Of a DNA stretch of 64,000 nt, positions 1-64,000 are shown in pieces (within the stretch, counting starts at the first letter, position 1; each line of letters starts with the position of its first letter). The position numbers were made by a program, and so were the translations under genes. Source of the stretch: Nitrospirillum viridazoti CBAmc (lineage in GTDB: Bacteria; Pseudomonadota; Alphaproteobacteria; Azospirillales; Azospirillaceae). Location of the stretch: NCBI RefSeq assembly GCF_000730165.1, contig NZ_CP022112.1:1156001-1220000 (forward strand), read 5' to 3'. The notes beneath the pieces are model-generated. The model worked only from the letters and a program-made list of their open reading frames with translations. It did not search any database and was not told where the DNA came from.

Positions 1-2330
1 CGAGCCGGCGCTGATCAGGGTGGAGGTGCCCGCCAGGTAGGTGCTGGTGCTGGACACGCTGGCGACCACGCTGCCGCCGGTCAGGCTGGCCGTGCCGCTG
101 ACGATCAGCCCGCTGGTCCCCGGAATCAGGTTCAGCGTGCCGGCGCTCTGGGCATAGTGGCCAGTGATGCGGACGATGGTGCTCAGCGACAGGCTGGCGC
201 CAAGGTTGCTGACGGTGTGGTTGGGCGCGAAGATGCGGTCGTTCACCAGCAAGTTGCCGGACGTGAAGGCCACGTTGCCCAGCGTGCTGACGATGGTGCC
301 CTGGCCCGACTGGCCGGTCAGCGTGCCGATGGTGCCGGTGGCACCGCCGCTGATGGTCAGGGTGGCGGCGGTCTGATTATTAATGGTGCCCCGGACCACG
401 CCGCTGTTGCTGAAGCCGTTGACCAGCGTCCCGGTAAGGTACAGCGCGTTGCTGCTGCTGATGGTGCCGCCCGCCAGGTTGACCAGCGTGCCTAGCGTAC
501 CCGCGACGTTCACGGCGCTGGTGGCGTTGGCGATGACGCCGCTGTTCACCAGCGTATCCAAAGTGCCGGACACCTGGACGGCGCTCTGCCCGGCGGTGAT
601 GGTGCCGCTGTTGTTCAGCGTGCCCATCGTGGCGTTGCCGTCGATGTAGACGCCCTGCGGGCCGCCATTGATGCTGCCGCTGTTCGTCAGCAGCCCCAGG
701 GTGCCGAAGTCAACGACGCCGGCGGAGCCGGAGCTGATCAGGCCGGCGTTGGACAGCGTGCCCAGATAGCTGTCGTTCTGCGCGCCGGCGGCCGTGCCAC
801 CCAGGATGGTGCCACCAGCGCTGTTGATCAGCAGCCCGATGGTGGACTGGTTGCCCAGCGCCTTGACCGCGCTGGAGATCAGTCCGCTGTTGATCAGCGT
901 GCCGACGCTGCCGTTGTTGCTTAGCCCCGTGTTCGATCCCGTCAGCGTCCCGCTGTTGCTGAGCGTGCCGACCGTGCCGGTCGAGGCCACATAGAGGGCT
1001 TGACTGACGCCGCCGATGCTGCCGCCGGTGCTGAGCGTCGCCAGCGCGCCGCCCACATAGTCGTTGTTGGCGACGAACAGCAGGTTGTTGCCGCTGATGC
1101 TAAGGCCGCTGTCGAGACCGGTGATGGTGCCCGTCACCAACGCCGCACCGCCCTGGAGGGCCGAGCCGGCGCTGATCAGGGTGGAGGCGCCCGCCAGGTA
1201 AGTGCTGGTGCTGGACACGCTGGCGACCACGCTGCCGCCGGTCAGGCTGACCGTGCCGCTGACGATCAGCCCGCTGGTCCCCGGAGTCAGGTTCAGCGTG
1301 CCGGCCGTTTGATCAAAGGCGCCCGTCACCGTGACCGGATTGGTCAACGTCAGCGACGCGCCGCTGTTCACCACCGTGTGGCCGGTGACATTGATGTCGT
1401 CGTTCAGCAGCAGATTGCCGCTGGTGAACGACAGGTTGGACAGCGTGTTGACGATGCTGCCCGTGCTGGTCACGGTCTGGCCCGTCAGCGTGCCGATGGT
1501 GGCGCCGGTGCCGCCGCTGATCGTCAGGGCGTTGGTCGACGCATTCAGAATCTTGCCGGCGATCAGGCCGCTGTTGGCGACCGGGCCCAGCGTGGCGCTG
1601 GACGCGACGAACAGGGCGGTGGCGCCGGTCACCGTGCCCGCATTGATGACCTGACTCAAGGAAGTCAGAACGGCGATGCCGCCCACAGCCCCGCTGATCA
1701 GCCCGTTGTTGGTCAGCTGGCCGAGCCCCTGCCCACCGACACCCAGCGCGGTGCTATTGGTGCTGACGATGGTGCCGGTGACGCTGTTGACCAGGGTGCC
1801 GACGGAACCGAACAGGCCCATGCCGGCCGACGTCGTGCCAAGGATCACGCCGCTGTTGACGATGCGGTCAATGCGGCTGCCGTCCGCCATATAAACGCCC
1901 ATGGAGCCGCCAGAAAGCGTACCGGCGTTGCTGAGCGTGCCCACGGACCCGCCGACTTGGGACCCGATCAGAGTGTCGTCCATGGCGAAACCACGCACGC
2001 TGCCGCTGATCGTTCCGCTGTTGGTCAGGGTGCCGACCGTGCCGGTTGGGGCGATGTACACGCCAGTCGCGACACCGCTGATGGTACCGGTGTTATCGAT
2101 CGTCCCCAGGCTGCCGCCGACATAGTCGTTGGTCACCGTCAGCAGCAGACTACCGCCGCCGACGCTGAAGCCGGCGCCGGCAACATTGCTGACGGTGGTG
2201 ATTCGGGCGACGACTGCGCTGTAGTCGGACGCACTGGGGGAGGACACCAAGGTAACGCCGCTGCCCGCCAAATAGTTACCGGTGGCGGACAGGGTGGCCG
2301 CCACCGTGCCGGCGATGGTGGCGCCGTCGG
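1..2330. repeat. Long internal repeat units in the adhesin gene
   Basis: The first about 145 nt of the window recur almost perfectly from 1162 onward, an offset of 1161 nt (387 codons, in frame). A third, more diverged copy lies near 2255-2400. The repeat encodes the TSTYLAG-type segment and the block that follows it. The unit is therefore a whole passenger subdomain duplicated in tandem, not a short microsatellite. Confidence 0.75.
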
Positions 2331-3492
2331 TCACCACCAGTTGACCGCCCGTCAAGGCCAAGGTGCCGGCCGATTGGCCGTAGGCGCCCGTCACCGTGAC
2401 CGCTTGGGTCAATGTCAGCGCCGCGCCGGTGTTCAGCACCGTGTGCCCGGTGGCATCGACACTGTCGCCAAGAACCAGGTTGCCGCCGCTGAATACAAGG
2501 TCGCTGTTGGTATTGTGGATCGTGCCGATACTGTCGAGGGTCACAATCGGGTTGCTGGACCATCCCCCCATCGCGCCCTTCAGCGTGCCCACCGTGGCAC
2601 CGCTGCCCCCGATGATGGTGAGCGCGACATTGGAGTTGTTCGTGATGTCGCCGGCAATGGTGCCGCTGTTGATCACGGTTCCAATGCTGGCCGCAATCGC
2701 CGACCCGGCGTTGATCAGGCCGGTGTTGATCAGGGTGCCGACACTGCCGCCATTGATGGCGGCGCTGCTGGCGGCGATGGAACCGCTGTTGGTCAGGAGG
2801 TTGATGGCGCCGCCGACGTTGTTGATGGCGGTGTAGTAGGCGCTGATGGTGCCGGCGTTGTTCAGACTGCCGATGGTGCCGAGATTCCGGATGGCGGCGG
2901 CGGTTTGGTTCAGAATCTGGCCGCCGCCATTATTGACGATGGTGTCGATGACGCCGGCGTTGCTGATGGCCGGCCCGCTGGAGCCATCGTTGGTGAGGGT
3001 GCCGTCGTTGATGATCGCGCCTATGCTGGCGCCAGCGGCGTTATAAAGGCCGGTCCGCCCGATGATCGCGCCGATGCTGGTGATCGTCACCAGGCCGATG
3101 ATGTTCTCGTTCTGAACCGCGGGGTCGTTGCCTCCCCGGATCAGGCCATTATTGCTCAGCGTGCCGATGGTGCCGAGGTTCTGGATGGCGTAGGCCGTGC
3201 TTTGGGCCCAGAGGGTGCCGCTATTGGAAAGGGTGCCGACACTGCCCACGCTCGACACGGAGAGTGCCACGACGCTGGCGGTCGCGGTGTGCACCGTGCC
3301 GGTATTGGTGACGGTGATGTTGGCGCCGCCTGTCACCACGAAGCTGGCGGAGGTCGAGCCGGAGATGACGGTGTCGCTGGAAATGGTGGTTTGCGCCTGG
3401 ACGGCACGGGGCAGCGAGAGGGCGACACCCATCGCCAGCAGGGAAGAGCCGGCCAGCAGAACCTTGGCGGAAGTCACACGCTTCATCGTCAT
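1..3492 (-). CDS. Large repetitive autotransporter/adhesin passenger, N-terminal part (runs off window)
   Basis: The minus strand is open without a stop from an ATG at 3492 to the window edge (1164 codons), so the C-terminus, where a beta-barrel would be expected, is not visible. ATGs at 3498 and 3486 are alternatives. Residues 1 to about 35 form a signal peptide: a basic MTMKR start, a hydrophobic run, then a VQA-QT-like cleavage site. The rest is almost entirely short Gly/Ser/Thr/Asn/Ile/Val-rich repeats of the GTLTNSGTISG type, as in beta-helical passenger domains of type V secreted adhesins. Larger units of about 387 residues also recur. There are no cysteines in the stretches read. The family type is clear from composition and repeats; the ligand cannot be predicted. 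Confidence 0.82.
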   Translation of the reverse strand, partial: MTMKRVTSAKVLLAGSSLLAMGVALSLPRAVQAQTTISSDTVISGSTSASFVVTGGANITVTNTGTVHTATASVVALSVSSVGSVGTLSNSGTLWAQSTAYAIQNLGTIGTLSNNGLIRGGNDPAVQNENIIGLVTITSIGAIIGRTGLYNAAGASIGAIINDGTLTNDGSSGPAISNAGVIDTIVNNGGGQILNQTAAAIRNLGTIGSLNNAGTISAYYTAINNVGGAINLLTNSGSIAASSAAINGGSVGTLINTGLINAGSAIAASIGTVINSGTIAGDITNNSNVALTIIGGSGATVGTLKGAMGGWSSNPIVTLDSIGTIHNTNSDLVFSGGNLVLGDSVDATGHTVLNTGAALTLTQAVTVTGAYGQSAGTLALTGGQLVVTDGATIAGTVAATLSATGNYLAGSGVTLVSSPSASDYSAVVARITTVSNVAGAGFSVGGGSLLLTVTNDYVGGSLGTIDNTGTISGVATGVYIAPTGTVGTLTNSGTISGSVRGFAMDDTLIGSQVGGSVGTLSNAGTLSGGSMGVYMADGSRIDRIVNSGVILGTTSAGMGLFGSVGTLVNSVTGTIVSTNSTALGVGGQGLGQLTNNGLISGAVGGIAVLTSLSQVINAGTVTGATALFVASSATLGPVANSGLIAGKILNASTNALTISGGTGATIGTLTGQTVTSTGSIVNTLSNLSFTSGNLLLNDDINVTGHTVVNSGASLTLTNPVTVTGAFDQTAGTLNLTPGTSGLIVSGTVSLTGGSVVASVSSTSTYLAGASTLISAGSALQGGAALVTGTITGLDSGLSISGNNLLFVANNDYVGGALATLSTGGSIGGVSQALYVASTGTVGTLSNSGTLTGSNTGLSNNGSVGTLINSGLISSAVKALGNQSTIGLLINSAGGTILGGTAAGAQNDSYLGTLSNAGLISSGSAGVVDFGTLGLLTNSGSINGGPQGVYIDGNATMGTLNNSGTITAGQSAVQVSGTLDTLVNSGVIANATSAVNVAGTLGTLVNLAGGTISSSNALYLTGTLVNGFSNSGVVRGTINNQTAATLTISGGATGTIGTLTGQSGQGTIVSTLGNVAFTSGNLLVNDRIFAPNHTVSNLGASLSLSTIVRITGHYAQSAGTLNLIPGTSGLIVSGTASLTGGSVVASVSSTSTYLAGTSTLISAGS

Positions 3493-4342
3493 CCCCATCC
3501 CACGCCGAATTTCGGGGGCACGCGGAAAGGGGAAACAGGCAAAGCGGATGAACCACGGGACCCAGTTCAGCCCCACCTCCGGTCTGCCACACGCATCCCA
3601 ACCTTGTATCCCCACCCCTGGCCACAAGCCTAAGTGCCAGGCAGGCACACCTAGCCAAAAGATGGTGTCCCTTACTGGTTCTGCGGGATGTCTTAATGCC
3701 TGTCAATCCCACGATCATGGCGCACCGCGCATATTTCAGAGGATGAATTATAATTACTGTACGTCGGTGTTTAATTACCGATAACAATCGCGAAAGTAGC
3801 GACAGCCCATCGCCTCACACCGTTGTTTCTCAAGGAAATTGAGCCGGAACGGGCAATTTTCGCCGCCCCACAGACGCAACCACCCGCCTTAGACCAACAC
3901 TATTTGCGTTTTTGCGAATTATTAGTGGCGGCGGATGGCGGCGCAGGCCGCAGCCTATCCAAAAGTATAGCGCACTTCCCGAGCAGCGGGCGACCGGCGC
4001 CCTCCCACCAAGGCATGAGGGGCAAGACAGGGCGAGGGAAAAGCGACGGCGACGGGATGAATTGGACATCGTCCTGGAGGGCGACTCTTCCCGAAGCACC
4101 GCCAAAGAGGTAGGTTTGCCGCTTTGAGCGCCCAAGGGCGCGCCGGCGCCACCGTCACCCGTACCAAGTGATATTGGATAGCGCCGCCTCACCGCCGGCG
4201 GGACAGTGCGCGCTGTGACGCCGCCCATAGCGAATATGCGTTGCCGCTGCGATGGATGCGGGGATTTACCCCCGGCAGATTCATGACTAGAACTAGCCGG
4301 GCGCTGTGGGTAAACGGCGTTGGGGACTTTGAGGTTAAGGAA
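3493..4342. other. Intergenic region without a convincing gene
   Basis: This 850-nt gap lies between the divergently transcribed adhesin and lipid hydroxylase genes. Short open frames are present but none has a good ribosome site or recognisable protein. The part around 3720-3790 is AT-rich and promoter-like. An inverted repeat, CTCAA-N5-TTGAG, sits at 3829-3843. I see no RNA gene. Confidence 0.5.
3747..3752 (-). promoter_or_regulatory. Possible -10 element for the adhesin gene
   Basis: Reading the minus strand there is a perfect TATAAT in a locally AT-rich patch, with a weak -35 (ATTAAA) 17 nt upstream. It would leave a leader of about 250 nt before the adhesin start. Only the sequence match supports it. 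Confidence 0.3.
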
Positions 4343-5134
4343 ATGGCACAGAAACTCGCCTGGGGCCGTGCCTGGCATGGGCGCAGTTACGATCTCGGCC
4401 GCATGACCCTGGCGGATCTCTGGCGGGCGTACCTCACCTATCCGGCAATCCAGATCTATGGCCTGCTGGCCGTGGCCGCCGCGGCCTACACCATCGCCAC
4501 GGCGCGGCAATGGCAGGGGCCGGCGCTGGCCGTCCTGGCGGTCTTCTTCGTCTATCCCATGGCCTGGTTCCTGATTCACCGCTACATCCTGCACGGCCGC
4601 TGGCTGTATCGGATGAAATGGTCGGCCAGCCTGTGGAAGCGCATCCATTTCGACCATCACCAGGACCCGCACCTGCTGGAGGTCCTGTTCGGTTCCCCCG
4701 CCAACACGCTGCCGACCATCGCCCTGGTGTCCATGCCGGTCGGCTATGTCATCGGCGGCTGGCCGGCCGCCGGCGCGGCCCTGGCGACCGGCCTGGCCAC
4801 CACCTGCGTCTATGAATTCATCCACTGTATCCAGCACCTGAACTACAAACCCAAGAGCCGCTTCATCCAGAAGCTGAAGCGCGATCACCTGATCCATCAT
4901 TTCCATAATGAGGATACCAACCTGGGGATCGTCAGCTTCACGCCCGACCGGCTGTTCGGCACCTATTTCGCCTCGGCCCGCGACTGCCCGAAAAGCGCCA
5001 CGGTCTTCAACCTCGGCTATGACCTTGACGAGGCCCGCCGTTATCCCTGGGTGATGGAGGTGACCGGCTCGCCGCCGCGTGACCGTCCGCCAACCGCGTT
5101 CGCAACTTCTGACACAGGTGGTGCGGCCTCGTGA
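4343..5134 (+). CDS. Fatty acid hydroxylase / sterol desaturase superfamily protein
   Basis: This is a 263-residue membrane di-iron oxygenase of the fatty-acid-hydroxylase type. The histidine clusters are visible: HRYILH at 79-84, HFDHH at 102-106 and HLIHHFH at 182-188, with hydrophobic segments near 40-55, 60-78 and 125-155. The start is the ATG eight nt after a GAGG; an upstream in-frame ATG at 4241 has poorer context. Its stop overlaps the GTG start of the ceramide synthase-like gene, so the two are translationally coupled. From this context the inferred role is hydroxylation of the acyl chain or long-chain base of a sphingolipid. Family members also act on carotenoids, sterols and ether lipids, so the substrate is uncertain. 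Confidence 0.85.
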   Translation: MAQKLAWGRAWHGRSYDLGRMTLADLWRAYLTYPAIQIYGLLAVAAAAYTIATARQWQGPALAVLAVFFVYPMAWFLIHRYILHGRWLYRMKWSASLWKRIHFDHHQDPHLLEVLFGSPANTLPTIALVSMPVGYVIGGWPAAGAALATGLATTCVYEFIHCIQHLNYKPKSRFIQKLKRDHLIHHFHNEDTNLGIVSFTPDRLFGTYFASARDCPKSATVFNLGYDLDEARRYPWVMEVTGSPPRDRPPTAFATSDTGGAAS

Positions 5135-6261
5135 CCGCGATCGACATCGTCCCCGTGACGGGGCCCGCCCTTCTCGACCGTTTCATCCGCCTGCCCGAAA
5201 GGCTGCACAAGAACGATCCGCACTACATCGCGCCGCTGCATCTGGAGCGTAAAGAGGCGCTGACGGCCAAGAACCCCTTCTTCGGCCATGCCGACGTACA
5301 GTTCTGGCTGGCCCGGAAGGACGGGCGGGACGTGGGCCGGATCAGCGCCCAGATCGACCATCACGCCCTGGAACTGCGGCCGGACGGGACCGGGCAGTTC
5401 GGCCTGATCGCCGCCGAGGACGATCCGGCAGTCATCAAGGCTCTGCTGGACGTGGCCGCCGACTGGCTGCGGGCCCGCGACATGACGCGCATGCAGGGAC
5501 CGCTGAACCTGAACATCAATGAGGAGATCGGGCTGCTGGTCGACGGCTTCGGCACACCGCCCATGCTGCTCATGGGCCACGACAAGCCCTACCTGGGTCC
5601 CCGCCTGGAAGAGCAGGGACTGCGCAAGGAAAAGGACGTCTACGCCTATCTTTACGACATCACCAAGGACCTGCCCGCCGGCGCCCGCCGCCTGATCGAC
5701 CGGCCGCTGCCCAAGGGCATCACGGTGCGGCGCATGGATTTCAAGCGCTACGATGACGAGATCAAGGCCGTCACCTCCATCTTCAACGACGCCTGGCGGG
5801 ACAATTGGGGCTTCGTCCCCCTGACGGAGGTGGAGACCGACTACCTGGCCAAGTCGCTGAAGCCCTTGTTGAACCCGCGCCTGGTGCGGTTCGTGGAACA
5901 GGATGGCGAGGCGGTCGGCTTCATCGTCTGCCTGCCCAACCTGAACGAGGCCATCCGCGACCTGAACGGCAAGCTGCTGCCCCTGGGCTGGGCCAAGCTG
6001 CTGTGGCGGCTGAAGGTTGCCGGCCTCAAGACCGCGCGCGTGCCGCTGATGGGCATCCGCAAGGCGGCGTCCCAGGGCATGATCGGCAGCCTGCTGCCCT
6101 TCCTGCTGATCGACGCCGTACGCACCGACGCGGCGGCCATGGGCTTCCAGCACATCGAGCTGTCGTGGATTCTGGAGGACAACCTGCCCATGCGCCGCAT
6201 CAACGAAAGCCTGGGCGGCGTCGCGTACAAGACCTACCGCATCTATGAGAAGGCCCTCTGA
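5131..6261 (+). CDS. bcerS: Bacterial ceramide synthase-like GNAT N-acyltransferase
   Basis: This 376-residue protein belongs to the GNAT-fold family often labelled dATP pyrophosphohydrolase/N-acetyltransferase. It contains the family's early LERKEAL...NPFFGHA block (about 41-54), GRISAQIDHH (about 71-80), and a C-terminal GNAT core with VGFIVCLPN near 265-275. In Caulobacter crescentus the corresponding protein N-acylates the sphingoid base, giving ceramide. It starts with GTG, overlapping the stop of the hydroxylase gene by four nt. The neighbours CerR-like reductase, acyl-AMP ligase, ACP and serine palmitoyltransferase complete the known ceramide gene set, which strongly supports this role over a generic acetyltransferase. 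Confidence 0.8.
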   Translation: MTAIDIVPVTGPALLDRFIRLPERLHKNDPHYIAPLHLERKEALTAKNPFFGHADVQFWLARKDGRDVGRISAQIDHHALELRPDGTGQFGLIAAEDDPAVIKALLDVAADWLRARDMTRMQGPLNLNINEEIGLLVDGFGTPPMLLMGHDKPYLGPRLEEQGLRKEKDVYAYLYDITKDLPAGARRLIDRPLPKGITVRRMDFKRYDDEIKAVTSIFNDAWRDNWGFVPLTEVETDYLAKSLKPLLNPRLVRFVEQDGEAVGFIVCLPNLNEAIRDLNGKLLPLGWAKLLWRLKVAGLKTARVPLMGIRKAASQGMIGSLLPFLLIDAVRTDAAAMGFQHIELSWILEDNLPMRRINESLGGVAYKTYRIYEKAL

Positions 6262-6267
6262 CGCGGC

Positions 6268-7233
6268 TTACGGCAGCCAGCCGGCGGACCTGTACCAGCC
6301 GACGGTGTCGCGGAACCCCTGCGCCAGGCTTACGGCGGGCTGGTACACGCTTGCGGGCAGCAGTTCACCGGGCGTGACCGTCCAGTCGGGGTGCAGGATC
6401 TCCCGCGCCTTGCCCACGGTGAATATGGGGGCGATGCCGCGCACCCTTCCCCACCAGGATGAGGCCTGCCCGGCCGCTAGCAGCAGGCGGCCGGGCACCC
6501 GCAGGAACCGAGGCCGCGCGTCGCCGCGCATGGCCAGGGCGGCCTGCCGCATCATCTCGGCCATGGCATACCCGGCCGGTTCGGTATCTGCCAGGGCGTA
6601 GGTGCCCCCGTAGGAGGCCCCGGTGCCGGTCGCGACCGCGCTCAAGGCCCCGGCCGCGTCGCTGACATGGATCGCGGCCAGGCGCCCGTCGCTCACCAGT
6701 GGGACGACCGGCCGCGACGCAGTCCGGAAAATCGCCAGCGTCTCCCGATCCCAGGGGCCGTAGATCATGGGCGGGCGCAGGACGGCCAATTGACCCGGCG
6801 CGTCCGCATAAGCCTGCCGTGCCGCCTCCTCCCCCGCCCGCTTGCTGGCCGCGTAGTCCGACAGTTGCGGTTCACGCGCAGCCAGGGAGGAGACGACGAT
6901 GAGGCGGGCCTGGGGCGCCAAACGGCGCAGCGTTGAGGCCACCCGGGCGGTGCCATCCCGGTTGATGGCCATGAAGGCGTTCCGGTCCGGCGCTTTGATC
7001 AGGCCAGCGGCATGGACCAGCACCTGCGCCCCCGCGGCCAGGTGCGCCAGGGCGTCGGGATCCTCCAGCCCGCCCCGGACGGTCTCGAAGGTGAGGCCGG
7101 TCCAGGATGGGTGGTCCGGCGGCCGGCGGGCCAATATCCGCAACCGCGCGCCCGACCGCGCCAGGGTGGCAACCAGGTGCAGCCCGAGAAAGCCCGTCGC
7201 GCCCGTGACAGCGACGATGGGCCGCCCATTCAT
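6268..7233 (-). CDS. cerR: CerR-like NAD(P)-dependent reductase (extended SDR/epimerase family)
   Basis: This is a 321-residue extended short-chain dehydrogenase. The nucleotide-binding GATGFLG is at 11-17, serines are at 115-116, and the catalytic YAASK (Tyr127, Lys131) is present. Annotation as NAD-dependent epimerase is usual for this family, but in Caulobacter the member beside spt/acpR reduces the 3-oxo group of the sphingolipid backbone. The start ATG overlaps the stop of the acyl-AMP ligase (ATGA), so the two form a coupled operon. It converges on the ceramide synthase-like gene with a 6-nt gap. The assignment to CerR rests on family plus locus. Confidence 0.78.
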
Positions 7234-8984
7234 GCCGGGACGGGCTCCACCGGCGCGGAGACGCCGAGGATGGGCATGTCGCCCGCTTGGTACAGGGTCT
7301 TCGCCCGACTGCGGCTGAGCTTGCCCGACGTGGTCTGCGGCAGGCTGTGCGGCGGCACCAGGACGACGCGGACCAGCACACCGTAGCGGCTGCGGAAGAC
7401 CTGGCCGATTTCGCCGGCCAAGGCGTCCCGCGTGGCCTGGTCCTGGCTGCGGCACTGAACCAGCGCCACCACCTCTTCCTCATCGCCGCTGTCGACGGAG
7501 AAGACCGCGACATCGCCGCTGCGCAGGGCGGCGATTTCCGCCTCTGCCGTCCATTCCAGATCCTGCGGCCACAGGTTGCGGCCGTTGACGATGATCAGGT
7601 CCTTGGCCCGCCCGGTGAGGACGATCTGGTCGTCCAGCAGGTAGCCCAGGTCACCGGTATCCAGCCAGCCGTCCCCGTCCAGAACCCGAGCGGTTTCCTC
7701 CGGCGCGTCGAAATAGCCGCTCATCAGGCTGGGGCCGCGGACGAAAATCCGCCCGACGTGGCGCTGCGGCTGCGGCCGGCCGGCACCGTCGCGCACCTCG
7801 ATGGTGTGGTCGGGCAGGATGTGGCCGCAGAGCACGAAGGTGCGGCTGCGTTCGGCGCCGGGCGCGGCCGGCACGGCGCGGTGCTCCTTCTCCAGCAGGA
7901 TGCTGTCGACCACGTCGTGGCGCACGCCCTGGCCCTTGGGTGTGAAGTTCAGGGCCAGCGTCGCCTCAGCCATGCCATAGCTGGGCACGAAGGCATGGGC
8001 GTCGAAGCCGTTGGCGGCGAAGCGCGCCGCGAAGTTGGCCAGCACGTGCGGGCGAATCATGTCGCCGCCGATACCGGCGCTGCGCCAGCTGGAAAGGTCT
8101 ATCCCCTCGGTCGACAGCGTCTCCGCCCGGCGGGCGCACAACTCATACCCGAAGGATGGGCTGTAGGAGATGGTGCCGCGGTTGCGGCTGATGAGGTCAA
8201 GCCACATCAGGGGACGGCGGGCGAATTCCCGCGTGGGTAGCGTGTCCACCGACACCTGGCACGCCATGGGGATCAGCAGGAAGCCGACCAGGCCCATGTC
8301 ATGATAAAAGGGCAGCCACGAGATGCAGCGGTCACCGTCGTCGATGGCCAAGCCGGTGCGGCCCACGTGGGCGGCGTTGCTGAGGAAGGCGCGCTGGGTC
8401 ACGGCAACGCCCATGGGGAAGCGTGTGCTGCCCGATGAGAATTGCAGGTAGCTGATGCTGTCGGCGGACTGTACCGGCAGGTCGCCCGCGAACGGCGCCA
8501 CGTCGTCAAGCAGGGCCAGTGTGCCGGAAATCTTGAGGTCCAGGCACTCCGCCGACTGCACCAGCCAATCGTTGAGCATGGCCGGCCCGAAGGCAGCGGT
8601 GGCGCCGCAGCTTTCCAGCATGCGCCGGATGTGGGCGATGTAGGTGTCCTTGCCGCCGAACGCCGAGGGCAGCGGCATGGGCGCCGGCACCAGCCGGGCG
8701 TATTGGCACGCGAAGAAGGCGCGGACGAAATCACCATCGCTTTCCGCGATCAGGCCGACGCGGTCGCCGGGTTCCAGACCCATACCCAGCAGGCGGCGGG
8801 CCAGATCGATCGCCTGTTCCCGCAGGGTGGCGTAGGGCAAGGCCTCGCTGAGCACACCCTTGCCGGAATAGAAATTATAACCCGTGGGGCCCTGGGCGGC
8901 GTAATCCAGCGCGTCGGCTACGGACAGGAAATCCGCATGGCGAGTCGGGAGCCCGGGATGATGGGAGGGCGTCGGAAACGTCAT
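7230..8984 (-). CDS. aasR: Fatty acyl-AMP ligase / acyl-ACP synthetase (AasR-like)
   Basis: This 584-residue ANL-superfamily adenylating enzyme carries the P-loop-like [12 protein letters not shown] (182-193) and a downstream [11 protein letters not shown] block, typical of fatty acyl-AMP ligases that hand acyl groups to carrier proteins. In the Caulobacter ceramide pathway such an enzyme loads a dedicated acyl carrier protein (AcpR) for serine palmitoyltransferase. Here the ACP genes lie at 14488 and 23917. The gene leads a minus-strand operon with the CerR-like reductase. Use of acyl-ACP as substrate is inferred from the FAAL type and neighbours; polyketide or lipopeptide loading is unlikely because no PKS or NRPS is present. 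Confidence 0.82.
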
Positions 8985-9301
8985 TTTTACGTGTAACCCT
9001 AACTCTCTATGGCTTTACGCCGAGGGATTGGAACACAGGTATGCAAATTGATGACAGAAAGGCAAATGTGCCGTCGTTGAGGCTGATGCGCCGAACGCGG
9101 CGCTTGTGGCCGGCCCGGCGCCCCGGTAGATGGGCAAGTGGCTTTGCAGGTTCATGTCAATGCTGTTGCCGATCTATGTCATGCGCTATCGTGACCTGAG
9201 AATGCGAAGCTCCTTACCGCGGACACAACGGCACCGTCTGTGACCGAGACCCGGCGGGGCGCTGAAGATTTTTTTGCAACTAGCAACTCACAGGTTACGT
9301 C
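8985..9301. promoter_or_regulatory. Divergent promoter region, acyl-AMP ligase / inositol synthase
   Basis: About 317 nt separate two divergent genes of the lipid locus, with no open frame of interest. The last 18 nt before the inositol synthase start (from 9284) are identical to those before the second copy of that gene, while the sequence further upstream differs completely. The two copies are therefore probably driven by different promoters. Confidence 0.5.
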
Positions 9302-10513
9302 ATGCAGAGGGCCAAAATCCGTATTGCCATCGCGGGCATCGGAAACTGTGCGAGCGCGCTGATCCAGGGCATTCATTACTACACCCCTGAGCGCTGCCGC
9401 GACGGCGTGGTCGGCCTGATGCATCGTGAGATCGGCGGCTTCCTGCCCTGCGACATCGAGGTCGTCGCCGCCTTCGACGTGGACGCGCGCAAGGTGGGCA
9501 CCGACGTCCATCGCGCCATCTTCGCCAAGCCCAACTGCACCAAGGTTTTCCAGGCCGACATTCCCGACAGCGGCGTGACCGTCAAGATGGGCCAGGTGCT
9601 GGACGGCATCTCCGACCACATGGCGGACTATTCGGAAGACCGCACCTTCGTGCGCGCCGACGCGGCCGAGCTGAGCAAGGACGAGATCGTCGCCGAGCTG
9701 AAGCGCACCGGCGCCGAGGTCCTGCTGAACTACATGCCCGTGGGCTCCGAACAGGCCGCCCGCTTCTACGCGGAATGCGCGCTGGAGGCCGGCGTCGCCT
9801 TCATCAACAACATGCCGGTGTTCATCGCCAGCGACAAAGCCTTCGCCGACCGCTTCAAGGCCCGCAACCTGCCCATCATCGGCGACGACATCAAATCCCA
9901 GCTGGGCGCCACCATCACCCACCGCGTGCTGACTGACCTGTTCGCCAAGCGCGGCGTGAAGCTGCGCCGCACCTACCAGCTCAACACCGGCGGCAACACC
10001 GACTTCCTCAACATGAAGAACCAGCACCGCCTGGTCTCCAAGAAGAAGTCGAAGACGGAGGCCGTGCAGGCCGTCGCCCACAAGCGCATCGAGGACGACA
10101 ACATCCACGTCGGCCCCAGCGACTACGTGCCCTGGCAGAACGACAACAAGCTGTGCTTCATCCGCATGGAGGGCTATCTGTTCGGCGACGTCCCCATGGA
10201 TATCGAGCTGCGCCTGTCGGTCGAGGACTCGCCCAATTCCGCCGGCGTCGTCATCGACATGATCCGTTGCTGCAAGCTGGCCCTGGACAACGGCATCGGC
10301 GGCATCCTGGAAGGACCCAGCGCCTATTTCTGCAAGCACCCCCCGGTCCAGTACACCGACGACGACGCCTACCAGATGACCGAGACCTTCATCCGCGGCA
10401 CCACCCTGAAGCTCGCCGTCGCCAAATGAAGTGCCTGATCGTCGCAGCCGGGCAAGGAACCCGGCTGCGGGAGCGCGGCCTGCTCAAGCCGCTGATCCCC
10501 ATCAAGGGCAGCC
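9284..10513 (+). repeat. Duplicated segment A1 (inositol synthase plus start of nucleotidyltransferase)
   Basis: This segment is near-identical to 22627-23854. It begins 18 nt before the inositol synthase ATG and stops abruptly 88 nt into the nucleotidyltransferase gene. I count about seven single-base differences inside the inositol synthase gene, all silent, and two one-base deletions in the other copy after it. Confidence 0.92.
9302..10429 (+). CDS. ino1: myo-Inositol-1-phosphate synthase, copy 1
   Basis: This 375-residue enzyme converts glucose-6-phosphate to inositol-3-(1-)phosphate with NAD. The Rossmann GIGNCASALIQG is at 12-23, and the family's core (GDDIKSQLGATITHRVL, then TYQLNTGGNTDFLNM) follows around 200-245. 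It resembles the actinobacterial/thermophile-length form rather than the roughly 510-residue eukaryotic one. The stop overlaps the ATG of a nucleotidyltransferase, which is followed by a CDP-alcohol phosphotransferase, so the inositol phosphate is probably used for a lipid headgroup. The protein is identical to that of the second copy. Alternative fates such as osmolyte or thiol synthesis are less supported by the neighbourhood. Confidence 0.92.
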   Translation: MQRAKIRIAIAGIGNCASALIQGIHYYTPERCRDGVVGLMHREIGGFLPCDIEVVAAFDVDARKVGTDVHRAIFAKPNCTKVFQADIPDSGVTVKMGQVLDGISDHMADYSEDRTFVRADAAELSKDEIVAELKRTGAEVLLNYMPVGSEQAARFYAECALEAGVAFINNMPVFIASDKAFADRFKARNLPIIGDDIKSQLGATITHRVLTDLFAKRGVKLRRTYQLNTGGNTDFLNMKNQHRLVSKKKSKTEAVQAVAHKRIEDDNIHVGPSDYVPWQNDNKLCFIRMEGYLFGDVPMDIELRLSVEDSPNSAGVVIDMIRCCKLALDNGIGGILEGPSAYFCKHPPVQYTDDDAYQMTETFIRGTTLKLAVAK

Positions 10514-11142
10514 CCCTGATCGAACGCGTGATGGAGCGGGGGCGCGCCGCCGGCGTCACGGAATTCGTGGTAGTCAGCGGCTATCGCGGCGAAGATCTGC
10601 GGGCGGCCGTGGATGTCCTGGCGGCGCGGGTTGGCGTTGCCGTCTCCCATGTCGTCAACGACGAATGGGAACGGGCCAACGGCGTCTCGGTCCACAAGGC
10701 GAAGGCCCTGCTGGCGGAGCCATTCCTGCTGACCATGTGCGATCACCTGGTGGACCCCGGCATTTTCCAGGGCCTGATGGCGCTGCGGCCAGAACCGGAC
10801 AGCGTGACCCTGGCCGTCGACTTCAACATCGAACGGCCGTTGAACGACCCGGAAGACGTCACGCGCGTGAAGTGCGTGGATGGCCGGATCGTGCACATCG
10901 GCAAGGTTATCCGCGACTTCAACGCCTTCGATACCGGCGTCTTCCTCTGCACGCCGGGCATGTTCGCGGCGCTGGAGGAAAGCCAAGCCAAGGGCGACGA
11001 CAGCATCTCGGGCGCCATGAACGTGCTGGCGGGGTGGAAGAAGGCCTGCGTCCACGACATCGGCGACCGGTTCTGGATCGACGTAGACGACCCGGTCGCG
11101 TTCGAGAAGGCCGAAAAGCTTCTGGACGCCGGCCAGCTCTGA
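10426..11142 (+). CDS. Inositol-1-phosphate cytidylyltransferase-like nucleotidyltransferase
   Basis: This is a 238-residue nucleotidyltransferase of the GT-A-like sugar-phosphate type. It has an N-terminal activation loop AAGQGTRLRERGLLKPL (7-23), a metal-site Asp in TMCDHLVDP and a C-terminal FWIDVDDPVAFEKAEK. The same order occurs in the cytidylyltransferase half of archaeal and thermophile IPCT/DIPPS proteins that make CDP-inositol. It overlaps the inositol synthase by four nt, with the CDP-alcohol phosphotransferase starting four nt after its stop. Activation of inositol phosphate with CTP is inferred from this sandwich. Sequence alone cannot exclude CDP-glycerate (as for Caulobacter CpgD) or a sugar phosphate. 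Confidence 0.78.
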   Translation: MKCLIVAAGQGTRLRERGLLKPLIPIKGSPLIERVMERGRAAGVTEFVVVSGYRGEDLRAAVDVLAARVGVAVSHVVNDEWERANGVSVHKAKALLAEPFLLTMCDHLVDPGIFQGLMALRPEPDSVTLAVDFNIERPLNDPEDVTRVKCVDGRIVHIGKVIRDFNAFDTGVFLCTPGMFAALEESQAKGDDSISGAMNVLAGWKKACVHDIGDRFWIDVDDPVAFEKAEKLLDAGQL

Positions 11143-11145
11143 GCC

Positions 11146-12024
11146 ATGCAAACCACTGAACCGGTCAAGCGGACCTCCGAAATCGAGGAGGTCACCAACC
11201 TGTACGTCATCCATCCCATCTCAAGCTGGCTGACCCCCAGGTTCGCCGCCCTGGGGATACCGCCGAACGCGGTGTCCCTGGCCGGGATGGCCTTCGGCAT
11301 CGCCGCCGGCGTGGCCTACGCCCATTACCAGACCCTGGCGTCGACGGTGGCGGCCTTCGTCCTGATGATCGCCTGGCACGTCATGGACGGCGCCGACGGC
11401 CAGTTGGCCCGGCTGACCAACGCGCAGTCGGAAACCGGCAAGATCCTGGACGGCATCTGCGACTACGTCACCTTCATCGCCGTCTATGTCGGCCTGGCCA
11501 TGACGCTGGCGGCGGAACAAGGCGGCTGGGTGTGGATCGTCATCGTGGCCGCCGGCGTGGCCCACGCGGTCCAGTCCGCCGCCTATGAGATGCAGCGCCA
11601 GTGCTACAACTTCTGGGGCTGGGGACGGAAATCCGCCGAGCTGGCCAAGCTGGACACCCCGGCGGCGCACCGCCCGGGCGTGCTGGGCGCGCTCTACCGC
11701 CTGTATCTGCACCTGCAGTACCTGACGACGGGCGTCACCGTTGGCTTCCACGACGAACTGGCGCGTGCCTTGGCCGCCGATGAGGCCCGCGCACCGAAGA
11801 TTCGGGAGGCGTACCGGGCCGCCTTCGCCCCGGCGGTGCGGCGCTGGTCCATCCTGTCGGCCAACTATCGCACGCTGGGCATTTTCATCGCTGCCGCCGC
11901 GGGCCGGCCGCTGCTGTATTTCTGGTTCGAGCTGGTGGGCTTCAGCGTGATCCTGGCCGTCCTGCTGTCGCGCCAGGCCGCCCGCTCCGCCCGCTTCCTC
12001 ACGAGCCTGCGACAGGCGGCATAG
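11146..12024 (+). CDS. CDP-alcohol phosphotransferase family protein (candidate inositol-phosphoceramide synthase)
   Basis: This is a 292-residue integral membrane enzyme. The signature D-x2-D-G-x2-A-R-x8-G-x3-D-x3-D is complete: Asp81, Asp84, Gly85, Ala88, Arg89, Gly98, Asp102, Asp106. Several hydrophobic helices surround it (about 45-78, 108-140, 240-275). Such enzymes move a phospho-alcohol from a CDP carrier to a hydroxyl acceptor. Next to inositol synthase and an IPCT-like gene, CDP-inositol is a plausible donor; next to ceramide genes, ceramide is a plausible acceptor. A PI-phosphate synthase using CDP-diacylglycerol is the main alternative. The 3' end overlaps that of the convergent lptG-like gene by 26 nt. 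Confidence 0.8.
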   Translation: MQTTEPVKRTSEIEEVTNLYVIHPISSWLTPRFAALGIPPNAVSLAGMAFGIAAGVAYAHYQTLASTVAAFVLMIAWHVMDGADGQLARLTNAQSETGKILDGICDYVTFIAVYVGLAMTLAAEQGGWVWIVIVAAGVAHAVQSAAYEMQRQCYNFWGWGRKSAELAKLDTPAAHRPGVLGALYRLYLHLQYLTTGVTVGFHDELARALAADEARAPKIREAYRAAFAPAVRRWSILSANYRTLGIFIAAAAGRPLLYFWFELVGFSVILAVLLSRQAARSARFLTSLRQAA

Positions 12025-13108
12025 CCGGCACCGGGCGCGTCCTGTGCGCCCGGTGGAAGAGATAGGCGGACAGCCCGATCAGGATCAGCGACGGGCCCAG
12101 GGCCGTCACGGCGGGGCTGAGGTTCAGCAGCAGGTCGAGGCGATCGGAAATCTGCTGCGTCAGGGAAAAGCCGATGCCGATCACGGCACCGATGGTGATC
12201 TGCTGGCCCGTGGACTGGGACCGCGGCGGCCCGAACACGAACGGCGCCGCGGTCAGCGCCATGGCCAGCATGGTCAGCGGCAGGCTGAGCTTGGTCCACA
12301 ATTCCTGTTCATAGCGCACCGCGCGCTGGCCCTGCCGCCCCAACTCGCGGACATAGCGATAAAGGCTAGTCGGCGACATGTTCTCCGGCACCGGCATCAG
12401 GTCCTGCACGCGCTTGCCCGGCAGGAAGGACGCCCAGGACAGGTTGTCCAGATGCTCGGTATGGATCTGCTTGGCATCCACGGTCTTGCGCGTCACGTCG
12501 CGGAGTTGCCAGGGACCTTCCGACTGGATTTCCGCGCGGTCGGCATGGATGAACGTCTCCAGCCGGCCGTCCTGTGAGAAGGTGTAGACGTTCACGCCGC
12601 GCAGGACGTTCTTGCTCTCGATCCGCAGCACGTTCAGGTATTGCCGCGCGCCGCTGGCCCAGAAGCTGTCGCCGCTGTCCGCCAGGGACGAGTCGGCCAA
12701 AGCGGCGGACCGCAGGGTCAGGGCCAAATGTTGCGCTGGCGGAATGACGAATTCCGCCACCAGGAACAGCACGAGGACCACCGGCGGCAGCAGTTTGAGC
12801 ACCGACCCGATGATGCGCATTTCCGATAGGCACAAGGCGCGCATGGCCGTCAGTTCCGAGCCCTTGCCCAGGCTGCCCAGGGCCAGCAGGGTTCCGATCA
12901 GCATGGCCACGGGCGCCACCTGCAGGACGCGCGACGGGCTGGTCAGCAGCACGTAGACCAGGGCGTTGACCACGTGGTACTGGCCCTCGCCCACCGACTT
13001 CAGCTGTTCGACGAACTCGAGCAGGCTGAACAGCGCCACCACGCCGCCGGCGACCGTCAGGAAAGCCTTCAGTACCGCGCCGCCGATATACCGGTCAAAC
13101 TGGGTCAT
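11999..13108 (-). CDS. lptG: LptG-family permease
   Basis: This is a 369-residue YjgP/YjgQ-family inner-membrane protein. There are transmembrane helices near 15-40, 60-85 and 95-120, a periplasmic jellyroll-like middle, and three C-terminal helices from about 285. In the Lpt system LptG and LptF form the transmembrane part of the ABC complex that extracts lipid A from the inner membrane. The gene follows lptF with a 14-nt overlap. No lptD, surA or pdxA follows, unlike the usual alphaproteobacterial arrangement. Its place among sphingolipid genes suggests a paralog dedicated to ceramide-lipid export, which is an inference. Confidence 0.82.
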   Translation of the reverse strand: MTQFDRYIGGAVLKAFLTVAGGVVALFSLLEFVEQLKSVGEGQYHVVNALVYVLLTSPSRVLQVAPVAMLIGTLLALGSLGKGSELTAMRALCLSEMRIIGSVLKLLPPVVLVLFLVAEFVIPPAQHLALTLRSAALADSSLADSGDSFWASGARQYLNVLRIESKNVLRGVNVYTFSQDGRLETFIHADRAEIQSEGPWQLRDVTRKTVDAKQIHTEHLDNLSWASFLPGKRVQDLMPVPENMSPTSLYRYVRELGRQGQRAVRYEQELWTKLSLPLTMLAMALTAAPFVFGPPRSQSTGQQITIGAVIGIGFSLTQQISDRLDLLLNLSPAVTALGPSLILIGLSAYLFHRAHRTRPVPAMPPVAGS

Positions 13109-14246
13109 GGCGGACAGTGTGTTCCCGCGGCACCTCAAGGCTGCCGGACAGCCGCTTGACCAGGGTCCGGACACGGAACTCCACGTTCCACTGCGGCCAG
13201 TACAGCGCCACGACCAGCAGCACCCCCAGCAGCGCCGGCGCCCACCAGATGCCCGGAATGGCGCCGACGGAGCCGTGCTGCACCCAGGTGCGGGCCGACG
13301 TGCACAGCAGGTAATAGCCGGAATAGACCAGGATGGCGGTACCGAACTTGGCGTAGCGCCCCCCCTGCCGGGGATTGACGCGGCTGAGGGGCATGCCCAG
13401 CAGGCCCAGCAGCAAGGTGGAGAGGCAGGTGGACAGCCGCCACTGGAACTCCGCGATGTCGGCGGGATCGCTGGAGCGGGCCAGGCGGGCGCTGCTGACG
13501 CCCGTGGCGCTGTATTCCTGCGGGGCGATGTTGTGGTTGGCAGGGTCCAGCGTGACGCTGCCCACATCCATCATGCGGTCCTGGGTCGAGTCGTCGCGGC
13601 CCAGGAAATAGACGTGCGCGCTATCCAGCCGCACGTTCGATCCGCCGTCCCGCTTCGGCGGCAGGGCGCGGGCGCTCTGCGCCATGATGATGTCGGTGGT
13701 GGTCGGATGCTGGATCTGGATGAAGACCTCTTTCGCCGGGCCCCGGATTCCCTCCCGCCGGGGGAAGAAGATGACCCGGCCGCCGTGCTTGTTGAGGTAG
13801 AAGGTGCCCGATTCCATGGCATCGACGTTCATGGAAAGCTGCGCGCGGTACGTGATGTCGTGCGACTTCTCGTACGCCCAGGGGCGCACGACCAGGGAGA
13901 GCGCCAGCACCAGCACCGCCAGGCCGCCCGACAGCATGAACAGCGCGCGCAGCACGATGCCTGGCGTCACCTGCAGGGCGAACATGGCGGTGATTTCGGA
14001 GTCGCCGTAGAGCTTGCCGAAGGCCATCACCACCGAGACGTACAGCGAGATGGGGATCAAAACCTCAAGCGAAATCAGGAGCTTGAGCCCAACCAATTCG
14101 GCGATGGCGCCGGTGGGCAGCAGGCCGTTGACCGCATCGGCCAGCAGGCCCGCGGTGCTGTAGCCCACGAACAGGGCCGCAAGGATGCCCAGCACGGCCG
14201 CCAGCGGCTTCGCGACTTCTCGGATTAGGTAGCGTTCGATGATCAA
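13095..14246 (-). CDS. lptF: LptF-family permease
   Basis: This 383-residue YjgP/YjgQ-family permease has six predicted helices, three at each end, around a periplasmic domain. It begins IIERYLIREVAKP, typical of the family. The start is a TTG preceded only by a weak AGAG; I find no ATG in a reasonable position. It is the first gene of a two-gene minus-strand operon with lptG, and is divergent from the ACP-serine palmitoyltransferase operon across a roughly 240-nt region. Loading onto an LptB ATPase encoded elsewhere would be needed. It may be the housekeeping Lpt pair or a sphingolipid-specific paralog. Confidence 0.82.
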   Translation of the reverse strand: MIIERYLIREVAKPLAAVLGILAALFVGYSTAGLLADAVNGLLPTGAIAELVGLKLLISLEVLIPISLYVSVVMAFGKLYGDSEITAMFALQVTPGIVLRALFMLSGGLAVLVLALSLVVRPWAYEKSHDITYRAQLSMNVDAMESGTFYLNKHGGRVIFFPRREGIRGPAKEVFIQIQHPTTTDIIMAQSARALPPKRDGGSNVRLDSAHVYFLGRDDSTQDRMMDVGSVTLDPANHNIAPQEYSATGVSSARLARSSDPADIAEFQWRLSTCLSTLLLGLLGMPLSRVNPRQGGRYAKFGTAILVYSGYYLLCTSARTWVQHGSVGAIPGIWWAPALLGVLLVVALYWPQWNVEFRVRTLVKRLSGSLEVPREHTVRHDPV

Positions 14247-14487
14247 AGCTCTACGCCATCCCGCGCTTGGTTCGTCTGGGGATTACCCTATCCGGCCGGG
14301 CGCCGGCTGACTTCCCCGGCGTCATCGCACCGGCCGTCGGACCATGGCATACGACATCTCGCATTAATGTCTATGACAATCCGACGACAGCCTTCTATAA
14401 AGGCTACGGCGGATATATGAAGCCTTCGCTAAATTGCGAGTGGGCGGAATGGCGGCTCCGCGATGGTGGCATAGCTAATATAGAAGC
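14247..14487. promoter_or_regulatory. Divergent promoter region lptF / acyl carrier protein
   Basis: About 240 nt lie between divergent genes. The half next to the ACP gene is AT-richer (for example around 14380-14420 and 14470-14485) and is probably the promoter. The sequence is unrelated to that before the second ACP copy, so regulation of the two copies is probably different. Confidence 0.4.
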
Positions 14488-14739
14488 ATGGCTAACTCAG
14501 AAGAGCAGATCCGGTCGCTTGTATTCGACGCCCTCCGTGCCGCTCTGGAACGGCCCGTCGAATTGTCGGATGATACGAACATCACCGAAGGCCTCGGCCT
14601 GGATTCGGTTGCAGTCATGGATTTTGTGATGGAGATCGAGGATGCGCTCGACATCTCCATCCCGCTGGACCGGATCGCCGAGGTGAAGACCGTCGGTGAT
14701 CTTATCGCTACGGCACGTGATCTTAAGGGCAACCGCTGA
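14488..14739 (+). CDS. acpR: Acyl carrier protein for sphingolipid synthesis (AcpR-like), copy 1
   Basis: This is an 83-residue acidic four-helix carrier protein. The phosphopantetheine attachment serine is Ser40 in GLGLDSVAVMDF. It sits three nt before the serine palmitoyltransferase gene, as in other bacteria where a special ACP supplies the acyl thioester for that enzyme. It is similar but not identical to the second copy at 23917; differences are concentrated in the first 26 and last 12 residues. The ribosome site is weak (AGAAG). Confidence 0.88.
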   Translation: MANSEEQIRSLVFDALRAALERPVELSDDTNITEGLGLDSVAVMDFVMEIEDALDISIPLDRIAEVKTVGDLIATARDLKGNR

Positions 14740-15943
14740 CCCATGGCTCTTTTCGATAAGTTCGCGCCCCTGATGAGGCAGTTCGAGAGCCTGGAATCCA
14801 CCGGCTACAACCCCTTCAACGTCAGCTTCGACCGGGTGCTCTCGCCCACCGAGGGGGTGATCGCCGGCCGGCGCATCCTGCTGCTGGGCACCAACAACTA
14901 CCTGGGGTTGACCTACGACCCCGACGTGATCGACGCCGCCGTCGCCGCGACCCGCAGCCTGGGCGCCGGCACCACCGGCTCGCGCGTCGCCAACGGCAGC
15001 TACGGCGGCCACCGGCAGCTGGAACGCCACCTGGCCGACTTCTACGGCCGGCAGCACTGCATGGTGTTCTCCACCGGCTATCAGGCCAACCTGGGCATCC
15101 TCTCCGCCCTGGCCGGCAAGGACGACCACCTGATCCTGGACGCCGACAGCCACGCCAGCATCTATGACGGCTCCCGCCTGGGCCACGCCCAGGTCACCCG
15201 TTTCCGCCACAACGACCCCGACGACCTGGACAACCGCCTGCGCCGTCTGGCCGACACCCCCGGCGACAAGGTCATCGTCGTCGAGGGCATCTATTCCATG
15301 CTGGGCGACACCGCCCCCTTGCGCGAGTTCGTCGAGGTCAAGCGCAAGTGGGGCGCCTACCTGGTGGTGGACGAGGCCCATTCCCTGGGCGTCCTGGGGC
15401 GCACCGGGCGCGGACTGGCCGAGGCGGCCGGCGTCGAGGATGAGGTCGACTTCGTCGTCGGCACCTTCTCCAAGAGCCTGGGCGGCATCGGCGGCTTCTG
15501 CGTCAGCGACATGGACGGATTCGACATCCTGCGCGTCGCCAGCCGGCCTTACATGTTCACCGCCTCCCTGCCCCCGGCCGTGGTAGCGGCGGTGACGGAG
15601 GCGCTGAACCAGCTGCGCCACCGCCCGGCGCTGCGCCAGCAGCTGATGGACAACGCCCGCCGCTTCCATGCCGGCCTCGGCGACCTGGGCTTCCATGTCG
15701 GGCCAGAGGCCAGCCCCGTCGTCTCCGCCATCATGCCCGACCCCAAGACGGCCTTCGCCTTCTGGACACGCCTGCTGGAGGCCGGCCTCTACACCAACGT
15801 CAGCCTGCCACCCGCCACGCCCAAGGGCCTCGCCCTGCTCCGCTCCAGCGTCAGCGCCGCCCATAGCCGCAGCCAGATCGACCACGCCCTCTCCCTGTTC
15901 GCAGACACCGGGCGCGAACTGGGCCTCATCCCGGCCGAGCCGG
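14503..15943 (+). repeat. Duplicated segment A2 (ACP plus serine palmitoyltransferase)
   Basis: Homologous to 23932-25372 at a constant offset of 9429 nt. The serine palmitoyltransferase part is nearly identical, the ACP part somewhat more diverged. Homology ends sharply within codon 401 of the serine palmitoyltransferase gene, so the C-terminal tails of the two proteins differ. Confidence 0.92.
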
Positions 15944-15978
15944 TCGCCCAGCCCGAAATCCGCGCCGCCGCTCAGTAA
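14743..15978 (+). CDS. spt: Serine palmitoyltransferase, copy 1
   Basis: This 411-residue alpha-oxoamine synthase condenses L-serine with an acyl thioester to give 3-oxo-sphinganine, the first sphingolipid step. Visible PLP-site features are GTNNYLGL (49-56), the aldimine-stacking region around TGYQANLG, DEAHSLG (Asp210, His213) and the PLP lysine Lys244 in GTFSKSLGG. 8-Amino-7-oxononanoate synthase, 2-amino-3-oxobutyrate lyase and ALA synthase share the fold. The preceding ACP, the AasR/CerR/BcerS set and the long N-terminal YNPFNVSFDRVLSPTEG block argue for serine palmitoyltransferase. It ends in a short unique tail, AQPEIRAAAQ. Confidence 0.88.
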   Translation: MALFDKFAPLMRQFESLESTGYNPFNVSFDRVLSPTEGVIAGRRILLLGTNNYLGLTYDPDVIDAAVAATRSLGAGTTGSRVANGSYGGHRQLERHLADFYGRQHCMVFSTGYQANLGILSALAGKDDHLILDADSHASIYDGSRLGHAQVTRFRHNDPDDLDNRLRRLADTPGDKVIVVEGIYSMLGDTAPLREFVEVKRKWGAYLVVDEAHSLGVLGRTGRGLAEAAGVEDEVDFVVGTFSKSLGGIGGFCVSDMDGFDILRVASRPYMFTASLPPAVVAAVTEALNQLRHRPALRQQLMDNARRFHAGLGDLGFHVGPEASPVVSAIMPDPKTAFAFWTRLLEAGLYTNVSLPPATPKGLALLRSSVSAAHSRSQIDHALSLFADTGRELGLIPAEPVAQPEIRAAAQ

Positions 15979-16502
15979 TACTTCATCAGCACGGAAACGG
16001 GATTGTCCCCGGCCTGAACGGGGATGCGCACCTTGCCCAGGTCCGGCGGCCCCAGGTACAGCGTCGGATTGTTGGAGAAGCCGTACCCCTCCGCCGGAAT
16101 GCCGAGCATCGTCGTATCGAAATGGCCATTGTCGTTTTCATCATGGAACAACGCCACCGCGTAATGGCCGGCCTGGGGCAGGACGAAGCAGGCCTCTGTC
16201 ACGGGCAGGACGACCGGCAGGATCTGGCGGGCGACTTTGTAGGCGCCGTCCAGGAAATGATCGGCATCGTCCGGATAGATGGTGATGGTGACATTGCCCT
16301 TGCCCGAGTGCATGCCGGTGACGCTGAGCCGCAGCCGGACCTGGGCGGCATCGTCCGGGTCGCACGGCGGGCCGGGCATGGCCACCGCCTTCTCCGCCCG
16401 GGCCGCCGCGGGGAGGACCAGGGCCGCCGTCATCAGGGCCGCCACCGCTGCCAGGGACCAGATGCCCGCCAGCACGGCGCGGGCGTTAAGCTTGCCTCGC
16501 AT
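15972..16502 (-). CDS. Secreted DUF2141-type protein
   Basis: This is a 176-residue protein with an N-terminal hydrophobic signal segment (about 8-35, ending in AARA). The C-terminal domain is of the DUF2141 kind, with ALFHDENDNGHFD (about 120-132), EGYGFSNN and a final VLMKYY. Biochemical function is unknown; members are exported. The start was chosen at an ATG with AGGGG about ten nt upstream rather than longer alternatives. It converges on serine palmitoyltransferase copy 1 with a 7-nt overlap. Any link to sphingolipids is by position only. Confidence 0.72.
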   Translation of the reverse strand: MRGKLNARAVLAGIWSLAAVAALMTAALVLPAAARAEKAVAMPGPPCDPDDAAQVRLRLSVTGMHSGKGNVTITIYPDDADHFLDGAYKVARQILPVVLPVTEACFVLPQAGHYAVALFHDENDNGHFDTTMLGIPAEGYGFSNNPTLYLGPPDLGKVRIPVQAGDNPVSVLMKYY

Positions 16503-16602
16503 CACCAACACGTCCCCTACCAGTCCATTCTTCCGGGCGCGCCCGCCCGCACCATGTACGGGCGGGCGCGGATGGACTTCAAGCCCTGTGAAGACCTCGC
16601 GC

Positions 16603-17739
16603 ATGCGTGACGTGGTCATCTTCCGGCACAACCTGTTCCGCGTCTCCGAGACCTTCATCACGGAGCAGGCGCGCTTCCTGCGCCGCCATGCGCCGCTATA
16701 CGTCGGGCGCCTGCGCTACGGCCCGCCGCCGCCGGGCGCCGCCTCGCTGGCGCTGGCCGATCTTTGGCCGCGCTTCACCCTGCCCCGCATCGGCTGGCAG
16801 ATGCTGACCCGCGATCCGGCACCGTATCAGCGCCTGCTGGCGGGGCGGCGCCCGGCCCTGATCCATGCCCACTTCGGGGTGGAGGGCGTCTATGCCCTGC
16901 CGGTGGCACGGCGCCTGAGCCTGCCGCTGATCACCACCTTCCACGGCTTCGACGCCACGCTGTCGACCGCGGCGCTGATGATGTCGCCCGCCTGGGTGAA
17001 CTATCCCCTGTTTCGCGGTAGCCTGGCCCGGCAGGGCGACTTGTTCCTCTGCGCCTCCGCCTTCATTCGCGAGCGGGTGCTGGCCATGGGCTTCCCGGCG
17101 GAGCGGACGCGGGTGCACTACATCGGTGTCGACTGCCAGGCCATCCGCCCCCGCGACCCGGAAGAGGAGACGCCGACCATCCTGCACGTCGCCCGCCTGG
17201 TGGAGGTGAAAGGGGCGGAATATCTGATCCGCGCCTTCTCCCTTCTTGCGGATTGGCATCCCAAGGCCCAACTGGACATCATCGGCGACGGGCCTTTGCG
17301 CAAGCCGTTGCAACGGCTTGCGGGAACGCTGGGATTGAGCAGTCGCATACGCTTTTTGGGCGCCCTGCCCCATACCGAGGTCCTGACGCGGATGCGCCGG
17401 GCGGCGATGCTGGTCCTGCCCAGCGTGCGCACCAACACCGGTCGCGTCGAGGGCCTGGGGATGGTCATGCTGGAGGCCGCCGCCACCGGCGTCCCCGTGA
17501 TCGGCAGCCGCATCGGCGGCATTCCGGAAGCCATCGTGGAGGATCGCACCGGCCTGCTGGCGCCGGAGCGGGATGCCGAGGCCCTGGCCCGGCACATGGA
17601 AACCCTGCTGGACAACCGCGACCTGCGCCACCGCATGGGATGGGAGGCGCGCGCCCACGTGGGGGCGCGGTTCGACATCACCCGCCAGACGGCAGCGCTG
17701 GAGGATATGTACGACCAGGTGGCCGGCCATGCGGCATGA
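16603..17739 (+). CDS. Family 4-type glycosyltransferase
   Basis: This is a 378-residue GT-B glycosyltransferase. An N-terminal acceptor domain contains HAHFGVEG. The donor half holds HVARLVEVKGAEYLI (about 190-205), IIGDGPL and the EGLGMVMLEAAATGVPVIGS block with the conserved glutamates. Its last 11 nt overlap the PIG-L deacetylase gene. This pairing of a GT4 enzyme and a PIG-L deacetylase is the one used for GlcNAc-inositol chemistry in mycothiol and GPI synthesis. Here it sits with inositol synthase, so transfer of GlcNAc to an inositol lipid is the working guess. The donor sugar is not identifiable from sequence. Confidence 0.85.
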   Translation: MRDVVIFRHNLFRVSETFITEQARFLRRHAPLYVGRLRYGPPPPGAASLALADLWPRFTLPRIGWQMLTRDPAPYQRLLAGRRPALIHAHFGVEGVYALPVARRLSLPLITTFHGFDATLSTAALMMSPAWVNYPLFRGSLARQGDLFLCASAFIRERVLAMGFPAERTRVHYIGVDCQAIRPRDPEEETPTILHVARLVEVKGAEYLIRAFSLLADWHPKAQLDIIGDGPLRKPLQRLAGTLGLSSRIRFLGALPHTEVLTRMRRAAMLVLPSVRTNTGRVEGLGMVMLEAAATGVPVIGSRIGGIPEAIVEDRTGLLAPERDAEALARHMETLLDNRDLRHRMGWEARAHVGARFDITRQTAALEDMYDQVAGHAA

Positions 17740-18538
17740 CGGCGGCGCAGGCCCCCAAGGGGCGAGCGACCAGAGGACGTCCGGGCGGGCGGTCGTGGTC
17801 GCGCATCCGGATGACGAGATCCTGTGGCTCAGCTCCGCCCTGGCCGGGGCCGACCGGGTCGTCTTCTGCTTCGGCGACCCCTTCGGCCGGCCGGCCAAGG
17901 CGGCGGCGCGGCGGCGGGCGGTGGCGGCCCTGGCCTTGCCGGGGCTGATTGACCTTCGCATTCCGGAAAGCGGCGCCGGCTTCGCCGTCGACCGGGCCAG
18001 CCCGGTGGCCACGCCCCAGGGGCTGCAGATCACCGACACGGCCGCCCGCACCCGCTATGAGGCGAACTTCCCCCGCCTGGTGGCGGCCCTGCGCCCGGCC
18101 CTGGCGGGATGCGCGGAGGTCTACACCCACAATCCCTGGGGTGAGTACGGCCATGCCGAGCATGTGCAGGTCCACCGCGCCGTCACCGCCCTTCAGGCCG
18201 AGCTGGGCTTTCGCGTCTGGTTCAGCAACTATGTGGATACCAAGAGCTGGCCGCTGGCCCGCCGGCTGGCTGGCGCCCCATGCTGGACGGAGCGGCGCTG
18301 CGTCCGGCCCGACGTCGCCCTGGCGCGCGGCTTGATGAAGACGTATCGGCGCCATGGCGCCTGGACCTGGACGCCATTCCATCGCTGGCCGGCGCAAGAA
18401 ACACTTTACGGCCAGGCGCCGGAGGTCGAAGGTCGCCACCCCATGGCGGGGGAGGAGATGCTGGACGTGGCCGGCCTGCGCTGGTGGCCCCCGCCCTGGC
18501 GCCGGGCGCGGCGGCGCCTGACGGCCCTTCCGGTTTGA
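17729..18538 (+). CDS. PIG-L family deacetylase
   Basis: This 269-residue zinc-dependent N-deacetylase has the HPDDE motif at 26-30 (His26, Asp28, Asp29) and a second metal-ligand region, GHAEHVQVH, near 147-155. Characterised family members deacetylate GlcNAc-phosphatidylinositol, GlcNAc-inositol (MshB) or other N-acetylglucosaminyl compounds. The gene overlaps the upstream glycosyltransferase, so the pair probably acts sequentially: transfer of an N-acetylated sugar, then deacetylation. The start ATG was chosen for the overlap and an AGGTGG upstream. The substrate is inferred from context. Confidence 0.84.
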   Translation: MRHDGGAGPQGASDQRTSGRAVVVAHPDDEILWLSSALAGADRVVFCFGDPFGRPAKAAARRRAVAALALPGLIDLRIPESGAGFAVDRASPVATPQGLQITDTAARTRYEANFPRLVAALRPALAGCAEVYTHNPWGEYGHAEHVQVHRAVTALQAELGFRVWFSNYVDTKSWPLARRLAGAPCWTERRCVRPDVALARGLMKTYRRHGAWTWTPFHRWPAQETLYGQAPEVEGRHPMAGEEMLDVAGLRWWPPPWRRARRRLTALPV

Positions 18539-18604
18539 TCCTTTGTCCCTTCGCTTTGAAACACGGCCTGCTGCGAAACACGATCTGCTGCGCGGAATGT
18601 CCCT

Positions 18605-19639
18605 ATGACCTCGACGACTGACACCACCCGTCCCGGCCGCCTGGAAAACCTGGCCGCCGGTCTCCGCTTCGCCGCCCGCGCCGTCGGGCAGCGGTATACG
18701 CCGCTGCTGGCCCAGGTCGTGGTGACGCGCCGCTGCAACTTGGCCTGCGGCTATTGCAACGAATACGACGACTTCTCCCCGCCCGTGCCGCTGAAGGATC
18801 TGCTGGCGCGCGTCGACCATCTGGCGGCGCTGAAGACGTCCTCCATCACCTTCACGGGCGGCGAGCCCCTGCTGAACCCCGACCTGGACAAGGCCGTGCG
18901 CCATGCCCGGCAAAAGGGCATGATCGTCACCACCATCACCAACGGCTTCCGCCTGACCAAGGAATGGATCGACCGCCTGAACGCCGCCGGCCTTCAGGGC
19001 ATGCAGATCAGCATCGACAACCTTGAGCCCGACGAAATCTCGATGAAGAGCCTGAAGTCGGTCGAGGGCAAGCTGGAGCTGCTGTCCAAGCATGCGCTGT
19101 TCAAGGTGAACGTGAACTCCGTGCTGGGCGTCACCGGGGAGCGGACGCAGGACGTGGTGACGGTGGCGGAAACGGCGGCCAAGTTCGGGCTGCAGCATTC
19201 CGTGGGCGTGCTGCACGACGGCAGCGGCACGCTGAAGCCCCTGAGCCCGGCGCAGATGCTGGCCTATGAGAAGGTCACCCAGATTTCGCCGTCGCTGGTG
19301 CACACCCTGAACTACCGGCTGTTCCAGAAAAACCTGATGAACGGCCAGGCCAACGACTGGCACTGCCGCGCCGGCGCCCGCTACCTTTACGTCACCGAGG
19401 ACGGGCGGGTGCATTGGTGTTCGCAGCAGCGGGGCTATCCCAACAAGCCGCTGCTGGACTACACGCTGGAAGACATCAAGCGGGAATACCACACCGAAAA
19501 GGGCTGCGCCCCGACCTGCACACTGAGCTGCGTGCACCAGATGAGCATGTTCGACCGGCGGCGCCAGTCCATTCCGGACCCCACGGTCCGGCCCGCCGGC
19601 GCGCCACCGGCGGATGGTGCTGCCAAGCCGGTCAGCTGA
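18605..19639 (+). CDS. Radical SAM protein with C-terminal cysteine-rich (SPASM-like) region
   Basis: This is a 344-residue radical SAM enzyme. The [4Fe-4S]-binding CNLACGYC supplies Cys44, Cys48 and Cys51, followed by a TFTGGEPLL (GGEP) motif. A C-terminal set of cysteines (WHC, HWC, then GCAPTCTLSC at about 302-311) suggests an auxiliary cluster, as in SPASM or twitch domains. It lies 66 nt downstream of the PIG-L gene on the same strand. The reaction is unknown; by position it could modify the sphingolipid backbone, acyl chain or headgroup. No precursor peptide gene is visible nearby, which argues against a RiPP maturase role. Confidence 0.82.
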   Translation: MTSTTDTTRPGRLENLAAGLRFAARAVGQRYTPLLAQVVVTRRCNLACGYCNEYDDFSPPVPLKDLLARVDHLAALKTSSITFTGGEPLLNPDLDKAVRHARQKGMIVTTITNGFRLTKEWIDRLNAAGLQGMQISIDNLEPDEISMKSLKSVEGKLELLSKHALFKVNVNSVLGVTGERTQDVVTVAETAAKFGLQHSVGVLHDGSGTLKPLSPAQMLAYEKVTQISPSLVHTLNYRLFQKNLMNGQANDWHCRAGARYLYVTEDGRVHWCSQQRGYPNKPLLDYTLEDIKREYHTEKGCAPTCTLSCVHQMSMFDRRRQSIPDPTVRPAGAPPADGAAKPVS

Positions 19640-21071
19640 CCGGCTTTTCCCGGTCGTACCGGAACAGCCCGCCATAGGCGGCCGCCATCGCCACCGCGAC
19701 GATGGCGACGCTGACGGCGGGCCGGTCCCCCCCGGGCAGCAGGCGCAGGGTCCAGACCACGGCGGCCATGAGGGCTACGCCGGCGGCGGGCAGCAGGAAG
19801 GCGCGGGCGACGCTGGCGGTGCCGATGGCCCATGTCCGCTCCAGATAGCGGGCGCCCCACGCCAGCAGCGGCGGATAGATGGCCAGCCACACGGCCGCGA
19901 CGGCGATGATTCCGCCCTCGGCCGGCAGCAGGATGCCCACCGCCACGATGCCGGCGCTCAGCAGGGTCAGCGTGGCGGCCGACAGCTGGGCCGCCAGGCC
20001 CGGCCGGCCCGACGCCATCATCAGCGGCGTCAGCAGTTGCGAGGTCACACGCAGCAGGGCGGCCGCGGCCAACAGCTTTAGCGGCAGGGCGGCGGCGGCA
20101 TAGCTGAGGCCGTGGTCGTCATGGATCAGGGTGGTCAGGGGATCGGCCGCCAGGATCAGGCCCACCATCAGGGGGGCCGTCAGCAATGCCAGCCGGCGCA
20201 AGGACCAGGTGAGCGACTGGGTCAGCCCGGCCCTGTCGCCAGCCAGGCGGGCGAAGACGGGCAGCGCCGTGCGGTTGATGAGCGTGCCCACCGCCATCAC
20301 CGGTTCCATGGCGATGTCGAAGGCGACGCGGTACAGCGCCAGGGGGGCCGGGCCGTAGAACCAGCCCACCAGCAGGAAATCGACGTTCTTGAAGATCTGC
20401 TCGAACAGGTTGACCGCCGCGGCGCGGAAACCGAAGCGGACCAGGCCGCGGATGTCGTCCAGCCGGAAATGCGCCCCCGGGCGGAAGGGGCGTGCCAGCG
20501 TGGCGCCGACCAGCGTGTAGAGGCCGCTGGAAACATAACCCGCCACCAGGGCCCAGGCCCCGGCGCCCGCCACGGCCAAGCCCAGCCGCGTCAGCGCCGC
20601 CCCCAGCGTGGCCGCCACGTTGACGACGGCGATCCGCTCATATTTCAGGTCGCGGTTCAGCAGCGCCAGCGGGATCACCGCGGCGGCGACCATCGGCTGC
20701 TTGGCGGCCACGGCGATGAAGTAGGCCGCCATGCCGGTAACGCCATACAGGGCCTCCAGCCCCGGCGCCACGGCCAAGGTCACGGCCCCCATGAGGAAGG
20801 CGGCGCCCAGGATAAACCAGAAAAGGCTGTCCAGCTGACGCTTGGCCACCGTGGGCGCCTGGACCAGGGCGTCGCCCGTGCCCAACCCGTCGAAGGCCTC
20901 GATCACCATGCCGGTGGAGATGACCAGCGAGGCCACGCCCACCTGTTCCTTGCTGAGGAAGGTCAGTACGGCGAGGATGGTGGAGAAGTCGATGACCTTG
21001 GCCAGGACGGTGGCGCCGCCCAGCCAGTTGAAGCCCCGGCGCAGATGGCGCTGATGATCGCCGTCGCTCAC
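19632..21071 (-). CDS. Wzx/MATE-type (oligo)saccharide lipid flippase
   Basis: This 479-residue polytopic membrane protein has about 12 to 14 hydrophobic helices and the N-terminal RRGFNWLGGATVLAKV region typical of polysaccharide-export flippases of the MOP superfamily. These move lipid-linked glycans across the inner membrane. It is followed on the minus strand by nothing and preceded (18 nt) by a glycosyltransferase gene, so the two are one operon. It converges on the radical SAM gene with an 8-nt overlap. In this locus the cargo may be a glycosylated sphingolipid; capsule or O-antigen intermediates are the alternative. Confidence 0.83.
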   Translation of the reverse strand: MSDGDHQRHLRRGFNWLGGATVLAKVIDFSTILAVLTFLSKEQVGVASLVISTGMVIEAFDGLGTGDALVQAPTVAKRQLDSLFWFILGAAFLMGAVTLAVAPGLEALYGVTGMAAYFIAVAAKQPMVAAAVIPLALLNRDLKYERIAVVNVAATLGAALTRLGLAVAGAGAWALVAGYVSSGLYTLVGATLARPFRPGAHFRLDDIRGLVRFGFRAAAVNLFEQIFKNVDFLLVGWFYGPAPLALYRVAFDIAMEPVMAVGTLINRTALPVFARLAGDRAGLTQSLTWSLRRLALLTAPLMVGLILAADPLTTLIHDDHGLSYAAAALPLKLLAAAALLRVTSQLLTPLMMASGRPGLAAQLSAATLTLLSAGIVAVGILLPAEGGIIAVAAVWLAIYPPLLAWGARYLERTWAIGTASVARAFLLPAAGVALMAAVVWTLRLLPGGDRPAVSVAIVAVAMAAAYGGLFRYDREKPVS

Positions 21072-21089
21072 GTCGCGCTATCCATTGTC

Positions 21090-22373
21090 CTATCCATTCC
21101 GGGCCCTATCCATTCCGAGGGGGGCCTCGGGACGGGGCGGCAGCACCCAGGCACCTTTGTTGACCAGGTGGGCCAGCCAGTGGCGCGACTGCTGGCGCCA
21201 CGCCCGGAATTCCCGCCTGCCCCAGGTGCCCGCCCTTACCGGGGCGGTGCTCATGCGCTCCTCCACCAGAGCATGGATGCGCTGGGCCCGCGCGGCCCAG
21301 GTATAGTCGCGGCTGTCGGCCAGGGCCGTTTCCGCCAAGCGGGCGGCACGGGCCGGATCGCCCAGCAGCGCGTCAATGCCGGCGACCAGGTCGGGTACGG
21401 AATCGGGCGGGCAGAGATGGGCGTTTTCATCGTGGTGCAGGACCTCGCCCACGTCGGGCGTGCGCCCGGCCAGGATGGGCCGGCCGGAAGCGAGGTAGAA
21501 GAACACCTTCAGCGGCAGGACCGTCGATCCGAACTCCGCCAGCGGCAGCCAGGACGGTGGAATCAGCAGGATGTCGGCGGCGTAGACATAGTCGGCCAGC
21601 TTGTCCGCCGGCTGATAGGGGACGATGCGCACATTGGGCACGTCGCGGGCCATGGCCTCGATCGGCCCTTCCCCATACGATCCCACCAGGATGAACAGCA
21701 CGTCCGGCCGCTCCCTGGCCGCCTCGACCGCCAGGGCCAAGCCCTTCTTGTGGTTCACCCGGCCGGTGTAGACGACCGTCTTCTGACCGGGCTCGACGCC
21801 GATCCGCCGCTTGGCCTCCTCCAGGGGAATGCGGGCTTGGAACCGCGCCGGCTCATAGCCGTTGCGGATACAGTGCACCTTGTCCTCGGGAATTCCCAAG
21901 GCCAGGTATTTGCGCCGGGTGTAGTCGGAATGGCAGATCTTGACGATGAAGCGCGGGTGGCTGAGCAGGCGGTACAGCCAGAACTGCAGCGGCGGAATCT
22001 GGTCGGGCCATGGGCGGTAGTGGTCGAAGGCAACCTTCTGCCCGAACAGGATGGCCATCCAGGCGACCCACAGGTTGCGGGTGTAGATCACGTCGGCGCG
22101 GCGAAACTCTCTCCGGAAAGGCAGGGTGAGCCCGCAGAGGAAATGCCGCAGCGCCGCCGGCGTGATCGGTGCCCGCGCGTCGACCACCGGCATCCCGGCC
22201 AGGGCCTCCGCCGCCGCCCGCCCCGCCGCGTCCTTCAGGGGGACGTGCAACCACGCCCCTTCCGTCAGCGGGGCCAGATACCGGGCCGTGGTGGTAAATA
22301 CTTCGGCGTCCGCTTCGGTGCTTGGTAAAGGGTTCTCGAAAGTGAATAATATTCGCATCGAAAACTGCACCAT
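21090..22373 (-). CDS. GT-B glycosyltransferase
   Basis: This is a 427-residue GT4-like protein. It has FENPLPSTEADAEVF at the N-terminus (about 11-25), a donor-domain VVYTGRVNHKKGLAL near 200, an AADILLIPPSW block and FYLASGRPILA. A second possible start lies five codons later; neither has a clear ribosome site. It is first in a two-gene minus-strand operon with the flippase and is divergent from inositol synthase copy 2. It is likely a second sugar-adding step on the same lipid or glycan. Confidence 0.8.
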   Translation of the reverse strand: MVQFSMRILFTFENPLPSTEADAEVFTTTARYLAPLTEGAWLHVPLKDAAGRAAAEALAGMPVVDARAPITPAALRHFLCGLTLPFRREFRRADVIYTRNLWVAWMAILFGQKVAFDHYRPWPDQIPPLQFWLYRLLSHPRFIVKICHSDYTRRKYLALGIPEDKVHCIRNGYEPARFQARIPLEEAKRRIGVEPGQKTVVYTGRVNHKKGLALAVEAARERPDVLFILVGSYGEGPIEAMARDVPNVRIVPYQPADKLADYVYAADILLIPPSWLPLAEFGSTVLPLKVFFYLASGRPILAGRTPDVGEVLHHDENAHLCPPDSVPDLVAGIDALLGDPARAARLAETALADSRDYTWAARAQRIHALVEERMSTAPVRAGTWGRREFRAWRQQSRHWLAHLVNKGAWVLPPRPEAPLGMDRARNG

Positions 22374-22644
22374 GGGAGAGCGGAGGGGTGCCCGTTTCTT
22401 TCATAGGTGACAGCCGGATTCAATAGCGACGGCCCCCACCGTTCCTCTCACCGGGCATGCTGAATGGCCGGTTGGAATCCGGCCCCGGCACGCCGCTTAT
22501 GGGTCCCGCGGGCGGAAATGGCGCCGATACGGTGTGTCGGCCATCATTTCCGTCACAAAAGTGTGAGGGTGCTCACATCCTTTTGGCGCGCCTTGCCCGA
22601 CTTTCGACTACCATTTTGCAAATTCCCAACTCACAGGTTACGTC
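22374..22644. promoter_or_regulatory. Divergent promoter region, glycosyltransferase / inositol synthase copy 2
   Basis: About 271 nt lie between divergent genes with no supported open frame. The final 18 nt before the inositol synthase start are shared with copy 1; upstream of that the sequence is different. The stretch around 22590-22625 is AT-richer than its surroundings and may hold the plus-strand promoter. Confidence 0.4.
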
Positions 22645-23772
22645 ATGCAGAGGGCCAAAATCCGTATTGCCATCGCGGGCATCGGAAACTGTGCGAGCGC
22701 GCTGATCCAGGGCATTCATTACTACACCCCTGAGCGCTGCCGCGACGGCGTGGTCGGCCTGATGCATCGTGAGATCGGCGGCTTCCTGCCCTGCGACATC
22801 GAGGTCGTCGCCGCCTTCGACGTGGACGCGCGCAAGGTGGGCACCGACGTCCATCGCGCCATCTTCGCCAAGCCCAACTGCACCAAGGTTTTCCAGGCCG
22901 ACATTCCCGACAGCGGCGTGACCGTCAAGATGGGCCAGGTGCTGGACGGCATTTCCGACCACATGGCGGACTATTCGGAAGACCGCACCTTCGTGCGCGC
23001 CGACGCGGCCGAGCTGAGCAAGGACGAGATCGTCGCCGAGCTGAAGCGCACCGGCGCCGAGGTCCTGCTGAACTACATGCCCGTGGGCTCCGAACAGGCC
23101 GCCCGCTTCTACGCGGAATGCGCGCTGGAGGCCGGCGTCGCCTTCATCAACAACATGCCGGTGTTCATCGCCAGCGACAAAGCCTTCGCCGACCGCTTCA
23201 AGGCCCGCAACCTGCCCATCATCGGCGACGACATCAAATCCCAGCTGGGCGCCACCATCACCCACCGCGTGCTGACCGACCTGTTCGCCAAGCGCGGCGT
23301 GAAGCTGCGCCGCACCTACCAGCTCAACACCGGCGGCAACACCGACTTCCTCAACATGAAGAATCAGCACCGCCTGGTCTCCAAGAAGAAGTCGAAGACG
23401 GAGGCCGTGCAGGCCGTCGCCCACAAACGCATCGAGGACGACAACATCCACGTCGGCCCCAGCGACTACGTGCCCTGGCAGAACGACAACAAGCTGTGCT
23501 TCATCCGCATGGAGGGCTATCTGTTCGGCGACGTCCCCATGGATATCGAGCTGCGCCTGTCGGTCGAGGACTCGCCCAATTCCGCCGGCGTCGTCATCGA
23601 CATGATCCGCTGCTGCAAGCTGGCCCTGGACAACGGCATCGGCGGCATCCTGGAAGGACCCAGCGCCTATTTCTGCAAGCATCCCCCGGTCCAGTACACC
23701 GACGACGATGCCTACCAGATGACCGAGACCTTCATCCGCGGCACCACCCTGAAGCTCGCCGTCGCCAAATGA
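22645..23772 (+). CDS. ino1: myo-Inositol-1-phosphate synthase, copy 2
   Basis: 375 residues, identical in amino-acid sequence to copy 1, with the same GIGNCASALIQG dinucleotide motif. The roughly seven nucleotide differences between copies that I found are all in third codon positions. It is followed not by an intact nucleotidyltransferase but by its first codons with frameshifts, then by ACP copy 2 and serine palmitoyltransferase copy 2. It is therefore the head of a condensed second sphingolipid/inositol operon. The exact protein identity suggests either recent duplication, gene conversion or strong selection. Confidence 0.93.
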   Translation: MQRAKIRIAIAGIGNCASALIQGIHYYTPERCRDGVVGLMHREIGGFLPCDIEVVAAFDVDARKVGTDVHRAIFAKPNCTKVFQADIPDSGVTVKMGQVLDGISDHMADYSEDRTFVRADAAELSKDEIVAELKRTGAEVLLNYMPVGSEQAARFYAECALEAGVAFINNMPVFIASDKAFADRFKARNLPIIGDDIKSQLGATITHRVLTDLFAKRGVKLRRTYQLNTGGNTDFLNMKNQHRLVSKKKSKTEAVQAVAHKRIEDDNIHVGPSDYVPWQNDNKLCFIRMEGYLFGDVPMDIELRLSVEDSPNSAGVVIDMIRCCKLALDNGIGGILEGPSAYFCKHPPVQYTDDDAYQMTETFIRGTTLKLAVAK

Positions 23773-23854
23773 AGTGCCTCATCGTCGCAGCCGGGCAAGG
23801 AACCCGGCTGCGAAGCGCGGCCTGCTCAAGCCGCTGACACCATTAAGGGCAGCC
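23769..23854 (+). pseudogene. Truncated remnant of the inositol-phosphate nucleotidyltransferase gene
   Basis: The first 15 codons (MKCLIVAAGQGTRLR) match the intact gene at 10426. A one-base deletion then shifts the frame and gives a stop at 23835-23837. A second one-base deletion follows, and homology is lost after 23854. About 630 nt of the intact gene, the CDP-alcohol phosphotransferase and the lptFG pair are missing from this copy. The start still overlaps the inositol synthase stop. Confidence 0.88.
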
Positions 23855-23876
23855 GTCGCCCATGCGATCGGGTCCG

Positions 23877-23902
23877 CTCATAACGTTCCCCCTCATAACG
23901 TT
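23877..23902 (+). repeat. Tandem 11-nt direct repeat before ACP copy 2
   Basis: CTCATAACGTT occurs at 23877-23887 and again at 23892-23902, a 15-nt period, 15 nt before the start codon of ACP copy 2. It is not present in front of copy 1. It could be a regulator-binding repeat; nothing else supports that. Confidence 0.4.
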
Positions 23903-23916
23903 TCCGATGCCAAGAT

Positions 23917-24168
23917 ATGCAGAACTCCGCAGAGCAGATCCGGTCGCTTGTCTTCGACGCCCTCCGTGCCGCGCTGGATAGGCCCGTCGAATTTTCGGAT
24001 GATACGAACATCACCGAAGGCCTCGGTCTGGATTCGGTTGCAGTCATGGATTTCGTGATGGAGATCGAGGATGCGCTCGACATCTCCATCCCGCTGGATC
24101 GGATCGCCGAGGTGAAGACCGTCGGCGACCTCGTCGCCGCGGCGCAGGACCTTAAGGGCGGCCGCTGA
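23917..24168 (+). CDS. acpR: Acyl carrier protein (AcpR-like), copy 2
   Basis: An 83-residue ACP with the phosphopantetheine serine Ser40 in GLGLDSVAVMDF. It differs from copy 1 at about ten positions, all near the ends; residues 27 to 71 are the same. It lies three nt before serine palmitoyltransferase copy 2 and about 145 nt after inositol synthase copy 2. No strong ribosome site is visible. It presumably carries the acyl chain for the adjacent enzyme. Confidence 0.87.
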   Translation: MQNSAEQIRSLVFDALRAALDRPVEFSDDTNITEGLGLDSVAVMDFVMEIEDALDISIPLDRIAEVKTVGDLVAAAQDLKGGR

Positions 24169-25372
24169 TCCATGGCCCTCTTCGACAAGTACGCGCCCCT
24201 GATGGGGCAGTTCGAGAGCCTGGAATCCACCGGCTACAACCCCTTCAACGTCAGCTTCGACCGGGTGCTCTCCCCCACCGAGGGGGTGATCGCCGGCCGG
24301 CGCATCCTGCTGCTGGGCACCAACAACTACCTGGGGTTGACCTACGACCCCGACGTGATCGACGCCGCCGTCGCCGCGACCCGCAGCCTGGGCGCCGGCA
24401 CCACCGGCTCGCGCGTCGCCAACGGCAGCTACGGCGGCCACCGGCAGCTGGAACGCCACCTGGCCGACTTCTACGGCCGGCAGCACTGCATGGTGTTCTC
24501 CACCGGCTATCAGGCCAACCTGGGCATCCTCTCCGCCCTGGCCGGCAAGGACGACCACCTGATCCTGGACGCCGACAGCCACGCCAGCATCTATGACGGC
24601 TCCCGCCTGGGCCACGCCCAGGTCACCCGTTTCCGCCACAACGACCCCGACGACCTGGACAACCGCCTGCGCCGTCTGGCCGACACCCCCGGCGACAAGG
24701 TCATCGTCGTCGAGGGCATCTATTCCATGCTGGGCGACACCGCCCCCTTGCGCGAGTTCGTCGAGGTCAAGCGCAAGTGGGGCGCCTACCTGGTGGTGGA
24801 CGAGGCCCATTCCCTGGGCGTCCTGGGGCGCACCGGGCGCGGACTGGCCGAGGCGGCCGGCGTCGAGGATGAGGTCGACTTCGTCGTCGGCACCTTCTCC
24901 AAGAGCCTGGGCGGCATCGGCGGCTTCTGCGTCAGCGACATGGACGGATTCGACATCCTGCGCGTCGCCAGCCGGCCCTACATGTTCACCGCCTCCCTGC
25001 CCCCGGCCGTGGTGGCGGCGGTGACGGAGGCGCTGAACCAGCTGCGCCACCGCCCGGCGCTGCGCCAGCAGCTGATGGACAACGCCCGCCGCTTCCATGC
25101 CGGCCTCGGCGACCTGGGCTTCCATGTCGGGCCAGAGGCCAGCCCCGTCGTCTCCGCCATCATGCCCGATCCCAAGACGGCCTTCGCTTTCTGGACCCGG
25201 CTGCTGGAGGCCGGCCTCTACACCAACGTCAGCCTCCCCCCCGCCACGCCCAAGGGCCTCGCCCTGCTCCGCTCCAGCGTCAGCGCCGCCCACAGCCGCA
25301 GCCAGATCGACCACGCCCTCTCCCTGTTCGCAGACACCGGACGCGAACTGGGCCTCATCCCGGCCGAGCCGG
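23932..25372 (+). repeat. Duplicated segment B2 (ACP plus serine palmitoyltransferase)
   Basis: Counterpart of 14503-15943 at a constant 9429-nt offset with no indels noticed. It ends within the 3' part of the gene, after which copy 2 continues with a unique tail of about 60 codons. Confidence 0.92.
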
Positions 25373-25560
25373 CCATCCCCACCTGGGTCAAACATCCCAC
25401 GGCGACCCTCGCCGGCGCCGAGCCGCAGGACGCCCTCGCCATCGGTTTCCGCAGCCAGCTGCTGGCGCGGCTGGCGGCCCCCAGCAAGGCGATGGCAAAG
25501 TACTATTCCGCCTTCCGTCGCCAGTCCCCTGGCCGCGCCCGCATCGTGGGCGACAAATAG
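24172..25560 (+). CDS. spt: Serine palmitoyltransferase, copy 2 (with C-terminal extension)
   Basis: 462 residues. Residues 1 to about 400 equal copy 1 except for two substitutions near the N-terminus (Phe7 to Tyr, Arg12 to Gly). The PLP lysine Lys244 and the DEAHSLG aspartate and histidine are present. It then has an unrelated tail of about 60 residues, rich in Ala/Arg/Lys (including FRSQLLARLAAPSKAMAKYY), instead of the 11-residue tail of copy 1. The catalytic core of this family ends near residue 395, so the tail is an addition of unknown role, possibly for membrane or partner contact. Both copies look functional. Confidence 0.87.
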   Translation: MALFDKYAPLMGQFESLESTGYNPFNVSFDRVLSPTEGVIAGRRILLLGTNNYLGLTYDPDVIDAAVAATRSLGAGTTGSRVANGSYGGHRQLERHLADFYGRQHCMVFSTGYQANLGILSALAGKDDHLILDADSHASIYDGSRLGHAQVTRFRHNDPDDLDNRLRRLADTPGDKVIVVEGIYSMLGDTAPLREFVEVKRKWGAYLVVDEAHSLGVLGRTGRGLAEAAGVEDEVDFVVGTFSKSLGGIGGFCVSDMDGFDILRVASRPYMFTASLPPAVVAAVTEALNQLRHRPALRQQLMDNARRFHAGLGDLGFHVGPEASPVVSAIMPDPKTAFAFWTRLLEAGLYTNVSLPPATPKGLALLRSSVSAAHSRSQIDHALSLFADTGRELGLIPAEPAIPTWVKHPTATLAGAEPQDALAIGFRSQLLARLAAPSKAMAKYYSAFRRQSPGRARIVGDK

Positions 25561-25638
25561 GGCGCACCTGAAACGCCGTTGTCCCGCAAGCCAACAGCGG
25601 CGTGTCCGGCCTCATATGCCAGCCCCAAGGTGGTTCTG

Positions 25639-25836
25639 ATGAGGGTAGTCGCCTTCCTGCTGGTCCTGCTGATGTCGACGCCCGTGCTGGCGGCGCAGAG
25701 CGTCGCGCTTCGGGGCAAGGACTTCTACCTGGACGGCAAGCCCCGGCTGGCGAAGGGCGTGGACGTCAACGCCTTCGTCAAACCGCCAAAATTCTTCTCC
25801 TTCAACACCCGCGCGACGGACTTCTCCGTAAGGTGA
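25639..25836 (+). pseudogene. Truncated secreted protein, probably N-terminus of a glycosidase-like gene
   Basis: An open frame of 65 codons starts eight nt after AAGG and encodes a clear signal peptide (basic start, LLVLLMSTPVLAAQS). About 45 more residues follow, containing DFYLDGKPRLAKGVDVNAF, which looks like the entry to a family-5-like cellulase/glycosidase domain. Then the frame ends. A complete domain would need several hundred residues, so I read it as a broken gene left at the edge of the duplicated lipid segment. The stop codon lies inside a Crp/Fnr-like box that serves the next gene. Confidence 0.5.
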
Positions 25837-25846
25837 CTCAGCTCAA
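25833..25846 (+). promoter_or_regulatory. Crp/Fnr (FixK)-like box before hibernation factor gene
   Basis: GTGACTCAGCTCAA is a degenerate TTGAT-N4-ATCAA palindrome. If a site of this type centred at -41.5 is assumed, transcription starts near 25881, 28 nt before the ATG. A weak -10 (TACGTT) lies 36 nt after the box start. Confidence 0.45.
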
Positions 25847-25908
25847 AGCGGAAAGGCCGGCCTTCGCTTACGTTGGGGATCACCCCATACGCGGGAAGGG
25901 AGGAGCAG

Positions 25909-26268
25909 ATGGAACTTCCGTTGGAGATCATTTTCCACAACATGGACCCCTCCCCCGCCCTGGAAGCGCACATCCGGGACAAGGCGCAGAAACTCCTCCG
26001 CTTCTTCGACCCGATCCTGCATTGCCGGGTTGTCGTCGAATTCAGCGGCCGGCGGCACCATCAAGGCAAGCTTCATCAGGTCGGCATCACCGTGGCGGTG
26101 CCCGGACGGGACATTGTTGCCAACCAGCATCCGTCCCAGCGGCATGCTCATGAAGACATCATGGTGGCCGTGGGGGATGCCTTCGATGCCGTTCGTCGGG
26201 AATTGGAAGACCACGCCCGTCGGCAGCGGGGCGATGTGAAGACTCACGAAGCCAAAACTGTCCCCTGA
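25909..26268 (+). CDS. hpf: Short HPF/RaiA-like ribosome hibernation factor
   Basis: A 119-residue S30AE-family protein: MELPLEIIFHNMDPSPALEAH at the start, then HCRVVVEFSGRRHHQG and a C-terminal basic helix with DAFDAVRRELEDHARR. Members bind the 30S subunit and silence ribosomes in stationary or starved cells. It lacks the C-terminal dimerisation domain of long HPF. The start follows GGAGG with proper spacing. It is the first gene of the stress island; a WYL-domain gene follows 14 nt later. Confidence 0.83.
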   Translation: MELPLEIIFHNMDPSPALEAHIRDKAQKLLRFFDPILHCRVVVEFSGRRHHQGKLHQVGITVAVPGRDIVANQHPSQRHAHEDIMVAVGDAFDAVRRELEDHARRQRGDVKTHEAKTVP

Positions 26269-26282
26269 TCCGAGGCTCCATC

Positions 26283-26576
26283 ATGGAAGAGCACACAATC
26301 AGTGACGCCATCCATAAACACCGGCGCCTGCGGTTCTGGTATCGTGGCGGCGTCCGCACCGTGGAGCCGTACGCCTTCGGCGTGGCGGACGGCGGGCACC
26401 CCGTCCTGCGCGCCTATCAGGTTTCCGGCTTCAGCCGGTCCCTGGAGCAAGGCTGGAAGCTGTTCCATCTTGAGGAGATGCGCGACACGACCGTGTTGGA
26501 GGAAACCTTCGACCATCCACGCCAGGGGTATATGCGCAACGATCCGGCCATGGTCAAAATCTACTGCGAGCTTTGA
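26283..26576 (+). CDS. Small WYL-domain protein
   Basis: 97 residues. The region LRFWYRGGVRTVEPYAFGV resembles the WYL domain, a ligand-binding (possibly nucleotide or ssDNA sensing) fold usually attached to an HTH regulator. Here there is no room for a DNA-binding domain, so it is a stand-alone WYL protein. It lies in the same orientation, 14 nt after the hibernation factor gene, and is likely co-transcribed. Function unknown. Confidence 0.65.
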   Translation: MEEHTISDAIHKHRRLRFWYRGGVRTVEPYAFGVADGGHPVLRAYQVSGFSRSLEQGWKLFHLEEMRDTTVLEETFDHPRQGYMRNDPAMVKIYCEL

Positions 26577-26632
26577 TCCGCAGCCTGATAGCCAAGCACT
26601 CATCCAGGTTGCACCGGTTCCCCTCACCGGTC

Positions 26633-26866
26633 TCAGTCCACCGGGCGGCGCAGGGACGCCATCAGCGTGCGGATATCATCGGCCGAAACTCCATCTCGCC
26701 GCATGATCTCGTGAAAGATGGGATCGGCAAGCATGTCATCGACACTCGCCTCGATAAGGAGGGACGTCCCCCTTCCCTGGCGATTGATGAGCGGACTAGG
26801 ACCGCCAAGCCGTGATGAGGGCTCATCGGGGCGTTGATAAGCGACGTGGTGTGTCAGACCGTCCAT
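26633..26866 (-). CDS. Hypothetical 77-residue protein
   Basis: A small soluble protein beginning MDGLTHHVAYQRPDEPSS and ending in an acidic-helix region ADPIFHEIMRRDGVSADDI. I do not recognise it. The start is well supported by GGGAGGAA six nt upstream. It lies 46 nt after the AAA+ ATPase gene in the hsp20-AAA operon, so it is probably a co-expressed stress protein. Confidence 0.6.
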   Translation of the reverse strand: MDGLTHHVAYQRPDEPSSRLGGPSPLINRQGRGTSLLIEASVDDMLADPIFHEIMRRDGVSADDIRTLMASLRRPVD

Positions 26867-26912
26867 GGTTCCTCCCTGTGGCGCGAGGCCTTTGTTTGAG
26901 TTCCCGCCGCCC

Positions 26913-28619
26913 TCAAGGATCGGGAGCGGCAACGTCCTTCAGCTCGCCAGACGGCAGGCCGCCGGCGGACGCCCCCCCTTCCAGGACCCCCAGTTCCGGG
27001 GTCAGCTGTGAGCGACGGTGGATCGCGGCGGAAGCGTCCATGGCGTGCATCGATGCCCACTCCCGCATTTCACGGATCTCCTCTTGCCGCATCTGCGCCA
27101 GCGGCACCGTCTGCCGCGCGATCAGGCGGAAGTCGTCCATCATCAGGTCGTCCGCCCCCCGATCAAACGCATGGATCAGCGCCTCGTTGATCCACGCGGC
27201 CAATTCGGCACCCGTCAGGCTCAAGCTGTCCCCCAGGAACTCGGGCCCGGACAGGCGAACCAATTCTTCCAGGTCGAGCTGTTGCGGATCGCGTCCCACC
27301 CGGCTCAGGTGGATACGCAGGATTTCGCGCCGCTCGGCGGAACTCGGCAGATCGACGAAGAAGACCTCGTCGAACCGGCCTTTCCGCAACACCTCAGGCG
27401 GCAACAGGTCGATCTGGTTGGCCGTGGCGAAGACGAAAACGGGCGCGGTCTTCTCCTGCATCCAGGTCAGGAATTTCCCGAGCACCCGCAGCGATACCCC
27501 GCTGTCACCGATATAGCCGCGCGGCCGTGGCAGGCCCTTTTCAATCTCGTCGATCCACAGAATGCAGGGCGCGATGGCCTCCGCCGTCTGGATCGCGTGG
27601 CGCATGTGCTCCTCCGACGAACCGATCAGGGCGGAATAGATCTTTCCCATGTCCAGGCGAACCAATGGCAGACGCCAGGAAGCGGCCACGCATTTGGCCG
27701 CCCAGGATTTGCCGCATCCGGGTATGCCGGTGAGAAGGACGCCCTTGGGCGCTTCTATGCCAAAACCCCGCGCCTTCGGGGAAAAGGTGGCAGCGCGGAT
27801 GCGCAGCCACTCCTTAAAGACCTTCAAGCCGCCGATTTCCGAAAGGGCGAGGCTTCCGGTGTCGATATAGTCCAACACACCGCTCTTACGCACGATCTGC
27901 TGCTTTTGCCGGAAAATTTTGTCCACGGCCTCGGCCGTGAGGTGCGTGTCCTCCACAACAGCCTTGACCAGCGCCCCCTCGATTTCCGCCAAGGTCAAGC
28001 CAAGCGCCGCATCCACCAGCTTCTCCGTCAAGCCGGGATCATCATCCACCGTGATGGCCGTGCGCGTGCCCAGCCTGTCCAGCAAGCTGTTCATGTAGCC
28101 TGTAATCTCCGCCCGGCTGGGCAGGGGAAAGTCGATGACGGTCACTTCCTTTTCCAGTTCGACCGGCATTTCCCCCGTGGGGGAAATGACCAGGCAACTG
28201 GCCTGATAACTCTTCGTCCGGATACTGATGGCGAAATCGCGCAGGCGCCGACGATAGATGGGATTGATGCTGCGATCGCTGAGATAGGGGAAGGGATCGA
28301 GCAGCACGAAGATGAAACCATTGTCGTCCCGCGCCTTGGTCGTCACCTGCTTTTCAAAGAACTCGATCGCAGCGGTCAGGTCCGCCAGCCTGTATCTGCT
28401 TGCCGCCGGAACGTCTTCCGCCGGATCCATTGCATGGCATCCGCGACTGGTGCTCCAGAGGAAAACTTTCTTATCCATCTGCGCGGCCAACAGCCGGATG
28501 GCCGTCAGGCAACGGTCTTCTTCATGCGTGCTGATGTGGATGAGCGGGTAATGGGCGCGAACGAGATTCTGCAGCTCGCCCAGAAACGGCTCGGCCATTG
28601 GCATATTTTCAGGTGCCAT
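26913..28619 (-). CDS. AAA+ ATPase (Ycf46-like)
   Basis: 568 residues. The N-terminal half (about 1-270) has a degenerate nucleotide-binding fold with FIFVLLDPFPYLSDR. The second half is a classical AAA module: Walker A GIPGCGKS (near 317), Walker B CILWIDEIEKG (near 375), sensor FVFATANQIDLLPPEVLRKGRFDE. This architecture matches the Ycf46 group of unknown remodelling function. The start was placed after GGGGAGGTGG. It lies between an Hsp20 gene and a small hypothetical gene in one operon; a role in handling aggregated or stalled proteins is inferred. Confidence 0.8.
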   Translation of the reverse strand: MAPENMPMAEPFLGELQNLVRAHYPLIHISTHEEDRCLTAIRLLAAQMDKKVFLWSTSRGCHAMDPAEDVPAASRYRLADLTAAIEFFEKQVTTKARDDNGFIFVLLDPFPYLSDRSINPIYRRRLRDFAISIRTKSYQASCLVISPTGEMPVELEKEVTVIDFPLPSRAEITGYMNSLLDRLGTRTAITVDDDPGLTEKLVDAALGLTLAEIEGALVKAVVEDTHLTAEAVDKIFRQKQQIVRKSGVLDYIDTGSLALSEIGGLKVFKEWLRIRAATFSPKARGFGIEAPKGVLLTGIPGCGKSWAAKCVAASWRLPLVRLDMGKIYSALIGSSEEHMRHAIQTAEAIAPCILWIDEIEKGLPRPRGYIGDSGVSLRVLGKFLTWMQEKTAPVFVFATANQIDLLPPEVLRKGRFDEVFFVDLPSSAERREILRIHLSRVGRDPQQLDLEELVRLSGPEFLGDSLSLTGAELAAWINEALIHAFDRGADDLMMDDFRLIARQTVPLAQMRQEEIREMREWASMHAMDASAAIHRRSQLTPELGVLEGGASAGGLPSGELKDVAAPDP

Positions 28620-28705
28620 GCTGTCGCCACCTCCCCACATAGCGGGCCCCATAGCCGGATTCCGGCGGTGACGGGGAATGGGCTCGCCACCGCCGGCACG
28701 GGCCG

Positions 28706-29221
28706 TCACGCGGCCTTGACCTGGATCTTCTTCTGCTGCTTCTGCGCTTCAGCGGTCTTGGGCAGGACGATTTCCAGCACGCCCTTGGCCATGGTGGCGC
28801 TGATATTTTCCACGTCGACACCCTCCGGCAACCGGAAGGACCGCTGGAAGGAACCATAGGCCCGTTCCGACAGGAAGTGGTCCTTGTCCTTTTCCTTCCG
28901 CTCTTGCCGCTTCTCGCCCTTCAGGATCAGGCGGTCACCGAAGAGGGAGACCTCGATGTGCTTTTCATCCAGGCCGGGCAACTCGGCCGTGATCTTATAG
29001 GCCTTGTCGTCTTCATTCACATCCACGGCCGGCACTGAGAATTCAAAGCTGGTTTGAATGGTGGGGGTCGTGTCGAATATGCGTGCCATCGACGGTAGTT
29101 TGAATCCCCCGTCGAAGCGTTCGAACAGACGGTCGACCTCGCTGCGGAACGAATGCCACAGATCGGTGGCGGGTTCGCGGACGGCCGGGACCGTCTTCAC
29201 ATCGATTTCGGTGTCGGGCAT
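28706..29221 (-). CDS. Hsp20 / alpha-crystallin small heat shock protein
   Basis: 171 residues: an N-terminal arm containing FRSEVDRLFERFDGG, an alpha-crystallin domain (about 60-150, YKITAELPGLDEKHIEVS, RSFRLPEGVD) ending in the GVLEIVLPK strand, and a basic C-terminal tail with IQV. These ATP-independent holdases keep unfolding proteins soluble. The start is the third of three close ATGs, six nt after GGAG. It is the first gene of the operon, with a Crp/Fnr-like box upstream. Confidence 0.92.
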   Translation of the reverse strand: MPDTEIDVKTVPAVREPATDLWHSFRSEVDRLFERFDGGFKLPSMARIFDTTPTIQTSFEFSVPAVDVNEDDKAYKITAELPGLDEKHIEVSLFGDRLILKGEKRQERKEKDKDHFLSERAYGSFQRSFRLPEGVDVENISATMAKGVLEIVLPKTAEAQKQQKKIQVKAA

Positions 29222-29295
29222 CACCATCTCCATTCATCTGCTGGGCCCACCGGCGGCAGGCAGCCGCATTTTTCTGTATTGGGCGGTTGGCGGCC

Positions 29296-29309
29296 TTGAT
29301 CTTTCTCAA
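29296..29309 (-). promoter_or_regulatory. Crp/Fnr (FixK)-like box before hsp20 operon
   Basis: Read on the minus strand it is TTGAGAAAGATCAA followed by GG, a good TTGA-N6-TCAA palindrome. A -10-like AAAAAT lies 36 nt after the box start. The predicted start point is about 40 nt before the hsp20 ATG. Confidence 0.65.
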
Positions 29310-29392
29310 CTTTCATTGCGACAATTTATATATTCATTTTAAAGAATCGCCGCATTTAATTGATTTATCTGGAAAATCCAGTCCGGACATCT

Positions 29393-30739
29393 TCATACCC
29401 ACAAAGTACAGGTCCCTTCTGCGATACGCTGATCACATTCAGCCGCCAGAAGCTTCAGCGACATGTCGACCTCGACCGGATAGCTCGTGGGAAGAAGCGC
29501 CTTCAAAGAGACAGGCAAGCTCCTGAGTTCCGCCGACGCATGCTCACGCGCCGTATCCAACGATGGCGGCCCTCCAATGCGCCGGCCATCGCGCATGACC
29601 GGCCGCAGCAACGGGTATCCGCGATGAGGCGCACCATGCTGGGCCAGGAGATCGCCCGCCATGCGGCCATCCCGCAAGCGCCGCCACACCTGCTTGCGCC
29701 CTGGCCAAGTGGCCTTTCCTTCCGACTGTTTGCGGCGGGGCACGCCGCCATATTCCTGAAGTTTGTAGGCGCAATCGAGCGCCGGCGCGTCGTACGAGGT
29801 GGTGAGGCAAGTGCCGATACCGTAGCCATCGATGGGCACCTGGCCCCGGGTGAATGCAGCCAATTGGTCTTCATCCAACCCGCCGCTGGCGAAAATCGAG
29901 ATTTCGTGCAGCCCGGCCACATCGAGGATGGCGCGGACCTTGCGCGCATGGCCCCCCAGGTCGCCACTGTCGAGACGCACCGCCTGGATGGCGATACCAT
30001 CTGCTTTGAGGCGGGGGGCCACGCGGGTGACGAGTTCCGCCGCCCGTTCGGTATCGTAGGTATCGATCAATAGGGTCACGCCCTGCGGCCGCGCGCGGGC
30101 GAAATGTTCGAACGCCTCCGCCTCGCTGTCATGGGCCTGAATGAAGGAATGAGCCATCGTGCCGAAGACAGGAATGTCGAAGCGAATGCCCGCCGCCAGC
30201 GTGGCTGTTCCATCGAATCCGGCGAGATAGCAGGCGCGGGCGGCCAGCAGCGCGGCCTCCGCGCCATGGGCCCGGCGCATGCCGAAATCCACCAACCGCT
30301 TCCCCGGCGCCGCCAGCACCATGCGCGCCGCCTTTGATGCGACCAGCGTCTGGAAATGAAGCAGATTGACCAGCCGGCTTTCCACCAACTGCGCTTGCGG
30401 TAACGGTGCCGTCACCCGGATGACAGGTTCGTCCGCGAAGAAGATGGTTCCCTCCGGCAAGGCATCGACATCACCCGTGAAGCGGAACGCCGCCAGCGGG
30501 TCCAGGAAGTCATCGCCAAAACGTCCGCATCGCCTAAGTTGCCCAATCTCCTCCGCGCCAAAGCACAGCGTTTCCAGATAGTCGATCACCTGCTCAAGGC
30601 CGGCCGCCATCAGGAAGCCGCGGCGGGCCGGAAGCCGGCGTACGAAGAATTCGAAGACCGCGGTCTCGGTCATGTCCTGGGCCCAGTAGGCGTCGAGCAT
30701 GCTGAACTGGTAGAGATCAGTCAGAAGCGGACCTTCCAT
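29393..30739 (-). CDS. pncB: Nicotinate phosphoribosyltransferase-like protein
   Basis: 448 residues, starting MEGPLLTDLYQFSMLDAYW after a GGAGG at proper spacing. It contains the family's FFVRRLPARRGFLMAAGL, the catalytic-His-region FGTMAHSFIQAHDSE (about 200-215), and VRLDSGDLGGHARKVR. The enzyme joins nicotinate to PRPP for NAD salvage. The C-terminus includes a short cysteine-poor extension. The island also encodes PRPP synthetase and a phosphoribosyltransferase, which suggests PRPP-linked metabolism under stress. Confidence 0.85.
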   Translation of the reverse strand: MEGPLLTDLYQFSMLDAYWAQDMTETAVFEFFVRRLPARRGFLMAAGLEQVIDYLETLCFGAEEIGQLRRCGRFGDDFLDPLAAFRFTGDVDALPEGTIFFADEPVIRVTAPLPQAQLVESRLVNLLHFQTLVASKAARMVLAAPGKRLVDFGMRRAHGAEAALLAARACYLAGFDGTATLAAGIRFDIPVFGTMAHSFIQAHDSEAEAFEHFARARPQGVTLLIDTYDTERAAELVTRVAPRLKADGIAIQAVRLDSGDLGGHARKVRAILDVAGLHEISIFASGGLDEDQLAAFTRGQVPIDGYGIGTCLTTSYDAPALDCAYKLQEYGGVPRRKQSEGKATWPGRKQVWRRLRDGRMAGDLLAQHGAPHRGYPLLRPVMRDGRRIGGPPSLDTAREHASAELRSLPVSLKALLPTSYPVEVDMSLKLLAAECDQRIAEGTCTLWV

Positions 30740-31182
30740 CCCGTGCCTCCGTTCATGGGCCGCCGTCGGTTCAAGGTCCGCGGGTCGCCAGTTCCTGTAA
30801 CCAGGCCGCGCCGCCGCCGCCGCTGGGCGCCCGCCAATCGCCATGAGGGGGATTGGCGACGGCGATAGGGGGCGTGCAGGCAGCAACCCACACATAGCCA
30901 TGCGTATAGGACGAGTGGAGAGGCGGGGTCATTGCCAGCCTCTGATTTTTTCTGGAATGCGCTCTCGGGCGTTTCGCCGTCGGGCGTTTCCAGGCGCCAT
31001 CCCGCCACGCCCGTGGTGAGAATAGCCGAGTTGGGCATTCCATCCTTGCGCTAGGTCAATGTCGTCAGCCAACGATAAGCCCCAATATGCTTAACGATCT
31101 TGGCCGCCCGTGATGGCGCGCCTGATCAGCCAATGCCATCAGCGTCCGCGTTGCCTGCCCCCGTCCCCCAATGGAGGAGAGC
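30740..31182. other. Intergenic region with one regulatory box
   Basis: These 443 nt lie between the divergent NAD-salvage and PHB depolymerase-like genes. I see no supported gene; short frames here lack ribosome sites and family features. The only clear element is the Crp/Fnr-like box at 31046-31059. Confidence 0.5.
31046..31059. promoter_or_regulatory. Crp/Fnr-like box in divergent region
   Basis: TTGCGCTAGGTCAA is a variant palindrome. Toward the plus strand an AATATG lies near the class II -10 position, with a start point about 89 nt before the depolymerase gene. Toward the minus strand TATTCT lies at the matching position. It may serve one or both genes. Confidence 0.45.
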
Positions 31183-32229
31183 ATGCCGGAACCATTGCCT
31201 TCGCCGCGCGACAGACCAGCCAGCCAGGATGCCTTCACGGAGGAGGTCCTGCGGGACGGCGCGTTCGCGCGCCTGATGCGCTTTCACACCGGCGGCGATT
31301 TGGCACCGGCGTCCCGGCCGCGCGCGCTGCTGGTCGCGCCATTGTCAGGCGTCAACCCCCGCCTCATGTACGACATGGTCGCGGACTTGGCCGGGGAAAC
31401 CGATCTGCATCTGCTGGAATGGCGCGACGCGGCGGAAGTGCCTGCCGCATGCGGCGGCTTCGGCTTGGCTCACTGCCTGTCACAGGTGCTGGAAGCCATT
31501 CAGGATCTGGGGGAGGAGGTCGACCTTATCGGCCTGTGCCAATCGGCCTTGCCGGCCCTTGCCGCCACCGCCCTGCTGGCCTCCAGCCGGACCTTGCACA
31601 AGCCGCGTAGCCTGGTCCTGATCGGCGGCAAGATCGATCCCCGGACCAACCCCACGCCCGGCGACCGCTTCGCCACCGGTCATTCCCTGGATTGGTTCCG
31701 CCAAAACGCGATCACCGCCGTCGGGCCCGGCCGGCCTGGCGCGGGGCGCCCGGTCTACGCCAGGGCGACCCAGGAGAAGGTGCTCTGGTCCTATCTGAAC
31801 CGTCATCTGGCCGACGGATGCGACATCCTGGCCAAGATGCTGCATGACGATGGCCTGGATCCCGCGGAGCATCCCTTCCTGCCCAGCCTGGGGGCCCTGA
31901 TCGACGTGCCGGCGGAGTTTTTCCTGGACGTCATCGGCACCGTCTACCATGCCCGTGCCCTGCCGCAGGGCAGGATGACCTGGTTCGACCTGCCGGTGGA
32001 CACCAGCGCCGTCCGCGACACCGCCCTGCTGACCATCGAAGGCGGCCGAGACGATATCGCCGGCCCGGGACAATGCCGGGTGGCCCATGACTTGTGCCCC
32101 GGCATCCCCCAGGACAGGCGCGGCCACCGTCTTCTCCCCGGTGCCGGGCATTTCGACCTTTTTCACGGCACCGTCTGGCGGGAGCAGGTGCGGCCCGTGG
32201 TCAGCGAATTCCTGCACCAGCGCCTCTAG
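31183..32229 (+). CDS. Polyhydroxyalkanoate depolymerase-like alpha/beta hydrolase
   Basis: 348 residues. A nucleophile-elbow-like LIGLCQS (about 108-114) stands where classical hydrolases have GxSxG; a Cys nucleophile is known in intracellular PHB depolymerases. The C-terminal part has TIEGGRDDIAGPGQCRVAH and a GAGHFDLFHG histidine, both typical of PHB depolymerase C-domains. The protein is shorter than the usual about 410 residues. The start chosen is the ATG after GGAGGAGAGC; the earlier ATG overlaps that ribosome site. It leads an operon with a phosphoribosyltransferase and a hydrolase. Action on stored polymer is inferred. Confidence 0.7.
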   Translation: MPEPLPSPRDRPASQDAFTEEVLRDGAFARLMRFHTGGDLAPASRPRALLVAPLSGVNPRLMYDMVADLAGETDLHLLEWRDAAEVPAACGGFGLAHCLSQVLEAIQDLGEEVDLIGLCQSALPALAATALLASSRTLHKPRSLVLIGGKIDPRTNPTPGDRFATGHSLDWFRQNAITAVGPGRPGAGRPVYARATQEKVLWSYLNRHLADGCDILAKMLHDDGLDPAEHPFLPSLGALIDVPAEFFLDVIGTVYHARALPQGRMTWFDLPVDTSAVRDTALLTIEGGRDDIAGPGQCRVAHDLCPGIPQDRRGHRLLPGAGHFDLFHGTVWREQVRPVVSEFLHQRL

Positions 32230-32243
32230 ATGAGGATCACTCC

Positions 32244-32942
32244 ATGCGGTTCATGGACAGACGCGACGCCGGTCAACGCCTGGCCGGCCGCTTGGCAGGC
32301 CTCAAGGGCGTGAACACGGTGGTCCTGGCCCTGCCCCGGGGTGGCGTGCCCGTCGCGTATCAGGTCGCCCATGCCCTGGGCGTGCCGTTGGAGGTGATGC
32401 TGGTCCGCAAGCTGGGCGTTCCCATCGAGCCCGAAATCGCTATGGGCGCCATCACCGAAGGTCCCGAAGGCGGCGAACCGGTCGTCGTGCTGGATGAAGC
32501 GACCTTGTCCGCCCTGCGGATCTCCCCAACCGAGGTGGACCGGGTCATCGCCGGCGAGACGCGGGAGCTGGACCGACGGCGCCGCCTGTACCGGGATGGC
32601 CGGCCCGCCCCCGACCTGGCCGGCAAGACCGCCATCCTGGTGGACGACGGCATCGCCACCGGCGCCACCATGCGGGCCGCCGTGCGCGCCGCCCGCCAGC
32701 GGCACGCCGCTGCTGTGGTGGTGGCCGTGCCCGTGGCCGCCACACAGTCCCTGGGGCCGCTGGCGGCGGAGGCGGACGAGATCGCCTGCCTTAAGCCTAC
32801 CGAAACCCTCGTGGCCGTCGGATACCACTACGTCGACTTCCAGCAGGTGAGCGACGAGGAAGTGATGGCCCTGCTTCACGACGGGCCCCGGGCGACGGGC
32901 GAACGGCCGCCCCCACGCCCGCCGACGGGAACGGCATCATGA
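32244..32942 (+). CDS. Phosphoribosyltransferase-domain protein
   Basis: 232 residues of the type I PRTase fold: LALPRGGVPVAYQVA at about 29-43, and the PRPP-binding loop AILVDDGIATGATMRAA (about 131-147). Family members of this subtype are common in stress islands, often beside dienelactone-hydrolase-like genes, and their base substrate is unknown. The stop overlaps the ATG of the next gene by four nt. It starts 15 nt after the depolymerase-like gene. Confidence 0.82.
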   Translation: MRFMDRRDAGQRLAGRLAGLKGVNTVVLALPRGGVPVAYQVAHALGVPLEVMLVRKLGVPIEPEIAMGAITEGPEGGEPVVVLDEATLSALRISPTEVDRVIAGETRELDRRRRLYRDGRPAPDLAGKTAILVDDGIATGATMRAAVRAARQRHAAAVVVAVPVAATQSLGPLAAEADEIACLKPTETLVAVGYHYVDFQQVSDEEVMALLHDGPRATGERPPPRPPTGTAS

Positions 32943-33622
32943 CCCACCTCCCTTCCGGCGCCGATCTCATGGTGCAATCCCACGTCGTCCGGGTCCCGCC
33001 CCTGGATGGCGAGGCTATGCTCCGCATCCCGGATTACCCGCACGGCGTCGTGCTGTTCGCCCACGGCAGCGGCAGCAGCCGTCACAGCCCGCGCAACGGT
33101 TTCGTCGCCAGTGAACTGAATCGCGCCGGCATCGCCACCCTGCTGTTCGATCTGCTGAGCGAGGAGGAAGAAGGCGACAGGCGCCGCGTTTTCGACATCG
33201 GCCTGCTGGCACGGCGCCTCACGATAACGACGGACTGGATAGCCGCGCAGGAGGTGACGCGCGGGCTTCCCATCGGCTATTTCGGCGCCAGCACGGGCGC
33301 CGCCGCGGCCCTGGTTGCCGCCGCCGGCCTTGCCGACACGATTGCCGCCGTGGTCTCGCGAGGGGGACGGCCGGATCTCGCCGGCACGGCCCTGCCCGCC
33401 GTCGCGGCCCCCACCCTGCTGATCGTCGGCGGCGCCGATGCCGAGGTGCTGGACCTCAACCGCTCCGCGGCGCGCCATCTGCGCTGCCCACATCGTGTCG
33501 AGGTCATACCGGACGCGACCCACCTGTTCGAAGAGCCTGGCGCCCTCGAAACCGTCGCGGTCCTGGCACAACGTTGGTTCCTGAACGCCTTCGCTCCGGG
33601 CCACGACTTCGTGATGCCATGA
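32939..33622 (+). CDS. Dienelactone hydrolase-like alpha/beta hydrolase
   Basis: 227 residues. It has the oxyanion-region FAHGSGSSRHSPRN (about 40-53), nucleophile elbow GYFGASTGAAAA (Ser near 116), a late Asp in VGGADAEVL and a His in DATHLFEEP. This is the small hydrolase family that in other genomes is fused or adjacent to the same phosphoribosyltransferase. It is translationally coupled to that gene. Substrate unknown. Confidence 0.82.
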   Translation: MTHLPSGADLMVQSHVVRVPPLDGEAMLRIPDYPHGVVLFAHGSGSSRHSPRNGFVASELNRAGIATLLFDLLSEEEEGDRRRVFDIGLLARRLTITTDWIAAQEVTRGLPIGYFGASTGAAAALVAAAGLADTIAAVVSRGGRPDLAGTALPAVAAPTLLIVGGADAEVLDLNRSAARHLRCPHRVEVIPDATHLFEEPGALETVAVLAQRWFLNAFAPGHDFVMP

Positions 33623-33671
33623 GATTGCGGGCTTTTTAGAAAAATGAAGTAATCACGGCCATTGTCTCGAC

Positions 33672-33685
33672 TTGATCCAACTCAA
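33672..33685 (+). promoter_or_regulatory. Crp/Fnr (FixK)-like box before lipoprotein gene
   Basis: TTGATCCAACTCAA followed by GG. A -10-like TAAAGT starts 36 nt after the box start, in the same ATTCCYTTAA context seen downstream of the box at 52152. This is the spacing expected for class II activation, with a start point near 33720. Confidence 0.7.
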
Positions 33686-33871
33686 GGTGCCGCATCCGGC
33701 ATTCCCTTAAAGTCCTCATTGGCGGCTAGGCGGTTTCGAGCCTCTCGAGGCCTTGAGCAGTCAGTCGAAGAGCCGCCGCGACCACACGTCTCCGTAGCCG
33801 CTTGGATTCCCGTTCGTCTGACACCGCTGCCTCGCCAGCGCGGGGCCCCATTCCATGCAGGAGAATTGACC

Positions 33872-34159
33872 ATGCTGAAAACCTTCTCGGTGCTCGTGAT
33901 CGGCGGCACCTTGCTGGCCGGCTGCACCTCCTTGAGCGAGCAGGACAAGGCCCTGCTGGCCAACACCAAGGCCGTCGCCGAACAGGCGCAGGCCACGGCG
34001 GCGGCGGCCAAGGCCGCCGCAGACCAGGCTGCCGCCAGCGCCGCCCAGGCCGCCACCGCCGCCCAAGCCGCCGCCGCCGCCGCACAGGAAGCCGCCGCCA
34101 AGGCCAACGCGGCCGCCGACAAGATCGACAAGATCTTCCAGCGGAACCTGCGCAAATGA
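33872..34159 (+). CDS. Alanine-rich Lpp/Braun-type outer-membrane lipoprotein
   Basis: 95 residues. A lipoprotein signal peptide ends in the lipobox LLAGC (Cys18). A continuous Ala/Gln/Lys-rich helix with heptad-like spacing follows (about 25-85), then IDKIFQRNLRK. The coiled helix and the C-terminal lysine resemble the Braun lipoprotein, whose terminal Lys is linked to peptidoglycan. It overlaps the L,D-transpeptidase gene by four nt, so the two are made together. The link to peptidoglycan is inferred from the terminal Lys and the partner gene. Confidence 0.75.
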   Translation: MLKTFSVLVIGGTLLAGCTSLSEQDKALLANTKAVAEQAQATAAAAKAAADQAAASAAQAATAAQAAAAAAQEAAAKANAAADKIDKIFQRNLRK

Positions 34160-35163
34160 CCAAACCCAGGTCGGGCCGGCCCATTCGCGGCCGGCCCGCT
34201 GGCTGGCCCACTGGTTGGCGATTTGTGGGGGTGGCCGCCCTGCTCGCGCTTCTCCCCCACTGGCACCCGGTGTTGGCCGGCACCTTGATCGGCGAAACCG
34301 CCGCCTATCGCATAGAATCCCCCAGCGAGACCTTGATGGATGTCGCCCGCCGCTTCGACCTCGGCTATGTCGAGGTGCGCGCGGTGAACCCGGACATCGA
34401 CCCTTGGCAGCCCCGCCCCGGTGCCGTGGTGCTGTTGCCCCTGGCGCATCTTTTGCCGGATGTGCCGCCCGCCCCCGCCCGCCGGTCACTGATCATCATC
34501 AACCTGGGCGACTTCCGCCTGTACTGGCTACCGGCCAATGGGGAACCGACCAGCATGCCCATTGGCAGCGCGGCGGATCCCTACCCCGAGCCCATGGGCG
34601 AAGGCCATATCCGCGGCAAAAGGGTCAATCCGGTTTGGACACCACCGCCCACGGTTCGGGCGGAGCATCCCGAGCTTCCCCGTTCGGTGGGTCCAGGGCC
34701 GGACAATCCCCTCGGCGCCTTCGCCCTGGACATGTCGTGGCCAGCCTATGCCGTGCACGGGACGAACAAGCCCGACGGCGTGGGCCGGCGCGTCAGCCAC
34801 GGCTGCATCCGCCTGTATCCGGAGGACATCGCGCGCCTTTTCCCCCAGGTGGGCATAGGCACGCGGGTCGTGATGGTGGATCAGCCGGTCAAGCTGGGAT
34901 GGATCGATGGCGAGCTTTATCTGGAGGCCCATCCCGACCGCGACCAAGCGGACGAGATAGAGCGGAACGGCACCTTCGTCCCGCACCTGTCGGCCCAATC
35001 GACCATGGACACCCGGCTGTGGATCGCCCGCCTGGCGGGCGATGCCGTGGACCGGGTGGATTGGGGGCTGGTCGACGACATCCTTTCAAGTCGCAACGGC
35101 CTGCCTGTTCCCATCCTGAAGTCTCCGGATACGGCAGCGGGGGCGGAGCAGTCCCCACCATGA
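34156..35163 (+). CDS. L,D-transpeptidase (YkuD/ErfK family) with LysM-like region
   Basis: 335 residues. An N-terminal hydrophobic export segment (about 20-41) is followed by a LysM-like stretch, YRIESPSETLMDVARRFDLG. The YkuD catalytic domain carries the motif HGTNKP...SHGCIRLY (catalytic Cys near 217). Such periplasmic enzymes form 3-3 peptidoglycan crosslinks or attach Lpp-type lipoproteins. The LysM-plus-YkuD architecture is that of E. coli ErfK/YbiS/YcfS, which anchor Lpp. The coupled upstream lipoprotein fits that role. Confidence 0.87.
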   Translation: MTKPRSGRPIRGRPAGWPTGWRFVGVAALLALLPHWHPVLAGTLIGETAAYRIESPSETLMDVARRFDLGYVEVRAVNPDIDPWQPRPGAVVLLPLAHLLPDVPPAPARRSLIIINLGDFRLYWLPANGEPTSMPIGSAADPYPEPMGEGHIRGKRVNPVWTPPPTVRAEHPELPRSVGPGPDNPLGAFALDMSWPAYAVHGTNKPDGVGRRVSHGCIRLYPEDIARLFPQVGIGTRVVMVDQPVKLGWIDGELYLEAHPDRDQADEIERNGTFVPHLSAQSTMDTRLWIARLAGDAVDRVDWGLVDDILSSRNGLPVPILKSPDTAAGAEQSPP

Positions 35164-35242
35164 AGATGACCGATGCCACGAAGACCACCACCAGCCTCCT
35201 CCCGTCTGTTCCATTTGCGTACGTCCCACAAGATGGGCCTCG

Positions 35243-35256
35243 TTGACTTGCATCAA
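35243..35256 (+). promoter_or_regulatory. Crp/Fnr (FixK)-like box before usp-prs-groEL operon
   Basis: TTGACTTGCATCAA followed by GG is a strong palindrome. AATACT begins exactly 36 nt after the box start as a -10 candidate. The predicted start point is about 68 nt before the universal stress protein ATG. Confidence 0.72.
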
Positions 35257-35358
35257 GGCGGCCGCACGGGATGAGGGCAATACTCAAACCGTGCTGGCGA
35301 CCCGGCACCGCGCCCTGGCGTGGACAGGCCGCTTCCCCTGAAGATGAGGGCCGGCGTC

Positions 35359-36207
35359 ATGATCAAAGAAATCATCGTTCATCTTGACGGTACGCCTGAC
35401 GACGAGGCCCGCATCGCTTATGCGGAATACCTGGCCGCGGCGCGTGGCGCCCATATTCGCGGGCTCTATTGCGTGCTGCTGCCGGAAATCATCCTGAACC
35501 TGCCCCAATATGCCATCAGCCGGGACGTGGCATCGGAACAGATGGCCCAGTTCAAGGCCCAGGTGGACAAGACCGAGGAGGCCCTGCGGACCCGGCTGGA
35601 CAGGCTGAGCGTTCCCTATGACCTCCGCCGTTTCGATATCCTGGCCGGGGGAGTGGAAGGCATCGTGGCCAACCAGGCCCGGACCGCCGACCTGATGGTG
35701 GTGCGCACCCCCTACCGGCCCGGTTTCGCCATGCCGGGGCGGGCCCCGGAGATCGTGGAGGCCGCCCTGTTCGGATCCGGTCGCGGCGTGTTCGTGGTAC
35801 CGGATGAAGAGCCGGTGCGCATCCGTCCCCTGGACACCGTCCTGGTCGCCTGGACCGACAGCCGGGAAGCCGCCAACGCGGTCAGCCGGGCCATGCCCTT
35901 CCTGCAAGCGGCGACCCAGGTGGTGGCCGCGATGGTGGAGGATGGCCGGCCGCCGGAGGCCACGGGCGAGGAACCGGGCGCCGACCTGGCGCGCTATCTG
36001 GACCGGCATGGCGTGAAGGTCGAGCTTCGCCACTTGCGCGAATGGCGCAACGCCTCCGAAGCGCTGTTCAACGAGGCTGAGCGGCTGGGTGCCGGCCTGC
36101 TGGTGGCCGGGGCCTACGGACATTCCCGCCTGAGGGAATGGGTGTTGGGCGGCGTCACCCGGGACATCCTGACGAGAACGCCGATCCCCGCCCTGTTGGC
36201 CCATTGA
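35359..36207 (+). CDS. Universal stress protein (UspA family), copy 1
   Basis: 282 residues, starting MIKEIIVHLDG eight nt after GAGG. It contains two USP-like halves; the second has DTVLVAWTDSREAANAV and ends GHSRLREWVLGGVTRDILT, where the G-x2-G-x9-GS/T-type ATP site normally lies. It is a close paralog of the protein at 44218, including the same upstream leader. First gene of an eight-gene co-directional run. The function of individual USPs is usually survival under hypoxia or starvation. Confidence 0.87.
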   Translation: MIKEIIVHLDGTPDDEARIAYAEYLAAARGAHIRGLYCVLLPEIILNLPQYAISRDVASEQMAQFKAQVDKTEEALRTRLDRLSVPYDLRRFDILAGGVEGIVANQARTADLMVVRTPYRPGFAMPGRAPEIVEAALFGSGRGVFVVPDEEPVRIRPLDTVLVAWTDSREAANAVSRAMPFLQAATQVVAAMVEDGRPPEATGEEPGADLARYLDRHGVKVELRHLREWRNASEALFNEAERLGAGLLVAGAYGHSRLREWVLGGVTRDILTRTPIPALLAH

Positions 36208-36248
36208 GGCCGCCCGGCGATCTTGAAATCCAATATCGGGGGATTGCC

Positions 36249-37205
36249 ATGACCGCGCGCCCGCTCACCATCCTGGCCTTGCAGGACAGCCACGACTACG
36301 CCCAGGGCGTGGCCACCCATCTCGCCCTGTCGCCCTTCCCCCTGGAAGAGCGGCGCTTCGAGGACGGGGAGGTGAAGATCCGTCCGCTGGTCGATGTGGC
36401 CGGCCACGACGTCCATGTCGTGCAGTCGCTGCACGGCGATGGCGCGGCCAGCGTCCACGACCGTCTGTGCCGCCTGGCCTTCCTGATCGCCTGCCTGAAG
36501 GACAACGACGCCGCCAGCGTGACGCTGACCGCCCCCTATCTCTGCTATGCCCGCAAGGACAGGCGCACCCAGCCGTTCGACCCCGTGACCATGCGCTATG
36601 TGGCCACGATGCTGGAGGCCATGGGCGTGGACCGCGTCATGGCGCTGGAGGTGCACAACCCGGCCGCCGCCGAGAACGCCTTCCGCCGGCCCTTCATCCA
36701 TCTGGAGACGGCGGGCCTGTTCGCGGACCATTTCCGGGGCCTGGCCCGGGACCTGCCGGTGACCGTCGTCTCTCCCGACACCGGGGGCGCGAAGCGGGCG
36801 GAACGGTTCCGCCAGGCGCTGCAGGCGGCCGCCGGCCGCGCCGTCGACAGCGGCTTCGTCGAGAAGAACCGCAGCGGCGGCTTCATCACCGGCGGCGCGC
36901 TCATGGGCGACGTCAAGGACCGGGCCGTGATCATCCTGGATGACATGATCAGCACCGGGGCCACCATGGTGCGCGCCGCCCGCGCCTGCCGCCTGGGCGG
37001 GGCCCGCCTGGTCCACATCGCGGCCACGCACGGCCTGTTCAATGGCGGCGCGGCCACGCTGTTCAGCGACGAGGTGGACAGCGTGGTGGTGACCAACTCG
37101 GTCACGCCCGTCGAAAGGCCGCCCTTGAGCGACCGCAAGCTGACGATCCTGGACACCAGCCCCCTGATTGCCGCCGCCATCCGCCGCCTACGCGCCGGGA
37201 CATGA
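36249..37205 (+). CDS. prs: Ribose-phosphate pyrophosphokinase-like protein
   Basis: 318 residues of PRPP synthetase type: FEDGEVKIRP (about 35-44), APYLCYARKDRRTQPFDPVT (ATP-binding, about 96-115), a VVSPDTGGAKRAERF flexible loop, and the ribose-5-phosphate site VIILDDMISTGATM (about 228-241). It is probably a second, stress-expressed isoform, since housekeeping prs is normally elsewhere. PRPP would feed the nicotinate phosphoribosyltransferase of the island. Confidence 0.85.
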   Translation: MTARPLTILALQDSHDYAQGVATHLALSPFPLEERRFEDGEVKIRPLVDVAGHDVHVVQSLHGDGAASVHDRLCRLAFLIACLKDNDAASVTLTAPYLCYARKDRRTQPFDPVTMRYVATMLEAMGVDRVMALEVHNPAAAENAFRRPFIHLETAGLFADHFRGLARDLPVTVVSPDTGGAKRAERFRQALQAAAGRAVDSGFVEKNRSGGFITGGALMGDVKDRAVIILDDMISTGATMVRAARACRLGGARLVHIAATHGLFNGGAATLFSDEVDSVVVTNSVTPVERPPLSDRKLTILDTSPLIAAAIRRLRAGT

Positions 37206-37247
37206 GCCACTGAACCGCCAAACCGGCACGCCTGGAGAGACAATGCC

Positions 37248-37544
37248 ATGCCTCGCAGCCCGGCCCTTACCACCGCAGACACCCCATCCCCCGCCCTTCA
37301 GGGGAGGAAGGGGACGTTACCGGTGCCCAGGTTGCCGGACGTCCCCCTGGCCTTCGTGGTGAGCGCCGCCCTGCGCCGCCACTCCCTGCTGTCCCTGCAA
37401 TGGTTGAGCGTGAGCGGGACCGGGTCGGAGGTGACCCTCCGCGGCCGTGTCGATAACTGGCCGCTGCGCACCCTGGCGGAGCATATCACCTGGGCCGTGC
37501 CCGGCGTGGCACGGGTGCACAACCTGGTCGACGTGGAGCCATGA
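37248..37544 (+). CDS. Single BON-domain protein
   Basis: 98 residues. The C-terminal two thirds form one BON domain (LAFVVSAALRRHSLLSLQWL, then VTLRGRVDNWPLRTLAEHI and ARVHNLVDVEP). The first about 25 residues are low-complexity. BON domains bind phospholipid or cell-wall surfaces in osmotic-stress proteins such as OsmY. There is no export signal, so it is probably cytoplasmic. It starts after GGAG. Confidence 0.75.
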   Translation: MPRSPALTTADTPSPALQGRKGTLPVPRLPDVPLAFVVSAALRRHSLLSLQWLSVSGTGSEVTLRGRVDNWPLRTLAEHITWAVPGVARVHNLVDVEP

Positions 37545-37545
37545 C

Positions 37546-38715
37546 ATGGCCGATTTCACCGCCCAGTCCGAGGTCTTGGCCTTCCTGTGCAACCCACATT
37601 CCTATGGCGGCACGCCCGCTGTGGAACGGATCACCACCCATTGCTCCAGCGTCTTCCTGGTCGACGGCTACGCCTACAAGCTCAAGCACGCCCTCATTTT
37701 CTCGGCGCTTGACTACAGCACCCTGGAAAAGCGCGAGAGGGCGTGCCGGCGAGAGATCGCCCTGAACATACGGACGGCCCCGGATCTCTATCTGACCATC
37801 CGCGCCATCACCCGTGCGCCGGGCGGCGGTCTGGAGTTCGATGGCCAGGGGCCTCCGGTCGATTGGGTGGTGGTGATGCGGCGCTTCAACGGCCGGGACC
37901 TGTTCGACGCCATGGCCCGCGAGGGGCGCCTGTCCGCCGCCCTGGTGCGCCACGCCGCGGCGGAGCTGGCCAGCCTGCACGCGATCGCCGAGACCACGAC
38001 CACCTGGGGCGGCGCCGACGGCGTGCGACGGGCCATCGCCCGTAACCTGCAGGAGGGACTGAAGCACCTGGACCTCAAGGGCTGCACCCTGGCCATGGCG
38101 CTGCACGACGAGTGCCAGATGAGGCTGACCACCGTCGCCGACTTGCTGGAGCACCGCCGCACCACCGGCTTCGTCAAGCGGGGCCATGGCGACCTGCGGC
38201 TGGCGAACATCTGCCTGTACAAGGGTCGCGTCACCCTGTTCGACGGCATCGAGTTCAGCGACGACATCGGCTGCGTCGACACGCTGTACGACTTGGCCTT
38301 CCTGCTGGCCGACCTGCGCCGGCGGGGCCTGACCTCGCTCCTGGACGCGGCCTTGCGCCAATACATCGAGCTGACGGGCGATTCCGCCAGCCTCAGGGTC
38401 ATGCCGCTGCTCATGGCGGTTCGGCTGGGCACCATGGCCTACGCCGCCGCGGCCTCCGCGCGCCGGCAATCCGACCCCGCCATCGCCGCGCGCCGCATGG
38501 CGGCGGCCCGCCTGCTGCTGCGCCGTGCCCAGAAAACACTGGCGGAACCGGCGCCCGGCTTCATGGACGGCTTCCGGCGCGTGCCCTCTTTGGCCGCCAA
38601 GCTCCGGCTTCGCCATCAGACCGTGGCGGAACACGGTGATTCCCCGGACGCAACCCCTCACACAGGAGATAAAGATGAGCGACGACAAGACCTTACAGCT
38701 GGATGTGATGGCTGA
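37546..38715 (+). CDS. Aminoglycoside phosphotransferase-like kinase
   Basis: 389 residues of the protein-kinase-like fold (COG2187 type). An N-terminal ATP-binding part contains VFLVDGYAYKLKHAL (Lys near 43). A catalytic loop FVKRGHGDLRLANICLY (His/Asp/Asn) and a metal-binding LFDGIEFSDDIGCVDTLYDLAFL follow. Related proteins have unknown small-molecule substrates; resistance is not implied. The gene begins one nt after the BON gene stop and its last 41 nt overlap the next BON gene. The overlap is unusually long but both frames look sound. Confidence 0.78.
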   Translation: MADFTAQSEVLAFLCNPHSYGGTPAVERITTHCSSVFLVDGYAYKLKHALIFSALDYSTLEKRERACRREIALNIRTAPDLYLTIRAITRAPGGGLEFDGQGPPVDWVVVMRRFNGRDLFDAMAREGRLSAALVRHAAAELASLHAIAETTTTWGGADGVRRAIARNLQEGLKHLDLKGCTLAMALHDECQMRLTTVADLLEHRRTTGFVKRGHGDLRLANICLYKGRVTLFDGIEFSDDIGCVDTLYDLAFLLADLRRRGLTSLLDAALRQYIELTGDSASLRVMPLLMAVRLGTMAYAAAASARRQSDPAIAARRMAAARLLLRRAQKTLAEPAPGFMDGFRRVPSLAAKLRLRHQTVAEHGDSPDATPHTGDKDERRQDLTAGCDG

Positions 38716-39328
38716 GCTGGCCTGGGACCCCCACCTGGACGCCAGCCATATCGGGGTGGCGGCGGAGGGCGCCGTCGTCACGCTCACCGGCCACGTGACG
38801 AGTTGGGCGGAGAAGCGGGCGGCCGTCGCCGCGGCGCGGCGGGTTCGGGGCGTGGGCGCGGTCGCCAATGAAATCGAGGTCCGCCTGCCCGCCGACCGCA
38901 AATGGCACGACGATGAAATCGCCAAGCGCGCCGTGGACATCCTGCACTGGTCCTGCCCCCAGGTCGCCCCGCGCGTGAAGATCACCGTGACCGCCGGCGT
39001 GCTGACCCTGGAGGGCACGGTGGAGCATTTCTTCGACCGCATGGAGGCGGAGCGTAACGTACATCGGCTGCACGGCATCGTGCGGGTGGACAACCACCTT
39101 ATCGTATCCAGCCAGGCGAGCCTGGCCGATGTCCATGACAAGATCGAGGCCGCCTTCCGCCGCAACGCCAACCTGGCGGCGGACCACCTCAGTGTCACCG
39201 CCGACGGCCCCGTGGTGACGCTGCGCGGACGCGTGCGCAGCTGGCAGGAACATGACATCGCGGAACGCGCAGCCTGGGGCGCCCCCGGCGTCACCGAGGT
39301 CAACAACCTGATCCAGGTCGAACCCTGA
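38675..39328 (+). CDS. Triple BON-domain protein, copy 1
   Basis: 217 residues containing three consecutive BON domains (about 5-70, 78-145, 150-217), each with the (V)[13 protein letters not shown]-like strand and a central glycine. No signal peptide. The start ATG follows AGGAG inside the 3' end of the kinase gene. It shares architecture and length with the next gene, indicating tandem duplication. Confidence 0.82.
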   Translation: MSDDKTLQLDVMAELAWDPHLDASHIGVAAEGAVVTLTGHVTSWAEKRAAVAAARRVRGVGAVANEIEVRLPADRKWHDDEIAKRAVDILHWSCPQVAPRVKITVTAGVLTLEGTVEHFFDRMEAERNVHRLHGIVRVDNHLIVSSQASLADVHDKIEAAFRRNANLAADHLSVTADGPVVTLRGRVRSWQEHDIAERAAWGAPGVTEVNNLIQVEP

Positions 39329-39366
39329 GTGGCGACCCGCGGGAATAGTGGCGGCGGAGAAGCGGC

Positions 39367-40023
39367 ATGAACGACAAGCAGTTGCAGAAGGACATCCTGG
39401 CCGAGTTGGACTGGGAGCCGTTTGTGAACCCCGCCCACATCGGCGTGTCCGTCGACCATGGCGTCGTCACGCTGACGGGCCACGTCACCAGCTTCGCGGA
39501 AAAGCATGCGGCGGCGGAAGCGGTCCGCCGCGTGCGCGGGGTGCGCGCGCTGGTCCAGGATATGCACGTCCAGCTGACGGACCCGCTATGGCCTGATGAC
39601 GCGGACATCGCCACCGCCGCCGTCGCCCGCCTCAGCTGGCGAACCGGCATTCCAGCCGAAGCCATCAAGGTTTCGGTGGAAAACGGCGGCGTCATGCTGA
39701 CCGGCCAGGTCGAAAACCATGGGCAGCGCGAGATCGCGGCCGCGGAGGTGCGTGACATCCCGGGCGTACGCATGGTGGTCAACGCCCTGACCCTGAGGCC
39801 CGCCGTCGTCAGTCCCGCTGATGTGCAGCAGCGGATCGAGGCCGCCCTGCGACGCAACGCCCTGATCGATGCCGGGCAGGTCGCCGTCATGGTCGCCGAC
39901 GGGGTCGTCACCCTGACCGGCACCGTCCACAGCCTCTACGAACGTGAAGCGGCGGCCTGGGCCGCCTGGTCCGCGCCCGGGACGCGGGAAGTGCTCAATG
40001 AACTGGCTGTGGCGGGCGACTGA
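39367..40023 (+). CDS. Triple BON-domain protein, copy 2
   Basis: 218 residues, three BON domains, paralogous to the protein encoded just upstream (same MxDxxLQxDxxAELxWxP opening and GHVTSxAEKxAA block). It starts after GGAG. As for the other BON proteins here, cytoplasmic location is likely and the ligand is unknown. Confidence 0.82.
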
Positions 40024-40064
40024 CGCTCGCCCACCGCCCCCACGCCAGCCTAGGGAGAACAGCC

Positions 40065-41678
40065 ATGAGCCATACCGATCTACGTTTCGGCGATGAAGCC
40101 CGCGCTCAACTGCTGCACGGCGCGGACGTCCTGGCCCGGGCAGTCAAGGCCACACTGGGCCCCAAGGGCCGCACTGTCCTGATCAAGCAAGGCTTCGGCC
40201 CCGCCAGGGTGACCAACGACGGCGTGACCGTGGCCCGAGCCATCACCCTGCCCGGCGTGTTCGAGAACATGGGCGCGGAGATGGTGCGCGAGGTCGCGGC
40301 CAAGACGGGGGACGAGGTGGGCGACGGCACGACCACCGCCACCGTCCTGGCGCAGGCCATCCTGCACGAGGGCGTGAAGGCCATCGCCGCCGGCCTGAAC
40401 CCCATGGACCTCAAGCGCGGCATAGATTTGGCGACCGCCGCCGCCGTAGCCGACATCAAGAAGCGGGCCAAGCCGGTCGACACACAGGAGGAGATCGTGC
40501 AGGTCGGCACCGTTTCGGCCAACGGCGACCGGGTGATCGGCCAGCTGGTGGCGGACGCCATCGCCCGCGTGGGCCGCGAGGGCGCCATCACCATCGAGGA
40601 TGCGCAATCGCTGGACACGGCGCTGGACGCGGTGGAGGGACTGCAGTTCGACCAGGGCTACATCTCCCCCTATTTCATGACCGACCCGGAGAAGATGACC
40701 TGCACGTTGGAGGAGCCCTATCTCCTGCTCCATGAGAAGCGACTGGCCGGTATCCAGCAGCTGGTGCCCCTGCTGGAGGAGGTAATGAAGGCCGGCCGCA
40801 GCCTGCTGATCGTCGCCGAGGATGTGGAACAGGACGTCCTGGCCACCCTGGTGGTCAACCGCCTGCGCGGGGGCCTGAGGGTCGCGGCCGTCAAGGCGCC
40901 CGGCTATGGCGACCGCCGGCGTGCGCAGCTGGAGGACATCGCCATCGTCACCGGCGGGCAGGTGATCAGCGGCGACCTGGGCATGAATCTGGACAGCGTG
41001 ACGCTGGCCATGCTGGGCCGGGCGCGGCGTGTCGTCATCACCCAGAAGGAGACGACCATCATCGACGGCGCCGGCGCCGAGGCGGCCATCGAGGCCCGAT
41101 GCGCCCAGCTGCGCGACCAGGTGGCGACCGCCACCTCAACCTACGACAAGGACAAGTTGAAGGAACGGCTGGCCAAGCTGTCCGGCGGCGTGGCGGTCAT
41201 CCGCGTCGGCGGCGCCACGGAACTGGAGGTGAAGGAGCGCCACGACCGCGTGGATGACGCCGTCCACGCCACCCGCGCCGCGGTGGCGGAGGGCATCGTG
41301 GCCGGTGGGGGCGTGGCCCTGCTCTACGCCACCCGGGCGTTGTCCGCCCTGGATACGGAAAACCAGGACCAGCGCGTGGGCGTGGACATCGTCCGTCGGG
41401 CGCTGGAGCGCCCCATCCGCGACATAGCGGGAAACGCCGGCACGGACGGCGCCGTCGTGGTCGGCCGGCTGCTGGCGGCCGGCAGCCCCAACTTCGGCTA
41501 CGACGCCCAGCGCGGCCAATACACCGACCTGATGGCGGCTGGGATCATCGATCCGGTCAAGGTGGTGCGGCTGGCCCTGCAGGACGCCGCGTCGGTCGCC
41601 GGCCTGCTGATCACCACCGAGGTGCTGGTCGGTGAGGTCGGCGATAGCGCGCACGACCACCCGCCCACCGACTTCTGA
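40065..41678 (+). CDS. groL: GroEL/Cpn60 chaperonin, solitary paralog
   Basis: 537 residues with all core chaperonin features: [14 protein letters not shown] (about 27-40), the ATP-site [17 protein letters not shown] (about 81-97, Asp87 region), [19 protein letters not shown] in the apical/intermediate region and [14 protein letters not shown] near 410. Unlike housekeeping GroEL it ends in a His/Pro/Thr-rich tail (HDHPPTDF) without Gly-Gly-Met repeats. No groES lies nearby, so it must use a co-chaperonin from elsewhere or act differently. It is embedded in the stress operon. Confidence 0.92.
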
Positions 41679-41729
41679 TCTGTCGGGCGGCGATGGCCGA
41701 CATCCGGACGACCAGTGGAGGAGGAAGAC

Positions 41730-42437
41730 ATGTCTGAACAGTTCGTATGGCGGGACATGGCCCTGGATCAGACGGACGGCGGCGGCCTGCGGCGCTATAT
41801 GCTGTCCGTCTATCGCCATATGGGTCTGGGTCTGGCCGTAACCGGCGCCACCGCCCTTCTGGCCATCCAGTCCGGCTTTTACGCCGTCATCGCCCATTCC
41901 GCCTGGCTATGGCTGGTCCTGCTGGCGCCGCTCGCCCTGGCCCTGGTGTTCAGCTTCGGCTTCCAGCGACTCAGCCTGGGGGCGACGCGCGCCTTGTTCT
42001 GGGTTTACGCCGTGGCCATGGGCCTGTCCTTGGCCGGCGTCTTCCTGGTCTACACCGCCACCAGCATCACCCGCGTCTTCTTCATCGCCGCAGCCATGTT
42101 CCTGGCCATGAGCCTCTGGGGCTACACGACCGGGCGCGACCTGACACGGTTGGGCGCCTTCATGATGATGGGGCTGGTCGGCATCCTGATCGCCGGGGTG
42201 GTCAACCTGTTCCTGGGTTCGACCGGGCTGCAGTTTGCGCTGTCCGTCGGCGGGGTGATCGTATTCACCGGCCTTACGGCCTGGGACACCCAGCGCATCA
42301 AGGAACTTTACTGGCACTGGGCCGCCAGCACGGCGCGGGAAAAGCTGGCCCTCATGGGTGCGCTGGCGCTGTATCTGGATTTCATCAACCTGTTCCTGGC
42401 ACTGCTGCAGTTGATGGGTGACCGGCGCGATCGCTGA
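41730..42437 (+). CDS. Bax inhibitor-1 (YccA/YbhL) family membrane protein
   Basis: 235 residues with seven hydrophobic helices between about 28 and 232. It has the family's C-terminal FTGLTAWDTQRIKELY and ALALYLDFINLFLALLQL. Bacterial members are pH-sensitive ion leak channels or FtsH modulators. The start follows a strong GGAGGAGGAAG. Last gene of the operon that begins with the first universal stress protein. Confidence 0.87.
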   Translation: MSEQFVWRDMALDQTDGGGLRRYMLSVYRHMGLGLAVTGATALLAIQSGFYAVIAHSAWLWLVLLAPLALALVFSFGFQRLSLGATRALFWVYAVAMGLSLAGVFLVYTATSITRVFFIAAAMFLAMSLWGYTTGRDLTRLGAFMMMGLVGILIAGVVNLFLGSTGLQFALSVGGVIVFTGLTAWDTQRIKELYWHWAASTAREKLALMGALALYLDFINLFLALLQLMGDRRDR

Positions 42438-42458
42438 GACACGCCGGCCACCGCCACG

Positions 42459-42968
42459 TCAGGCGCGTTCCCAAGCCACCCTTGCGAAGAACCCATCTTC
42501 GTCATGATGGATTTCCAGGGCGCCTTCATAGGCCCGTTCCAGCGCGTCACCCATGCGGCAGGCCAGGCGCGGATCCGTGGTGCGGACGGTGATCCCATCG
42601 TCATCCACCGCGATGTCCATGATGCGGTTCAAGGCGTGCTCGGCCTTTTCCAGTTCCTCCTGATGGTGGATGAGGCTGAGCAGTTCCTGCTGCTTCGCCC
42701 GCACGAACTCCCCCTTCAGGGTGAGTATGCCCCCGGCGGCGCCTTCCCTGATCCGCCGGCATGCCGGACATGTCTGCGCCGGCCCCAGGGCGGCGCACTC
42801 CCCCCAATGCCAGCGGCCTTCGCTGAAAACCGCGCCGCAATCGGGGCAACAGGTGCCGTCCGGCATCTTTTCAACGGAATGATAGGGGTCATTCGACGCG
42901 GGATTTTGGGCCCGGCCGGAAATACGGCGCCCTCGCGATGGCACCGCCGGTTGATCGCTGGCCTTCAT
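42459..42968 (-). CDS. BCAM0308-type zinc-ribbon protein
   Basis: 169 residues. A zinc-ribbon-like cysteine set is present: Cys40/41, Cys44, then Cys67 and Cys70 (CPACRR), with GRWHWGEC between. The C-terminal half is an acidic alpha/beta domain. The pattern matches the family named after BCAM0308 of Burkholderia cenocepacia, encoded in its low-oxygen-activated locus. Function unknown. A perfect AGGAGG precedes the ATG. Confidence 0.72.
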   Translation of the reverse strand: MKASDQPAVPSRGRRISGRAQNPASNDPYHSVEKMPDGTCCPDCGAVFSEGRWHWGECAALGPAQTCPACRRIREGAAGGILTLKGEFVRAKQQELLSLIHHQEELEKAEHALNRIMDIAVDDDGITVRTTDPRLACRMGDALERAYEGALEIHHDEDGFFARVAWERA

Positions 42969-43035
42969 GGCGCGCCTCCTTTCTGAAATACCGGATAGGT
43001 CTCAAATACCGGATGGGTCAGGCCTTCGCAGGCCG

Positions 43036-43758
43036 CTACGGGTCCAGCTGGACGGTAATCGCGTTGCCGGCGGCAAGGTCCTGCAGGCCCGGGACGTTCA
43101 GAAGCTCAATGGAATGGTCGGCCAGGGGTCGGATGAGCCGCCTGCCTTTGAGCAGGGAAATGGTGCGGGACACCGTTTCCATCGTCAGACCCAGATAATC
43201 GGCGATATCCGTCCTTGTCATGGCCAGCGGCAGGTGACGGTCTTCGGTGGAATGGTTCCGCCGCTGCAGAAGGGTGAGCAGGAACGATGAGAGCCGCTCC
43301 GTGGCGTCTTTGCGCCCCAGCAGCAGCATCTGGTCCTGGGCGATCTGCAACTCCGTCATCGTCCAGGCCAGCAGAGCCTTGCGCAGCCCATGGTCGCGTT
43401 CCAGCAGCGCGGCCAGTTGCCGGCGGCCCATATGGCGCAGGATGACCGGCGAGATCGCCTCGGCGGAATGCAGATAACGATCGTCCAGCGACAGACCGAG
43501 CATGTCACCCGGAAATGCGAAGCCGATGATCTGACGCCGGCCGTCCGGCATCATCTTGAACAGCCGAACCGCACCGGACACGACGATGTGGATGTCCGTC
43601 GCCAGTTCCCCTTCACTCAAGATGCTTTGTTCCTTGGCATAAGCGACGGGCTCTGTGAAGGCGCCAGGCAGATTGTGGTGTCGAATGGAGTCGGCGATGG
43701 TCAAGGCGGTAGGCAGGTCGGCGAGATGCGATTCCTGTGAATTGGAGAAACCCATCAT
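43036..43758 (-). CDS. Crp/Fnr-family transcriptional regulator, FixK-like
   Basis: 240 residues: a cyclic-nucleotide-binding-like beta-roll (about 45-125), a long dimer helix, and an HTH with recognition helix containing E194-T-V-S197-R198, the E..SR signature that reads TTGA half-sites. The protein contains no cysteine at all, so it cannot hold an Fnr-type iron-sulfur cluster. Control would be transcriptional, as for FixK, or by another ligand. Boxes matching its expected target stand before the surrounding operons. It is the only transcription factor in the island and is divergent from universal stress protein 2. Confidence 0.87.
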   Translation of the reverse strand: MMGFSNSQESHLADLPTALTIADSIRHHNLPGAFTEPVAYAKEQSILSEGELATDIHIVVSGAVRLFKMMPDGRRQIIGFAFPGDMLGLSLDDRYLHSAEAISPVILRHMGRRQLAALLERDHGLRKALLAWTMTELQIAQDQMLLLGRKDATERLSSFLLTLLQRRNHSTEDRHLPLAMTRTDIADYLGLTMETVSRTISLLKGRRLIRPLADHSIELLNVPGLQDLAAGNAITVQLDP

Positions 43759-44119
43759 TCAGTTCTCCCTTTGACGCGTCGACGGGAAGTCATCGGAGAC
43801 AATTCAATTTATTGTCACAGGAGGCCAAGATCTATGATTAAAGATATACATACACGTTAGATAAATACTAAAGTGACAGTGTGTTGTGTTTTGTTTTTAA
43901 AGAAGCACAACATGTGCTATTAATTTGGTGCGTATCAAAACAATTTTCCCGCTAATCCAATAATAGACTTATGGAGTCTACTGAAATTTATTTATTTTTA
44001 ATAAACTTTTTTTATTCAAATTAAAATAATGCCGTCTTGATTTACCTTATTATCCATTGCGTCCGAGACGCCCCGCCTGTGGCCAGCCTAGGTTTTATGT
44101 GCCTCCTAGCCGGGATTGG
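43759..44119. promoter_or_regulatory. AT-rich intergenic region with inverted repeats
   Basis: About 360 nt upstream of the regulator. The part 43830-44060 is strongly AT-rich in an otherwise GC-rich window. It contains two perfect 6-nt inverted repeats: AGCACA/TGTGCT (43904-43918) and TAGACT/AGTCTA (43964-43980), plus several T and A runs near 43985-44030. No open frame is supported. It may hold promoters, a silencing region or a small RNA; none can be proven by eye. Confidence 0.5.
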
Positions 44120-44133
44120 TTGAGATGCATCAA
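44120..44133 (+). promoter_or_regulatory. Crp/Fnr (FixK)-like box before universal stress protein 2
   Basis: TTGAGATGCATCAA followed by GG, an almost complete palindrome. CAGATT lies 36 nt after the box start. The predicted start point is about 50 nt before the ATG. Confidence 0.7.
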
Positions 44134-44217
44134 GGTCCCAGCCGCCAATTTGCGTCAGATTGCAATTCACGGTTGGGAACCCCTCTCCGGCCGCTGCATG
44201 GAATGAGGGCGGGCGTG

Positions 44218-45051
44218 ATGATCAAGGAAATTCTCGTCCATCTGGACGGCAGCGCCGACGACGAAAGCCGGATCATCCATGCCGACCATCTGGCGGGTAT
44301 GCATCAGGCCCACATCCGGGGCCTTTACCTCAATCTCCTGCCAGAACCGCCGGTCGGCATCTCCCACTACGCCATCAGCCGGAGCTTGATGTCCCAACGG
44401 CTTGATGAGACCCGAACACAGTGCCGGTCGGTCGAACACGCGCTGGAGCGGCGATTTGCAAAGCTCTCCGCATCCCATGACCTGCGCCGCTTCGACTGTA
44501 TCGCGGCGAATGTCGGCGATGTCGTCATGGCCCAGGCCCAGACGGCGGACCTGATGGTGGTACGCACCCCTTACCGCATCGACAAACCGAACCGCGCCAG
44601 CACCGTGGTGGAGGCGGCGCTGTTCGGATCGGGCCGCGGCGTGTTCGTCATTCCGGAAGAGGACCCTTTGCGGCTGCGCCCCATGGATACCATTCTCGTC
44701 GCCTGGAAAAACAGCCGCGAAGCGGCGAACGCGGTGGCGCAGGCCATGCCGTTTCTCCGCCAGGCAAAAGAGGTCGTCATCGCCACCGTCGCCACCGACG
44801 GGCCGGAGGAGGTTCCCGGCGACCGCGATCTGGCCAGCTATCTGGAGCGGCATGACGTGGCCGCCGAGATCCGGCGGCTGGGCAAATGGGACACTGTCGC
44901 CGCCGGGCTGTTCAACGAGGCGGAGCTGCTGAACGCCGGCCTGATCGTGGCGGGCGCCTACAGCCATTCCCGCCTGCGGGAATGGGCGTTGGGCGGCGTC
45001 ACCCGGGACATCCTGACCAAAACGCCGATACCGGCCTTGCTGGCCCACTAG
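44218..45051 (+). CDS. Universal stress protein (UspA family), copy 2
   Basis: 277 residues, paralog of the protein at 35359 over its full length (MIKEILVHLDG start, RTPYRIDK, DTILVAWKNSREAANAV, RLREWALGGVTRDILTKTPIPALLAH end). The ATG at the shared MIKE start lies behind GAGG, so an upstream in-frame ATG (MRAGV) is probably not used. Likely co-transcribed with the P-type ATPase 71 nt downstream. Confidence 0.87.
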   Translation: MIKEILVHLDGSADDESRIIHADHLAGMHQAHIRGLYLNLLPEPPVGISHYAISRSLMSQRLDETRTQCRSVEHALERRFAKLSASHDLRRFDCIAANVGDVVMAQAQTADLMVVRTPYRIDKPNRASTVVEAALFGSGRGVFVIPEEDPLRLRPMDTILVAWKNSREAANAVAQAMPFLRQAKEVVIATVATDGPEEVPGDRDLASYLERHDVAAEIRRLGKWDTVAAGLFNEAELLNAGLIVAGAYSHSRLREWALGGVTRDILTKTPIPALLAH

Positions 45052-45122
45052 GGTCCCCGGCCCTTGCAGGGTCGAGAACATCAGGAGGAGGCTCTGATGG
45101 CGTACGGTGCCGCAGTGGGACC

Positions 45123-47666
45123 ATGCAGGGGGCCATGTTGAACACCTGCCCGCCCGCCATCTGGGCCTTGCCGCTGGCCGACCTGTTGGCGGCACTGCCG
45201 GCCGATGCCGGTGGCCTCATGACGGCGGAGGCGGAGCAACGACTACTGCGGTGGGGGCCCAACCAGGCGTTGGACCGCCGCCGGCGACCCGCTTGGCTGG
45301 ACTTCCTGGCCCGTTTCGCCAATCCGCTGGTGTTGATCCTGCTGTTCGCCAGCGCCCTGTCGGCGGCCACCGGCAACACCTCCAGCTTCGTCATCGTCCT
45401 GGCCGTCGTCTTGCTGAGCGTCGTGCTGGACTTCATTCAGGAGCGGCAGGCCGAAGCAGCGGTGGAAGCCCTGCGCCGCACCGTCGCCGTGCGGGTCCAG
45501 CTATGGCGCGACGGCCATGAGACGACCGTGCCGCTGGAGCAACTGGTGCCGGGTGACGTGGTGCGGCTGGCGGCTGGCGACCTGGTCCCTGCCGACTGCC
45601 GCCTGCTGGAAGCGCGCGACCTGTTCGTGAACCAGGCCATCCTGACGGGTGAGCCCTACCCGGTGGAGAAGCGCGCGGACCAGGGGCCCCTGCTCACCGG
45701 CGCGCCTGGGGAGGCGACCGCCTGCCTGTTCATGGGCACCTCCGTCCTCGCCGGCAGCGCCACGGCCGTCGTCTGCCAGACGGGCGGCGCCACCCTGTTC
45801 GGACAGATGAGCCGCAGCCTGCAATCGGCGGCGCCACCGACGGCTTTTGAAACCGGGGTCCGCCGGTTCGGCTTCCTGATTCTGCGGCTCACCTTTTTCC
45901 TGGTCCTGTTCGTGCTGGCGGTGAATTCCCTGTTCCACCGCCCCTGGCTGGACTCCCTGATGTTCGCGCTGGCCCTGGCGGTGGGGCTGACGCCCGAACT
46001 GCTGCCCATGATCGTCACGGTGACCCTGGCGCGCGGCGCCCTGCGGCTGGCCAAGCGCAGGGTGATCGTCAAGCGGCTGGCGTCCATGCACAATGTCGGC
46101 GCCATGGATGTGCTGTGCACCGACAAGACGGGAACACTGACCCAGGCCGCCATCCAACTGGTGCGCACGCTGGATGGTGAGGGGAAGGATGACCCCCGCC
46201 TTTTCGAGCTGGCCTACATCAACAGCCGGTTTGAAACCGGCCTGCACAGCCCCATGGACGAGGCCATCCTGGCCCATGGCCAGATCGACATGACCGCTTG
46301 GCGGAAGTGCGACGAGGTACCTTTCGATTTCGAGCGCCGGCGCGTGTCGGTCCTGGCGGAAAACCATGGAACCAAACTGCTGGTGGTCAAAGGCGCGCCG
46401 GAGGACATGGTGCGGCTGTCCGGCCAGTGGCGCGGACCGGGGGGAACGCTTCGCCCCTTGGATGAGGAGGCCCAGGCGCGGCTGGGTGCCCAATTCCAGT
46501 CGCTGGGCCATGACGGCTATCGCGTGCTGGCCGTCGCCACCCGGCCGCTGCCGCCGGACCGCCAACACATCGACCGCGCCGATGAACACGACCTGGTCTT
46601 CGAAGGGCATCTCGCCTTCCTGGATCCGCCCAAGGCCAGCGCCACGGCCGCCGTGACCACGCTTGCGCGATCCGGCGTCGACATCAAGATATTGACCGGC
46701 GACACCGAGGCGGTCACCCGGCACCTGTGCGCGCAGCTGAACCTGCCCATCACCGGACTGTTGACGGGCGAGGAACTGCAGGCCCTGAACAGTGAGGCGT
46801 TACACGCGCGGCTGAAACAGGTGAACGTCTTCTGCCGCGTGACGCCGCAGCAGAAGGAGCGTGTGCTGTCAGCCTGCCGCCGGGCTGGGCACGTCGTGGG
46901 TTTCATGGGGGATGGGGTCAACGACGCCGCCGCCCTGCACGCCGCCGATGTCGGCATTTCCGTGGATAGCGCCGCCGACGTGGCCAAGGAGGCCGCCAGC
47001 CTTATCCTGTTGGACCAGGATCTTTCCGTCGTGCACGAGGCCGTGCTGGAGGGGCGGCGCACGGTCCTGAACGTCACCAAGTACGTCCTGATGGGCAGCA
47101 GTTCCAATTTCGGCAACATGTTCAGCATGGCCGGCGCGGCCTTGTTCCTGCCCTTCCTGCCCATGCTGCCAGTGCAGGTTCTGCTGAACAACCTGCTCTA
47201 TGACGCGTCGGAGGCGGGCATCCCCTTCGACCGCGTGGAGGAGGAGGCGCTGACGCGGCCGGTGCACTGGAACCTGCCCCTGATCCTGCGCTTCATGCTG
47301 GTGCTGGGCCCGGTCAGCTCTCTGTTCGACTTCCTGACCTTTTACGTCCTGCTGCACCTGTTGCATGCCCACGAGGCCCTGTTCCAGACCGGCTGGTTCA
47401 TCGAGAGCCTGGCGACACAGGTGCTGGTGATCTTCGTCATCCGCACGCCCCGCGCACCCTGGCGCGGCCGGCCCCATCCCCTGTTGGCCGGGTTGGCCGT
47501 GTCCACGGCGGCGCTGGCCGCGCTGCTGCCGCTGACCCCCTTGGGAGGGCTGTTCGGACTGGTCGCGCCACCGCCCGCCTTCTATCTGTTCCTGGTCGGG
47601 GCCATCGTGGTCTACCTCATGCTGGCGGAGGGCGTTAAAAGGCTGTTCTTCAAGAGATTTTCCTGA
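45123..47666 (+). CDS. mgtA: P-type ATPase, MgtA-like magnesium importer
   Basis: 847 residues (start could be four codons later). It shows the P-type features: TGEPYPVEK actuator loop, the phosphorylation motif DKTGTLTQ, KGAPEDM nucleotide-binding, GDGVNDAAAL hinge, and a C-terminal six-helix region. The M4 segment with VGLTPELLPMIVT and the ending LLYDASEAGIPFD match type IIIB (Mg2+) ATPases rather than Ca or heavy-metal pumps. Its placement behind universal stress protein 2 suggests expression in low oxygen or starvation; no Mg-sensing leader was recognised. Confidence 0.88.
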   Translation: MQGAMLNTCPPAIWALPLADLLAALPADAGGLMTAEAEQRLLRWGPNQALDRRRRPAWLDFLARFANPLVLILLFASALSAATGNTSSFVIVLAVVLLSVVLDFIQERQAEAAVEALRRTVAVRVQLWRDGHETTVPLEQLVPGDVVRLAAGDLVPADCRLLEARDLFVNQAILTGEPYPVEKRADQGPLLTGAPGEATACLFMGTSVLAGSATAVVCQTGGATLFGQMSRSLQSAAPPTAFETGVRRFGFLILRLTFFLVLFVLAVNSLFHRPWLDSLMFALALAVGLTPELLPMIVTVTLARGALRLAKRRVIVKRLASMHNVGAMDVLCTDKTGTLTQAAIQLVRTLDGEGKDDPRLFELAYINSRFETGLHSPMDEAILAHGQIDMTAWRKCDEVPFDFERRRVSVLAENHGTKLLVVKGAPEDMVRLSGQWRGPGGTLRPLDEEAQARLGAQFQSLGHDGYRVLAVATRPLPPDRQHIDRADEHDLVFEGHLAFLDPPKASATAAVTTLARSGVDIKILTGDTEAVTRHLCAQLNLPITGLLTGEELQALNSEALHARLKQVNVFCRVTPQQKERVLSACRRAGHVVGFMGDGVNDAAALHAADVGISVDSAADVAKEAASLILLDQDLSVVHEAVLEGRRTVLNVTKYVLMGSSSNFGNMFSMAGAALFLPFLPMLPVQVLLNNLLYDASEAGIPFDRVEEEALTRPVHWNLPLILRFMLVLGPVSSLFDFLTFYVLLHLLHAHEALFQTGWFIESLATQVLVIFVIRTPRAPWRGRPHPLLAGLAVSTAALAALLPLTPLGGLFGLVAPPPAFYLFLVGAIVVYLMLAEGVKRLFFKRFS

Positions 47667-47691
47667 TCAGGAGTTCCCCTTCGGTCGCCTG

Positions 47692-49185
47692 TCAATGATC
47701 CGCTGCGGGCGCGTTCCACCAGCCCCCGCCCAGGGCTGCGAACAGCGCCACGGTATCCTGGTAACGGCTGGCGCGCGCGGCGATGACGGAAAGCTTGGCC
47801 GTGCGGTACTGGACATCGGCGACCAGCACGTCCGCCTGGGCGGCGAGGCCGGCGGCGAAATTCGCCTGGGTCAGCGCCAGCGCGGCACCGGCCGTCTTTT
47901 CCGCCTGTTCCAGCAGGGCCAGGCTTTCCGCGTCATGCTCAAGCGCGCGCAGCACGTCCGCCACCTGCTGGAAGGCGTTCAGGACGGTCTGGCGATAGGC
48001 AGCGGCGGCGGCGTCATAGGCATCGATGGCAGCCTGGCGCTGATAGGACAGCGCGCCGCCATTGAATATCGGCTGGGCTACGCCGGCGCCCACGCTCCAC
48101 ACACCGCTGCCGGCCTGGAACAGCGTGTCGGACGACGTGCTGGAAACCCCGAACGATCCATCCAACGTGACGCTCGGCAGTAAGGCCGCCGTGGCCACGC
48201 CGATGGCGGCGCTGGCCGCGTGCAATGCGCTTTCCGCCTGCAGGATGTCGGGACGTTGCCGCACCAGCGCCGAGGGCAGCGACAGGGGAAGCGAGCGGGG
48301 CAGCGTCAGCTCGCTGAAATTGAAGAACGGCGGCTGCCAATCCGCCGGCAGCCGGCCGACCAGTACGGCCATCTGGTGCCGGGCCTGTGCCTGCTTCTGG
48401 CGCAGGCCCGGCAATGACGCCTCCGTCGCCTCCAACTGCGCCCGCAGGCTCAATACCGCAGCCTGGCCCGCCGTCCCCGCGGTTGCGTGCACAATGGCCA
48501 GACGGACCTGTTCCCGTTCCAACGCGACAATGGCCACGGTGGCCTCAATCTGGGCGTCATAGGCGGCACTGGCGATGGCCGTGTCGACAAGGGTGGTGGC
48601 GAGCGTCAGCGCGGCAGCGCGCATGGCGTTGCGTTGATAGTCCACCTGGGCGGCCAGTCCCTCCACACGCCTGTGCTCGCCCCCGAAAATATCCAGGGCG
48701 TAGCTGACCGACGCCGACAGGGTGAACAGGTTGAAGGCACCTTGCCTCGCTCCGCCTGCCGCGTTCCGGGACTCCCGCTGGCGCGCCATATCAGCCCCGG
48801 CATCCGCCTGGGGCCAGAAGATGCCTTCACCAGCCTTCAGGGTGTCCTGCGCCTGCCGTAGGGTTGCCTCGGTGGCGGCCAGGCTGGGACTGTCGGCCAA
48901 GCCCTGCCGCACCAGACCGTCCAGCGCCGGGCAATCGAACAGGTGCCACCAGTCGGCCGGCAGCCGCGCCTCCCCGTCGATGGTCTGGACGGTGCCGTCC
49001 GCCGCCACCGTGGACCGAAGGGCCGGGCCTTCGGCATAGCCGCTGGCGACCGGCGCGTCGGGCGCCTTGAAGTCCGGCCCGACGGTGCAACCGGCAAGCA
49101 AGGCGACCAGGGCGACGGCCGGCGTCAGGGCCGGGTAGACGCGCCGCGCCAAGGTGGCCGTGTTATTTCGCACCGATATAGACAT
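47692..49185 (-). CDS. NodT/TolC-family outer-membrane efflux lipoprotein
   Basis: 497 residues. A lipoprotein signal ends in LLAGC (Cys33). The sequence then starts TVGPDFKAPDAPV, the hallmark of NodT-type factors. Two coiled-coil/beta-barrel halves follow (ATEATLRQAQDTLK around 105-120, and AALLPSVTLDGSFGV near 345). The protein would form the outer-membrane channel for the ABC exporter encoded upstream. Its 5' end overlaps the membrane-fusion gene by 23 nt. Confidence 0.87.
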   Translation of the reverse strand: MSISVRNNTATLARRVYPALTPAVALVALLAGCTVGPDFKAPDAPVASGYAEGPALRSTVAADGTVQTIDGEARLPADWWHLFDCPALDGLVRQGLADSPSLAATEATLRQAQDTLKAGEGIFWPQADAGADMARQRESRNAAGGARQGAFNLFTLSASVSYALDIFGGEHRRVEGLAAQVDYQRNAMRAAALTLATTLVDTAIASAAYDAQIEATVAIVALEREQVRLAIVHATAGTAGQAAVLSLRAQLEATEASLPGLRQKQAQARHQMAVLVGRLPADWQPPFFNFSELTLPRSLPLSLPSALVRQRPDILQAESALHAASAAIGVATAALLPSVTLDGSFGVSSTSSDTLFQAGSGVWSVGAGVAQPIFNGGALSYQRQAAIDAYDAAAAAYRQTVLNAFQQVADVLRALEHDAESLALLEQAEKTAGAALALTQANFAAGLAAQADVLVADVQYRTAKLSVIAARASRYQDTVALFAALGGGWWNAPAADH

Positions 49186-50134
49186 CGACCAACTGCCCCG
49201 GATAGAGGTTGAGGTTCGCCGGCTTGTCGAAGCGGAAGATGATGGGCAGCACCCGCACGTCGACCCGCTCCTGCCGCTGGTTCGACAGTTCGATCTTGGG
49301 CGAGACGTAGGGCTGCATCCGCTCATAGGTCAGCGGCAGGTTGATGTCCGTGCCCTGCACATACATGCGGGCGACCATCTTCTCCGCCGGCGGCAGGCGG
49401 TTGATCAGAATCTCGTCGACATAACAGCGAATCTCCAATTCCTCCGGTGCCGATCCGATGATGACCAAGGGCAGATAGCCCTGGATGTAGCCGTCATAGG
49501 CGCCTTGCGATGAGACGTAGCTGCCGGCGGCGGCCTGGATCGACAGCACGATGCCATCCCTGGGGGCCCTGATGGTGTATTTGCGCAGCAGCGCCTCCGA
49601 CGCGGCGGCGGCCCGGCTTAGGGCCACCTGCTGCCGTTCGACCACCCGCAGGTTGGTTTCCGCCACGGCCACGGCGTTGCGGGCGGTGTCGAGCGTGTCC
49701 TGGCTGACGGACTGGGGGTCCAGCGTGTAGGAGCGCTGCTGCTTGGCGAAGGTGTCGGCCACGCTCTTCAGACTGGCCCGCGCGTTGGCGATCTGGGCCA
49801 CGGCGACCTCCAACTGGGCCTTCTGCTGCCCGGTCGTTTCCCGCTGGACGGAATCATCGATGATCACCAGCGGGTCGCCCGCCTTGACCAGACTGCCTTC
49901 CGCCGCCAGAACGCGGGTGATGGGGCCGCTGACCTCAGGGAAGATGGCGATGTTCGCCCCGTGGGTCTGCCGGCTTTCCACAATGCCGTTGGCATAGATG
50001 CCGTTGGCGTAGGGATTGGGCGCCGGGCTGAACACAGGCGGCTGCGCCGACAGTTGCTGGGCGGCGACATAGGCGCTGACGATACCCAGCAGCAGGCCGA
50101 TGGCGGCGAACAGGAACAGGATCTTAAGTTTCAC
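49163..50134 (-). CDS. HlyD-family membrane fusion protein
   Basis: 323 residues with a GTG start placed six nt after GGAGG (a TTG two codons earlier is possible but touches the ribosome site). It has a single N-terminal transmembrane helix, a barrel-sandwich hybrid (FPEVSGPITRVLAAEGSLVKAGDPL), a coiled-coil hairpin (about 95-190) and a C-terminal beta domain. It bridges the inner-membrane ABC part and the outer-membrane channel. It overlaps the ATPase gene by 11 nt. Confidence 0.88.
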   Translation of the reverse strand: MKLKILFLFAAIGLLLGIVSAYVAAQQLSAQPPVFSPAPNPYANGIYANGIVESRQTHGANIAIFPEVSGPITRVLAAEGSLVKAGDPLVIIDDSVQRETTGQQKAQLEVAVAQIANARASLKSVADTFAKQQRSYTLDPQSVSQDTLDTARNAVAVAETNLRVVERQQVALSRAAAASEALLRKYTIRAPRDGIVLSIQAAAGSYVSSQGAYDGYIQGYLPLVIIGSAPEELEIRCYVDEILINRLPPAEKMVARMYVQGTDINLPLTYERMQPYVSPKIELSNQRQERVDVRVLPIIFRFDKPANLNLYPGQLVDVYIGAK

Positions 50135-50846
50135 CGGCAACCTCCATCGGCCCGGCGCCGGCCTGGGTGATCCCAGTCAGCTTGCCGTCTTCCATGTGCA
50201 TGATGCGGTTGGCGAATTCGAAGATGCGGGCGTCGTGGGTGATGATGATGATGCAGCGCTGGTCGGTCAGGAGTTCCCGCCGCACGAAGCTCAGGACAGT
50301 GCGACCGGTATCGCCGTCCAGGGACGCCGTCGGTTCATCCAGGATCAGGATCTCCGGGCGGCTGACGATGGCGCGCGCGATGGCCACCCGCTGCTGCTCG
50401 CCTCCGCTGAGCTTGACCGGCGGCAGGGCGGCGCGATTCTCCAGCCCCACGATCTTGAGATCGCGCAGGGCCTCCGCCATGGCTTCGTCCCAGTCCCGAT
50501 GTTGCAGGATCAGGGGAATGGCCACGTTCTCCTGTGTCGTCAGGCGGGGGAACAGGTGATAATCCTGGAAGACGAAGCCCAGCTTGCGCAGGCGGAAAGT
50601 GGCGATCTCGTCACCGGACAGGCGCCAGATGTCTGTGCCCTCGATCTCCACCGTGCCGGCGTTGGGGCGCAGGATGCCGGAAACCATGCTGAGCATGGTG
50701 GTCTTGCCGCTGCCCGACGGGCCGACGACGTATAGCATTTCGCCGAAAAACGCCTCGAAGCTGACGTTCTGGACGGCCAGTGTCCGCGTCGCCCCCTCCC
50801 CGAACCATTTGGTCAGTCCGGCGGCCCGGACGGCGACGTCGGCCAT
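50124..50846 (-). CDS. ABC transporter ATP-binding protein (MacB/DevA type)
   Basis: 240 residues. Walker A GPSGSGKTT (about 42-50), Q-loop FQDYHLFPRL, signature [14 protein letters not shown], Walker B ILILDEPTASLD and the H-loop THD are all present. It is of the LolD/MacB/DevA subfamily. The gene lies between the permease and the membrane fusion genes of one operon. Confidence 0.92.
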   Translation of the reverse strand: MADVAVRAAGLTKWFGEGATRTLAVQNVSFEAFFGEMLYVVGPSGSGKTTMLSMVSGILRPNAGTVEIEGTDIWRLSGDEIATFRLRKLGFVFQDYHLFPRLTTQENVAIPLILQHRDWDEAMAEALRDLKIVGLENRAALPPVKLSGGEQQRVAIARAIVSRPEILILDEPTASLDGDTGRTVLSFVRRELLTDQRCIIIITHDARIFEFANRIMHMEDGKLTGITQAGAGPMEVAGET

Positions 50847-50849
50847 GGC

Positions 50850-51986
50850 CTATCCCCGGAAGATGTCGAAGGGTTCGATGGTCAGCACCTTGCGGACCCC
50901 GACATAGCTGGAGATGCCGGCGATGATCACCACCATGGCGAAGGCCAGCCCGATGTTCGGAAAAGTGATGACGGCGGCGTAGTCGGGGATGCGCAAGCGG
51001 GCCAGCCAGATCATGACGGCGCACAATCCGATGCCCAGGCCGTAGCCGGTGAGCGCCGTGAACGCCGCCTGGAACAGGATCATGGCCACCAGCTCACGGC
51101 TCTTGGCGCCGATGGCCTTCAGGGCGCCGAACTTCTCCAGGTTCTCGATGATGAAGGTGTAGAAGGTCTGGCCGGAGATGGAGAGGCCGACGATGAAGCT
51201 GATGACGGTCATCAGCAGAATGTTGGTCCCGAGGCCGGTGCGGAAGGTGTAGAAGGCCGCGATCTTGTCGATGAACTGGTCCTTGGTCAGGGCCAGGTAG
51301 CCCATGGCGTGGACCCTGCCCGCAATGACCGCCGCGTCCGACGCCGTCTTGGGTTCGACCAGGATATAGGACGCGGTGAAGCGGGTATTCGGAAGGTACT
51401 GCAGGGCGCGATTGTAGGTCGTATAGAGCGTGGGCACGCCGAACAGGCCGCTGGTGGCCACCTCACCGATGCCCACGATCTTGACGCGATGGTCGTTCAG
51501 TTCGAATTCCGTGCCGATGGTTGGGTTTTCCAGCTTGGCGAATTCAGCGTCCTTGATGACGATGAACCCGTTCTCGGCGAAGATGTCCTGGATGTTGCCG
51601 TCGATCAGGCGCGGCCGGCCGAACAGCGTGGCGTCGTCCAGGCCCATGACGGTGACGAACTGGTAGGTGCCATCGCGCAGCTTGGCCAGGGCGCCGCCGG
51701 AATAGAGCGGCACGGCGTATTTCACCCCGGGTATGGACCGCACCTCATCCAGCACGTAATCGGGCATGGGAATGGAATTGGCCACCGTCTGCACGGCCGG
51801 ATCCATCACCCACATCGTGGCGCCGATATTGATGACCGTCGCCGACGACCGGCTCAGGACACCGGAGAACAGCGAGGTCATCTGGATCATCAGGAAAACG
51901 GCGAAGGTGATGCCCACCAGCAGGGCAGCGAACTTCGCCCTATCATTTACCAACAGCTTGTAGGCGATTTTGAAGATGCCAAGCAT
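50850..51986 (-). CDS. ABC transporter permease (DevC/FtsX-like)
   Basis: 378 residues. Four transmembrane helices (about 19-40, 255-285, 305-335, 345-370) flank a large periplasmic domain, as in MacB/DevC/FtsX permeases that work by mechanotransmission. The operon order permease-ATPase-HlyD-TolC resembles DevBCA-type glycolipid exporters of cyanobacteria. Export of a lipid or peptide is plausible, but the substrate is unknown. First gene of the operon, with a regulatory palindrome upstream. Confidence 0.87.
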   Translation of the reverse strand: MLGIFKIAYKLLVNDRAKFAALLVGITFAVFLMIQMTSLFSGVLSRSSATVINIGATMWVMDPAVQTVANSIPMPDYVLDEVRSIPGVKYAVPLYSGGALAKLRDGTYQFVTVMGLDDATLFGRPRLIDGNIQDIFAENGFIVIKDAEFAKLENPTIGTEFELNDHRVKIVGIGEVATSGLFGVPTLYTTYNRALQYLPNTRFTASYILVEPKTASDAAVIAGRVHAMGYLALTKDQFIDKIAAFYTFRTGLGTNILLMTVISFIVGLSISGQTFYTFIIENLEKFGALKAIGAKSRELVAMILFQAAFTALTGYGLGIGLCAVMIWLARLRIPDYAAVITFPNIGLAFAMVVIIAGISSYVGVRKVLTIEPFDIFRG

Positions 51987-52045
51987 CGGCGCCTTCCCGA
52001 TGAAACAAGCGACGCTTCACCTTAAATGCGGCACCGGGAAAGACA

Positions 52046-52059
52046 CTGATGTGGATCAG
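52046..52059 (-). promoter_or_regulatory. Crp/Fnr-like box before ABC exporter operon
   Basis: On the minus strand, CTGATCCACATCAG is a perfect-arm palindrome related to TTGAT-N4-ATCAA. A TTTAAG -10-like sequence lies about 33-38 nt after the box start, as at 52152. Confidence 0.55.
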
Positions 52060-52151
52060 GACGGCTGGAATATTCGCCGAATGAATCTTCATGTACTTAA
52101 GCGAAGTACGACGGGCACCGCCAGCAGCCGCAAAGCCGAAAGACAACCCCC

Positions 52152-52165
52152 TTGAGCCAAATCAA
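52152..52165 (+). promoter_or_regulatory. Crp/Fnr (FixK)-like box before DUF3775-patatin operon
   Basis: TTGAGCCAAATCAA followed by GG. The sequence ATTCCTTTAA begins 29 nt after the box start, the same distance as ATTCCCTTAA after the box at 33672, giving a -10 like TAAGCG/TTTAAG. The predicted start is about 46 nt before the ATG. Confidence 0.7.
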
Positions 52166-52245
52166 GGATATATCCCGCCAATTCCTTTAAGCGTTCAAGA
52201 CCACGCACGCCCACGGTCGCTGCCGGCCGGACAAGGGAGAGGACC

Positions 52246-52671
52246 ATGCCCACGGTCGAGACGCCCCAGCGGGTCGAGTTGAACATCAGCGTCGAGAAAG
52301 TCTTCTACATCATTGTGAAGGCGCGGGAATTCGATGTGAAGGTGGCACCGGTGGAACCCGACCCTGGTTCCAATCCCGCCGATGACGGCGAGGGCTCCAT
52401 CCTCGGCGACTATGCCGACGATCCGACGGCCGCCGAGCTTCGCGCCGCCATCAACGCCCTGAACGACGATGAAGTGATCGACCTGATCGCCCTGGCCTGG
52501 CTGGGGCGCGGCGATGACGACTGGGCCACCGTCCGGGCCTTGGCCCGCGAACGCCACCACCGCCATTCCGCCTCGTACCTCATGGGCATGCCGGCGTTGG
52601 GGGATTATCTGGAGGAAGGGTTGGCGGCGCTGGGCCACTCCTGCGAGGAATTCGAAGTCGGTCGGCTTTGA
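52246..52671 (+). CDS. DUF3775-type protein
   Basis: 141 residues, acidic. It begins with a helix LNISVEKVFYIIVKAREFDVK and has a central DDEVIDLIALAWLGRGDDDW and a C-terminal MGMPALGDYLEEGL, the pattern of the DUF3775 family. Function unknown; often found beside poly-hydroxyalkanoate or stress genes. First gene of an operon with the patatin-like protein. Confidence 0.72.
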   Translation: MPTVETPQRVELNISVEKVFYIIVKAREFDVKVAPVEPDPGSNPADDGEGSILGDYADDPTAAELRAAINALNDDEVIDLIALAWLGRGDDDWATVRALARERHHRHSASYLMGMPALGDYLEEGLAALGHSCEEFEVGRL

Positions 52672-52688
52672 GGGGCGGGACCGGAACC

Positions 52689-53864
52689 ATGCCCGACATG
52701 CCCCTGCTCCGGACCCATCGGTCCAATGCGCGTCCGCCGTTCCGGCGCATCGCCCTGGTCCTGCAGGGCGGCGGCGCCCTGGGCTCTTACCAGGCCGGGG
52801 CCTACGAGGCGCTGGCCGAGGCGGAGTTGCACCCCAACTGGGTGGCCGGCATGTCCATCGGCGCCATCAACGCCGCGCTGATCGCCGGGAACCCGCCCGA
52901 GGAGCGCGTGGCCAAGCTGCGGCAGTTTTGGGACGAAGTGGCCGGGGCGGCCCGGGCCCTGGATTGCCTGGAAGCGTTGGCGACCTCGCAAATGGATGGC
53001 GAGGCGCCGCGATCCACCCTCAACCAGCTGAGTGCCCTTATTTCGACCGTGGCCGGCGTGCCCGGCATGTGCACCCCCCGGCTGGTCCCACCCTGGGCGT
53101 CGTGGCCGGGCAGCACGGCGGCGACCAGTTTCTACGACACCGCCCCCCTTCGCCGCACGCTGGAGCGGCTGGGGGATTTCGACCGCATCAACGCCGGCGG
53201 CCTGCGCTTCAGCGTCGGCGCCGTCAACATCGAAACCGGCAACTTCACCTATTTCGACACCACCACCCACACCATCGGACCAGAACACGTCATGGCCAGC
53301 GCCGCCCTGCCGCCGGGTTTCCCGGCCATCGAGGTCGATGGCGAATTTTATTGGGATGGCGGATTGGTGTCGAACACGCCCCTGCAATGGGTGCTGGAAG
53401 GCGACGCGCATGAGGACACGCTGGCGTTCCAGGTGGACCTATGGAGCGCCAGGGGCGACATGCCGACAAGCCTGGCCGAGGCCATGACCCGTCAGAAGGA
53501 AATCCAGTATTCCAGCCGGACACGGGCCGTGACCGATGAATTTCGGCGCAAGCAACGGCTGCGGCATGCCATCGCCGCCCTGCTGGCCGGCCTGCCCGCC
53601 GACTACCGCGACCTGCCAGCGGCCCGCGACCTGGAGCCCGACGCGGACCATAAGGTGTTCAACATCATCCACCTGATCTATCACGCCAAACGCCACCAGG
53701 GCAGCACCAAGGATTTCGAGTTCTCCCGGCTGAGCGTGGGGGAGCATTGGGCCGTCGGCTACCAGGACACGGTGCGGACCTTGCGCCATCCGGAAGTGAC
53801 GCGGCGCCCGGAAACGGCGGACGGGATCTTCACCTTCGACGTGGCCGTCGATGGCCGGGAATAG
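52689..53864 (+). CDS. Patatin-like phospholipase
   Basis: 391 residues. The oxyanion loop LQGGGALGSYQAG is at about 23-35, the catalytic serine is in GMSIGAINAAL (near 61), and the aspartate in FYWDGGLVSNTP (near 223). A C-terminal DUF3734-like region follows (IIHLIYHAKRHQGSTKDFEFS). These serine-aspartate dyad lipases hydrolyse phospholipids or PHB granule components. The start ATG has GGGACCGG upstream; a TTG seven codons earlier is possible. Confidence 0.88.
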   Translation: MPDMPLLRTHRSNARPPFRRIALVLQGGGALGSYQAGAYEALAEAELHPNWVAGMSIGAINAALIAGNPPEERVAKLRQFWDEVAGAARALDCLEALATSQMDGEAPRSTLNQLSALISTVAGVPGMCTPRLVPPWASWPGSTAATSFYDTAPLRRTLERLGDFDRINAGGLRFSVGAVNIETGNFTYFDTTTHTIGPEHVMASAALPPGFPAIEVDGEFYWDGGLVSNTPLQWVLEGDAHEDTLAFQVDLWSARGDMPTSLAEAMTRQKEIQYSSRTRAVTDEFRRKQRLRHAIAALLAGLPADYRDLPAARDLEPDADHKVFNIIHLIYHAKRHQGSTKDFEFSRLSVGEHWAVGYQDTVRTLRHPEVTRRPETADGIFTFDVAVDGRE

Positions 53865-53874
53865 GAGGGGCGCC

Positions 53875-54669
53875 ATGAGATGCCGGGGGCTGTTTCCCGT
53901 GATCCTCCTCCTGGTGTCCGCATTGGCGGCGCCGGCCGCGTGGGGGCAAGGCGGCACACCGGTCCTGGCCTATCACCGCTTCGATCCCACCACGCCCGGT
54001 CCCACCACCATCACGACGCCCGTCTTCGAGCGGCAGCTCGACTGGCTGGACGCCCACGGCATCAAGGTCGTCCCCTTGCAAAGCGTGGTGGAGGCGGTGC
54101 GCGGCGGCGAACGGCCCACCGAGGCCGTTGGCCCGGCGGCCGCCATCACCGTTGATGACGGTCACGTCTCGGTCTACACCCAGCTCTACCCCGTCATCCT
54201 CCGCCGTCATGTACCGGTCACCCTGTTCATCTACCCTTCGGCCATTTCCAACGCCGCCTACGCCCTGACATGGGAACAACTGGCGGAGATGGTGCGGTCC
54301 GGCCTGGTGGACGTGCAGTCCCACACCTATTGGCACCCCGATTTCCGCAAGGAACGTGCCCGCCGGACACCGGACGATTACCGGGCCTTCGTGAATTCCC
54401 AGCTGGTCCGGTCCAAGGCGGCGCTGGAGCGGCACCTGGGCGTCAAGGTCGACCTGCTGGCCTGGCCGTTCGGGGTCATCGATGCCGACCTCCAAAGCGC
54501 CGCCGAGCATGCCGGCTACCGCGCCGCCTTCGCCTATGAGGGTGGATTGGCGGCACCCGGCGTGCTGCCCTACGCCATTCCCCGCATTCCGGTTTCGAAC
54601 CAGGCCCGCGACACCGCCTTCGCAGCACTGCTGGCCCAGGCGCCCGAGAAAAGGGACCACCCGCGATGA
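53875..54669 (+). CDS. Secreted polysaccharide deacetylase
   Basis: 264 residues. A signal peptide (LLLVSALAAPAAWG) is followed by a NodB-type fold: VLAYHRFDP, the metal Asp motif AITVDDGHVS (in place of TFDDG, about 92-101) and SHTYWHPDF with the two His ligands. Targets could be peptidoglycan, PNAG or another amino sugar polymer. RBS GGAGGGG. The stop overlaps the ATG of the next gene (ATGA), so it is coupled to the putative glycosidase. Confidence 0.84.
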   Translation: MRCRGLFPVILLLVSALAAPAAWGQGGTPVLAYHRFDPTTPGPTTITTPVFERQLDWLDAHGIKVVPLQSVVEAVRGGERPTEAVGPAAAITVDDGHVSVYTQLYPVILRRHVPVTLFIYPSAISNAAYALTWEQLAEMVRSGLVDVQSHTYWHPDFRKERARRTPDDYRAFVNSQLVRSKAALERHLGVKVDLLAWPFGVIDADLQSAAEHAGYRAAFAYEGGLAAPGVLPYAIPRIPVSNQARDTAFAALLAQAPEKRDHPR

Positions 54670-55928
54670 TCCGACGGTTCCTCAGGAGCGCCTTGCTTGC
54701 CTTCTGCCTGGCGCCGGCGCTGGCCCATGCGGCGGCAGCCATGGCGGGCCGGGTTGTCGACGGTGCCACCGGTGCGCCCATCGCCGGCGCCACGATCATC
54801 GTCGACGGCCACCTGGTGCCCGTGGACGAGATGGGACGCTTCGCTGTCGCCTCCCCCGGTCCGGTCTTCGCCCGCGCTCCCGGCTATCGGGCACGTACAA
54901 TCACCCTGACGGCATCGCCGCCCACAGATGCCGTGCTGCGCCTGGAGCCGTTCACACCCAAGGCGCTCTATCTCACCGTCTACGGCATCGGCTCCAGTTC
55001 CTTGCGCGATCCCGCCCTGGCCTTGATGCGGGAGAAAGGCCTGAACGCCCTGGTGATCGACGTGAAGGGGGACAGGGGGCTGGTCCCCTTCCCCAGCGCA
55101 ACCGCCATGACGGTGCCCGGCGCCCGCGCGATCACCACCATCCCCAACCCGGCGGAGCTGGTGGCGACGCTTCACGCGCAGGGGATCTACCTCATCGCCC
55201 GCATCGTCACCTTCAAGGACCCGCTGCTGGCGGCCAGCCGGCCCGACCTGGCGGTGAAGCGCGGCAATGGCGAGCTGTTCCGCGACCGGGAGAATCTCGC
55301 CTGGACCGACCCGCTGCAACAGGCGGTTCGCGACTACAACATCGGCATCGCCATCGAAGCGGCCCAGGCCGGCTTCGACGAGATCCAGTTCGACTATGTG
55401 CGCTTCCCGGACGCCAACCAGCGTCTGCGCTTCGCCGGGCCGACCACGGAAAAGGATCGGGTGGCAGCCATCGCCGGCTTCCTGGGGGAGGCTCGCCACC
55501 GCCTGCTGCCCTATAACGTCTATGTCGCGGCAGACATCTTCGGCTACGTCTGCTGGAACCTGGACGATACCGGTATCGGACAGCACCTGGAGGAGCTGGC
55601 GCCGCAGGTGGATTACCTGTCCCCCATGCTTTACCCGTCCGGCTTCCAGTTCGGCATTCCCGGATATCGCAATCCGGTCAGCCATTCCTATGAGATCGTG
55701 CGCCTCTCCCTGGAAAATGCGCTGTCGCGCCTGAACATATCGCCCAAGCGGTTCCGCCCCTGGCTGCAGGCCTTCAAGGACTACGCCTTTGATCGCCGGT
55801 CCTTCGGCGGTGGTGAGGTACGGTTGCAGACCAAGGCGGCCGAGGATGTGGGGGTGGACGGATGGATGCTGTGGAACCCGCGCAACGTTTACGGCGACCT
55901 GGGCGTGGAACAGCAGGCCGCGCGCTGA
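54666..55928 (+). CDS. Secreted putative glycoside hydrolase (DUF4015 type)
   Basis: 420 residues. It has a signal peptide (to about 26), a small carboxypeptidase-regulatory-like beta domain (about 27-97, GRVVDGATGAPIAGATI), then a TIM-barrel-like domain with KALYLTVYGIGSSS, LNALVIDVKGDRG, AGFDEIQFDYVRFPD and VDYLSPMLYPSGF. This is the DUF4015 putative glycosidase pattern; acidic residues at strand ends (Asp/Glu in DEIQFDYVRFPD) may be catalytic. Acts with the upstream deacetylase on a cell-envelope glycan, by inference. Confidence 0.78.
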   Translation: MIRRFLRSALLAFCLAPALAHAAAAMAGRVVDGATGAPIAGATIIVDGHLVPVDEMGRFAVASPGPVFARAPGYRARTITLTASPPTDAVLRLEPFTPKALYLTVYGIGSSSLRDPALALMREKGLNALVIDVKGDRGLVPFPSATAMTVPGARAITTIPNPAELVATLHAQGIYLIARIVTFKDPLLAASRPDLAVKRGNGELFRDRENLAWTDPLQQAVRDYNIGIAIEAAQAGFDEIQFDYVRFPDANQRLRFAGPTTEKDRVAAIAGFLGEARHRLLPYNVYVAADIFGYVCWNLDDTGIGQHLEELAPQVDYLSPMLYPSGFQFGIPGYRNPVSHSYEIVRLSLENALSRLNISPKRFRPWLQAFKDYAFDRRSFGGGEVRLQTKAAEDVGVDGWMLWNPRNVYGDLGVEQQAAR

Positions 55929-55936
55929 GGACCGGC

Positions 55937-58207
55937 ATGTCCCTGTGGCTGCGTCGCCATCTCCTGCTGGGCTTGGCCCTGCTGGGGCTGGGCGTCACAC
56001 CGGCGTTCGCCGCCCGGCCGGACATGGCCTCCCTGGCGTCCGCCATCGATACCGCCGTCCGGGAGGAGATGACCGCCGGCCATATCCCGGGGGCCGTGGT
56101 CCTGGTCGGCGACCGCGACGGCATCCTGTACCAAGGCGCCTGGGGGCTGCGCCGGGTGTTCCCGGACACGGCACCCATGACAGCCGACACCATCTTCGAC
56201 CTGGCCTCGCTGACCAAGGTGCTGGTGACCACCACCGCCATCATGCAGCTGGTGGAACGGGGCAAGGTGCATCTGGAAGCGCCGGTTTCCCGCTATTGGC
56301 CGGCCTTCGCCGCCAACGGCAAGGCCGCCATCACCGTTGAGGCGTTGCTGACCCATACATCCGGCCTGCGCGCGGACCTGGACCGGGCGCGCCGCTGGGA
56401 CGGCGCCGCCGAGGCGCGGGCCCTGCTGCTGGCGGAGGCGCCGGTCAGCCCCCCCGGAGAGCGCTTCCGCTACAGCGACATCAATTTCCTGGTCCTGGGT
56501 GAGGTGGTGCGGCGGGTCAGTGGCCTGCCGCTGGACCGGTACGCGGCCCGGCATATCTTCCGCCCCTTGGGCATGACGGACACGCGGTTCGTGCCTCCCG
56601 CCGCCTGGCGCCCCCGCATCGCCCCGACAGACGTTCAGGATGGGATGTTGCGATGGGGGAAGGTCAGCGACCCCGCCGCCTATCACATGGGGGGCGTGGC
56701 CGGACATGCCGGCGTCTTCGGTACGGCGGCGGACCTGGCCCGCTTCGCCCGCATGCTGCTGAACGGCGGCACGCTGGGGAAACGGCGCATGCTGAAGGCC
56801 AGCACCATCACCCGGATGGTTGAGCCCCATGTGTTGCCAGGGGGAACAACCAGGGGGTTGGGCTGGGACAGGACCTCCCCCTATGCCGGTGGGCAGGACA
56901 CCGCGTTCGGTCCGGGTTCCTATGGACACACCGGCTATACCGGCACATCGCTGTGGGTGGACCCGAACCGCGGATGCTACCTCATCATCCTGACCAGCCG
57001 TCTGCATCCCGACGGGAAGGGCGACGCACGCCCCTTGCGGCGGCGCTTGGCCGAAGCGGTGGCCGCCGCCTGGGCTCCCCCGGTATTGACCGGCATTGAT
57101 GTGCTGGCGGCCCAGGGCTTCGCCCCACTGCTGGGCAAGCGGGTGGCACTGCTGACCAATCAGACGGGCGTGGACCGGCAGGGCCACCGGACCGCCGACC
57201 TGCTGTCAGGCGCAGCGGGTGTGCACCTGGCGCTGCTGCTGAGCCCGGAACATGGGCCGGCGGGTGACCGCGAAGGCCGGGTCGCCTCGGGCACGGACGC
57301 GGCCACCGGTGTTCCCATCCTCAGCCTTTACGGCAGCAGTCGGCGCCCCCCACCGGAAGCGATGGCAGGCCTGGACGCGATCGTCATCGACATCCAGGAC
57401 GCCGGCGCGCGCTTCTACACCTACGCCACCACCATGGCCTATGTCCTGGAGGCGGCGGCCGCGGCCCATGTTCCGGTCTATGTGCTGGACCGCCCCAACC
57501 CCATCACCGCCACCGCGGTGCAGGGGCCGGTGCTGGACGCGGACCGCCGGTCCTTCACCGGCTATTTCGCCCTGCCGGTCCGCCATGGCATGACCCTGGG
57601 GGAACTGGCTTCGCTGTTCAATGCCGAGAACAATATCGGCGCGGCGCTGACCGTCGTGCCTATGCAGGGCTACCGCCGTGACCGCTGGTATGACGAGACG
57701 GACCTCCACTGGATCAATCCATCGCCCAACCTCCGATCCGTGAACGAGGCCACCCTCTATCCCGGCGTGGCGCTCATCGAGGGCAGCGCCGTCAGCGTGG
57801 GGCGCGGCACAGCGACCCCATTCGAGGTGGTGGGCGCGCCGTGGATCGACGGACCGGCCCTGGCTGACGTGCTGCAGGCCAGGGCCATCCCCGGTATCCA
57901 GTTCGCGCCTGCGACCTTCACCCCGACGGCGGATCGCTACGCCGGCTTGCCGTGCCAAGGGGTGCGCCTGACGGTGACGGATCGCACGACCCTGGACAGT
58001 CCGCTGTTGGGTGTGGAACTGGCGGCAGCGCTCCACCGGCTCTACCCGCAGCGGTTCACCCTGGATGACACCCTGGGCCTGATCGGCTCCAAGGCCACGG
58101 TTGAGGCCATCCGTTCTGGCGTCGACCCCCGCGCCATCGCCGCCGGATGGGACGCGGACCTGGCGGCCTTCAAGGCGCTACGCGCCAAACATCTGCTCTA
58201 CCCGTGA
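55937..58207 (+). CDS. Fusion of beta-lactamase-like serine hydrolase and NamZ (DUF1343) exo-muramidase
   Basis: 756 residues. After a signal peptide (to about 26) comes a class C beta-lactamase-like domain (about 30-375) with SLTK (Ser91, Lys94), RYSDIN and GHTGYTG. A DUF1343 domain then runs from about 385 to the end (KRVALLTNQTGVDRQGHRTADLL, LLLSPEHG, VIDIQDAGARFYTY, YVLDRPNPI). DUF1343 is NamZ, exo-beta-N-acetylmuramidase (GH171), in peptidoglycan recycling. The two are usually separate neighbouring genes, so the fusion is notable. Ends an operon of envelope-glycan enzymes. Confidence 0.85.
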   Translation: MSLWLRRHLLLGLALLGLGVTPAFAARPDMASLASAIDTAVREEMTAGHIPGAVVLVGDRDGILYQGAWGLRRVFPDTAPMTADTIFDLASLTKVLVTTTAIMQLVERGKVHLEAPVSRYWPAFAANGKAAITVEALLTHTSGLRADLDRARRWDGAAEARALLLAEAPVSPPGERFRYSDINFLVLGEVVRRVSGLPLDRYAARHIFRPLGMTDTRFVPPAAWRPRIAPTDVQDGMLRWGKVSDPAAYHMGGVAGHAGVFGTAADLARFARMLLNGGTLGKRRMLKASTITRMVEPHVLPGGTTRGLGWDRTSPYAGGQDTAFGPGSYGHTGYTGTSLWVDPNRGCYLIILTSRLHPDGKGDARPLRRRLAEAVAAAWAPPVLTGIDVLAAQGFAPLLGKRVALLTNQTGVDRQGHRTADLLSGAAGVHLALLLSPEHGPAGDREGRVASGTDAATGVPILSLYGSSRRPPPEAMAGLDAIVIDIQDAGARFYTYATTMAYVLEAAAAAHVPVYVLDRPNPITATAVQGPVLDADRRSFTGYFALPVRHGMTLGELASLFNAENNIGAALTVVPMQGYRRDRWYDETDLHWINPSPNLRSVNEATLYPGVALIEGSAVSVGRGTATPFEVVGAPWIDGPALADVLQARAIPGIQFAPATFTPTADRYAGLPCQGVRLTVTDRTTLDSPLLGVELAAALHRLYPQRFTLDDTLGLIGSKATVEAIRSGVDPRAIAAGWDADLAAFKALRAKHLLYP

Positions 58208-58218
58208 ACAGCGGCGGC

Positions 58219-58232
58219 CTGATCCATCTCAA
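58219..58232 (+). promoter_or_regulatory. Weak Crp/Fnr-like box before nitroreductase gene
   Basis: CTGATCCATCTCAA followed by GG. It differs from the 33672 box at three positions: the first, ninth and tenth bases. The -10 position holds only a poor match. The predicted start is about 67 nt before the ATG. Confidence 0.45.
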
Positions 58233-58333
58233 GGTGCGCGGCGCCGGACCATGGGAAGGTGCGAACCATCGGCGCACGCTGGACCCGACGCGCCGGCCGT
58301 AACCGGAAGGGTCATGCCGCACAGGAGGGAACC

Positions 58334-58900
58334 ATGGATCTCTTCGACGCCCTGCATAACCGCCGGGCCGTCCGCGCCTACAGCGAATCCGGCGTCGCCG
58401 CCAACCAAATCCGTTCGGTCATCGAGGCGGCGGTGGACGCCCCAAGCGGCATGAACCGCCAGCCCTGGTCATTCATCGTGGTGATGGACCGCCCCCGGCT
58501 GCGCCTGTGGTCGGACCAGGCCAAAGCCTTTCTGCTGCGGTCCTTGGACGACCAGCCCGAGTTGAAGCCGATGGAAAGCCATCTTGCCGACCCGGCCTTC
58601 AACATCTTTTACGACGCGCCCGCCCTGATCGCGATTTGCGCCACGGTGCCGGATGCCATGGCCCAGCAGGACTGTTGCCTGGCGGCCGAGAACCTCATGC
58701 TCGCGGCCTACGGCCATGGCCTCGCGACCTGCTGGATCGGCTTGTCGCACGCTTGGCTGAACAGCGCCCACGGCAAGGACGCCTTGGCCCTGCCGCCGAC
58801 CATGCCGGTCGTGGCGCCCATCATCATCGGCCACCCCAGGGATGGCGCCCCGGCGAAGCCGCCCCGTAATGCCGCCCACATTTCCTGGATTGGCGACTGA
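58334..58900 (+). CDS. Nitroreductase-family flavoprotein
   Basis: 188 residues, starting MDLFDALHNRRAVRAYSE, the classical FMN-binding N-terminus (Arg-Arg-Ala-Val-Arg). It continues with APSGMNRQPWSFIVV and a C-terminal AYGHGLATCWIGL block. These NAD(P)H-dependent enzymes reduce nitro groups or quinones, or handle excess reducing power. RBS AGGAGGG. Followed 21 nt later by a cytochrome c gene, so both may serve redox balance at low oxygen. Confidence 0.87.
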   Translation: MDLFDALHNRRAVRAYSESGVAANQIRSVIEAAVDAPSGMNRQPWSFIVVMDRPRLRLWSDQAKAFLLRSLDDQPELKPMESHLADPAFNIFYDAPALIAICATVPDAMAQQDCCLAAENLMLAAYGHGLATCWIGLSHAWLNSAHGKDALALPPTMPVVAPIIIGHPRDGAPAKPPRNAAHISWIGD

Positions 58901-58921
58901 AGCCACCGCCGGAGAGCCATC

Positions 58922-59266
58922 ATGCGCGCCTCCCTCACGGTCCTGTGCTGCCTCATCACCACCGCCTGCGCCGCCAGACAGGATAACCCAGAGGCGGTGC
59001 GACGGGGGAAGGAGCTAGCCATCACCTGGTGCTCGGAATGCCATAGGGTAGCGCCTGACCAGCCCACGGGCGCACGGCCCGGCCATATCATGCCACCGCC
59101 CATGAACGCCCCCAGCTTCATGAGCGTTGCCGCGCGGCCCGATGTGGACAGGCGCCATTTGAAGGGCTTCGCGTCCGACCTCCACCTGCCCATGCCGATC
59201 TATCACCTGACATCCGAACAGCAGGACGATCTGATCACCTACATCCTGTCGCTGAAGGAAGGGTGA
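58922..59266 (+). CDS. Small c-type cytochrome, possibly a lipoprotein
   Basis: 114 residues. The haem-binding CSECH has Cys37, Cys40 and His41; a distal Met ligand is likely in HLPMPIYHL (near 92). The N-terminal export sequence ends in LITTACAA, which may be a lipobox (Cys16). It fits the single-haem class I cytochromes exported by Sec. Same orientation as the nitroreductase gene. Confidence 0.82.
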   Translation: MRASLTVLCCLITTACAARQDNPEAVRRGKELAITWCSECHRVAPDQPTGARPGHIMPPPMNAPSFMSVAARPDVDRRHLKGFASDLHLPMPIYHLTSEQQDDLITYILSLKEG

Positions 59267-59356
59267 CGTCCAGCTGCCGGGGGCGAGAGGCACCAGGCCC
59301 GCCCCTACGCCCGAAGCCGCCGCCGGAAGGTATCGCCTTGTCAAAGAATTGCGGGG

Positions 59357-60133
59357 TCAAAGAGCCGCGGGGGACAGAAAGGCGCGAAACGCCGGGGATG
59401 CGTCGGCGCCGAACATGTGGGCCGGCGGTCCGCTGGACTCGACCCGCCCGTTCATCAAATGCACTACCCGGCTGGACACGTCCCGCGCGAACGCCATCTC
59501 GTGGGTCACGACGATCATGGTGCGCCCCTCCTCCGCCAGGGATCGCATCAGGGCCAGGACCTCGCGCACCCGTTCCGGATCGAGGGCGGAGGTCGGCTCA
59601 TCGAACAGGACCAGCTTCGGGTTCGTCGCCAGGGCCCGGGCGATGGCCACCCGCTGCTGCTGCCCGCCGGAGAGCCGCTTGGGATAGGCGGCGTGAAAGC
59701 TGGCCATGCCCACCCGTTCCAGCAGCGACCGCGCGGTGGCCAAAACCTCCTCGCGGTCACGGCGATGGACGCGCAAGGGGGCCTCCATGACGTTCTGCAG
59801 CACCGTGAGGTGGGGCCAGAGATTGAAGCCTTGGAAGACCATGGCCGTCTGCGTCCGCAGGCGGGCGGCGGCACGGCTGTCGGAAACCTCCAGGCGGCCG
59901 TGGCGGTTGCGCGCCAGGGGCGCCTGCACGTCGCCGATGGCGATCTGCCCCTCGTCTGGAACCTCCAGCAGGTTGAGGCAGCGCAGGAAGGTGCTTTTGC
60001 CCGAGCCGCTGCCCCCCAGGATGGAGATGACCTCCCCCTCCCGCGCCTCCAGCGAAATGCCGGCCAGTACTTCCCTGTCGCCGAAGGACTTGCGGATGTT
60101 GGTGGCGGTCAGGACAGGGGGCGGCACGGTCAT
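59357..60133 (-). CDS. hisP: Polar amino-acid ABC transporter ATPase (HisP-like)
   Basis: 258 residues. Walker [11 protein letters not shown]-loop [16 protein letters not shown], signature [15 protein letters not shown], Walker [15 protein letters not shown] and H-loop VTHEM are present, typical of PAAT-family ATPases. It overlaps the upstream permease by four nt. As part of a hut operon its substrate is most likely histidine or a histidine breakdown product. Confidence 0.9.
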
Positions 60134-60861
60134 GACAGCGGCTCCAGGGTGGGCGGAATGGGTGCGAGCGGGGTGGGCGCGCGGTCGACGTCCAGCCGGC
60201 GCTCCAGCGCCGTCAGCAGGGTCGACAGGGTCGCGTTGATCAGCAGGTACAACGCCGCCGCCGCGCAGAACACGTCCAGGGTGCGGTAGCTGTGGGCGAT
60301 GACCTGTTGCGCCACGCCGGTGATGTCCAGTACCGTGATGGTGCTGGCCAAGGAGGTCGACTTGGTCATCATGATGATTTCATTGGAATAGCTGGGCAGC
60401 GCGATGCGGATGAGCGACGGCGCGATCACCCGCCGCAACAGCATGAACCCGGTCATGCCGCAGGCGCGGCCGGCTTCGATCTCTCCACGCGGCACGGCGG
60501 CCAAGGCCCCGCGAAAGATTTCGGCGATATAGGCGGAGCAACAGCAGGTCATGGCCAGGCAGGTGCAGAAGACCGGGTCCCGGAACGCCGCCCAGAGGAT
60601 GCCGTGGCGTATCCAGGGGACCATGGCGAACCCATAATAGATCATGAAGATCTGCAGGATCAGCGGCGTGCCCCGGAACAGGAAGGTCCAGGTCCGCTGG
60701 ATCAGGCGCGGTAGCGGCGACCGCGCCACCGACATCGCCGTGAGGCCCGTGGCCAGCACCGTGGCGCAGACGCCGGAAACCGCCAGAATCAGCAGGGTCA
60801 CGGGCACGGCGCGCACCAGCTGCGCGGTGACCGACCCGATGAACGTCAGATGCTCCTCCAT
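60130..60861 (-). CDS. hisM: Polar amino-acid ABC transporter permease (HisM-like)
   Basis: 243 residues with about five hydrophobic helices and the EAA loop in [24 protein letters not shown] (about 145-168). Start at the ATG of MEEHLTFIG. Second permease of the pair. It starts five nt after the first permease's stop and overlaps the ATPase gene by four nt. Confidence 0.87.
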
Positions 60862-60866
60862 CGCGC

Positions 60867-61577
60867 TCAGCCCCTGTCCCACCGGTTGGAATAGCGGCCG
60901 CCATAGTGGAAGGCCGTGCTGGAAAGGGTGGTGAGCACCAGGTAAAGCGCCATGGCCACGCCGAAGAACAGGAAGGGATGCCGGGTTGATCCGGCGGCCA
61001 CCAGGCTGGTACGCATCAGCTCGCTCAGCCCGGTGACGGCGATAAGGGCGCTGTCCTTCAGGTTGAATTGCCAGACATTGCCCAGCGCGGGCAGGACGAT
61101 GCGTGTCACCTGCGGCAGGACGATGCGGTGGAAGCACATGAGGTCGCCGAAGCCCATGGCCCGCGCCGCCTCGAACTGGCCCCGGGGAATGGCGCCGACC
61201 CCACCCCGGAAAATCTCGGCCTGATAGGCCGCCGACACGAGGCCGACCGACACGCTGCCGATCAGGAAGGGCGGCGGCAGACCCGGTGCCTCCCAGCCGA
61301 AGGTCTCCGACAGCGACAGGATCAGTGACGGTAGGCCGAAGTACAGCAGCAGGATGACCAGCAACTCCGGCACCCCGCGCAAGACCACGCCATAAACCAG
61401 CGCCGTGCGCCGCAGCCAGCGTGGTCCCTTCAGCCGCGCCCAGGCCAGCAGGACGCCCAGTACCGTGCCGATGGCCATGGAGGTGGCGGACACCGCCAGG
61501 GTGAGCAGGCAGCCCTTCAGCAGCAGGGGCGCCCAACCGTCCGGCCCAAAGCCGAGAAGCGTGAGGTCGTCCATCAT
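60867..61577 (-). CDS. hisQ: Polar amino-acid ABC transporter permease (HisQ-like)
   Basis: 236 residues of the same family, with EAA-type QFEAARAMGFGDLMCFHRIVLP. Two adjacent ATGs at 61577 and 61574 are possible; the first is used here. It overlaps the binding-protein gene by four nt. Forms a heterodimeric pore with the next gene's product. Confidence 0.87.
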   Translation of the reverse strand: MMDDLTLLGFGPDGWAPLLLKGCLLTLAVSATSMAIGTVLGVLLAWARLKGPRWLRRTALVYGVVLRGVPELLVILLLYFGLPSLILSLSETFGWEAPGLPPPFLIGSVSVGLVSAAYQAEIFRGGVGAIPRGQFEAARAMGFGDLMCFHRIVLPQVTRIVLPALGNVWQFNLKDSALIAVTGLSELMRTSLVAAGSTRHPFLFFGVAMALYLVLTTLSSTAFHYGGRYSNRWDRG

Positions 61578-62473
61578 GGTTGGGGGCTCCCGGCGGCGGC
61601 GCCCGGGTGGGCATCCAGGGTCGGGGTGGCGTCCGCCTTGAACCATTTCAGGCTGAGGCGCCGCACGGTGCCGTCCTCCACGGCGGAGCGGATGGCGGCG
61701 TTCAGGCGCTCCGCCAAGGCGGTGTCGTCCTTGCGCAGGCCGAAGCCTTCGCCGGCGCCAAGCTCGCCGCCGATCAGTTCCGGCCCGACCAGGACCAGGT
61801 CCTGCGCGTCCGGTGCCGCCAGCAGCGGCCGCAGGTAGGTGGTGTCATCCAGCGTGAGGTCGATACGGCCGCTCAACAGGTCCAGATCCCGTTCGCCCAT
61901 GGTGCGATAGGATTTAACGGTGATGACATCGGCCAGGTATTTGTCCAGGAAGCCGTCGTAGGTGCTGGAAATGGCGACGCCCAGGGTCTTGCCGCGCAAC
62001 TCCTCGCGCAGGGCCGCCAGCGCCTGGGTCTGGTGCTCGGGCGTGGGGTTGGCGTCCAGGTCCAGCACCAGGTCCCGGTTGGCCATGCGGGCCAAGGGGC
62101 TGTCCTTCTGGGTGACGAAGACGCCGGTGGTGACGGCGTACGGCAGGGAGAAGGCCAGCACCGCCTTGCGCGCCGGCGTGATCTGCAACGCGTCGGCGAT
62201 GACGTCGATCTTGTGGGCCTGCAAGGCGCCGATCATGCCGTCCCAATCCTGGGCCACCAGCTGGCAGCGCAGGTTCGCCCGCTGGCAAAGGATTTGAAGC
62301 AGATCGGGCTCGAAACCGATCAGGGTGCCGTCGGGCCGGGTGATGTTCCAGGGCGGGAAGGCTCCCTCCGTCCCGATCACGACGGTCCGAGGGGGTAGGT
62401 CGGCCGCCCGCGCGCCGCCTAGAGACAGTAGGACGGCCAGCCCGAGAACGGCGCCGCGCAGGGTTTTGCTCAT
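61574..62473 (-). CDS. Amino-acid ABC transporter periplasmic binding protein
   Basis: 299 residues. Signal peptide (to about 23, GGARAAD), then the solute-binding family 3 fold: VVIGTEGAFPPWN, GFEPDLLQILCQ, DWDGMIGALQAHKIDVIADALQITPAR (Lys/Arg/ornithine-histidine type). Start chosen at the ATG whose context overlaps the HutD stop. It presumably binds histidine or a related compound. Confidence 0.88.
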   Translation of the reverse strand: MSKTLRGAVLGLAVLLSLGGARAADLPPRTVVIGTEGAFPPWNITRPDGTLIGFEPDLLQILCQRANLRCQLVAQDWDGMIGALQAHKIDVIADALQITPARKAVLAFSLPYAVTTGVFVTQKDSPLARMANRDLVLDLDANPTPEHQTQALAALREELRGKTLGVAISSTYDGFLDKYLADVITVKSYRTMGERDLDLLSGRIDLTLDDTTYLRPLLAAPDAQDLVLVGPELIGGELGAGEGFGLRKDDTALAERLNAAIRSAVEDGTVRRLSLKWFKADATPTLDAHPGAAAGSPQP

Positions 62474-63057
62474 GGCCGCTCCGCCAACGGGACGATCTCG
62501 ATCCACCAGCACACCGCCGTCGCCCGGACGGTGATGGACGCTGCCGTCCCAGCATCGACGAGGAGGGCGTCAAGCGGCCCCAGGGTATGGGCTTCGTCGC
62601 CGTGCATCACCTGCGCCGTCCCGGTCGCCACCAGCAGGTGGGTGGCGGCCGGGGTCAGCGGCAGGGTAACGGTGCCGGGGGGCAGCTGGCGCTGCGTGCC
62701 GCGCATCCGGCCACGGCGCACCATCAGGTTCAGGTCGGTGACGGGCCCGCCGTCCGGCGTTCCCGATACCGGCACATCGCCGGGAAACGCGTGGGCTGCT
62801 ATTTCCGGTGTCACCAGGACGGGGGCCGTGCCGCCGCCGAAGTCCAGCAGCAGGCGGCCTTCCAGCACCGCCAGCACGCGGTCGATGCCCGGGAAGTGGG
62901 AAAAGGGCCCCGCCCCCCGCACGTCCGCGATGCTGACGCGCCAGAGGATGTCGCCCGCGCCATCGTCCTGGCGGGCGACCTCGCGCGTGACGCCGCCCCC
63001 GTTCTTCCAGGCCTGAGCGGGCCGTGAGGCCGAGGGAAGCAGGCGGACACCCCTCAT
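62470..63057 (-). CDS. hutD: HutD/Ves family protein
   Basis: 195 residues, cupin-like HutD fold: [13 protein letters not shown] (about 16-28), [22 protein letters not shown], and [11 protein letters not shown]. HutD is often in hut operons and is thought to tune formimino-product or urocanate levels. It overlaps urocanate hydratase (upstream) and the binding-protein gene (downstream) by four nt each. Confidence 0.88.
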
Positions 63058-64000
63058 CCCAGGATACCGGGCAGGTCAAGGCCCATGGTGCGGGCGCAGT
63101 CGCGGGCGATGTCGTAGCCGGCGTCGGCATGGCGCATCACGCCGGTGGCCGGGTCATTCCACAGGACGCGCTCCAGCCGCTTGGCGGCTTCGGGGGTGCC
63201 ATCGGCGACGATGACCATGCCGCTATGCTGGGAATAGCCCATGCCCACGCCGCCACCATGGTGCAGCGATACCCAGGTGGCGCCCGACGCGGTGTTCAGC
63301 AACGCGTTCAGCAGCGGCCAGTCGGACACGGCGTCGCTGCCGTCCCGCATGGCTTCCGTCTCGCGGTTGGGGCTGGCGACGCTGCCGCTGTCCAGATGGT
63401 CGCGGCCGATCACCACGGGGGCCTTCAGCTCGCCCCTGGCCACCATCTCATTGAAGGCCAGTCCCAGGCGGTGGCGGTCCCCCAGCCCAACCCAGCAGAT
63501 GCGGGCCGGCAGGCCCTGGAACCGGATCCTCTCCCGCGCCATGTCCAGCCAATTGTGCAGGTGCCGGTTGTCCGGCAGCAGTTCCTTCACCTTGGCGTCG
63601 GTCTTGTAGATGTCCTCGGGATCGCCGGACAGGGCCGCCCAGCGGAAGGGGCCGATGCCACGGCAGAACAGCGGGCGGATGTAGGCGGGCACGAAGCCGG
63701 GGAAGTCGAAGGCGTTGGCAACCCCCTCGTCCTTCGCCACTTGGCGGATGTTGTTGCCATAGTCGACGGTGGGCACACCCGCCGCCTGGAAGTCCAGCAT
63801 GGCCTGGACGTGCACCGCCATGCTGGCGCGCGCGGCGGCGGCCACGGCCTGCGGCTCGCGTTCCCGCCGCTCGACCCACTCGGCCACCGTCCAACCCACC
63901 GGCAGATAGCCGTTGACGGGATCGTGGGCCGAGGTCTGGTCGGTCAGCAAATCCGGACGGATGCCGCGCCGGACCATCTCGGGCAGGAGTTCGGCGGCAT
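63054..64000 (-). CDS. hutU: Urocanate hydratase, C-terminal part (runs off window)
   Basis: The C-terminal 315 residues of urocanase are visible; the start lies beyond the right edge. Landmarks are [20 protein letters not shown], the NAD/active-site region [25 protein letters not shown] (with the conserved Cys of YIRPLFC), [22 protein letters not shown], and [18 protein letters not shown]. The enzyme hydrates urocanate in histidine degradation. First visible gene of the minus-strand hut/transport operon. Confidence 0.95.

Follow-up and report, generated by a model that had tools for sequence, protein, structure and literature searches.

Glycosyl inositol phosphoceramides (GIPCs) are familiar lipids of plants and fungi, and the steps recognised in GIPC, GPI and mycothiol synthesis (PIG-A/PIG-L, MshA/MshB) include a GT4 glycosyltransferase followed by a PIG-L deacetylase, with ceramide hydroxylase as a further element. 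In bacteria, the cluster CC_1168-CC_1152 of Caulobacter crescentus is that for ceramide phosphoglycerate (CPG and CPG2), and its CpgD makes CDP-glycerate, as described in extracts of the two relevant papers (PMC12275187, PMC11324152). With this cluster, and with similar-looking clusters on plasmids of Roseomonas and Diaphorobacter, the 64-kb window considered here (the whole stretch of Nitrospirillum viridazoti CBAmc DNA that was analysed) has in common, going by those extracts, serine palmitoyltransferase (SPT), an acyl carrier protein (ACP), an acyl-AMP ligase and, as candidates in the window, CerR and CerS. A second LptF/LptG, a nucleotidyltransferase and a CDP-alcohol phosphotransferase are also common to clusters of the CPG type and the window, as, for Caulobacter, is a flippase. 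Where headgroup genes are concerned, the likeness ends. CPG/CPG2 headgroup genes, queried as their presumed Roseomonas counterparts (CpgB kinase, CpgC and partners), gave no match in the window, this being so for the Roseomonas kinase-family gene, the one in the CpgC position, and those for HIT, metallophosphoesterase, flippase and second NTP-transferase. The window's LptF/LptG are only remotely similar to those of Roseomonas (one 23% match), and Ino1, an IPCT-type enzyme, glycosyltransferases and PIG-L are present in place of the Roseomonas headgroup genes.

A different type of example is the putative alternative cluster of Prevotella and Bacteroides vulgatus, for which Heaver et al. (2022) proposed a CDP-inositol route, unconfirmed in the extract available (PMC9246714). 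Its gene content, as given there, resembles that of the window in the combination of Ino1 (inositol-1-phosphate synthase), an NTP transferase and a CDP-alcohol phosphotransferase. However, in that account the proposed acceptor is diacylglycerol and a HAD protein is proposed for the inositol-phosphoceramide step, whereas no HAD protein was found in the block studied here, which, unlike the Prevotella/B. vulgatus cluster as described, has ceramide genes, glycosyltransferases, PIG-L and LptF/LptG together. With BT_1522-1526 of B. thetaiotaomicron, Ino1 and the product class, inositol-phosphoceramide (predicted for the window), are common, but the block has no recognised AUR1-like gene and its match to the BT1523 model is far under the cut-off. 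For the thermophile and archaeal IPCT-DIPPS systems (2xme, 4jd0, 4mnd), it is the IPCTs that are nearest, the window's transferase not being a close DIPPS relative. The likeness to GIPC, GPI and mycothiol is one of predicted glycosyl-inositol product logic and, as no AUR1-type gene was recognised in the block and its enzymes are otherwise bacterial, that to plant and fungal GIPC is analogous.

In this soil and plant bacterium, the block (positions 4343-25560) is part of a 1.6-Mb contig, the genome totalling 7.4 Mb. It comprises a ceramide module (SPT, ACP, acyl-AMP ligase, CerR-like and CerS-like genes and a fatty-acid hydroxylase), an inositol module (Ino1, IPCT-type cytidylyltransferase and CDP-alcohol phosphotransferase), two glycosyltransferases, PIG-L, a radical SAM enzyme, an MOP flippase and the second LptF/LptG; a Caulobacter-type ceramide module is here joined to a different headgroup module. 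Each gene type named in a sequence-only reading of this DNA was found where that reading had put it, CerR and the GNAT-type ‘CerS’ by homology and context. That this locus serves the synthesis and export of a glycosylated inositol-phosphoceramide is, in our judgment, probable. A more specific version is put forward tentatively, as a possibility somewhat short of an expectation: the transferase would be a direct CDP-inositol:ceramide inositolphosphotransferase, Kennedy-type and unrelated to AUR1, the product a glucosaminyl-inositol-phosphoceramide, an independently evolved counterpart of fungal and plant GIPC and of the GPI core, and the LptF/LptG pair dedicated to its export to the outer membrane.

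From the proteobacterial ceramide pathway (aasR, cerR, acpR, spt, cerS), SPT, ACP and acyl-AMP ligase are all identified. SPT copy 1 (14743-15978, + strand) scores 675.8 bits on the NCBIfam SPT equivalog NF047599 (cut-off 500), and among solved proteins it is closest to bacterial SPTs (2x8u, 2e-139). The fatty acyl-AMP ligase (7230-8984, −) reaches 853 bits on NF006624 (cut-off 600), and ACP copy 1 (14488-14739, +) was recognised from its translation, the similar second ACP matching PF00550. CerR and CerS are candidates, assigned by homology and context, and no curated model names either. The CerR candidate (6268-7233, −, start inferred), an NAD-dependent epimerase/dehydratase-type reductase (PF01370, 1.6e-19), is 46-47% identical to genes in the Roseomonas and Diaphorobacter SPT clusters; the CerS candidate (5131-6261, +), with a weak GNAT match (20.0, just under the Pfam cut-off of 20.7), is 53-58% identical to genes in the SPT clusters on the plasmids of these genera. 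The fatty-acid hydroxylase (4343-5134, +; PF04116, Pfam 2e-19) is a candidate ceramide hydroxylase, its sole solved relative with E <0.1 being the yeast ceramide hydroxylase SCS7 (7e-6); it is kept in Acidocella and in the genome G261, and its start was set at the ATG that matches the Acidocella start, the ORF opening at 4241. By analogy with the Caulobacter literature, ACP, acyl-AMP ligase, SPT, CerR and CerS would yield (dihydro)ceramide, which the hydroxylase would then hydroxylate. A DUF2141 protein is encoded at 15972-16500 (−, start approximate; PF09912, 1.6e-27) and is 40% identical to the product of the DUF2141 gene of the Roseomonas SPT cluster; the gene is present in G261 and was not found in the Acidocella loci. 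Neither hydroxylase nor DUF2141 gene, nor the ino1-ACP-SPT duplication dealt with below, figured in the sequence-only reading.

Ino1 copy 1 (9302-10429, +; PF01658, 3.4e-35) is one of just two Ino1 genes in the genome, both inside the block. Overlapping its stop codon is the gene for the IPCT-type nucleotidyltransferase (10426-11142, +), a predicted CTP:inositol-1-phosphate cytidylyltransferase. Its top three solved relatives are all inositol-1-phosphate cytidylyltransferases (2xme, 4mnd, 4jd0), and its best NCBIfam match is the Thermococcales IPCT-DIPPS model (117 bits, under the cut-off of 580). Among solved proteins it is closer to characterised IPCTs than to other NTP transferases, and its activity on inositol-1-phosphate and CTP is a prediction. 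Next to it is the CDP-alcohol phosphotransferase (11146-12024, +; PF01066, 3.3e-15), so that the three genes that a CDP-inositol route calls for are adjacent (9302-12024). The catalytic-motif residues of the transferase are invariant in all 40 aligned sequences and its fold is that of CDP-alcohol phosphotransferases. Human CEPT1 and cholinephosphotransferase are among its relatives in sequence; those in fold, at a query TM of no more than 0.49, include PIP synthases and DIPPS. The BT1523-type PIP synthase model gives it 20.7 bits, far under the cut-off of 350. By homology, Ino1 would supply inositol-1-phosphate and the IPCT-type enzyme CDP-inositol, and the transferase, a predicted CDP-inositol:ceramide inositolphosphotransferase, would form inositol-phosphoceramide and CMP from CDP-inositol and ceramide directly, with neither phosphatidylinositol nor an AUR1-type synthase involved. 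PAP2 and HAD families were not found among the block ORFs scanned, and nothing in the cluster was recognised as an IPC synthase of the AUR1 type; elsewhere in the genome, contig C2 carries two PAP2_3 genes, weak matches just over the cut-off. The association of transferase and Ino1 extends beyond the block: among 347 Sphingomonadaceae genomes, Ino1 (at 1e-50) is present in 47 of the 48 with the transferase family (at 1e-20) and in 43 of the 299 without (Fisher p 1e-31). Three of those 48 lack an SPT match at 1e-90.

Glycosyltransferase 1 (16603-17739, +, start inferred; PF00534, 6.9e-41), of the GT4 family, has phosphatidylinositol mannosyltransferase and BshA among its solved relatives, its best hits being mostly in the nucleotide-sugar half. 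A second GT4 enzyme is at 21090-22373 (−; PF00534, 3.4e-16). The PIG-L type deacetylase (17729-18538, +, start inferred; PF02585, 2.5e-6) is barely over its Pfam cut-off (28.5 against 28.2). With its AlphaFold model, the best E-value is for MshB, a GlcNAc-inositol deacetylase (2.9e-7, query TM 0.42-0.47); for teicoplanin-type deacetylases the E-value is 7.5e-6 at best, and TM reaches 0.53, above MshB. By sequence, the best solved match is a benzylsuccinate CoA-transferase subunit (0.0026), with MshB at 0.078. Family match and modelled fold are consistent with a deacetylase of the PIG-L/MshB family. Judging by homology, glycosyltransferase 1 would add a sugar to the inositol, which, in loci with PIG-L, would probably be GlcNAc converted to GlcN, and glycosyltransferase 2 and the radical SAM enzyme (18605-19639, +; PF04055, 4.7e-22) would extend or modify the glycan. 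The glycosylated headgroup of the sequence-only reading gains from the conserved linkage of two GT4 genes with the MOP flippase, and from an extra DXD glycosyltransferase (PF04488) adjoining ino1 in three Acidocella loci and G261. Its hexosamine depends on PIG-L, which is absent from the loci (the regions covered) of two congeners, G005 and Azospirillum sp. B4. The radical SAM gene is in the Nitrospirillum loci and G261, but was not found in those of Acidocella, and given these two absences the glycan is not fixed. Again by analogy with Caulobacter, the MOP flippase (19632-21071, −; PF13440, 3.2e-50) would flip the lipid, which the second LptF/LptG would pass on towards the outer membrane. These paralogues, LptG (11999-13108, −, start inferred; TIGR04408, 332.8 bits) and LptF (13095-14246, −; TIGR04407, 262.7 bits), both pass their cut-offs, and another LptF/LptG pair is on contig C2.

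Positions 22614-23854 repeat 9272-10513 at 98.6% identity, and 23923-25372 repeat 14494-15943 at 97.3%, hence ino1, ACP and SPT genes are each present in two copies. They are duplicated as one unit, with changes in Ino1 and SPT mostly synonymous. Ino1 copy 2 (22645-23772, +) has seven synonymous and no nonsynonymous differences, its protein being identical to that of copy 1, and is followed by an approximately 80-bp stub of a second IPCT gene (23769-23854, +), where the repeat ends. ACP copy 2 (23917-24168, +; PF00550, 5.2e-13) differs from copy 1 at 8 of 83 residues. SPT copy 2 (24172-25560, +) has its C-terminal tail replaced and otherwise, over the first 399 codons, shows 14 synonymous and two nonsynonymous differences from copy 1.

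Gene order is kept in Acidocella and rearranged in one genome of another family (G261). All 17 gene types of the block are present in one congener (G004), and 16 in G005, the exception being PIG-L. Acidocella aromatica and a second Acidocella each have 15, without DUF2141 and radical SAM; G261 has 16, spread over two contigs, glycosyltransferase 2 not being seen where a contig ends. With this recurrence in other genera, the association is more than chance. SPT is present in 12 of 12 tested genomes with the CDP-alcohol phosphotransferase. In the congener G006, neither SPT (at 1e-60) nor Ino1 (at 1e-20) was found, and the transferase match is weak (3.4e-7). Outside the cluster-bearing group, the fetched flanks of 50 of 53 named loci had no strong sphingolipid-gene match.

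The inositol genes could instead serve a lipid of their own, with phosphoinositol transferred to diacylglycerol and glycosylated as in mycobacterial PIMs, and ceramide left with another headgroup or none. CEPT1 and CHPT1, to which the transferase is related by sequence, use diacylglycerol, and most Sphingomonas Ino1-IPCT-transferase trios are not near sphingolipid genes. Further, PI-DAG is the proposed first product of the analogous Bacteroidetes cluster in the extract from Heaver et al. (PMC9246714). However, the inositol genes are interleaved with those for ceramide and LptF/LptG in an order conserved in other genera, ino1, ACP and SPT were duplicated as a unit, SPT, Ino1 and a strong transferase match are jointly absent from G006, and five Roseomonas headgroup-type genes have no match in the window; so separate a fate is unlikely, if a realistic contender. 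Formation of phosphatidylinositol, its phosphoinositol later passing to ceramide through an exchange enzyme whose gene lies outside the block, in the manner of Bacteroides or yeast, is decidedly improbable. Such a route is described for B. thetaiotaomicron in the same extract (PMC9246714) and the PAP2_3 genes on contig C2 might be invoked, but both of those matches are weak, the scanned block ORFs yielded neither PAP2 nor HAD, and the transferase is remote from the PIP synthase model (20.7 bits against 350).

The IPCT relatives belong to the DIP pathway, and a soluble di-inositol phosphate osmolyte, made as in thermophiles by the Ino1-IPCT-transferase trio beside an ordinary sphingolipid cluster, has to be considered. 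It strains belief, as the transferase matches the solved IPCT-DIPPS protein poorly in sequence (E 0.4) and is 56-62% conserved within clusters of Acidocella and Nguyenibacter rich in lipid and export genes. Of a different nature, since compatible with inositol-phosphoceramide, is the idea that the genes for the glycosyltransferases, PIG-L, radical SAM enzyme and flippase are an operon of their own for a surface polysaccharide, linked to the sphingolipid genes by position alone. GT4 enzymes with an MOP flippase, as here, are a usual polysaccharide pattern, the best NCBIfam models are EpsE for glycosyltransferase 1 and WcaI-type for glycosyltransferase 2 (neither over cut-off), and the flippase has no match to that of the Roseomonas SPT cluster. 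Against it, polymerase and chain-length families were not found among the ORFs scanned, and the glycan genes have SPT or LptF/DUF2141 as immediate neighbours in Nitrospirillum, Acidocella and, despite its rearrangement, G261; we consider it quite unlikely. Conserved synteny, the joint absence in G006, an enzyme of the IPCT type and the duplication of ino1, ACP and SPT as one unit give good support to the core of the preferred reading, an inositol-containing sphingolipid, with ceramide as the presumed acceptor. Of the sequence-only interpretation, which is supported in part, the parallel to GIPC holds for the predicted product; with no AUR1-type IPC synthase recognised in the cluster, the route to it would be analogous.

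From a broader perspective, the findings suggest that a class of lipid familiar chiefly from plants and fungi has a counterpart that arose independently in bacteria. They also suggest that, among proteobacteria, the ceramide module is shared and the headgroup module joined to it varies. The cluster provides a concrete, predicted enzyme set for CDP-inositol-based inositol-phosphoceramide synthesis. A phosphoinositol-dihydroceramide-like lipid is reported for Novosphingobium acidiphilum, with no cluster known in the extract that mentions it (PMC9246714), and the Ino1-IPCT-transferase trio of Sphingomonas relatives could explain that lipid, being a candidate by the genomes of relatives. Plant-pathogenic microbes have NLP proteins that bind to the GIPC of plants, according to an extract of the relevant paper (PMC6743777). 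A plant-associated bacterium with a GIPC of its own would, if the reading is true, exemplify convergence in lipid evolution, and could matter for plant-microbe contact.

The host genome, 7.38 Mb in four contigs, carries the window on C3 (1.6 Mb) at 1156001-1220000, and the block of interest there, 4343-25560, brings together genes for ceramide synthesis, an inositol headgroup, glycosyl transfer and export. Its first half holds a fatty acid (FA) hydroxylase, a GNAT CerS-like protein, a CerR-like protein and an acyl-AMP ligase (both minus strand), Ino1, a nucleotidyltransferase of the type of CTP:inositol-1-phosphate cytidylyltransferase (IPCT; 10426-11142, an ORF at 10431-11159 being in the wrong frame and devoid of a Pfam match) and a CDP-alcohol phosphotransferase (11146-12024; here ‘the transferase’). 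LptG and LptF (both minus strand), ACP, serine palmitoyltransferase (SPT), DUF2141 (minus strand), the GT4 glycosyltransferase GT1 and PIG-L occupy the middle, and the end is made up of a radical SAM protein, a MOP flippase and a second GT4 enzyme, GT2 (both minus strand), with second copies of Ino1, ACP and SPT. An Rfam scan of the window gave no match. Beyond the block, the minus strand of 1-3630 encodes a repetitive, autotransporter-like protein (labelled by eye) that extends past the window start, and the long plus-strand ORF at 1000-3633, opposite this open strand and lacking a Pfam match, was rejected as a gene; repetitive DNA related to that protein lies downstream of the cluster in congener G005 (L018). 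The stretch 26913-47666, also outside, has genes for an AAA ATPase, HSP20, nicotinate phosphoribosyltransferase, PHB depolymerase, an alpha/beta hydrolase, a universal stress protein, a PRPP-synthetase-like protein, an APH-family protein, a chaperonin and a cation P-type ATPase.

The block is real; chance adjacency of its genes is rejected by synteny across genomes. All 17 gene types recur in the same order and orientation in congener G004 (L019, L020), and both are kept also in G005 (L017, L018; 16/17) and, with 15/17 each, in two members of Acidocella, A. aromatica (L030) and another (L081). The spt and ino1 genes stay together in all four; PIG-L, the third gene of the neighbourhood survey that the sequence-only reading had proposed, is absent from the G005 loci and from L021. 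The partial contigs L021, L022, L024, L029 and L031 agree with the block over their extent, with the exception of L021 (Azospirillum sp. B4), where in addition the flippase match is split in two pieces. In G261, from another family, 16/17 gene types are rearranged across two contigs, each ending inside SPT; in Nguyenibacter, one contig has Ino1-IPCT-transferase-LptG-LptF, and another acyl-AMP ligase-ACP-SPT with the hydroxylase. Cluster-borne transferases form a clade with one of Sphingomonadaceae genome G352 in a 28-row tree (96/95); the clade without G352 has 94/91 and is not starred.

A different kind of evidence comes from duplication, in that 22614-23854 copies 9272-10513 and 23923-25372 copies 14494-15943. 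Between the Ino1 copies there are 7 synonymous and 0 nonsynonymous differences, and between those of SPT 14 and 2 (399 codons compared); with differences mostly synonymous, purifying selection on both duplicated genes is suggested. The ACP copies differ at 8/83 residues, and the second SPT carries a new tail. In the second unit IPCT is a stub only and the transferase and LptF/G are missing, so that the entry enzymes of the inositol and sphingoid branches are kept side by side. The unit is also present in G003 (L098, from a genome with two SPT matches) and was not seen in the stretches read of G004 and G005. Since it links inositol and sphingoid synthesis genes, the duplicated Ino1-ACP-SPT arrangement is further support for one product containing both. 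SPT itself passes the NCBIfam model ‘SerpalmtaseBetaP’ and fails ‘SerpalmtaseAlphaP’ (505.5 bits against a cut-off of 670).

The three best solved relatives of the nucleotidyltransferase are IPCTs: 2xme (8.5e-18), 4mnd (4.2e-17) and 4jd0 (1.5e-13), the last named inositol-1-phosphate cytidylyltransferase in PMC12275187. Further nucleotidyltransferases match from 1.6e-9 on, with phosphocholine cytidylyltransferase at 1.9e-5. Its FDTGVF stretch is also in 4jd0 and nearly in 2xme; Roseomonas and Diaphorobacter proteins of the phosphocholine-cytidylyltransferase family did not show it, and DMG stands at that position in one Croceicoccus relative. As no model cut-off was reached in an NCBIfam scan, we infer inositol-1-phosphate as substrate from these likenesses. 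For the transferase, all residues of D-x2-DG-x2-AR-x8-G-x3-D-x3-D, which we take to be the CDP-alcohol phosphotransferase motif, are kept in 40/40 aligned sequences (the window's and 39 of 58 usable relatives), and its AlphaFold model (pLDDT 88, pTM 0.85) matches, at query TM ≤0.49, AF2299 first, followed by PIP synthases, DIPPS and CEPT1.

SPT is present in 12/12 transferase-bearing genomes tested (G001-G005, G306-G312). In congener G006 the transferase match is weak (3.4e-7), and searches for SPT at 1e-60 and for Ino1 at 1e-20 found nothing. The Ino1-IPCT-transferase set of G024 is remote (61, 36 and 29% identity), and the SPT-like match in this genome is just 38% identical. The 53 named loci that lie outside the cluster-bearing group comprise 50 from Sphingomonas, 2 from Croceicoccus and 1 titled Microvirga. 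Transferase, Ino1 and IPCT are adjacent in 50 of the 53, the 3 misses hitting contig ends, and strong acyl-AMP ligase or CerR matches flank just 3 (L035, L040, L075); trio-overlapping ORFs aside, no other neighbour is common to more than 11 of 50. In Sphingomonas yabuuchiae the trio is 7.6-9 kb away from CerR-ACP-SPT genes. Across 347 Sphingomonadaceae genomes Ino1 accompanies the transferase in 47/48, against 43/299 without it. Short flanks showed Ino1 at 3/30 loci (of the 48), and 7-8 kb flanks Ino1 and IPCT at 7/10, at least 5 of these 7 with a second transferase-like protein between; the other 3 have neither nearby, and Ino1 elsewhere in the genome. In L138-L142 this second protein, larger, sits between transferase and Ino1, and two further nearby genes are common to 8/10 such loci. 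With SPT near universal there (336/347; not matched at 1e-90 in transferase-bearing G471, G582 and G591), Sphingomonadaceae cannot test the ceramide link. Class-wide, the transferase looks rare at the depth searched (2/289 genomes at 1e-15, the window's own counted, with up to 8 candidates per genome scored). The family relatives G007 and G012 have a more distant Ino1 (G007:C1:807152-808213 and G012:C1:3592649-3593716; 55 and 58%) and weak transferase matches only, because of which inositol-1-phosphate may have another use in them.

Two GT4 enzymes and the flippase are conserved in the block. Pairing a glycosyltransferase with a subsequent PIG-L-type step is also how PIG-A/PIG-L, MshA/MshB and BshA/BshB operate. 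The closest solved relatives of GT1 are a phosphatidylinositol-monomannoside mannosyltransferase (presumably PimB'), 3c4q/3c48 (which we take to be MshA) and BshA-type enzymes, the best matches being mostly in the nucleotide-sugar half; its best NCBIfam models, EpsE, BshA and others, are none above cut-off. PIG-L barely passes its Pfam cut-off, and by sequence its top solved match is a benzylsuccinate CoA-transferase subunit (0.0026), with MshB at 0.078. Its AlphaFold model, which draws on just four sequences (pLDDT 79, against 49-62 for the other four models), gives MshB with the best E-values (2.9e-7) and teicoplanin-type deacetylases next, at somewhat higher TM. SCS7 is the sole solved relative of the hydroxylase at E <0.1. 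Radical SAM was not found in the Acidocella loci, and an extra DXD glycosyltransferase (PF04488), unmatched in the window and remaining fetched loci, adjoins ino1 in three Acidocella loci and G261 (e.g. L030:6702-7703 and L103:2402-3370, respectively); its best solved match reaches only 0.083. PF04488 takes in yeast SUR1/CSH1-type inositol-phosphoceramide mannosyltransferases. With PIG-L or radical SAM missing from some loci and the DXD enzyme added in others, the predicted glycan differs between loci.

DNA comparison with plasmids (16 records, 0 with ≥80% query cover) pointed to Sphingomonas ino1 loci and to SPT clusters of Roseomonas and Diaphorobacter. The ceramide genes of the latter are homologous to the window's (SPT, acyl-AMP ligase, CerS, CerR; 46-61% identity), but their headgroup genes are their own, HIT, metallophosphoesterase and phosphocholine-cytidylyltransferase-family, with a diacylglycerol-kinase-family gene additionally in Roseomonas. 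By description, this set resembles that for Caulobacter ceramide phosphoglycerate (CPG2) in PMC11324152 and PMC12275187. At 1e-3 the window has no match to the Roseomonas kinase-family, CpgC-position, HIT, phosphoesterase, second NTP-transferase or flippase genes; the cytidylyltransferase and CDP-alcohol phosphotransferase match only weakly, and a single one of the two LptF/G genes finds a match, at 23%. A common ceramide module is thus combined with strongly different headgroup genes, flippase and LptF/G. The block's LptF/LptG are a second pair, like LptF2/G2 of Caulobacter, the other being on contig C2. The IncP plasmid pDCB2 of Diaphorobacter sp. JS3051 (L016, NZ_CP065408.1), typed conjugative, bears a sphingolipid-type cluster (SPT, ACP, acyl-AMP ligase, CerS-like, LptF/G, CDP-alcohol phosphotransferases) with a Tn3 transposase near; sphingolipid synthesis may thus be mobile among Proteobacteria.

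An inositol-phosphoceramide of some sort is the probable product. That it is glycosylated, as the sequence-only reading had inferred, seeing a parallel to plant and fungal GIPC, is favoured a little less strongly, and GlcN specifically as its sugar is a tentative suggestion, rather doubtful at present. For Prevotella and B. vulgatus, Heaver et al. (PMC9246714) put forward an unconfirmed route through CDP-inositol, with DAG as first acceptor and then a HAD step to ceramide, and they report a PI-dihydroceramide-like lipid from Novosphingobium acidiphilum, with no known cluster. Two short peptide patterns run against named genomes turned up no Novosphingobium. No HAD family was found in the block, and titles and abstract openings from a literature search held no description of such a cluster. 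The present cluster would be an alphaproteobacterial version of such a route, tied to ceramide synthesis and export.
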